Source of the DNA: a virus
Direction: 5' to 3' (one strand)
DNA length: 25,714 bases
IMG/VR virus record: IMGVR_UViG_3300029267_002513
Coordinates: 1-25,714 of that record
This document shows, in pieces, positions 1 through 25,714 of the stretch (the first letter of the stretch is position 1; each line of letters begins with the position of its first letter). The notes below the pieces were generated by a model. The model did no database searches, had not been told where the DNA came from, and was given only the letters and a program-made list of their open reading frames with translations. The translations under genes were made by a program, and so were the position numbers.

Positions 1-6
1 TTAGGT

Positions 7-62
7 GCGCCGACGAGGCAAAAAACAGCCACAACTAAATTTTGTGTACCCCGCGCGGCAAC
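7..62 (+). repeat. Dispersed intergenic module, copy 1
   Basis: First of three intergenic copies of a bipartite module. GCGCCGA is at 7-13 and GTGTACC at 44-50, 37 bp apart start to start, followed by a CG-rich stretch (CCGCGCGGCAAC). The other copies are at 5811-5864 and 22381-22432, all in the same orientation. Like copy 2 it lies just after a possible stop codon (TAG at 2-4, perhaps of a gene outside the window) and upstream of a + strand gene block. The role is unknown; a protein-binding site for replication or transcription control is an inference. Confidence 0.65.
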
Positions 63-90
63 TAGAATATAAGTATATATATGATCTAGT
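61..90 (+). promoter_or_regulatory. AT-rich leader with inverted repeat upstream of first gene
   Basis: ACTAGA (61-66) and TCTAGT (85-90) form an inverted repeat around an AT-rich core, with ATAT pairs inside it. The ribosome binding site of the first gene (AGGAG, 93-97) follows directly. TATAAG or TATATA within the core could serve as a -10 box, but no good -35 box is seen at the right distance. This may be a leader hairpin or an operator. Confidence 0.25.
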
Positions 91-103
91 CTAGGAGATT
101 TAT

Positions 104-385
104 ATGTTCGATTTCGATAACATTTCTGAAGCTATGAAAGAATTTGAGTTAGGCTACCATAAGGACGCTACAGAGTGGTACAAAAGCCTGACTCGAGAGG
201 AGCAAATGTATGCCTTTTATACTGTTACTAAAAAGATTTATCTCGGAGATATGGTCGAGAATGGATCCTATAGGCATGTTCTATACGATACCTTTGGCTT
301 CGATACTTCTTCGTATGTCATTGGTATGATGTCAAACTATATAGATATTCATAACGCCTTGCAGCCGCCACCCGAGGAGGAGTAA
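104..385 (+). CDS. Hypothetical protein (93 aa)
   Basis: I do not recognise this protein. It is small and acidic, rich in aromatic residues (Tyr, Phe), with no signal peptide or membrane segment and an acidic, proline-rich end (PPPEEE). The start is supported by AGGAG at 93-97, six bases upstream. Its TAA overlaps the ATG of the next gene (TAATG), and the ribosome binding site of that gene lies inside this one, so the two are probably translationally coupled. Its place at the head of a run of small genes suggests an early accessory phage protein. No function can be assigned. Confidence 0.75.
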   Translation: MFDFDNISEAMKEFELGYHKDATEWYKSLTREEQMYAFYTVTKKIYLGDMVENGSYRHVLYDTFGFDTSSYVIGMMSNYIDIHNALQPPPEEE

Positions 386-612
386 TGAACCTAGAAACTA
401 AACTTTTCTATTTTGATGAAGTTTCTTACGCTTTGAATGGCGATGTCTACTTTAGTAACTGTGTTCTTAAAAAGAATTTAGGTCCATATGTAGCGGGGGA
501 GCTTATTCGCCTAACGGTCTTAGCATCTGCTCCTAGAGATACGCTACTTATGTACTATAATGACTATAATGGCAGACCCAGCTACACCCACCAACTAGAG
601 GAATCCCTTTAG
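385..612 (+). CDS. Hypothetical protein (75 aa), paralogue of the 1476-1718 product
   Basis: Function unknown. The middle of the protein (DVYFSN-C-VLKKNLGP then GE) aligns with the product at 1476-1718 (DIYYYDLCTLKRDFGP then GE). Shared positions include Asp, Tyr, Cys, Leu-Lys, Gly-Pro and Gly-Glu, after which both alternate hydrophobic and polar residues like a small beta-rich domain and end in a Tyr-rich stretch. The two probably arose by duplication and now flank the phosphoesterase gene. The start overlaps the preceding stop (TAATG) and has a strong GAGGAGG ribosome binding site. No membrane segment is seen. Confidence 0.75.
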   Translation: MNLETKLFYFDEVSYALNGDVYFSNCVLKKNLGPYVAGELIRLTVLASAPRDTLLMYYNDYNGRPSYTHQLEESL

Positions 613-621
613 GGCACTAAC

Positions 622-1398
622 ATGAACATTAGATACTTTTCCGATCTTCATTTGGAGTTTTGGAAACAGCTACCCCCTCCCGAAGTATTCTTCCCCCTGT
701 ATAAAGACGATGTGTATATTTTTGCTGGTGATATTCATATAGGCACTGCTGCAATATCCTGGTTTGAAACTTTCGCTGATAAAGTAGGACACATTTTCTA
801 CGTTCTTGGGAATCATGAATACTACCATCAAGATTTCAAAACTCTCCCACAACAAGTAAAAACTGCAATAAGGTACTCTAAAGCCGATAATATAAGTTTG
901 CTTGAAGCAGCACACTACCCATCTGTTGTTGTAATTGATGAAGTCGAATTTACCGGGTCTACAGTGTGGACTAACTATGGTGAAGATCCGTATAAGGAGG
1001 CTGCAATATCGGGGCTACTTAGTGATTTTAAGCTAATCAAAAACTATTCCATAGCCCAAGTAAAGGAGCAGTACTACGCAGCAAAAAGCGCTATTATTGA
1101 CTTTCTGAGCGATGGGTCTCGTAGAAAAAAGGTAGTTATTTCACACCATAGCCCCTCTTTTGAGCTGGCATGGAAATCTAAAGCCTATTCTATCGGCCCT
1201 ATTACTGGAGCATTTCACTCCACTATTCTAGACGATGTTTCGGTGCAAATTAGTCCGGCTGCCTGGTTCTATGGCCATACCCATGAAAATCTCACATTAG
1301 ACACTTTGGGCGGTACTAAAGTACTTACCAACCAGTATGGCTATGCTAATTATAATACCGTAGCTGGGTTCGATGAAGACGCTGTATTCCAAATTTAA
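622..1398 (+). CDS. Calcineurin-like metallophosphoesterase
   Basis: A 258-aa two-metal phosphoesterase of the calcineurin-like superfamily. The metal-binding motifs appear in order: D8-x-H10 (SDLHLE), GD37-x-H39, GN64-H65-E, H175-H176 and GH219-T-H221. These motifs fix the fold but not the substrate, which could be a nucleotide, nucleic acid or phosphoprotein. It is distinct from the SbcD-like nuclease at 15791-16735 and has no ATPase partner beside it. It lies between two paralogous small genes in an early cluster. The upstream ribosome binding site is weak (AGGGC about ten bases before the ATG). Confidence 0.85.
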   Translation: MNIRYFSDLHLEFWKQLPPPEVFFPLYKDDVYIFAGDIHIGTAAISWFETFADKVGHIFYVLGNHEYYHQDFKTLPQQVKTAIRYSKADNISLLEAAHYPSVVVIDEVEFTGSTVWTNYGEDPYKEAAISGLLSDFKLIKNYSIAQVKEQYYAAKSAIIDFLSDGSRRKKVVISHHSPSFELAWKSKAYSIGPITGAFHSTILDDVSVQISPAAWFYGHTHENLTLDTLGGTKVLTNQYGYANYNTVAGFDEDAVFQI

Positions 1399-1407
1399 GG
1401 AGGTTAT

Positions 1408-1464
1408 ATGTATTTCTATCCTAGAGTGTACTTGTTCACTTTTCTAATGTTGTTGGGACTATAG
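1408..1464 (+). CDS. Possible 18-aa hydrophobic peptide
   Basis: A tiny open frame reading MYFYPRVYLFTFLMLLGL. It follows AAGGAGG (1397-1403), one of the best ribosome binding sites in the window, which overlaps the TAA of the phosphoesterase gene. No other start codon is well placed to use that site. The peptide is almost wholly hydrophobic and would be long enough to span a membrane. Its size makes chance possible. It could also be a leader that couples translation to the next gene, which starts 11 bases after its stop. Confidence 0.35.
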   Translation: MYFYPRVYLFTFLMLLGL

Positions 1465-1475
1465 GGGAGACTATT

Positions 1476-1718
1476 ATGCTATACTGTGGTTTAGAGAGTT
1501 ATTGGTTTATTTCTGAAATAGCAGAAGTAAATGACACTGCCGACATTTACTATTACGACCTATGTACTCTAAAAAGAGATTTTGGTCCGCTAAAAAGGGG
1601 GGAGCATTTCGTACTTATTAAAATTGATTTAGGTAGAATGAAAATCGTATTTTTTAAGTATGATAACTTCAAACCATATTATAGTGCTAACTTCTGCTTC
1701 AACATTATAGATGAGTAA
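1476..1718 (+). CDS. Hypothetical protein (80 aa), paralogue of the 385-612 product
   Basis: Function unknown. The block D-I-Y-Y-Y-D-L-C-T-L-K-R-D-F-G-P plus the following GE pair aligns with the 75-aa product at 385-612, with a one-residue gap. It is rich in Tyr, Phe and alternating beta-type residues. GGGGAG at 1465-1470 is a good ribosome binding site for this ATG. Its last codons overlap the start of the deaminase gene by eight bases, so it belongs to the same transcript. No membrane segment or known catalytic motif is seen. Confidence 0.75.
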   Translation: MLYCGLESYWFISEIAEVNDTADIYYYDLCTLKRDFGPLKRGEHFVLIKIDLGRMKIVFFKYDNFKPYYSANFCFNIIDE

Positions 1719-2019
1719 ACACTACAATATTACTGCAATTATTTATGATAAGCGCGGCCATATACTGTCAATAGGAAAGAATAGCTATATAAAGACTCAT
1801 CCCCTACAAGCTAAATTTGCCGCTAAAGCGGGAAAGGAAAAAGCAGTATACCTACACGCAGAAATAGCTGCACTAGTTAAACTGCGGGACTGGTCGAAAG
1901 CCCATAAGATTGTAGTAATGCGTTTTAACAAGGACGGCGAGCCAGCAAATGCTAAACCTTGTAGCATTTGCCAAAAAGCCCTTAGAGAAGCGGGCATATC
2001 TAACATAGAGCATACATAA
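1711..2019 (+). CDS. Compact zinc-dependent nucleotide/cytidine deaminase-like protein
   Basis: A 102-aa protein with the zinc signature of the cytidine/deoxycytidylate deaminase superfamily: H49-A-E51 (zinc ligand and catalytic glutamate) and P83-C84-x2-C87 (two cysteine ligands). In phages such enzymes usually convert dCMP to dUMP or act on another base or nucleoside. Together with the dUTPase and reductase at 19832-22334 this would fit deoxynucleotide supply. It is much shorter than typical dCMP deaminases of 150-190 aa and stops soon after the PCxxC motif, so it may be a minimal form with a different substrate. It overlaps the preceding gene by eight bases and the next start by one (TAATG). 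Confidence 0.75.
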   Translation: MSKHYNITAIIYDKRGHILSIGKNSYIKTHPLQAKFAAKAGKEKAVYLHAEIAALVKLRDWSKAHKIVVMRFNKDGEPANAKPCSICQKALREAGISNIEHT

Positions 2020-2195
2020 TGAGCAATGACAAACTTAACTTAATCACCGAATCTATCTTAGCCGGAATTTCAGATATTATTTACAAAAATAGGTACACCA
2101 GGTATCCCTGGATGAACAGCTATGAGGTTGCCGCCTACAATGTAGGGGTTACCATAGCTAAAAAGGCACTAGAACCGGGAGATGCTAAAAAATAA
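2019..2195 (+). CDS. Hypothetical protein (58 aa)
   Basis: A short gene whose ATG shares one base with the deaminase stop (TAATG). It runs to a TAA at 2193-2195, four bases before the -35 box of the next promoter. The product starts MSNDKLNLITESILAG, is mostly predicted helix and ends in a lysine-rich tail. No motif is recognised. The tight overlap and its end exactly at the promoter support it as the last gene of the first early operon. Confidence 0.6.
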   Translation: MSNDKLNLITESILAGISDIIYKNRYTRYPWMNSYEVAAYNVGVTIAKKALEPGDAKK

Positions 2196-2198
2196 GTC

Positions 2199-2227
2199 TT
2201 GACGGCCAAGGTAAATATTGCTATAAT
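2199..2227 (+). promoter_or_regulatory. Sigma70-type promoter P1
   Basis: TTGACG (2199-2204), a 17-bp spacer and TATAAT (2222-2227), so the -10 is perfect and the -35 has five of six matches. Transcription should start near 2234. It lies directly after a stop codon and serves the two-gene unit that ends at the terminator at 2806-2826. The sequences around both boxes resemble promoters P2 and P3. Confidence 0.88.
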
Positions 2228-2256
2228 ATATATACTGAATGAGAGGAGAGACAGTT

Positions 2257-2517
2257 ATGAAGATTATCCCTGCCTATGGCCGTTCCTACAAGACACCTGA
2301 TGCTGCTATCGAAGACTGGAAAGCAGGCAAAGACTTCCGCATCGTTAATGGCCCTTACCTCTCGATTCGAGATGTTAAAGCCATGATGGAAGACCGCAAC
2401 CCTATCGACGAGATCATGTTCGGTTCGGAAGTTATTGCAGAGCTTTTCTGGGCTTATCCTCGCCGCACTGACACTGCAATCTATCTTACCCCAACCGACC
2501 GCGTCATCATTCGCTAG
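2257..2517 (+). CDS. Hypothetical protein (86 aa), likely highly expressed
   Basis: Function unknown; a soluble protein starting MKIIPAYGRSYKTPDAA. An ATG at 2239 is in frame, but 2257 is preferred because GAGGAGAG (2243-2250) sits correctly before it and 2239 would lie only about five bases from the expected transcript start. Codon use differs from most of the window, with more C- and G-ending codons (CGC, TTC, ATC, AAG). Under a near-consensus promoter this suggests strong early expression, though recent acquisition is also possible. No domain is recognised. Confidence 0.75.
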   Translation: MKIIPAYGRSYKTPDAAIEDWKAGKDFRIVNGPYLSIRDVKAMMEDRNPIDEIMFGSEVIAELFWAYPRRTDTAIYLTPTDRVIIR

Positions 2518-2573
2518 GATCATGCTTAGCAGGGATGCTACCTCTTTCCTTAACTTTTAATTAGGAGAATGTT

Positions 2574-2792
2574 ATGGCTGGTTTCCTTACGTCTTTCTGG
2601 GATCGGTGCAAAGAGCTTGCAGAGATTGTAGACGGTGTAGGCACTACGGTCATCGTTTTTAACGACGAGGAAGTAGCAGACGAAGCGTTTAAGTACGCTC
2701 AGGACGAGGAGAAGTTCTACGATGCAGTGCCAGAAAAAGCAGAAGTTCTTCTTTGCCGCAATGTCGTAGTTGTTCTTTGGCCTCTCCAGTAA
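2574..2792 (+). CDS. Hypothetical small acidic protein (72 aa)
   Basis: Function unknown. It is a 72-residue acidic protein (MAGFLTSFWDRCKELAEIVD at the start, several Asp/Glu clusters in the middle, a hydrophobic NVVVVLWPLQ end). The start has TAGGAG about nine bases upstream. Like its neighbour at 2257-2517 it uses more GC-rich codons than the rest of the window. The pair lies between promoter P1 and a strong terminator and so forms a separate two-gene unit. Small acidic early phage proteins often inhibit or mimic host factors, but nothing here shows that directly. Confidence 0.7.
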   Translation: MAGFLTSFWDRCKELAEIVDGVGTTVIVFNDEEVADEAFKYAQDEEKFYDAVPEKAEVLLCRNVVVVLWPLQ

Positions 2793-2805
2793 TCTAAGCA
2801 AGTTG

Positions 2806-2826
2806 CCCCCCTTCGGGGGGATTTTT
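2806..2826 (+). terminator. Rho-independent terminator with UUCG-type loop
   Basis: Six C (2806-2811), TTC, six G (2815-2820), then ATTTTT. The stem can close with a stable C(UUCG)G tetraloop. It lies 13 bases after the 2574-2792 gene and just before the next gene, and closes the P1 unit. Confidence 0.9.
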
Positions 2827-2841
2827 CCGTTTGGGGATTTT

Positions 2842-3324
2842 ATGAATATCTTTGTGCTAGATCGAAATGTAGATGCTTTAGTACAAGCACACGTAGACAA
2901 ACACGTAGTAAAAATGATTCTAGAGCATGCTCAAATGTTGTCTACTGCGGTACGGCTAACTTTACCAGAAGATAAAGTAGGGCCGGCATATAAAGCAAGC
3001 TACCAGAAACACCCATGCACTTTGTGGGTTATGGAGGCATTAGAAAACTGGTTATGGCTAAGAGAAGTTACCATTAGGTTAAACGAAGAGTTTATGTACA
3101 GATTCGATAAAAAAGTCTGGCACAAATCAGCTACAGTAGTAGCTAACCTACCAATTCCTGAGCTAGAAGATAAATCTATGACTCCATTTGCTATGGCGAT
3201 GCCAGACAACATCAAGGAGGATGATCGAGTACAGGCTTACAGAGATTACTACAATACACATAAACGACACTTGTTTAAGTGGACCAAACGCCCAGTGCCA
3301 GAATGGGTTGTGTTAGAAATTTAA
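2842..3324 (+). CDS. Conserved phage protein of unknown function (DKHVVKM / HPC..W family)
   Basis: A 160-aa protein with features I associate with a family common in phages and some bacteria: MNIFVLD at the start, DKHVVKMILEHAQMLSTA near residue 20, a HPCTLWV motif, and a C-terminal MPDN...AYRDYY...KWTKRPVPEW block. Such proteins are usually annotated as hypothetical; a DNA glycosylase-like role has been suggested for some, but I cannot support it from this sequence. The frame extends upstream to 2770, but that start would read through the terminator, so the ATG at 2842 after GGGGA is chosen. No promoter of its own is seen, so expression may depend on read-through. Confidence 0.8.
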   Translation: MNIFVLDRNVDALVQAHVDKHVVKMILEHAQMLSTAVRLTLPEDKVGPAYKASYQKHPCTLWVMEALENWLWLREVTIRLNEEFMYRFDKKVWHKSATVVANLPIPELEDKSMTPFAMAMPDNIKEDDRVQAYRDYYNTHKRHLFKWTKRPVPEWVVLEI

Positions 3325-3326
3325 TC

Positions 3327-3355
3327 TTGACAGGAGAGCTAAACTATCGTATAAT
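3327..3355 (+). promoter_or_regulatory. Sigma70-type promoter P2 (consensus)
   Basis: TTGACA (3327-3332), a 17-bp spacer and TATAAT (3350-3355), a full match to the sigma70 consensus. The start point should be near 3362. It lies two bases after the preceding stop codon and leads into the 3380-5808 gene string. Confidence 0.92.
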
Positions 3356-3379
3356 ATACTCTGAAATGGGAGAAAAGTT

Positions 3380-3532
3380 ATGCCATGTATGAAATGCAGT
3401 AACGGTAAATGGAAGTACGGAAAACGAGGTAAGTGCGTATTTGATACTCTTGAGGCATGTAAAGCAGCTGAAGCTGCTATTCATGCACGAGAGAACAAGA
3501 AACCCAAGAAAAGTAAAACAGGAGATAAATAA
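3380..3532 (+). CDS. Small Cys4 protein (50 aa), zinc-ribbon-like
   Basis: A 50-residue protein with cysteines at 3, 6, 19 and 27 (MPCMKCSNGKWKYGKRGKC, then a CKAAEAA helix) and a very basic tail (KKPKKSKTGDK). The spacing C-x2-C-x12-C-x7-C suggests a small metal-binding knuckle. Similar MPCxxCxNGK mini-proteins occur in other phages without an assigned function. GGGAG at 3368-3372 is a good ribosome binding site and P2 lies just upstream. The stop overlaps the next ATG by one base. A nucleic-acid- or polymerase-binding role is a guess based only on the Cys pattern and charge. Confidence 0.75.
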   Translation: MPCMKCSNGKWKYGKRGKCVFDTLEACKAAEAAIHARENKKPKKSKTGDK

Positions 3533-3885
3533 TGTCTGAGTGGTCCGACGAGCTAAAAGAAAAAGTTGTTAAGATGTACGAGGAGAGCAACCCTACTCCA
3601 GAAAATACCGTTGAAATCTGTGCGGATATTGCAGAGCAGGTTGATAAAACACCTAATGGTGTTCGTATTATTCTCATGCACGCAGGGGTTTGGGTAAAGA
3701 AAGCCCAGGCTAAGAAAGATGGTGCATCTTCAGATGATAAGCCTAAGCGAGTATCTAAACAAGATGCTATCGATGCTCTAAAGGAGCTTCTAGAAGAGCG
3801 TAACGCTGAGGTAGACTCAGCTATTCTGGATAAGCTGACGGGAAAAGCAGCAGTATATTTCACTAATGTAATCAACTCAATCTAA
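3532..3885 (+). CDS. Single-repeat HTH/SANT-like DNA-binding protein (117 aa)
   Basis: Residues 3-57 form a helix-turn-helix-like unit starting with Trp-Ser-Asp-Glu and containing DIAEQVDKTPNGVRIILMH. That segment closely matches residues 206-224 of the 251-aa product at 6652-7407 (DIAETVGKTLRGVKAMLTH), so the two are related. A charged linker and a C-terminal helical stretch follow. Putative role: an early DNA-binding or regulatory protein. The start overlaps the preceding stop, and AGGAG lies ten bases upstream. Codon use is less AT-rich than the ligase genes, as for other probably abundant proteins here. Confidence 0.7.
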   Translation: MSEWSDELKEKVVKMYEESNPTPENTVEICADIAEQVDKTPNGVRIILMHAGVWVKKAQAKKDGASSDDKPKRVSKQDAIDALKELLEERNAEVDSAILDKLTGKAAVYFTNVINSI

Positions 3886-3895
3886 CGAGGCGATC

Positions 3896-4576
3896 ATGGC
3901 TTCTCTTAGAAAGAAACAAGGCGAAAAATTAGATGCAGCTTCTATCCAAAAAGTTATAGAGCTGCTAAATAGCGAGCAACCTATCTCTAAGAAGGAAGCC
4001 TGTGAAATCTTAAACATTTCGTACAATACTACTCGCCTCAATAAGATAATCAACGATCATACTGAAAGAGAGGAGTATCGTGCGAAGCGCAGAAAGGAAC
4101 TAGCTAAACATCCGGTTAGTGAAAGAGAGAAGGCAGAGATCATAACATATTATCTCCACTCTTTTTCTCTTTCAGCCGTGTCAGAGTCTACTTTTAGAAG
4201 CACAGAGGTAATAAAGCGCGTTTTAAAGGAATTCTCAATTCCCCTAAAGGATAGTAGCTACACATACCATAACCCTCCACTACTAGAGGAAACCTCTTAT
4301 GCCGTAGATTACAAACCGGGAGACTTAGTATTTTCAGCTAAGTATTACAGCATAGCGTATATTTCTAAACTAATAAAAACTGACGAAATTACCTCCTATT
4401 ACCGTATTTATATTATAGGGGTAAATGAAAGATACGCAATACAACCAGCTTATGAACTAGCTGACCTTAGACCCTTACAGGAGATGGGAGTACAACCTAA
4501 AACAATGGATAAAAATGACATTGTGTACGCCATCAATGAAGCCCTAATTAAAGCAAGAAAAGGTAAGTCGAAATGA
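3896..4576 (+). CDS. HTH DNA-binding protein (226 aa), putative regulator
   Basis: Two helix-turn-helix-like segments can be seen. The first is about residues 15-60 (SIQKVIELL...SKKEACEILNISYNTTRLNKII). The second is about residues 73-115 (VSEREKAEIITYY, then SAVSESTFRSTEVIKRVLKEF), which resembles HTH units of resolvases and transposase-type regulators. From about 130 to 195 the protein is beta-rich (PGDLVFSAKYYSIAYISKL...YRIYIIGVNERYAIQP), like a small barrel. This layout fits a sequence-specific DNA-binding regulator of phage genes. The true target is unknown; the dispersed modules described here are candidates by context only. GAGG precedes the ATG, and the stop overlaps the next start (ATGA). 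Confidence 0.65.
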   Translation: MASLRKKQGEKLDAASIQKVIELLNSEQPISKKEACEILNISYNTTRLNKIINDHTEREEYRAKRRKELAKHPVSEREKAEIITYYLHSFSLSAVSESTFRSTEVIKRVLKEFSIPLKDSSYTYHNPPLLEETSYAVDYKPGDLVFSAKYYSIAYISKLIKTDEITSYYRIYIIGVNERYAIQPAYELADLRPLQEMGVQPKTMDKNDIVYAINEALIKARKGKSK

Positions 4577-4836
4577 ACAAGCACGCATTTCTAAAGCAAA
4601 TGAAAATCTATGGTGATGCATACGTAAACGAAGAAGTAGGGGTAGCTACGACTACCTTTAGCAACAAGTATATCAAGGGACGACCAATTCTTCGATTGCC
4701 TAAACGCTCACGCAAAGGTGCTTTAGTGTGGTCTTGGACCAATAATCAATATATGGTAGTGAATACAGCTCCTATTAGAAAGCTAGAACCACTATCAAAG
4801 ATGTTAAACAATTTCTCAAAGCCAGATTTGGGGTAA
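4573..4836 (+). CDS. Hypothetical basic protein (87 aa)
   Basis: Function unknown. It is a basic 87-residue protein with the stretch GRPILRLPKRSRKGALVWSW followed by TNNQYMVVNT, which looks like a compact beta-rich nucleic-acid-binding core, though I do not recognise a family. It is coupled to the preceding HTH gene by an ATGA overlap and lies three bases before the ligase gene. This suggests a role alongside DNA-binding or replication functions. Confidence 0.65.
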   Translation: MNKHAFLKQMKIYGDAYVNEEVGVATTTFSNKYIKGRPILRLPKRSRKGALVWSWTNNQYMVVNTAPIRKLEPLSKMLNNFSKPDLG

Positions 4837-4839
4837 GTT

Positions 4840-5808
4840 ATGGAAAGTATTGAAGCCTTGCTAGATAGAGCCTCCGAAGCATACTATAAAGGAGAGCAAC
4901 AGATTCTATCAGATCAGGAGTTTGATTACCTTGCTGAACTAATTGGATACAATAAAGTAGGTGCAACTATTGGCAATATGCCACATTATAGCCGTATGTA
5001 TTCATTAAGGAAGTATGTGCAGGGCGATTCTCTACCGGAACTAGAAGATCCTATCATAACCCCTAAACTGGATGGATCTGCAGTAAGCCTACTATATGTA
5101 AGCTCTGGAAATAGTACTGTGCAGCTGAGTACTGCACTAACTAGAGGCAACGGACTTCTGGGAGAAAATATAACAGATAAACTCTCTACCTTAGTACCTC
5201 TCCAGCTTAGGTGTTCTGCATCTATACTGTTTATCACTGGAGAAGTTGTTACTGATATAGGAGAGCACTCAAAAAATAGTAGGAACTACGTTTCGGGAGC
5301 ACTTCACCTAAAGAATATGGATGAGTTCAAAACTCGTAGATTGAGTTTTGTAGCTTATGGAGTAGTATATGCTGGGTGGGAGAAATCAACCTATCTAGAG
5401 GATATGGATTTCCTAGATAAGCTGGGATTCAGTACTGTAGTAACGGTAGATCATTCTAACATTCTAAAAGATGGGAAAGTCTTTCGAGAAAACAGTAACC
5501 GTCTATACGTTTCTAGAGGCTTCACAGATCGCTACCCTAGAGCAGCCTATGCTGTAAAGAATACAGAGGATTTTGAAGTAAAGGAAACCACCCTAAGAGA
5601 GGTAAAATGGCAAGTTGGAAAAAATGGAACCATAACGCCAGTAGGGTATTTTGACGAGATAGTTCTAGATGGAGCTAAAGTCTCAAAAGCCACCCTACAT
5701 AATATAGGCTTTATTGAGGAGATGGGAATTGAACTTAACTGTACTATACTGGTTACGAGATCGGGAGGTATCATACCAAAAGTCTTAGCGGTATCAGAAA
5801 ATTTTTAA
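4840..5808 (+). CDS. ligA: NAD+-dependent DNA ligase, N-terminal half (adenylation plus OB fold)
   Basis: This 322-aa protein is the catalytic half of an NAD+-dependent DNA ligase. A short domain Ia, which binds NMN (YYKGEQQILSDQEFDYL, about 15-31), precedes the adenylation domain with its active-site lysine in K76-L-D78-G. Further on are a GE-V-V strand, the VKWQVGKNGTITPV block and the OB-fold SKATLHN...VTRSGGIIPKV, matching RAGDVIPQV in cellular enzymes. It then stops, where cellular ligases continue into the zinc finger. The missing zinc-finger, HhH and BRCT parts are encoded separately at 5913-6671, as in T5. Domain Ia is shorter than in E. coli LigA. GGGG about eight bases upstream is a moderate ribosome binding site. 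Confidence 0.93.
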   Translation: MESIEALLDRASEAYYKGEQQILSDQEFDYLAELIGYNKVGATIGNMPHYSRMYSLRKYVQGDSLPELEDPIITPKLDGSAVSLLYVSSGNSTVQLSTALTRGNGLLGENITDKLSTLVPLQLRCSASILFITGEVVTDIGEHSKNSRNYVSGALHLKNMDEFKTRRLSFVAYGVVYAGWEKSTYLEDMDFLDKLGFSTVVTVDHSNILKDGKVFRENSNRLYVSRGFTDRYPRAAYAVKNTEDFEVKETTLREVKWQVGKNGTITPVGYFDEIVLDGAKVSKATLHNIGFIEEMGIELNCTILVTRSGGIIPKVLAVSENF

Positions 5809-5810
5809 CC

Positions 5811-5864
5811 AGCGCCGAGCTAGGCATTTTGCCTAGCAAAAAATTCTGTATACCGCGCGTAACC
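5811..5864 (+). repeat. Dispersed intergenic module, copy 2, with internal hairpin
   Basis: GCGCCGA is at 5812-5818 and GTATACC at 5848-5854 (36 bp apart), followed by GCGCGTAACC. Between them GCTAGGC (5819-5825) and GCCTAGC (5831-5837) form a perfect seven-pair hairpin with loop ATTTT, followed by six A. The module fills the gap between the ligase halves and lies 17 bp before promoter P3. The hairpin is absent from copies 1 and 3. Confidence 0.7.
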
Positions 5865-5881
5865 CTGTACAAAAATAATTC

Positions 5882-5910
5882 TTGACATTCATGTCTGTTT
5901 TTGGTATAAT
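5882..5910 (+). promoter_or_regulatory. Sigma70-type promoter P3 (consensus), abutting the next ATG
   Basis: TTGACA (5882-5887), a 17-bp spacer and TATAAT (5905-5910), a full consensus match. Only two bases separate the -10 box from the ATG at 5913, so a normal start point (5916-5918) would fall inside or after that codon. It would serve the 6652-7407 gene and the replication genes beyond. Confidence 0.9.
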
Positions 5911-5912
5911 AT

Positions 5913-6671
5913 ATGAATACTGAAATTTTACCACCTACACACTGCCCGGCATGTAACGGCAAAATTCGTAGAGTTAATAACCAGCTTTTTTGTGTTAATC
6001 CGGGTTGTTTGGGTAGTATTAGTAAAAAGCTAGAGCACTATTGTAAGACCTTAAAGATTAAGGGGTTAGGTCCGAAAACTATCGAAAAGCTAGATCTACA
6101 GTCGATATTCGACATATATGAGTTAGACGAGTCTATTTTCGATATCTTAGGCGAGAAAACAGGCTCTAAAATTCTGCTAGAAGTAGAAAATTCTTATTCT
6201 AGTACGTTTACGACCTTTCTTGCGGGCTTAGGCATCCCTTTGATTGGGAAAAGTGCTACTAGCAAACTATCATCTACTGTATCTTGCATAGATGATATTA
6301 CAGAAAAAAGCTGCAAAGCTGCTGGGCTAGGGAATGTAGCTACAGGAAATCTATTGGAATGGCTAGAGGAAAATGATACCCAGCAGCTACGATCTCTTGC
6401 CAGTAGGTTCAGTAGTGAACCGACAAGTGTTAAACCGACAAATTTACCTGCAGTTTGTATTTCAGGTAAACTTAAATCATTCAAAACCAAACAAGAAGCA
6501 AAATTAGCTATTGAAGAGTTGGGATTCAAAGTTACAGATACAGTAACTAAGGATACTCAATACTTATTAACTGAACAGGCTAACGAGACTTCTAAAGTGA
6601 AAAAAGCCCGAGAAAAGGGCATTAAAATTGTAAATTACGAGGAACTAATAAATGAGCAACCAACTACCTAA
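5913..6671 (+). CDS. ligB: NAD+-dependent DNA ligase, C-terminal half (zinc finger, HhH, BRCT)
   Basis: This 252-aa protein supplies the rest of the ligase: a four-Cys zinc finger (C11-x2-C14-x12-C27-x4-C32, beginning PTHCPAC as in cellular enzymes), helix-hairpin-helix repeats (about 45-165, with IKGLGPKTIEKL and AGLGIPLIGKS) and a BRCT domain in the last 75 residues (VCISGKLKSF...ELGFKVTDTVTKDTQYLL). It should pair with the 4840-5808 product to seal nicks. The ATG at 5913 has no ribosome binding site, a TAA lies immediately upstream in frame (5907-5909), and it sits at the promoter P3 -10 box. Translation may therefore rely on read-through transcripts or an unusual start. Confidence 0.9.
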   Translation: MNTEILPPTHCPACNGKIRRVNNQLFCVNPGCLGSISKKLEHYCKTLKIKGLGPKTIEKLDLQSIFDIYELDESIFDILGEKTGSKILLEVENSYSSTFTTFLAGLGIPLIGKSATSKLSSTVSCIDDITEKSCKAAGLGNVATGNLLEWLEENDTQQLRSLASRFSSEPTSVKPTNLPAVCISGKLKSFKTKQEAKLAIEELGFKVTDTVTKDTQYLLTEQANETSKVKKAREKGIKIVNYEELINEQPTT

Positions 6672-7407
6672 GTGGGATGATGAACGTACACAAACTCTTG
6701 AAAATCTAGTAATGGGCGAAAATCCAGTATCTGCTGCTACCGTTCACAAAGCAGCTGATGAGCTGTCAACAACTTCTAAGTCTATTGCAGCAAAGCTACG
6801 CCGATTAGGCTACGAAGTAGCCAGTCTGGCGAAAACTGCTACAAAGTCCTATACTGATGAAGAGGAGCAAGAGCTTCGTGACTACGTAGAAGCAAACCCA
6901 AAGGCATATACTTATGGTGAAATTGCAGAAGCCCTTTTCAATGGTGAACGTTCTCCAAAGCAAATCCAAGGTAAGCTACTTAGCATGGAACTAACCAGGC
7001 TAGTTAAACCTTCTCCCAAGAAAGAAACTCAGAAAACTTATTCTGAAGAGGAGGAGCAGCGCATTATCACTATGATGGAGCAAAACGCCTTCCTAGAGGA
7101 TATTGCAGAAGCACTTGGTCGTCCCATTAACTCAATTCGTGGTAAGGCTCTCAGCCTAGCAAACGAGTATGACAATCTAACTATTCCAAAGCTACGTGAG
7201 CGTAAACAGCCCGCAGCAAAGGTCGATCCCTTTGATAACCTAGATGTTGCTGAGATGACTGTTGAAGATATTGCAGAGACTGTTGGCAAGACTCTTCGTG
7301 GTGTAAAAGCTATGCTAACTCACCGTGCGCTAAAAGCCAAGAACTATGATGGCGCTAAGCGCGCACAGAAAAACAAAGAAAAGAGAGAAAGCGCGGATAA
7401 CGAGTAA
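6652..7407 (+). CDS. Multi-repeat HTH/SANT-like DNA-binding protein (251 aa)
   Basis: The sequence breaks into related helical units: R1 about 8-55 (starts WDDERTQTLENLV), R2 about 67-115 (YTDEEEQELRDYV), R3 about 130-172 (YSEEEEQRIITMM, EDIAEALGRPINSIRGKA) and a shorter R4 about 200-228 (VEDIAETVGKTLRGVKAML). The tail is basic. Each unit looks like a Myb/SANT- or HTH-type DNA-binding domain, and R4 closely matches the 117-aa product at 3532-3885. It is probably an abundant dsDNA-binding protein or transcription factor; T5 has an early DNA-binding protein (D5) in the same part of its map, but homology is not established here. GAGGA precedes the ATG, which overlaps the ligase gene by 20 bases. 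Confidence 0.72.
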   Translation: MSNQLPKWDDERTQTLENLVMGENPVSAATVHKAADELSTTSKSIAAKLRRLGYEVASLAKTATKSYTDEEEQELRDYVEANPKAYTYGEIAEALFNGERSPKQIQGKLLSMELTRLVKPSPKKETQKTYSEEEEQRIITMMEQNAFLEDIAEALGRPINSIRGKALSLANEYDNLTIPKLRERKQPAAKVDPFDNLDVAEMTVEDIAETVGKTLRGVKAMLTHRALKAKNYDGAKRAQKNKEKRESADNE

Positions 7408-7416
7408 TCTTTAAAA

Positions 7417-7437
7417 GGGGGCACGCTTAGTGCCCCT
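7417..7437 (+). promoter_or_regulatory. Hairpin before the helicase gene
   Basis: GGGGCAC (7418-7424) and GTGCCCC (7430-7436) form a seven-pair stem with loop GCTTA. No T-run follows (TATCGAGG). The stem ends five bases before the ribosome binding site of the helicase gene, so it may be a weak terminator, a processing site or an element that controls translation. Confidence 0.55.
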
Positions 7438-7453
7438 ATCGAGGTGCTTAAAT

Positions 7454-8788
7454 GTGAATGTTAAGGGTCTTTTACTGCACTTAGTGCTTACACACCCAGA
7501 CGAGGCTATTGAATATTGGCCTAAAATTAAACCAAAGCATTTCGGCTCTAAAGACTATCGTTCCCTCTACTCCGCAATCTCAAAATTCTATGATACTTAC
7601 AACAAACTTCCCTCCTTTTCTAGCCTTGATCTAGTTACCCGCGATTCCTCACTAAAAGAAGATATTCAAGCCTTAAAAAATCTTTCCGTAGATCCCGATA
7701 TTTCTCTAGACTTAGTATTTGAAACATTTTCGAATGAGTATATTCAAGACTTTGCCTTAGATAAGATGCTTGATTTAGCTCACAAAATTACAAGTATGGA
7801 AGCTGAAGAAATTATAACTGGAATGAATGATGCAGCACTTGTATTAAGCGAAGAAATAGACTCAAATGAACACATAGTTACTATGGCGGATTTTGAAGTA
7901 ATCGACACAACAGAGATTGAAGCTAGGACAACTCTAGGATTAAATAACTCATTTGATGCCAGCATAAAAGGCATACCGTCAACTGAGTTGTTTATGATAG
8001 GCGGTAAACGAGGTGAAGGAAAATCTGTACTCTGCTCAAATATAACTGCTAACCAGTTTATGATGGGCAACTCTTCCATTTATTTCTCTATAGAGATGAG
8101 AGCTAGAGAGGTATTTCACAGAATGTTATCCAATCTAAGCGGAGTAGAGTACTCTAAGATTAGGAATAATACTTGTTCTGAGCCGGAGTTATTAGAGTTG
8201 GCTAAAACTAAAGCCAGCATGTTTGAAGAAGGCGAAGAAATTTTTCAGGAATATTTAGAACACGGTAATTTTACTACCTTTGAGAGAGAGTTGGGGAGAC
8301 GCAAATACCTGAAACGGGATAATCAAATTATTCTAGTAGATAACGAGCAGCTATCTTTATCCGACATAGATGTTAATATAAACAACTTTAAAACTAAGTT
8401 GGGCGATAAGCTAAAGGTAGTTGTAGTGGATTATGTTAATCAGATTCAAATTAACGATATTTACGATTGGAAGCAACAAATTTTTCTCTCAAAAAAGCTA
8501 AAATCATTCGCTAAAAAGTATGATATTGTCATAGTTGCCCCTTATCAAATCGACAAAACTGGAGAAGCACGTTTCGCAAAAGGAATACTTGATGCTGCGG
8601 ATATTGCAGCAATTATTGATAAAGGAGATGACTATATCGGATTAACTTCAACTAAAACCAGAAGTACACCAGCTTTTTCATTTAAGAGTCAAGTAGACTG
8701 GCCTACTTTGAAAATTCTTCCACACGATTACATAGAGTCAGCCGAACCGACTCCTGAGACAGGGGATGACTTATGGACAGTTCAGTAG
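7454..8788 (+). CDS. DnaB-like replicative DNA helicase
   Basis: A 444-aa ATP-dependent 5'-3' fork helicase of the DnaB/gp41 type. The N-terminal helical domain (about 1-130) is followed by a RecA-like motor: Walker A GGKRGEGKS (183-191), a YFSIEM motif near 210 as in DnaB, Walker B VVVVD (D326) followed by YVNQI, APYQ near 362, and a C-terminal sensor region with TSTKTRS. The start is GTG at 7454: GAGGTG (7441-7446) sits correctly before it and the nearby ATG at 7452 is followed at once by TGA. The open frame extends upstream to 7430, but that start would lie inside the hairpin. It overlaps the primase gene by 16 bases, as expected for partners. Confidence 0.9.
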   Translation: MNVKGLLLHLVLTHPDEAIEYWPKIKPKHFGSKDYRSLYSAISKFYDTYNKLPSFSSLDLVTRDSSLKEDIQALKNLSVDPDISLDLVFETFSNEYIQDFALDKMLDLAHKITSMEAEEIITGMNDAALVLSEEIDSNEHIVTMADFEVIDTTEIEARTTLGLNNSFDASIKGIPSTELFMIGGKRGEGKSVLCSNITANQFMMGNSSIYFSIEMRAREVFHRMLSNLSGVEYSKIRNNTCSEPELLELAKTKASMFEEGEEIFQEYLEHGNFTTFERELGRRKYLKRDNQIILVDNEQLSLSDIDVNINNFKTKLGDKLKVVVVDYVNQIQINDIYDWKQQIFLSKKLKSFAKKYDIVIVAPYQIDKTGEARFAKGILDAADIAAIIDKGDDYIGLTSTKTRSTPAFSFKSQVDWPTLKILPHDYIESAEPTPETGDDLWTVQ

Positions 8789-9648
8789 AACGTGTACTTA
8801 AAGATAAAAGTATTAACTATCAGCTTACTGGTAGAGACTTTGTTATTAAGTGTCTAAATCCGGAGCATGACGATCTTAACCCCTCGATGCGTGTGGATAG
8901 AGTGTCAGGCGTATTTAATTGTTTTTCGTGTGGATTTTCAGGGAATATATTTACGCACTATGGCTTAATACAGGACTCCGTCACTAACCAAAAAGCTATC
9001 CAACTTATTGACTATATACTTGATCTAAAGAAAGAGTCATTTAAGTATCCACTACCTTCGTCAATGCCCTATAAGGAATCTTTTAGAAATATAGATTCAA
9101 AAACTATTCAAAAGTTTGAAGCGTTTACCAATACGTCTATGCCAGAACTAATAGACCGTATATGCTTTCCTATTCGCAATACCTTGAATGAAGTATACGC
9201 TGTAATAGCCAGAGATATGTTCACTTCTAAAGGTAATAAGTACAACGTATATCCAGCTGGGTCCCCTTTATGGCCTTTCCCCTCGGTTGTAGAACCAATA
9301 AACAGCACAATATTTATCGTAGAAGGTATTTTCGATATGTTGAATATGCACCAACACGGGGCAACAAATACTGTTGCCCTTATGGGCGTATCTGCTGGAT
9401 TAGTAAAGAAAAGCTATAAAAAAGAAAAATGGAGAAAGGTATTTTCTAGGTATAAGCTACAAGGGGCAACAAATATAAAAATAATGCTGGATAATGACAA
9501 AACAGGAAAGTTAGCCGCAGAAGGGCTAGAGAGCCTACTATCGGATTCCTTCTTCGTAGAGATTATACGATTAAAGGGGGCTAAAGATCCCAACGAACTA
9601 TCAAAAGAACAAATTAAGGTCTTACTAGAGGAAAAGTGTAATGGGTAG
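8773..9648 (+). CDS. DnaG-like DNA primase
   Basis: A 291-aa primase. The N-terminal CHC2-type zinc ribbon uses C27, H32, C50 and C53 (CLNPEH...FNCFSCGFSGN) to recognise template. The TOPRIM catalytic core shows VEGIFD (E184, D188) and the metal-binding D240-N-D242 followed by KTGKLAAEG. It is short for a DnaG-type protein and seems to lack the usual helicase-binding C-terminal domain. Contact with the helicase encoded by the overlapping upstream gene may therefore use another surface. AGGGGAT is a good ribosome binding site. Its end overlaps the polymerase start by eight bases. Confidence 0.9.
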   Translation: MDSSVERVLKDKSINYQLTGRDFVIKCLNPEHDDLNPSMRVDRVSGVFNCFSCGFSGNIFTHYGLIQDSVTNQKAIQLIDYILDLKKESFKYPLPSSMPYKESFRNIDSKTIQKFEAFTNTSMPELIDRICFPIRNTLNEVYAVIARDMFTSKGNKYNVYPAGSPLWPFPSVVEPINSTIFIVEGIFDMLNMHQHGATNTVALMGVSAGLVKKSYKKEKWRKVFSRYKLQGATNIKIMLDNDKTGKLAAEGLESLLSDSFFVEIIRLKGAKDPNELSKEQIKVLLEEKCNG

Positions 9649-11887
9649 TAGAATCGCAGTTGTAGATAAATATGATACTGGATTTAATTATTCAAAAATA
9701 TTTGACTTTGAATTTTCCATCTATTTCTTAGTAGACAAGCAAACTTCAAGTAAGGTGTCTAAAAAACACGTTACCCTAGATCTAGCTATTTTAGATAGCT
9801 ATGATTATGTCATATTGGTTGGAGCCGACGTCTGTAGAGTTACTGGTCAGCTTAGTAGTGGAGTATCTTCTTTGCAGGGGTGTTTGATTAACAACAAATA
9901 TATTCCACTAACTAGCCCCTTTAGCTGTAAGATTAAACCTGAGAATAAGCCCGAATTCGATCTTGCAGTATCTAAAATTCACGATATTATATCCAATAAA
10001 CCTACTAGCGTAGATACTAATAAAGTTATAATAGAGGAAGAGCAGGAAGCCTACGACTATCTTTCAAACGTTTTAGAAAAAGCTAAAAAGGGAGACATTA
10101 CTTATACGGCGATGGATACAGAGACGTCGGCCCTTTACCCAAGGGATGGTTACATAGTGTGTATGTCTCTTTCGTATAAGCGGTATGAGGGGGTGTGCAT
10201 TGTGTCTGACGCAGTATCTGATAGAGTATCAGAGCTGCTTCAAAGTATTATTGATAACACAAAATATACAGTTTTTCATAATGCTAAGTTTGATATCGCA
10301 ATGATGGAGTATCATTATGGTCTAAAATTTGGAAAATTCCATGACACCATGCTAATGCATTATATTTTAGATGAAAGGAGGGGAACACACGGACTAAAAG
10401 ATCTTGCAGCAAAGCTAACACCATTTGGTGACTATGATTCAGGTTTAGATGCCTGGAGAATTGACTACTGTAGAAAGAACAAATTGAAGAGGGAAGACTT
10501 TAATTACTCAATGTTCCCTATTGAGGTACTAGGACCTTATGCCTGTATGGATACAATAGCAACGCTAGAATTATTCGAGCAATTTAAGGATAAGATTGTA
10601 GATAGCCCCATACTGTGGGCTTATCAAAATCTGTTGATTGCGGGCACTAAGCTATTTATAGAAATCCAAAATAATGGTGTACCTTTTAGTAGGGAGGCCC
10701 TTGAAAAAGCCCAAAATACTCTTAACAGGCAGATAAATCGCTATAAGAAGTATATATACAGTACTGATGCAGTTAAAAAGTTTGAAGAGCTGGCTAATGT
10801 AAAGCTGAACTTAAATTCAGTAGTACAATTACGGCAAGTTTTATTTAATGTACTTATGCTCAGTCCTACAGGCATTATGACGGATAAAGGTGAGCATTCT
10901 CTAAATGAGGAGGCACTTACTATACTGGCGGAACAGCACAGCCTGCCTAAAGCTATCCTAAAAGCTAGGAAACTGCTCAAAATAAAAAATACATATATAG
11001 ATAAGGTACTTACTTCTCTAGACAGGGATTCCAGGCTAAGAACTAATTTCAATCTTCATACTACTACTTCTGGTAGGGCCTCCTCTTCTGGAAAGTTAAA
11101 TATGCAGCAGTTGCCACGGGATAATAAAACTGTTAAAAAGTGTATTGTCGCAGGAAAAGGTAAAAAGATTGTATCAGTAGACCTTAGCACAGCAGAAATG
11201 TATGTAGTATCTGTCCTATCTAAAGATAAGAACCTACAAAAAGTTTTTAAGGATTTGAGGTCCGGTTCTGGTGCAGACTTTCATAGTGCTATTGCACATA
11301 TGGTTTTTGACCTGCCATGCGAGCCTAAAGAAGTAAAGGCTCAGTATCCAAAACTACGGCAAGCCGCTAAGGCAGTATCGTTCGGAATATTGTATGGTGC
11401 AGGACCGCAGAAAGTGGCCGACTCCGCGGAGGTATCTCTGGATCGGGCCAGGGAAGTAATTAAGAGCTATTATGATAAGTTTCATAAACTAAGCGACTGG
11501 CTTAAGAAGGAAAAGGAAAATATCTCAAACCTGGGGTATACATATTCTATTTTCTCTAGGAAACGCAGGTTACCGAATGTTAAGTCTCCAGATAAGCAGA
11601 TAGCTTCGCATGAAGTTAGAAGTGGAATTAACTTTCTTGTTCAGAGTGTAGCTTCAGATATAAACCTACTAGCGGCCGTAGATTCACAAAAAGATGTGCT
11701 TACTAAAGGTTTAGATGCTAAAATATTTGGACTTGTGCACGACTCTATTCTAGCAGAAGTTAGCGAAAAGGATATGGATGCTTACTGCGATATTTTGCGT
11801 AAAAATATCGAAAAGGATAGAGGCTGTAATATCTCTGGCTGCCCTATCCTATATGACATAGAAATTGGTGATACCTATGCTTTTTAG
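9641..11887 (+). CDS. Family A DNA polymerase with 3'-5' exonuclease
   Basis: A 748-aa replicative polymerase. The N-terminal 130 residues are not recognised. The proofreading domain has D159-T-E161, N214-AKF-D218 and Y300-x3-D304. The polymerase domain has TTSGRASSSGKLNMQQLP (474-491), motif A D514-L-S-T-A-E519-M-Y, motif B R573-x3-K577-x3-F581-x3-Y585-G and motif C H700-D701-S702. The catalytic aspartates (D514, D701), the motif A glutamate and the O-helix Arg/Lys/Phe/Tyr are kept. Two usual residues differ: the Arg of the ELR motif is Tyr521 and the Glu after HD is Ser702. There is no 5' nuclease domain; that activity is encoded at 19000-19839. GAGGAAA precedes the ATG. Confidence 0.95.
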   Translation: MGSRIAVVDKYDTGFNYSKIFDFEFSIYFLVDKQTSSKVSKKHVTLDLAILDSYDYVILVGADVCRVTGQLSSGVSSLQGCLINNKYIPLTSPFSCKIKPENKPEFDLAVSKIHDIISNKPTSVDTNKVIIEEEQEAYDYLSNVLEKAKKGDITYTAMDTETSALYPRDGYIVCMSLSYKRYEGVCIVSDAVSDRVSELLQSIIDNTKYTVFHNAKFDIAMMEYHYGLKFGKFHDTMLMHYILDERRGTHGLKDLAAKLTPFGDYDSGLDAWRIDYCRKNKLKREDFNYSMFPIEVLGPYACMDTIATLELFEQFKDKIVDSPILWAYQNLLIAGTKLFIEIQNNGVPFSREALEKAQNTLNRQINRYKKYIYSTDAVKKFEELANVKLNLNSVVQLRQVLFNVLMLSPTGIMTDKGEHSLNEEALTILAEQHSLPKAILKARKLLKIKNTYIDKVLTSLDRDSRLRTNFNLHTTTSGRASSSGKLNMQQLPRDNKTVKKCIVAGKGKKIVSVDLSTAEMYVVSVLSKDKNLQKVFKDLRSGSGADFHSAIAHMVFDLPCEPKEVKAQYPKLRQAAKAVSFGILYGAGPQKVADSAEVSLDRAREVIKSYYDKFHKLSDWLKKEKENISNLGYTYSIFSRKRRLPNVKSPDKQIASHEVRSGINFLVQSVASDINLLAAVDSQKDVLTKGLDAKIFGLVHDSILAEVSEKDMDAYCDILRKNIEKDRGCNISGCPILYDIEIGDTYAF

Positions 11888-12365
11888 TAATGTAGAATTT
11901 CCTATATTTACGATTCCAGCTAAAGTAGGGGAGATAAAAGAGTCGGGTAATATTATCTATTTTAGGGACAAAATTATTGATAATAGAAACCTATCTGGTA
12001 AGGATCTAGCAAGTAGAAGGCTGAAAATACCTAGAGGCGATAGATACCCGCTCAGACAGGCTTTGTTAAATATCCGTGCAGTAGTAAAATCAGGTACTAA
12101 ATATTTTATAGACTCTAAAGGGGGCTTATTTAGGTACCAAAAAACTAAATTCTATAATGTCATATATAGAAAGGTAATCTCGATCCTAAACACCAATGAA
12201 TTGATTATTTTTGTGGAAGGTATAGATACATATATAACTCTTTCACCTTTGCAATATAACTATATAACGGTTAACCACTACTTGGGGCTAATCGAATTAA
12301 ATCCAGGATTTTTGATATATGAAGTATCGGAAACACGTAAAAAAGATACCAGAAAAAAGTTATGA
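11877..12365 (+). CDS. Hypothetical protein between polymerase and helicase (162 aa)
   Basis: Function unknown. The product starts MLFSNVEFPIFTIPAKVGEI and looks beta-rich, with a basic end (RKKDTRKKL). The frame is open from a TTG at 11865, but the ATG at 11877, with GGTG six bases before it, is the likelier start. It overlaps the polymerase gene by 11 bases and the next ATG by four (ATGA). The tight packing between polymerase and helicase suggests a replication accessory protein, but no motif proves it. Confidence 0.75.
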   Translation: MLFSNVEFPIFTIPAKVGEIKESGNIIYFRDKIIDNRNLSGKDLASRRLKIPRGDRYPLRQALLNIRAVVKSGTKYFIDSKGGLFRYQKTKFYNVIYRKVISILNTNELIIFVEGIDTYITLSPLQYNYITVNHYLGLIELNPGFLIYEVSETRKKDTRKKL

Positions 12366-14734
12366 AAAAAGCAGTTATTTCAAACAGAATTTATTTAAGC
12401 TCGAATGAGCATATCTTGAAGTATCTAAAGGAACATTTGTACTATGTAATACCTTCTAAACATCCCAGGGCACTACCCGAAATTATATATGATGTTATTA
12501 AAATAAACTCTGATGTAGTGTCCATCCCTGTAGGTAGGACAGACCTAATACCTTCGAACTACGATATAGTTGATAAGCGAACATTAGCTCCAGTGGCTTT
12601 CCCTGATTTTACTTTTACTTTAAGGGATTCTCAGCAGGAAGTTTATGATATGGTAGACGATAACTACCTTATAAATGCTCAGCCTGGTTGGGGTAAAACT
12701 TTTACAGCTTTAGCTATAGCGCATAAGTTAGGCCAAAAAACACTAGTTATTGTCCACACTATATCGCTAAGGGACCAGTGGGCTAGTGAGATAAAAAAGG
12801 TATTTGGGTTTTCTCCTGATGTTATAGGAAGCGGTAAATTCGGTACTTCAACCCCTATTGTAGTATCCAATATCCAAACCCTTAGAAAGAGAGCTCTAGA
12901 AATTAGGAAAGAGTTTGGAACGGTTATAGTTGATGAATGTTTGGATTATGAGACTAGAATTAAAACTAAAGAATATGGAATTAAAAAATTAGGTGCTATA
13001 GTAAACCAAAAACTAGATTGTCATGTACAGTCTTGGAACGGTACTTCTTGGGAGTATAATAAAGTACTAAACTACTATAAAAACCCTCAAGATCTTTTTA
13101 TACATTTTAAGTTTGATAATTCTAGTACGCTAAAGGCTACTGAAAATCATAAAATTTATCAATATAAAAATGGTAAAATAGTAGAAACTCTTGCGGGAAA
13201 TCTACTAGAAGGAGATTATGTAGTTTGTAAGAAGGATAGCAAAACCACTAATTTATTGATAGGACCAGTACTTGGATTTATTCTAGGAGATGGATCACTA
13301 GCTAAAACTAAAAATAGTGTTAGGATTAAGGTAACTCATGGGCAGGATCAAAAAGAATATCTCGAGTATAAAAAGCAGTTATTAAGTAACATATGTTCTG
13401 ACGCCTCTATTGTACAGGGCAAATCAGGATTTCAGCCAAATAATCATATTTATTCTGTATCCACTCTTAGTTTCTTAGATGAAGAGGATATTCATGCAAA
13501 AGTATATGCTGGAAATAGTAGAAAAACATCTTTACCAAAATGCTTGGCCGATAAGTTAAGTATATTTGATTGGGCTATCATGTATCAAGATGATGGTTCT
13601 ATAAACAAGCATACCATAAATTTTCATCTGTACTTTGATGAGGAAGGATCTAATAATTTAATATATTCTTTAGCAAAGTTATTTGGAGTACACGCACTGT
13701 TACGCCCATATGAGAAAAACGGAAAAATTCTTAATAAGTTAGCGCTGTCCACTACTGATAGTGAAATTTTCCTACAAAAAATTAAAAACTATATACATCC
13801 AAGTATGTACTATAAGTTTGGTACTTTTGACTCTATAAAAGATACTGCTAAATTTGAAAATGATGTTAATATACCTCCAATATACTTTAAAAGCTATTCA
13901 GCTACTAAAATAGTAGAGATAGGCGTAGCAGAAGCTACTGGAGGCTATAGGTATAATATAGAAGTTGATAAAGTTCATAATTATACAGCCAATAATAAGC
14001 TGGTATCTAATTGTCATCACCTGCCCGCTTCTTCATTTAAGGAAACTGTAGACTTATTTTCTGCAAGATATAAAATAGGACTGTCCGCTACACTAGGTAG
14101 AACTGATAGAAAGGAAATGCTAATATATGATTATATCCATAAAACTAATCTAGTTAGACCACAAATCGAGAATAAGCTAACTCCGGAAATTTTAGTGCTT
14201 AACACAGATATAGAGTTTCCTTACGCAGGTAATTGGAGTACTGCTATTAATGAACTCACTTCAAATCCCGAATATATAGAAATGATAGTAGGGATTACAG
14301 AAACGCTAAAAGAAGCTGGACACAATGTCTTAGTATTAAATGATAGGGTAACTTTCTTGGAGATATGCTACGAGCTTGTACCTGACTCAATGCTCATGGT
14401 TGGTAGCTCTAAGTTTGGTAATGAAGTGATTTTAGATCGTGAATCTGCTCACGAACGGGTAGGTGACGATGTAAAAGTAATTTTTGGTACTACATCTATA
14501 TATAAGGAAGGCATAGACATACCACAACTATCTTGTATAGTTTTAACAACACCCACTAAAAATAAATTCTTACTAGAGCAGATTATAGGTAGAGCTACTA
14601 GACCTTACCCAGGGAAACTAAATCCTCTAATAGTTGATATAGCTCTTCAAGGAGCTATCGCAAAAAAACACTTGACATCCAGGCTCGATTATTATATAAT
14701 AGATAATAAATATAAAGTAAGGCATGAAAATTAA
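12362..14734 (+). CDS. Superfamily 2 DNA helicase (D10/UvsW-like) interrupted by an intein
   Basis: A 790-aa precursor; the mature helicase would be about 432 aa. Residues 1-192 carry the Q-like region (FTLRDSQQEV) and Walker A AQPGWGKT (K112). Motif II is cut in two: D191-E192, then the intein (193-550), then C551-H-H. After it come motif III GLSATL (573-578), TSIYKEGIDIPQ (motif V, about 711-722) and QIIGRATRP (motif VI, 740-748). These are the motors of ResIII/UvsW-type dsDNA translocases used in recombination and fork rescue. The position after the polymerase matches T5 D10. Without splicing the DEAH-type box cannot form, so the intein must act for the helicase to work. It starts by an ATGA overlap and has no clear ribosome binding site. 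Confidence 0.92.
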   Translation: MKKAVISNRIYLSSNEHILKYLKEHLYYVIPSKHPRALPEIIYDVIKINSDVVSIPVGRTDLIPSNYDIVDKRTLAPVAFPDFTFTLRDSQQEVYDMVDDNYLINAQPGWGKTFTALAIAHKLGQKTLVIVHTISLRDQWASEIKKVFGFSPDVIGSGKFGTSTPIVVSNIQTLRKRALEIRKEFGTVIVDECLDYETRIKTKEYGIKKLGAIVNQKLDCHVQSWNGTSWEYNKVLNYYKNPQDLFIHFKFDNSSTLKATENHKIYQYKNGKIVETLAGNLLEGDYVVCKKDSKTTNLLIGPVLGFILGDGSLAKTKNSVRIKVTHGQDQKEYLEYKKQLLSNICSDASIVQGKSGFQPNNHIYSVSTLSFLDEEDIHAKVYAGNSRKTSLPKCLADKLSIFDWAIMYQDDGSINKHTINFHLYFDEEGSNNLIYSLAKLFGVHALLRPYEKNGKILNKLALSTTDSEIFLQKIKNYIHPSMYYKFGTFDSIKDTAKFENDVNIPPIYFKSYSATKIVEIGVAEATGGYRYNIEVDKVHNYTANNKLVSNCHHLPASSFKETVDLFSARYKIGLSATLGRTDRKEMLIYDYIHKTNLVRPQIENKLTPEILVLNTDIEFPYAGNWSTAINELTSNPEYIEMIVGITETLKEAGHNVLVLNDRVTFLEICYELVPDSMLMVGSSKFGNEVILDRESAHERVGDDVKVIFGTTSIYKEGIDIPQLSCIVLTTPTKNKFLLEQIIGRATRPYPGKLNPLIVDIALQGAIAKKHLTSRLDYYIIDNKYKVRHEN
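12938..14011 (+). mobile_element. LAGLIDADG intein in the helicase DEAH box
   Basis: A 358-aa in-frame protein-splicing element (residues 193-550 of the 12362-14734 product). It starts at Cys1 (CLDYETRI, block A), has a TENHKIY block B, and ends VDKVHNYTANNKLVSN (blocks F and G) before the +1 Cys of CHHLP. Two LAGLIDADG motifs, GFILGDGS (about 305-312) and WAIMYQDDGS (about 404-413), with acidic residues, mark a homing endonuclease. The insertion lies between Glu and Cys of the Walker B box, a conserved site favoured by inteins. The penultimate residue is Ser (S549) rather than the usual His. By eye it is more AT-rich than the flanking helicase, consistent with separate origin. Confidence 0.93.
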
Positions 14735-15080
14735 ATTCTACAGCTACAAGTTCTTAGACTTCAAAGCGAGGGGTAATCATGGAGTATTGTTGAAACTGTT
14801 TTTTGATGCTAGAACCAAATACCCAAAAGCCCACTCATTTATTATAAACCAAAAGTTGTTATATGACAACCCACTCAATGCCATAGATTCTGAAAGGTGT
14901 ATGTATCTGTACCTCGCATCCTTTAGAAGCTACTATAGCTATTCGGAAGAGGGCATAGATTATGTACCATTAGACCTAGCGGCGATACACGCAAACTACA
15001 ACGCAATTAGACTTAACAGACTACTAGAAATACGCAAAAACAAACTATACTTTAAATACGAGGTAAAAAACAATGGCTAA
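14724..15080 (+). CDS. Hypothetical protein (118 aa)
   Basis: Function unknown. A basic, Tyr-rich soluble protein starting MKIKFYSYKFLDFKARGNHG. The start has GTAAGG upstream and overlaps the helicase gene by 11 bases; its end overlaps the next gene by eight. It occupies the place of T5 D11 between the D10-like helicase and the recombination genes, but I cannot establish sequence relationship. Small size and packing suggest a replication accessory role. Confidence 0.7.
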   Translation: MKIKFYSYKFLDFKARGNHGVLLKLFFDARTKYPKAHSFIINQKLLYDNPLNAIDSERCMYLYLASFRSYYSYSEEGIDYVPLDLAAIHANYNAIRLNRLLEIRKNKLYFKYEVKNNG

Positions 15081-15732
15081 AAAATTCGGTGAAACAGCAG
15101 GTGAAGCAAAGCGTCGTGAACTAGATTTCTACAACTTTAAGATGGGCGAGAATCGCCTAAGACTGGTTGGAGGTATTCTACCGCGATATACCTACTGGAG
15201 AAAGCCTAATATTGAAGGTGTGGGACAGATTCCTATTGAGTGTCTATCCTTCAATCGTGATAAGGAAGTATTCGACAACGCAGATCCTGATGTATACCTA
15301 GAATTTTTCCCAAATGAAAAATGTACTTGGGGCTACCTAAGCCTAGCACTGGCTGAAGATGGGAAGCTGTATGTTGTTTCTCACAAAAAGAAGTTATTTG
15401 GGCAGATTGAAAAAGCTGCTAAGACTCTTGGGGACCCAACGGACCCGGATGCAGGCTGGGAAGTAGTATTTACTAAAGAGAAGACCGGCCCTAAAGCATA
15501 CAATATTGAGTATTCTCTGGATGTACTAAACTGCAAGGAACGGCCACTAACTGATGCAGAAAAGGAGCTAGTAGATAATAGTCCATCTATTGATGACCTA
15601 TTCCCCCGTCCAACTGCTGACGAGCTGCGAGAAAATATTAGACGTGCCTTTTTCTCAGCAAAAGACGAGGACGGCTCTACTGATGATGATGCGGCTGCTG
15701 AATTTGAAGAGGGTGCTGATAAACCCTTCTAA
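15073..15732 (+). CDS. Putative single-stranded DNA-binding protein
   Basis: A 219-aa protein with a basic N terminus (MAKKFGETAGEAKRREL), a core with YTYWRKPN and an IECLSFNRDKEVF stretch typical of OB-type ssDNA-binding proteins of phages, and a strongly acidic tail (about 195-219) ending DKPF. An acidic tail ending in Pro-Phe is the hallmark of SSB proteins, where it recruits replication partners. Its place among replication genes supports this. Its codon use is less AT-rich than that of its neighbours, in line with high expression. GAGGT precedes the ATG, and a hairpin follows the stop. The family match is by pattern only, so a related coating protein is possible. Confidence 0.7.
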   Translation: MAKKFGETAGEAKRRELDFYNFKMGENRLRLVGGILPRYTYWRKPNIEGVGQIPIECLSFNRDKEVFDNADPDVYLEFFPNEKCTWGYLSLALAEDGKLYVVSHKKKLFGQIEKAAKTLGDPTDPDAGWEVVFTKEKTGPKAYNIEYSLDVLNCKERPLTDAEKELVDNSPSIDDLFPRPTADELRENIRRAFFSAKDEDGSTDDDAAAEFEEGADKPF

Positions 15733-15743
15733 ATAGTACATAA

Positions 15744-15775
15744 GGGGCAAACTTTGTAGGTTTGCCCCTATTTGT
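15744..15775 (+). terminator. Hairpin terminator after the SSB-like gene
   Basis: GGGGCAAAC (15744-15752) and GTTTGCCCC (15760-15768) form a nine-pair stem with a seven-base loop. An imperfect T-rich tract (TATTTGT) follows, so it probably terminates partially and lowers transcription into the SbcD-like gene. Confidence 0.75.
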
Positions 15776-15790
15776 GTGTGTGAGGCATTT

Positions 15791-16735
15791 ATGAAAATAC
15801 TATTTACTGCTGATTTACACCTAAAGCTAAATGTCCCAAAAATACCTAATGAGTGGCAAGCCAATAGATACAGGATGTTAGGGGATGAATTAGCTAAACT
15901 TGTGGCTCAGGATAATATAGAACTTGTAGTGCTGGGTGGGGATATTTTTGATAAAAAGCCCGCTATCGAAGAAATAGCATTATTGTTTAACTCTATTTTA
16001 GTAAAAATAACTAAAACTCCAATATTTATTTTTGATGGAAACCATGAAGCTACTAAAAAAGGCAAAACCTTTTTAACCTCATTAAAAGAGTTTATTACTC
16101 CTAATACCACTATCTTTGATGACATTTACTTAGGGTCGGATTTCGATATAATCCCATATACTAGATTAAAAAACTTTGACCCAATTAAGCACCATAAAAA
16201 TAACCTTCTATTTACGCATGTCCGTGGAGCAATACCACCTCACGTCACTCCTGAAATTGATTTAGATAAATTTAATGGATGGAAGCTAGTACTAGCCGGC
16301 GATCTTCATGCTCACTCTAATTCCCAACGAAACATCGTGTATCCAGGCTCCCCTCTAACCACTAGCTTTCATAGGACTTCAGTTAAGACTGGAGTTATAA
16401 TTATCGACTCAGATTCTCTAGAGTGGGAGTGGAGAGAATTAAAGCTACCGCAACTAATTAGAAAGCGGGTATCCTCAGAAGAAGATATGGTACCTTCTGA
16501 TAAGTTTGACCACATTATATACGAGCTAGAAGGTAACATAGACTCATTAGCCAACATAACTAATACGGATCTTTTAGATAAAAAGATAATTGTTAAAAAT
16601 ACTAAAGCCACTTTAGATGTAGCTGAGGCTGATTTGCTGGATACAGCAACTATTTATTGGTATGAAGTACTTGGATTAGATGGTGATTTAATAACTAAAC
16701 TCACCACAGAATTGAAAGATTCGCTCACGGTATAG
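15791..16735 (+). CDS. SbcD/Mre11-like exonuclease (T5 D12 / T4 gp47 type)
   Basis: A 314-aa calcineurin-like nuclease, the catalytic partner of the SbcC-like ATPase encoded next. Metal ligands appear as D8-x-H10, GGD51, GN84-H85-E, H144 (FTHVRG) and GD-x-H174-A-H176. After about residue 190 come a capping domain and an acidic C-terminal region that would contact the ATPase. The frame is open from 15776, but the ATG at 15791 has GAGG six bases upstream and lies beyond the terminator hairpin. Ten bases separate it from the SbcC-like gene. Complexes of this type act in recombination-dependent replication and end processing. Confidence 0.88.
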   Translation: MKILFTADLHLKLNVPKIPNEWQANRYRMLGDELAKLVAQDNIELVVLGGDIFDKKPAIEEIALLFNSILVKITKTPIFIFDGNHEATKKGKTFLTSLKEFITPNTTIFDDIYLGSDFDIIPYTRLKNFDPIKHHKNNLLFTHVRGAIPPHVTPEIDLDKFNGWKLVLAGDLHAHSNSQRNIVYPGSPLTTSFHRTSVKTGVIIIDSDSLEWEWRELKLPQLIRKRVSSEEDMVPSDKFDHIIYELEGNIDSLANITNTDLLDKKIIVKNTKATLDVAEADLLDTATIYWYEVLGLDGDLITKLTTELKDSLTV

Positions 16736-16745
16736 GGGATACAAG

Positions 16746-18545
16746 ATGATAACATTAAAAAGACTAGAGTGGGATAATTGGTTTTCCTACGGTAGCGGGA
16801 ATAAGTTAGATTTATCAAACTCAAAGCTAACTCAAATTAAAGGGAAGAATGGTAGCGGCAAAACCTCAATACCTCTGATAATAGAGGAAGTATTATTTGG
16901 TAGAAATTTTAGAAATATAAAAAAGCCAAATATACCAAACAGAAATATAAAGAAGCCAGTATTGTCAGCAAGCCTATTTCTAGAGGTTGACGAGCTAGAT
17001 ATTGAAATTAGACTTAAACGAGCATCTTCTCTATCCTTAAATCTAGTAGTAGATGGGAAAGATATTTCATCACATACTTCTAGTGCTACATATAAAACTA
17101 TAGAAAACTTGCTAGGTATAGATTATTTAACGTTTTCGCAGATAGTCTACCAATCGTCTACTACAGGCCTAAAATTTCTAACTGATACTGATTCTAACAG
17201 AAAGAAATTTTTAATAAACCTGTTAAACTTGGATGAATATGTTAAAGTATTTAACACGTTTAAGGATAAAACTAAACAGTTAAATAATGAGATTATGAAG
17301 TTAGAGGGGTCGTGTGAGTCCATATTAGAGTGGATTAAAAGAGCTAAGAGTAAAAATCTTAATAAGCTGTCTCCTGTAGAAGTACCTAAAAAGCCGAAAG
17401 ATGCCGAGGATAGATTAGTAGATATTAGATCAAAGCTAGAGTCAATATCTACAGAAAACAGAAGAATAGCCATAAATAACAAATACAAAGAGCTACTTGA
17501 TAAAATACCTTCTGATATGCTATCTAAGAAGATTCAAGAAGTGGACGAAAATACTTCGGAAGAATTAAAAAAGAACGTAGCCCGCCTACAGGCGGAGATA
17601 AAGCTAGAGTTAAATAAAGTACAAAAACTAGAGAAACTGGACGCAGTGTGTCCCACCTGTATGCAAGAAATAGATACCGAAGTACAGCAATCGCTGCTAG
17701 ATAAATCAAGAGAGATTATTGAGAGCAACGATGAGGAAATAAAAAGGCTGGTGAAGGAACTAGACCTCCTTATTGAGATAACAAAATCTAATAGGGAAAT
17801 TAAAAAATACCAGAATGAATTTATTACAATAAAAAATAGTATTGACTATACTTTACCAGAAACTACATATTCAGAAAAGGATTTAGAGGATGAGTATGAT
17901 AAAATGTCAGCTAAGCTGGCTAAGATAGATATGCTAATTAAGGAAGCTACTGCACACAATACTAAAGTAGCTGAAAATAATTCAAGAGTAGATATTATAA
18001 AAGAACAACTAGAAGAGCATGAAAATCAGCTAGAGCTTGCCAGAAATAACTTAAATAATCTTAAAGAGCAGTATAATAAAGCTGATATTATTAAGAAGAC
18101 ATTCTCTACCAACGGGGTAATAAGCTATAAAATAGAATCTATCATCAAAGAACTAGAAGATCAGATTAACAACTACCTACAAGCGCTTTCTCGTGGTAGG
18201 TTTCAACTTGAATTCAGCGTTGCGGGAGAAAAGTTAAACATTAGCATTATTGATGAAGGTAATAAGGTAGATATTCAAGAACTCTCGGCAGGAGAGCTAT
18301 CAAAAGTCAATGCCTCCACCCTTCTAGCAATTCGTAGACTATTGTCTGCTATATCAAAAACAAGTATCAATATACTGTTTTTAGACGAGATAATGGGGGT
18401 CTTAGATAGTGAAGGTCAAGAACTGCTGATTGAGGTTTTATTAAATGAAAATAGCCTAAATACTTTTCTAGTATCACACGACTACTCTCACCCTCTACTA
18501 GAGTACGTACAGATTGAACGCGTACAAGGATTATCAAAACTATGA
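16746..18545 (+). CDS. SbcC/Rad50-like recombination ATPase (T5 D13 / T4 gp46 type)
   Basis: A 599-aa SMC-like ATPase. The N-terminal half of the head has Walker A GKNGSGKT (33-40). A long charged coiled coil (about 170-460) is broken by a zinc-hook C302-P-T-C305 at its middle, where two molecules join. The C-terminal half has the ABC signature LSAGE (513-517), Walker B ILFLD547-E548 and the switch histidine in VSHDYSH. It forms a complex with the SbcD-like nuclease encoded just upstream and drives end resection or hairpin cleavage. AGGGGAT precedes the ATG and the stop overlaps the next start (ATGA). Confidence 0.93.
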   Translation: MITLKRLEWDNWFSYGSGNKLDLSNSKLTQIKGKNGSGKTSIPLIIEEVLFGRNFRNIKKPNIPNRNIKKPVLSASLFLEVDELDIEIRLKRASSLSLNLVVDGKDISSHTSSATYKTIENLLGIDYLTFSQIVYQSSTTGLKFLTDTDSNRKKFLINLLNLDEYVKVFNTFKDKTKQLNNEIMKLEGSCESILEWIKRAKSKNLNKLSPVEVPKKPKDAEDRLVDIRSKLESISTENRRIAINNKYKELLDKIPSDMLSKKIQEVDENTSEELKKNVARLQAEIKLELNKVQKLEKLDAVCPTCMQEIDTEVQQSLLDKSREIIESNDEEIKRLVKELDLLIEITKSNREIKKYQNEFITIKNSIDYTLPETTYSEKDLEDEYDKMSAKLAKIDMLIKEATAHNTKVAENNSRVDIIKEQLEEHENQLELARNNLNNLKEQYNKADIIKKTFSTNGVISYKIESIIKELEDQINNYLQALSRGRFQLEFSVAGEKLNISIIDEGNKVDIQELSAGELSKVNASTLLAIRRLLSAISKTSINILFLDEIMGVLDSEGQELLIEVLLNENSLNTFLVSHDYSHPLLEYVQIERVQGLSKL

Positions 18546-19000
18546 CTTCAGCTTCAAAATTAAAAGGAAATAGAGCAGAGATGCAGGTTAGAGATTTGCT
18601 AAGGCGGCACACAGGATACGCATGGGAACGCGTACCAGGATCGGGAGCCCTTCAAGCAGATCACGACCTTAAGGGCGACTTGTATATCCCAAAGTATAAC
18701 AATGTTTGCTGTATTGAAGTTAAGCACTATAAAGACGATCAGCTTACCTCTAAAATCCTAACAGACAAAACGCCGATACTGGTAAAATGGTGGGATCAGA
18801 CAATTAGAGAAGCGGGCGAAGTGGATAAGATACCTCTACTAATCTTTAAGAAAGATAGAGGTAAATTCTTCTTAGCATTACAAAAGATATTTATAGATAC
18901 AATCAATAGTAGATACATTTACTATTCAGAAAAAGAGATCCTAATAACTTTACTAGAACCTTGGCTTATCCATAATAATGATTGGTTTTGGGTGGAATAA
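18542..19000 (+). CDS. PD-(D/E)xK nuclease, putative Holliday junction resolvase (T5 D14 position)
   Basis: A 152-aa nuclease. KGNRAE13 at the start of a helix, RVPGSGALQADHDLKGD46 and C-C-I-E59-V-K61 form the PD-(D/E)xK core (E13, D46, E59, K61), as in Hjc-like resolvases and phage junction nucleases. The place between SbcC-like and flap nuclease genes fits a role in resolving recombination or replication intermediates. No junction specificity can be shown from sequence; a restriction-type or repair nuclease is the alternative. It overlaps the SbcC-like stop (ATGA) and shares one base with the next start (TAATG). Confidence 0.8.
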   Translation: MTSASKLKGNRAEMQVRDLLRRHTGYAWERVPGSGALQADHDLKGDLYIPKYNNVCCIEVKHYKDDQLTSKILTDKTPILVKWWDQTIREAGEVDKIPLLIFKKDRGKFFLALQKIFIDTINSRYIYYSEKEILITLLEPWLIHNNDWFWVE

Positions 19001-19839
19001 TGGCTAAAAACTTTAATGAAATAGGTAATTTAGGTGGAGATAGCCTCCTTATTGTTGACGGGCTAAACTTAGCTTTTAGATTTAAGTATGCTAAAAAGAA
19101 AACGTTCGCAGAAGAATATTGTGGTACTGTAGCTTCGCTGGCTAAATCATATAAAGCTAAAAAAGTTATCATATTAACTGATAAGGGCTCCTCTTTTAGA
19201 CGCGGGATACTAGAATCCTATAAAGTAGCGAGACGAGAAAAAGCAGAAAGTCAAACAGAAGAAGAAAAGCAGGAAATGGAGGAGTTCTTTAATGAGTTTA
19301 ACAACAATACAGTTGAAAAGCTAATTGAAGAATATGAATATACTGTGTTGGGCTATCCCGGTGTAGAGGCAGACGATATTGCAGCCTATATATCTAAAAC
19401 GCAGGTTAGTAAATATGAACATATCTGGCTTATATCCTCAGACAAGGACTGGGATCTGCTAATCAACCCTAAAGTATCTAGATTTTCATATGTAACTAGA
19501 AAGGAGATTACATATCATAATTGGAGCGAACATTATAATTATGATATTGAGCAGCATATAAGTATTAAAGTACTAATGGGTGACTCCGGGGATAGCGTCC
19601 CTGGCGTACCAGGTGTCGGGCCTAAAAGAGCTGAGGAGCTAGTTGCAAAATACGGAAATGCTTTAGAGTTATACGATAATCTACCCTTAAAAGGTAAAGC
19701 TAAATACATTCAAAACTTAAATGAATTTGGTGATAATATTATGCTTAACTATATGCTGATGGATCTTCCTACATATTGTGAAGATGCGATTGGCAATGAA
19801 TATTTAAAACAATTAGACGAGGTATTAAATAATGTTTGA
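19000..19839 (+). CDS. 5'-3' exonuclease / flap endonuclease (T5 D15-like)
   Basis: A 279-aa FEN-type nuclease that removes RNA primers and 5' flaps and supplies the 5' nuclease missing from the polymerase. Metal-binding acids lie in LIVD20-GLN, LTD61-KG, E123-A-D125-D126, SSD148-K-D150 and GD195-SGD198. The helix-three-turn-helix DNA grip follows as VPGVPGVGPKRAEEL (200-214). The open frame extends to 18982, but the ATG at 19000 overlaps the preceding TAA and has GGTGGA upstream. It overlaps the dUTPase gene by eight bases. Confidence 0.93.
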   Translation: MAKNFNEIGNLGGDSLLIVDGLNLAFRFKYAKKKTFAEEYCGTVASLAKSYKAKKVIILTDKGSSFRRGILESYKVARREKAESQTEEEKQEMEEFFNEFNNNTVEKLIEEYEYTVLGYPGVEADDIAAYISKTQVSKYEHIWLISSDKDWDLLINPKVSRFSYVTRKEITYHNWSEHYNYDIEQHISIKVLMGDSGDSVPGVPGVGPKRAEELVAKYGNALELYDNLPLKGKAKYIQNLNEFGDNIMLNYMLMDLPTYCEDAIGNEYLKQLDEVLNNV

Positions 19840-20290
19840 TGTATCAAACCCCCCGCTCCCTATACATATAGTGTATACTAGTCCTAAAATTAAGGAACTG
19901 GGTTTAGCTAGAGCCTATCCTAGTTCTGCTGGTTTAGATTTACGAACTACTGAAGAAATAAATATCAGCCCTGGAAGGATTCAAAAAGTTGATACAGGAA
20001 TAAAGCTGGCTATTCCTACAGGATTTGCGGGGTTTATATTTCCCCGTAGCGGAATAGCTTCTAAAACAGGAATAGTATTAGCTAACACAGTTGGTATTAT
20101 TGATCCAGAATATAGGGGGCCAATAATTTGTGCATTGAAGAATACGAGCCAGATGCCAAGGTATTTATCGAGATACTCTAAAGTAGCGCAGCTGGTTATT
20201 ATGCCAATAGAATATACTAATCTAGTAGAGGTAGAAGAACTACCAGAGAGTTTAAGGGGGTCAAATGGCTTCGGCTCTACAGGAGTATAA
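19832..20290 (+). CDS. dut: dUTPase (trimeric type)
   Basis: A 152-aa dUTP pyrophosphatase that turns dUTP into dUMP, keeping uracil out of phage DNA and feeding dTMP synthesis. All five family motifs are present: SAGLDLR (32-38), PRSG (71-74), the nucleotide-binding GIVLANTVGIIDPEYRG (80-96), KVAQLVI (117-123) and the C-terminal RGSNGFGSTG (142-151). The length is normal. GAGGT precedes the start, which lies inside the end of the flap nuclease gene. Confidence 0.96.
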   Translation: MFDVSNPPLPIHIVYTSPKIKELGLARAYPSSAGLDLRTTEEINISPGRIQKVDTGIKLAIPTGFAGFIFPRSGIASKTGIVLANTVGIIDPEYRGPIICALKNTSQMPRYLSRYSKVAQLVIMPIEYTNLVEVEELPESLRGSNGFGSTGV

Positions 20291-20291
20291 T

Positions 20292-22334
20292 ATGCATCAA
20301 CTAAGTGTACGAGCAGAAGCGGTAACTAGAAGAACCTACTGTAGACCAGTGAGTGAGACGGAAATTGAGACATGGGAAGAGGTTGTAGATAGGGTAATCG
20401 ACCACCAGCGTTGGCTGTGGGAGCGGGCGCTTACAGCGCAAGTTCTCACGAGTATGCCTCTTCACGATATTAGCGAAGGACTTAAAGAGTGGGTCTATCT
20501 TAGTGAGGAAGAAAATAGTGAATTAGAAGAACTGCGCCAACTAATGCTGCAACGTAAGGCTCTCCCTTCTGGCAGAACCTTGTGGCTAGGCGGAACAGAA
20601 ATTAGTAAGCGTAGGGAATCTAGCATGTTTAATTGTGCCCACGTAATACTAGAAACTGTTTATGATATGGTGGATGCCTTCTGGCTGCTACTTCAAGGTT
20701 GTGGTGTAGGTGTAACCCCTATTACCGGTACATTAACAGGATTTAGAAGTGTAATTCCTGAGATAGAAATTATTCCTTCCACTAAAACTTTGGAAGATGG
20801 AAAAGGTAGAGAAAATAACGAAGAATCTTTTATTGATGGAGAGTGGTATATATCTATTGGAGATAGCGCAGAAGCCTGGGCAAAAACACTAGGTAAAATT
20901 TTAGCTAATAAATATAAAGCTAAAAAACTAGTTATTGATTTTTCAGAGATTAGAGCATCAGGTATTCGCTTAAAAGGATATGGCTGGATCTCTAGCGGCT
21001 ATCTTCCATATGCAAAAGCGCTAAAAGGTATATTTGATATTATGAATAAAAGGGCGGGTAGTCTGCTCACTAAACTTAATATCATTGAAATCCATAACTA
21101 CATTGGTACAGTGCTAAGTTCCCGCCGAAGTGCGGAAATCTGCTTGATGCCTTATGGAGATCCAGAGTGGAGGGACTTCGCAGCATTTAAAGCTAACTGC
21201 TACGAAGAAGGGTATAAACACAGACAGATGTCAAATAATTCCCTTGTATTTTATTCTAAACCTTCGAGATACCAGCTTACTGAATTATTTGATATTATGA
21301 TCCAAAATGGTGGTAGCGAACCAGGATTCTATAACGGTGAAGCCGCCTTAAGCAGGGCACCTTATTTTAAGGGAACTAATCCTTGTGGAGAGATCTTGCT
21401 TGGTAACAAGTCCTTCTGTAATCTTACTGAGTTGGACATTGGTAAGTTTAAAGGCGATAATGCAGGACTACATAGAGCAATGACAGTTATTTCTAGAGCA
21501 AACTATAGACAAACTGTTGTTGATCTAAGAGATGAGATTTTACAGGAATCCTGGCATATTAACAATGAGTTTCTAAGACTTTGCGGTGTCGGTATTACAG
21601 GTATTACCTCTCGTCCTGATATTACGGAGTATGACTGGAAGAATCTAAGATACTCAGCTGTAGTAGGTGCTAGAAGTATGGCCAAGGAGCTAGGCTTACA
21701 ATTCCCGAAAAACGTGACAACTGTCAAGCCTTCAGGTACACTTAGCAAAATCATGGATACTAGCGAAGGAATACATAACCCTGATGGTAGGTACCTATTT
21801 AACTGGATTAACTTTGGTAACGATGACCCACTCATTCCAAAACTGCAGGCTGCCAACTATAGGACCATGCCTAATCCGGCGGATAGCGCAGGGACGCTTG
21901 TCTGCCTACCTGTAAAGTTTGAGGGGAAGTTTGAGGCTACACCTGCTAAGAGAAAAGATGGTACGGTGGAGATTATTGAAGTAAATGCCGAAACAGCAAT
22001 CGAGCAGCTAGAAAGATATAAAAAGGTACAGAGTAACTATGTAGATCATAATGTATCTATCACAGTTAAGTACGTACCTGAGGAGAAGGACGACATTGTA
22101 AATTGGATTCTAGATAATTGGGATATTATGGTTGGAGTAAGTTTCCTTATTAAACCAGATCCCACTTTATCCGCTAAAGACCTTGGGTATAATTATCTAC
22201 CCCAAGAATACGTTACAGAAAAGACGTATGAAGAGTATGTAAATACGCTAGTAGAGGTAGATTATACGAATACAGACTCTATCTTAGAGCTTGAAGATGA
22301 GGGATGCGCTACTGGAGCATGTCCGATTAAGTAA
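20292..22334 (+). CDS. nrdJ: Class II (adenosylcobalamin-dependent) ribonucleotide reductase, monomeric type
   Basis: A 680-aa reductase related to the monomeric ribonucleoside-triphosphate reductase of Lactobacillus. Thiyl-radical Cys365 and partners lie in N363-P-C365-G-E367; the active-site disulfide pair is C115 (MFNC) and C376 (SFCNLTE). The C-terminal shuttle pair is C672-x4-C677 (CATGAC). It makes dNTPs from NTPs with vitamin B12 as radical source, in air or not, so the host must supply or import cobalamin. No thioredoxin gene is in the window. The frame is open from 20265, but AGGAG (20281-20285) supports the ATG at 20292. It is followed by a strong terminator. Confidence 0.93.
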   Translation: MHQLSVRAEAVTRRTYCRPVSETEIETWEEVVDRVIDHQRWLWERALTAQVLTSMPLHDISEGLKEWVYLSEEENSELEELRQLMLQRKALPSGRTLWLGGTEISKRRESSMFNCAHVILETVYDMVDAFWLLLQGCGVGVTPITGTLTGFRSVIPEIEIIPSTKTLEDGKGRENNEESFIDGEWYISIGDSAEAWAKTLGKILANKYKAKKLVIDFSEIRASGIRLKGYGWISSGYLPYAKALKGIFDIMNKRAGSLLTKLNIIEIHNYIGTVLSSRRSAEICLMPYGDPEWRDFAAFKANCYEEGYKHRQMSNNSLVFYSKPSRYQLTELFDIMIQNGGSEPGFYNGEAALSRAPYFKGTNPCGEILLGNKSFCNLTELDIGKFKGDNAGLHRAMTVISRANYRQTVVDLRDEILQESWHINNEFLRLCGVGITGITSRPDITEYDWKNLRYSAVVGARSMAKELGLQFPKNVTTVKPSGTLSKIMDTSEGIHNPDGRYLFNWINFGNDDPLIPKLQAANYRTMPNPADSAGTLVCLPVKFEGKFEATPAKRKDGTVEIIEVNAETAIEQLERYKKVQSNYVDHNVSITVKYVPEEKDDIVNWILDNWDIMVGVSFLIKPDPTLSAKDLGYNYLPQEYVTEKTYEEYVNTLVEVDYTNTDSILELEDEGCATGACPIK

Positions 22335-22375
22335 AAAAGAAGGGGTACCAGCTTTTGCCGGTACCCCTTTAATTT
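22335..22375 (+). terminator. Probably bidirectional terminator of the converging operons
   Basis: GGGGTACC (22342-22349) and GGTACCCC (22360-22367) form an eight-pair stem with a ten-base loop. TTTAATTTT follows on the + strand, and on the - strand the stem is followed by TTCTTTTTT. It can end both the early + operon and the late - operon. Confidence 0.9.
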
Positions 22376-22380
22376 TGGTC

Positions 22381-22432
22381 AGCGCCGAAGACCATTTCCA
22401 TTTTCGTACAATTTCGTGTACCGCGTGTTACC
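22381..22432 (+). repeat. Dispersed intergenic module, copy 3
   Basis: GCGCCGA is at 22382-22388 and GTGTACC at 22416-22422 (34 bp apart), followed by GCGTGTTACC. It lies in the junction between converging operons, 38 bases before the tandem repeat array. Inside it TTTTCGTACA and ATTTCGTGTACC look like two diverged copies of one half-site. Confidence 0.7.
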
Positions 22433-22452
22433 TTTTAAGGTTAATGACCTCA

Positions 22453-22468
22453 TAGGTAAGTCTACCTA
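22453..22468. promoter_or_regulatory. Palindrome TAGGTA-N4-TACCTA
   Basis: A perfect six-base inverted repeat (22453-22458 and 22463-22468) around AGTC, three bases before the tandem repeats. The size and symmetry fit a dimeric protein-binding site or a small hairpin. Its closeness to the repeat array suggests a joint function. Confidence 0.45.
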
Positions 22469-22470
22469 GT

Positions 22471-22555
22471 ATAGTACAAAACCGACAATAGTACAAAACC
22501 GACAATAGTACAAAACCGACAATAGTACAAAACCGACAATAGTACAAAACTGACC
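22471..22555. repeat. Array of five 17-bp tandem repeats (iteron-like)
   Basis: Unit ATAGTACAAAACCGACA, with starts at 22471, 22488, 22505, 22522 and 22539. The first four are identical; the last has C to T at position 12 and ends ACC. The fifth copy reaches the last base of the Rz1-like stop codon on the - strand. Direct repeats with no spacers in an intergenic junction resemble replication-origin iterons or a multi-site operator. Whether this is an origin is inference. Confidence 0.85.
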
Positions 22556-22842
22556 TATTTTCTTAACTCCTCATACTGTCTTATTATTTCCTTCCGCTTT
22601 AACTCACACTCTGTTAGAGATTGAACATTTTTAATGTTTGATATTAAAACAGCTTCCAAAGTAGTGTCTTCCACCAAATGTAGTTCACACGGCTCCTTTA
22701 GATTACTGTCTAGCGGGGGAATATATTTCTTCCAGCTTGGAGTTATAGTCGCGCAACCCTGGATCAGTAAGGCCACAGCTACTATTATTAATATATGTTG
22801 GTACTTCCTTAATGACCTCTTTTGTAATAACTCTAACTTCAT
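22555..22842 (-). CDS. Rz1: Rz1-like outer-membrane spanin lipoprotein
   Basis: A 95-aa precursor with a basic N terminus (KRSLRKYQH), a hydrophobic stretch and the lipobox IQG-C30, so the mature lipoprotein would start at Cys30. Its gene begins inside the Rz-like gene in another frame and overlaps it by 140 bases, the classic Rz/Rz1 arrangement. It would bind the inner spanin and fuse the two membranes at the last lysis step. Unlike lambda Rz1 it is not strongly proline-rich. GAGGG lies nine bases upstream. The stop touches the tandem repeat array. Confidence 0.82.
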   Translation of the reverse strand: MKLELLQKRSLRKYQHILIIVAVALLIQGCATITPSWKKYIPPLDSNLKEPCELHLVEDTTLEAVLISNIKNVQSLTECELKRKEIIRQYEELRK

Positions 22843-23062
22843 TATTAGCTGCCCTCAACCTGTCTAGAGCCTCTTCTCGCTCCTGCACTAATTCGGACAT
22901 TTCATTTCTAAAATCAAGCTCCATTTTATTTAATTTATCGGCACATATAGAATTTGCGTACCAATATATACCTACCCACCCTAGTATAATAATAGCTATT
23001 ATTCCGAATAGTTTGTAGTATCTAAAGAAAGATATTTTAAGTAGATTTACTAGGAGTGGCAT
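22703..23062 (-). CDS. Rz: Rz-like inner-membrane spanin
   Basis: A 119-aa protein with one N-terminal membrane segment (about 17-36, IIAIIILGWVGIYW) and a charged coiled-coil periplasmic part (KLNKMELDFRNEMSELVQER onward). This is the layout of i-spanins. It overlaps the holin gene by 26 bases upstream and contains the start of the Rz1-like gene. GGAG precedes the ATG. The pair implies a host with an outer membrane. The assignment rests on topology and gene order, since spanins vary greatly in sequence. Confidence 0.82.
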   Translation of the reverse strand: MPLLVNLLKISFFRYYKLFGIIAIIILGWVGIYWYANSICADKLNKMELDFRNEMSELVQEREEALDRLRAANNEVRVITKEVIKEVPTYINNSSCGLTDPGLRDYNSKLEEIYSPARQ

Positions 23063-23228
23063 TTTTATTCTCCAAGTATCTTTTAGTGGCGTAAATTCCG
23101 CCTGAAGCGGTAACTACGCTTGCATAGGCTGCTAATAGTCCTGCATCTCGGGTAATTAGAGCTAGAGCGAAACCTAGAATTACGGATACGAAGGTTAATA
23201 CAAAGGTTCTTGCAAAATATTTACTCAT
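23037..23228 (-). CDS. Holin
   Basis: A 63-aa membrane protein with two hydrophobic helices (about 8-25 and 29-46) joined by a short turn (TRDAG), and a polar, charged C terminus (KRYLENKNATPSKST). Two-helix topology, size and placement between endolysin and spanin genes are typical of a small holin that opens the inner membrane to release the endolysin. GAGGG precedes the ATG, and the start lies two bases from the endolysin stop. Confidence 0.82.
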   Translation of the reverse strand: MSKYFARTFVLTFVSVILGFALALITRDAGLLAAYASVVTASGGIYATKRYLENKNATPSKST

Positions 23229-23230
23229 TT

Positions 23231-23638
23231 CTATACCCTCTCAAAATGTACTAGATCATCGAAAGAATTGTCCCAGTAATCATGGTCGCTATCCCAATCA
23301 CCTCCCCACCTAATATTAACTCCTTGTTTAGCTGCCTCATATTTAACCAGGGCGGCCAATTCGTAAAACTTTACTCTATCTTTCCACTTATCCCCCCACC
23401 CTGCTGGAATAGGCCAGGGTGCAATATCGACTGCTTCAGAAGGATATGAGTTATGTTTACTATTTGGCCAACTTAGCTTGCTGTTGCCCATAGCGTAAGC
23501 CTCATTTTGAGTTTCCTTGTCTCTATGACCTTGTATAACAGTAAAATCATAATATTTAATTATTTCATCTAAAATATTTTGAAGCTCTGGTACACAAGTG
23601 TTTTTTCGTTCTATTGATTTTTTGCTGAATTTAGGCAT
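23231..23638 (-). CDS. Endolysin, M15-type L-alanyl-D-glutamate peptidase
   Basis: A 135-aa zinc peptidase that cuts the peptide stems of peptidoglycan, like the T5 endolysin. Zinc ligands are H62 and D71 in SKH-x8-D (SKHNSYPSEAVDIAPW) and H131 in FDDLVHFE, with D127/D128 near the catalytic position. QGHRDKETQNEAYAMGNSK (36-54) is the usual N-terminal block. There is no signal peptide, so release depends on the holin next to it. The frame continues seven codons upstream, but GGAGGT lies between that start and the ATG at 23638, so the inner ATG is used. Confidence 0.92.
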   Translation of the reverse strand: MPKFSKKSIERKNTCVPELQNILDEIIKYYDFTVIQGHRDKETQNEAYAMGNSKLSWPNSKHNSYPSEAVDIAPWPIPAGWGDKWKDRVKFYELAALVKYEAAKQGVNIRWGGDWDSDHDYWDNSFDDLVHFERV

Positions 23639-23639
23639 A

Positions 23640-25714
23640 TTACCTCCAAGTAAGTACAACGCTAAAGAGAGGGCTGGGGGATATCTCTATGTTACCTGCT
23701 GGAACTTCTGTGTCAAGAACAGTCTTTATTGGATCGCTATCATCAGTAATAACATAGGATATAGCTGTATGTGGCGGGTCATTAAATGATGGTCCAAAAT
23801 CACCACCAACTTCATACTCGTGCTCTGGGTACACGTCTACATAATTTCTAATACTTTTCCAATTATCTGGAGATAGTAATAAGACACCTTGTCCTTTAGC
23901 AGTATCGAATGTATGTGCGTGAGTATAACTCACGGCGGGATCTGGCGTCTTTTGTGTAGTTATACTGAAAGGAGCAGCATTATTTTCAAACCCAGCCAAC
24001 CTATATGTGTAGTTACCAATAGCTACTGGATCCGTGGTATAAGTTGTGCTAAACGATACGCTTCTATCGGTAGTTTCATCATCCACAAAAGAATAAACAG
24101 CTATAATCTCTCTCCTACTTACACCTATAGCAGGATCTACAAAATCATAGTAATCATTGTATATTTCCGTAATTGGGGTTCCATTTACTGTACATCCAGT
24201 TATTTGTCCATCTAAGTTATTATTCTGCTCTCCGAACGCTACTATTATCACATTTCTATTAGCATATGGAAGGCCGAAATATCCGGGTGCTTCACTAGTA
24301 TACTGTACTAGCTCTTTATAGGGTAGTTGACGCGGCAAATAGTTATATATATGGGAGGTATATATACTAGGATCTTCCTCTCTCAATATAAGTTTGACTA
24401 TCTCACTATCTGAAGAATTTTCTAAAGACCAGCTTACTACCTTAAATACTTTATTACTAAGCGGCTTATACCTATCTAATGTTAGAGATAGGTTAACATT
24501 AGAGAATAAGGGAATATGTAGCGCTTTAAAGTTACATTCCATAGTTATAAGCATACCATATCTAGTTTGTTCTAGATATATTCTAGCTATTCGCTGAGCT
24601 ACTGCTGGATCAGTTATATAACCAAAATCGAAATCTTTTGGTATATACAAGCCGTCATCATCAGCCAAGTATTCGGTATCTATATATTCAGCAAAATCTG
24701 TAGTTTCAGAGTTTTTTAGTCTATCTATAAAAATACCCTTTACAGAATTAAATATAGCATTTCTACTTTTGCCGCTTAATACAGATAAATTACCTGCTAA
24801 ATATGATTCATCAATCGTATATTGTGGTGAGTCATATTTTGCTGGGTATAAAAAGTATTTGCCTTGAGTAAACGCAAGAGACCCCGCACCACACTGTACC
24901 ATAGACTCTAAAGTATCTATAGGAGTCTGTCCAGTATCGAATACACCATTTACTTCGTATCGTTTCGAGTATGCTTTTATGAATGATGAATTAGCCGGGG
25001 GAGTATAGGTATCTGGGAAAGCTACTCTAAAATAGGTATGATAATATCCGGAGGTGCCCGATGGTATTCTTCCCATAGATAATATTTCCGATTTTCTATC
25101 TCTTTTTTCACTTACTACAATATCATATGTAGCAAACCCTTCTGGATCTTCTGGATTTTCGGGCGGGTCGGGAAGAGTTGTAACAACCTCATCGTCTACA
25201 ACGGGGGCTGAGTAAGCTACATCTATTATTTCTCCTAGTATTGCTGAGCTGCCAAAGGGAATTTCTTGTACAAACTCGTAGCTACTGTCTAAAGTCACAA
25301 ATCTACCTGGTCGTAAATCTTCAGTATAATCACCATATAAATAAAAGCTATATATATTTTTACCTTCGTAATAGGGGGAACTTTCAACTACTAAGCCTAG
25401 ATTTCCTAAATAATCATCCCATACCTTATTACCGGCTCTTCCAATATTTCCTGTACAAGCAATATAGTCATCAGAATAATTGGCTGCTGCGATAAAAGAA
25501 GCTTCATCAATTTCGGTATCAGGAGTACCTAATCCATATAGTCTGTTTGTTAGAAAATCATATATACAAAGAGCCCAGTTACTAGAGAAAACAAATTCGG
25601 AACTTAAAATATCTGGAGCAGATATATCAAAATCCGGTTCATAAATATATTGACCTATAGGAGTATTATAAAGCAATCTAAAATATATTCTCCAATTACC
25701 TTCAAATAAATTAA
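23640..25714 (-). CDS. Tail tip protein, lambda gpJ-like (5' end outside the window)
   Basis: At least 690 residues; the frame stays open to the right edge, so the N terminus is missing. A TTG at 25676 is not the start: upstream codons (NLFEGNWRIYF) continue without a stop. NWALCIYDFLTNRLYGLGT (about residues 33-51 from the TTG) resembles the block of gpJ-type tail tip proteins. Later come TPIDTLESMVQCGAGSLAFT and a conserved NAIFNSVKGIF region, then beta-rich domains. It probably forms the tip of the tail and contacts the receptor. The end overlaps the endolysin ribosome binding site region, so tail and lysis genes share a transcript. Domain borders are uncertain. Confidence 0.75.
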   Translation of the reverse strand, partial: NLFEGNWRIYFRLLYNTPIGQYIYEPDFDISAPDILSSEFVFSSNWALCIYDFLTNRLYGLGTPDTEIDEASFIAAANYSDDYIACTGNIGRAGNKVWDDYLGNLGLVVESSPYYEGKNIYSFYLYGDYTEDLRPGRFVTLDSSYEFVQEIPFGSSAILGEIIDVAYSAPVVDDEVVTTLPDPPENPEDPEGFATYDIVVSEKRDRKSEILSMGRIPSGTSGYYHTYFRVAFPDTYTPPANSSFIKAYSKRYEVNGVFDTGQTPIDTLESMVQCGAGSLAFTQGKYFLYPAKYDSPQYTIDESYLAGNLSVLSGKSRNAIFNSVKGIFIDRLKNSETTDFAEYIDTEYLADDDGLYIPKDFDFGYITDPAVAQRIARIYLEQTRYGMLITMECNFKALHIPLFSNVNLSLTLDRYKPLSNKVFKVVSWSLENSSDSEIVKLILREEDPSIYTSHIYNYLPRQLPYKELVQYTSEAPGYFGLPYANRNVIIVAFGEQNNNLDGQITGCTVNGTPITEIYNDYYDFVDPAIGVSRREIIAVYSFVDDETTDRSVSFSTTYTTDPVAIGNYTYRLAGFENNAAPFSITTQKTPDPAVSYTHAHTFDTAKGQGVLLLSPDNWKSIRNYVDVYPEHEYEVGGDFGPSFNDPPHTAISYVITDDSDPIKTVLDTEVPAGNIEISPSPLFSVVLTWR

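Follow-up and report, generated by a model that had tools for sequence, protein, structure and literature searches.

A phage distantly related to T5 has three copies of a short two-part module in its early region, all in one orientation; what does this module do? The DNA analysed here (referred to as the window) comprises all 25,714 nucleotides of IMG/VR record IMGVR_UViG_3300029267_002513. In the first-pass annotation of this DNA, the heptamer pairs GCGCCGA/GTGTACC, GCGCCGA/GTATACC, and GCGCCGA/GTGTACC had been placed on the + strand at positions 7/44, 5812/5848, and 22382/22416, respectively, and each was found exactly there, with spacers of 30, 29, and 27 nt between the heptamers. The CG-rich tails described for the copies were also present, as was the hairpin in copy 2 (GCTAGGCATTTTGCCTAGC), and the reading of such conserved ends around a variable middle of near-constant length as a two-site element for DNA recognition was borne out; the element is probably phage-specific. 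The statement that all copies lie between genes holds for copies 2 and 3; copy 1, at the contig start, precedes the first complete gene. The minus strand, opposite ligA, gives the more natural reading of the module, CGSGGTAYAC followed by TCG|GCGC, with 36-39 nt from GTA to GCGC (Table 1; the vertical bar denotes a nick position, predicted in the case of the window).

The significance of the repetition was assessed in several ways. The two-heptamer pattern had three matches in the window, compared with 0.01 expected in shuffled sequences, a figure that is post hoc. When the whole window was searched for any bipartite triple, the module was not singled out (~67 bits, versus shuffle maxima of 64 (median) to 71); the value of ~67 bits is a hand calculation, and the seeds of this search could not pick up the module directly. 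De novo searching for word pairs has too much noise to establish the module alone. A fair test is provided by intergenic DNA only (865 bases, 3.4% of the window), in which the module was the best triple, scoring 81.5 bits, whereas none of 200 shuffles exceeded 58.1, a result far beyond chance.

From protein comparisons and gene order, the 25.7-kb record was assigned to a distantly T5-like phage and to its early region. The window contains both the split NAD ligase and the order ligA-ligB-D5-D6-pri-pol-D10-D12-D13-D14-D15-dut by which a T5-like (Demerecviridae-related) phage was recognized, and from ligA to dut the order is that of T5. Its genes are, in sequence, D2/D3-like genes, ligA, ligB, a D5-like regulator, DnaB helicase, primase, family A polymerase, a D10-like helicase, single-strand binding protein, D12, D13, a gene in the D14 position that resembles RusA-like resolvases, a flap nuclease in the D15 position, dUTPase, and a class II ribonucleotide reductase, followed by a terminator and converging late genes, of which the window includes only ~3 kb. 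The LigA of the window and those of T5-like phages shared 41-48% identity, and all of these proteins have a common end point; given this shared end point, and given that the ligase is also split in T5, copy 2 interrupts no gene even though it lies between the two ligase genes. No close DNA relative of the window was found among sequenced phages, and in a D12 tree the window had a long branch, and no sister to it was more than weakly supported. Single-protein searches with LigA and pol gave few or no relatives; alignment-based searches succeeded.

Several other features of the gene map were noted. The D10-like helicase gene (12362-14734) contains an in-frame insertion, probably an intein, that matches the LAGLIDADG homing endonuclease family PHROG 11023. 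The ribonucleotide reductase (20265-22334) is of the class II (B12-type) and stands directly 3' of dut, where T5 has none. Four strong, alike sigma-70 promoters (CTTGACN...TATAATA) are located at 2188-2231, 3316-3359, 5871-5914, and 14661-14704. At 22471-22554, between the converging early and late blocks, a 17-bp sequence (ATAGTACAAAACCGACA) is directly repeated five times in tandem, the copies being 98% alike; these repeats are iteron-like and may be an origin or a protein array.

Table 1. Positions of the module copies and of the genes and signals that bear on them.
Feature	Position	Strand	Description
Module copy 1	7..60	-	GCCGCGCGGGGTACAC - spacer - TCG|GCGC; 39 nt GTA to GCGC; predicted nick between minus-strand bases 11 and 10
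Module copy 2	5812..5864	-	GGTTACGCGCGGTATAC - spacer with hairpin - TCG|GCGC; 38 nt GTA to GCGC; predicted nick 5816/5815
Module copy 3	22382..22432	-	GGTAACACGCGGTACAC - spacer - TCG|GCGC; 36 nt GTA to GCGC; predicted nick 22386/22385
D3-like gene	3532-3885		T5-like gene
ligA-like, NAD-dependent DNA ligase subunit A	4840..5808	+	adenylation and OB domains; reference strand
ligB-like, NAD-dependent DNA ligase subunit B	5913..6671	+	BRCT domain; same split in T5
D5-like regulator	6652-7407		T5-like gene
Strong intrinsic terminator	22340..22369	.	between early (+) and late (-) gene blocks, directly before copy 3

That T5 DNA carries strand-specific nicks has been known since the 1960s. In the T5 record AY543070, the annotated major single-chain interruptions fall at R|GCGC and on the anti-ligA strand; the major nick heptamer is R|GCGCRGG, with sciA and sciB as the associated genes (AY543070 annotation; PMC3517423). 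The reported map location of sciA and sciB is the late region (PMC3517423). The heptamer is also present un-nicked, on the nick-free strand, from which it was argued that further sequence must be involved (PMC3517423, 2012). T5 mutants without nicks are viable, and the purpose of the nicks has not been established (PMC3517423, PMC11780129). Another sequence, GCGCGGTG, served only as a lead to the T5 nick site and was set aside for R|GCGCRGG, as given in the tf paper and in the T5 record.

Inspection of the T5 nicks revealed an upstream block, CRYGTAAY (CACRYGTAAYAC), on the same strand and 34-36 nt before the R|GCGC cut. GTAAY was found at this distance upstream of all five T5 major nicks (5/5) and of none of the other RGCGCRGG words in T5 (0/6; Fisher p 0.002, or 0.029 with the terminal repeats counted once). 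When T5 was scanned with a profile built by leaving one genome out, its five nicks scored 30-39.5, and the next site scored 15.4. No description of the upstream block was found in the literature reached, which covered few subscription journals and none of the T5 genome papers; as the second half of the T5 nick site, the block appears new to that literature. Two T5 nicks (AY543070, L046) are notably placed: the one at 9748 falls in the injection-stop region of the annotation, and the one at 39746 adjoins an efficient bidirectional terminator, a setting like that of copy 3.

The pairing was then sought across the family, using nine full Demerecviridae genomes and defining a pair as GTAAY plus RGCGCRG. 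At 33-40 nt, 29 pairs were on the anti-ligA strand versus 3 on the other strand, and the pairs were strand-specific in 8 of the 9 genomes; no comparable peak was seen in other spacing bins. With an exact-pattern version, all sites (27/27) were on the anti-ligA strand regardless of record orientation. Information at these sites was concentrated in the two blocks and low in between. The profile scan found no T5-type sites in Pectobacterium phage DU_PP_V, which indicates drift or loss of the signal in certain lineages.

Environmental relatives were represented by ~1.85 Mb of T5-like contigs. When all 1024 5-mers were compared, in an unbiased test, for enrichment ahead of RGCGC on the anti-ligA strand of these contigs, GTAAC came top, and GTAAY...TCGGCGC was on the anti-ligA strand in 7/7 occurrences. 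A GTAAY...TTCG|GCGC pair sits within the D10 helicase gene of these relatives, and 45 distinct sequences with identical amino acids at the site were compared. Among sequences with an intact TGCGCCGA, 23/23 kept the third base of GTT, a left-block codon, versus 11/22 of those with a broken right block (Fisher p 7e-5, a value that is optimistic because the contigs share ancestry). Moreover, third-base entropy in the intact group was zero at two left-block codons, compared with ~1.2-1.8 bits at most spacer codons. Such a pattern in the bipartite D10 element is characteristic of selection on the DNA and not on the protein. Taken together with the T5 and family results, the T5 nick site is a two-part site, strand-specific across the family, and both of its halves are constrained as DNA in environmental relatives. 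The D10 element is located at ~10783 in L180 and at homologous positions in L174, L202, L317, L319, L329, L349, L354, L383, and others.

When the window modules were set against T5-type sites, all three copies had a purine and then GCGC at the predicted cut (G|GCGC, 3/3), had TC preceding GGCGC (3/3), and were located on the strand opposite ligA, as are the annotated nicks of T5 (3/3). The resulting core, TCG|GCGC, is the one found in environmental relatives. The left block stands 36, 38, or 39 nt from GCGC in the window, compared with 34-36 nt in T5 and ~33-39 nt in the family, and the early gene map is shared. Positions are intergenic or genic, and one T5 site is next to a bidirectional terminator; copy 3 likewise follows a terminator, at the junction of the converging gene blocks. 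There are also differences. The left block of the window is GGTAYAC with a CG-rich start, and the agreement of CGSGGTAYAC with CRYGTAAY is a weak resemblance (joint p ~0.02 for the three copies against the T5 profile); with the full T5-family profile, the copies were not ranked first in the window. TCG before the predicted cut is likewise unlike T5. RGG does not follow GCGC, the window having G|GCGCTGG, G|GCGCTGA, and G|GCGCACC; this mismatch departs from the T5 consensus R|GCGCRGG but not necessarily from the wider class of sites, because environmental relatives, which have A plus A/C/T after GCGC, depart from it too. The copies are denser (three in 22 kb, versus four distinct sites in ~110 kb of T5), and their nicks are predicted, whereas those of T5 have been mapped. 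On balance, strand, spacing, and core suggest that the three modules are probably diverged T5-type single-chain-interruption (nick) sites, in which the left block has drifted from the T5 form.

A scan of the window and of related phages with a two-block pattern had been recommended in the first-pass annotation. The window gave its three matches, and exact-pattern scans of IMG/VR gave 40 and 79, of which only one contig, L224, was homologous to window proteins. This related virus contig (D12 50% identical) contains TCACGCGGTACAC - 35 nt - TCG|GCGCTGA within the D12 coding sequence, on the same strand, with a left block identical to that of the window, and matches copy 3 block for block. The match is weak support, since the motif was absent from the homologous D12 stretch of contig L389, and it may be explained by chance or codon constraint. 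Absence of the module at matching places in close relatives had been put forward as counter-evidence; such a comparison is not cleanly applicable here, because T5-like nick sites shift between loci and may sit within genes.

A different explanation is that the module is an operator through which a phage DNA-binding protein (the D5-like regulator, the D3-like protein, or the 3896-4576 protein) controls transcription at unit borders. Two copies are indeed directly upstream of early genes, copy 2 immediately before a good sigma-70 promoter; copy 3 is at a unit border, and the D5-like regulator is encoded in the window. However, only copy 2 directly precedes a clear promoter, no promoter is near copy 3, and the promoters at ~2196, 3325, and 14661, which are alike to that of copy 2, are without the module. 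The corresponding pair in relatives also occurs within genes. The 3896-4576 protein, to which the first-pass annotation had assigned an HTH and the binding of the module for replication or transcription control, has no Pfam HTH match; it instead matches PHROG 3611, a phage family labelled helicase, and the T5 gene at the corresponding place is D2. With strand, spacing, and core fitting nick sites, an operator is unlikely. An origin element for replication or recombination, tied to the five 17-bp iterons past copy 3, could draw on the clear array that begins ~40 bp after that copy and on the wealth of replication genes in the window. Yet copies 1 and 2 have no iterons, and the T5-type geometry would be left unexplained, so that we consider this account very improbable. 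Both functions had been raised in the first-pass annotation, and in both cases strand, spacing, and core point to T5 nick sites instead.

We give still less credence to a cis-acting RNA element of the + strand (processing, antitermination, or a regulatory leader), for although every copy is in a transcribed or leader region and copy 2 has its hairpin, that hairpin is confined to one copy, there was no Rfam match, and folding was no better than in shuffles on either strand (z +0.16 to -1.48). Chance, or a functionless short repeat, would be compatible with the whole-window search, but the result of the intergenic search and the agreement with T5 in strand, spacing, and core make it equally hard to credit.

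If the modules are T5-type nick sites, a late phage nicking system would cut one defined strand, opposite ligA, before the GCGC of the core TCG|GCGC. The upstream block (CGSGGTAYAC in the window, CACRYGTAAYAC in T5), ~33-39 nt or roughly three to four helical turns away, would probably dock or position the enzyme. The window variant would then be a member of this class and presumably nicked, and a two-contact nickase, for which the sciA/sciB products are candidates, would read it. More tentatively, and with rather less than an even chance of being correct, we propose as a general model that T5-type nicking is the work of a two-contact enzyme whose docking block is three to four helical turns from the cut, that this block and the cut sequence co-evolve in each phage lineage, and that selection keeps the sites even in essential genes. 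Were this true, the nicks, dispensable in the laboratory, would have an important function in nature; they might be programmed points at which recombination or replication enters, say, or act in packaging or in the evasion of host defence. Because the upstream block separates nicked from un-nicked T5 heptamers exactly, the recognition signal is directly testable; the strand-specific, synonymously constrained block likewise makes natural selection on the nicks directly testable. The two-part signature could also be used to find nicked genomes in sequence data.

Nick signals of other phages share some of these properties. Those of the Pseudomonas tf/LUZ24 group (TACT|RTGMC) and of the phiKMV group (CGACxxxxxCCTA|CTCCGG) are also strand-specific, repeated, short DNA signals, the purpose of which has not been established (PMC3517423, PMC11780129). 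Both differ from the window modules in being of unrelated sequence and in other phage groups, and the tf/LUZ24 signal is a single short block. A further resemblance was seen in the environmental T5-like genomes G003 (L299-L304) and G004 (L305-L309), which have ~6-9 alike promoters of the form TTGACA-N17-TAAAAT-CGGCGC near one genome end. Here too CGGCGC occurs on the same strand in repeated copies. These repeats were considered as a bridge to the modules and rejected; they proved to be sigma-70 promoters whose start region is CGGCGC, whereas the window modules have no -35/-10 there, and they represent a look-alike, not a relative. The arrays probably consist of pre-early promoters in which an element of the start region is conserved.
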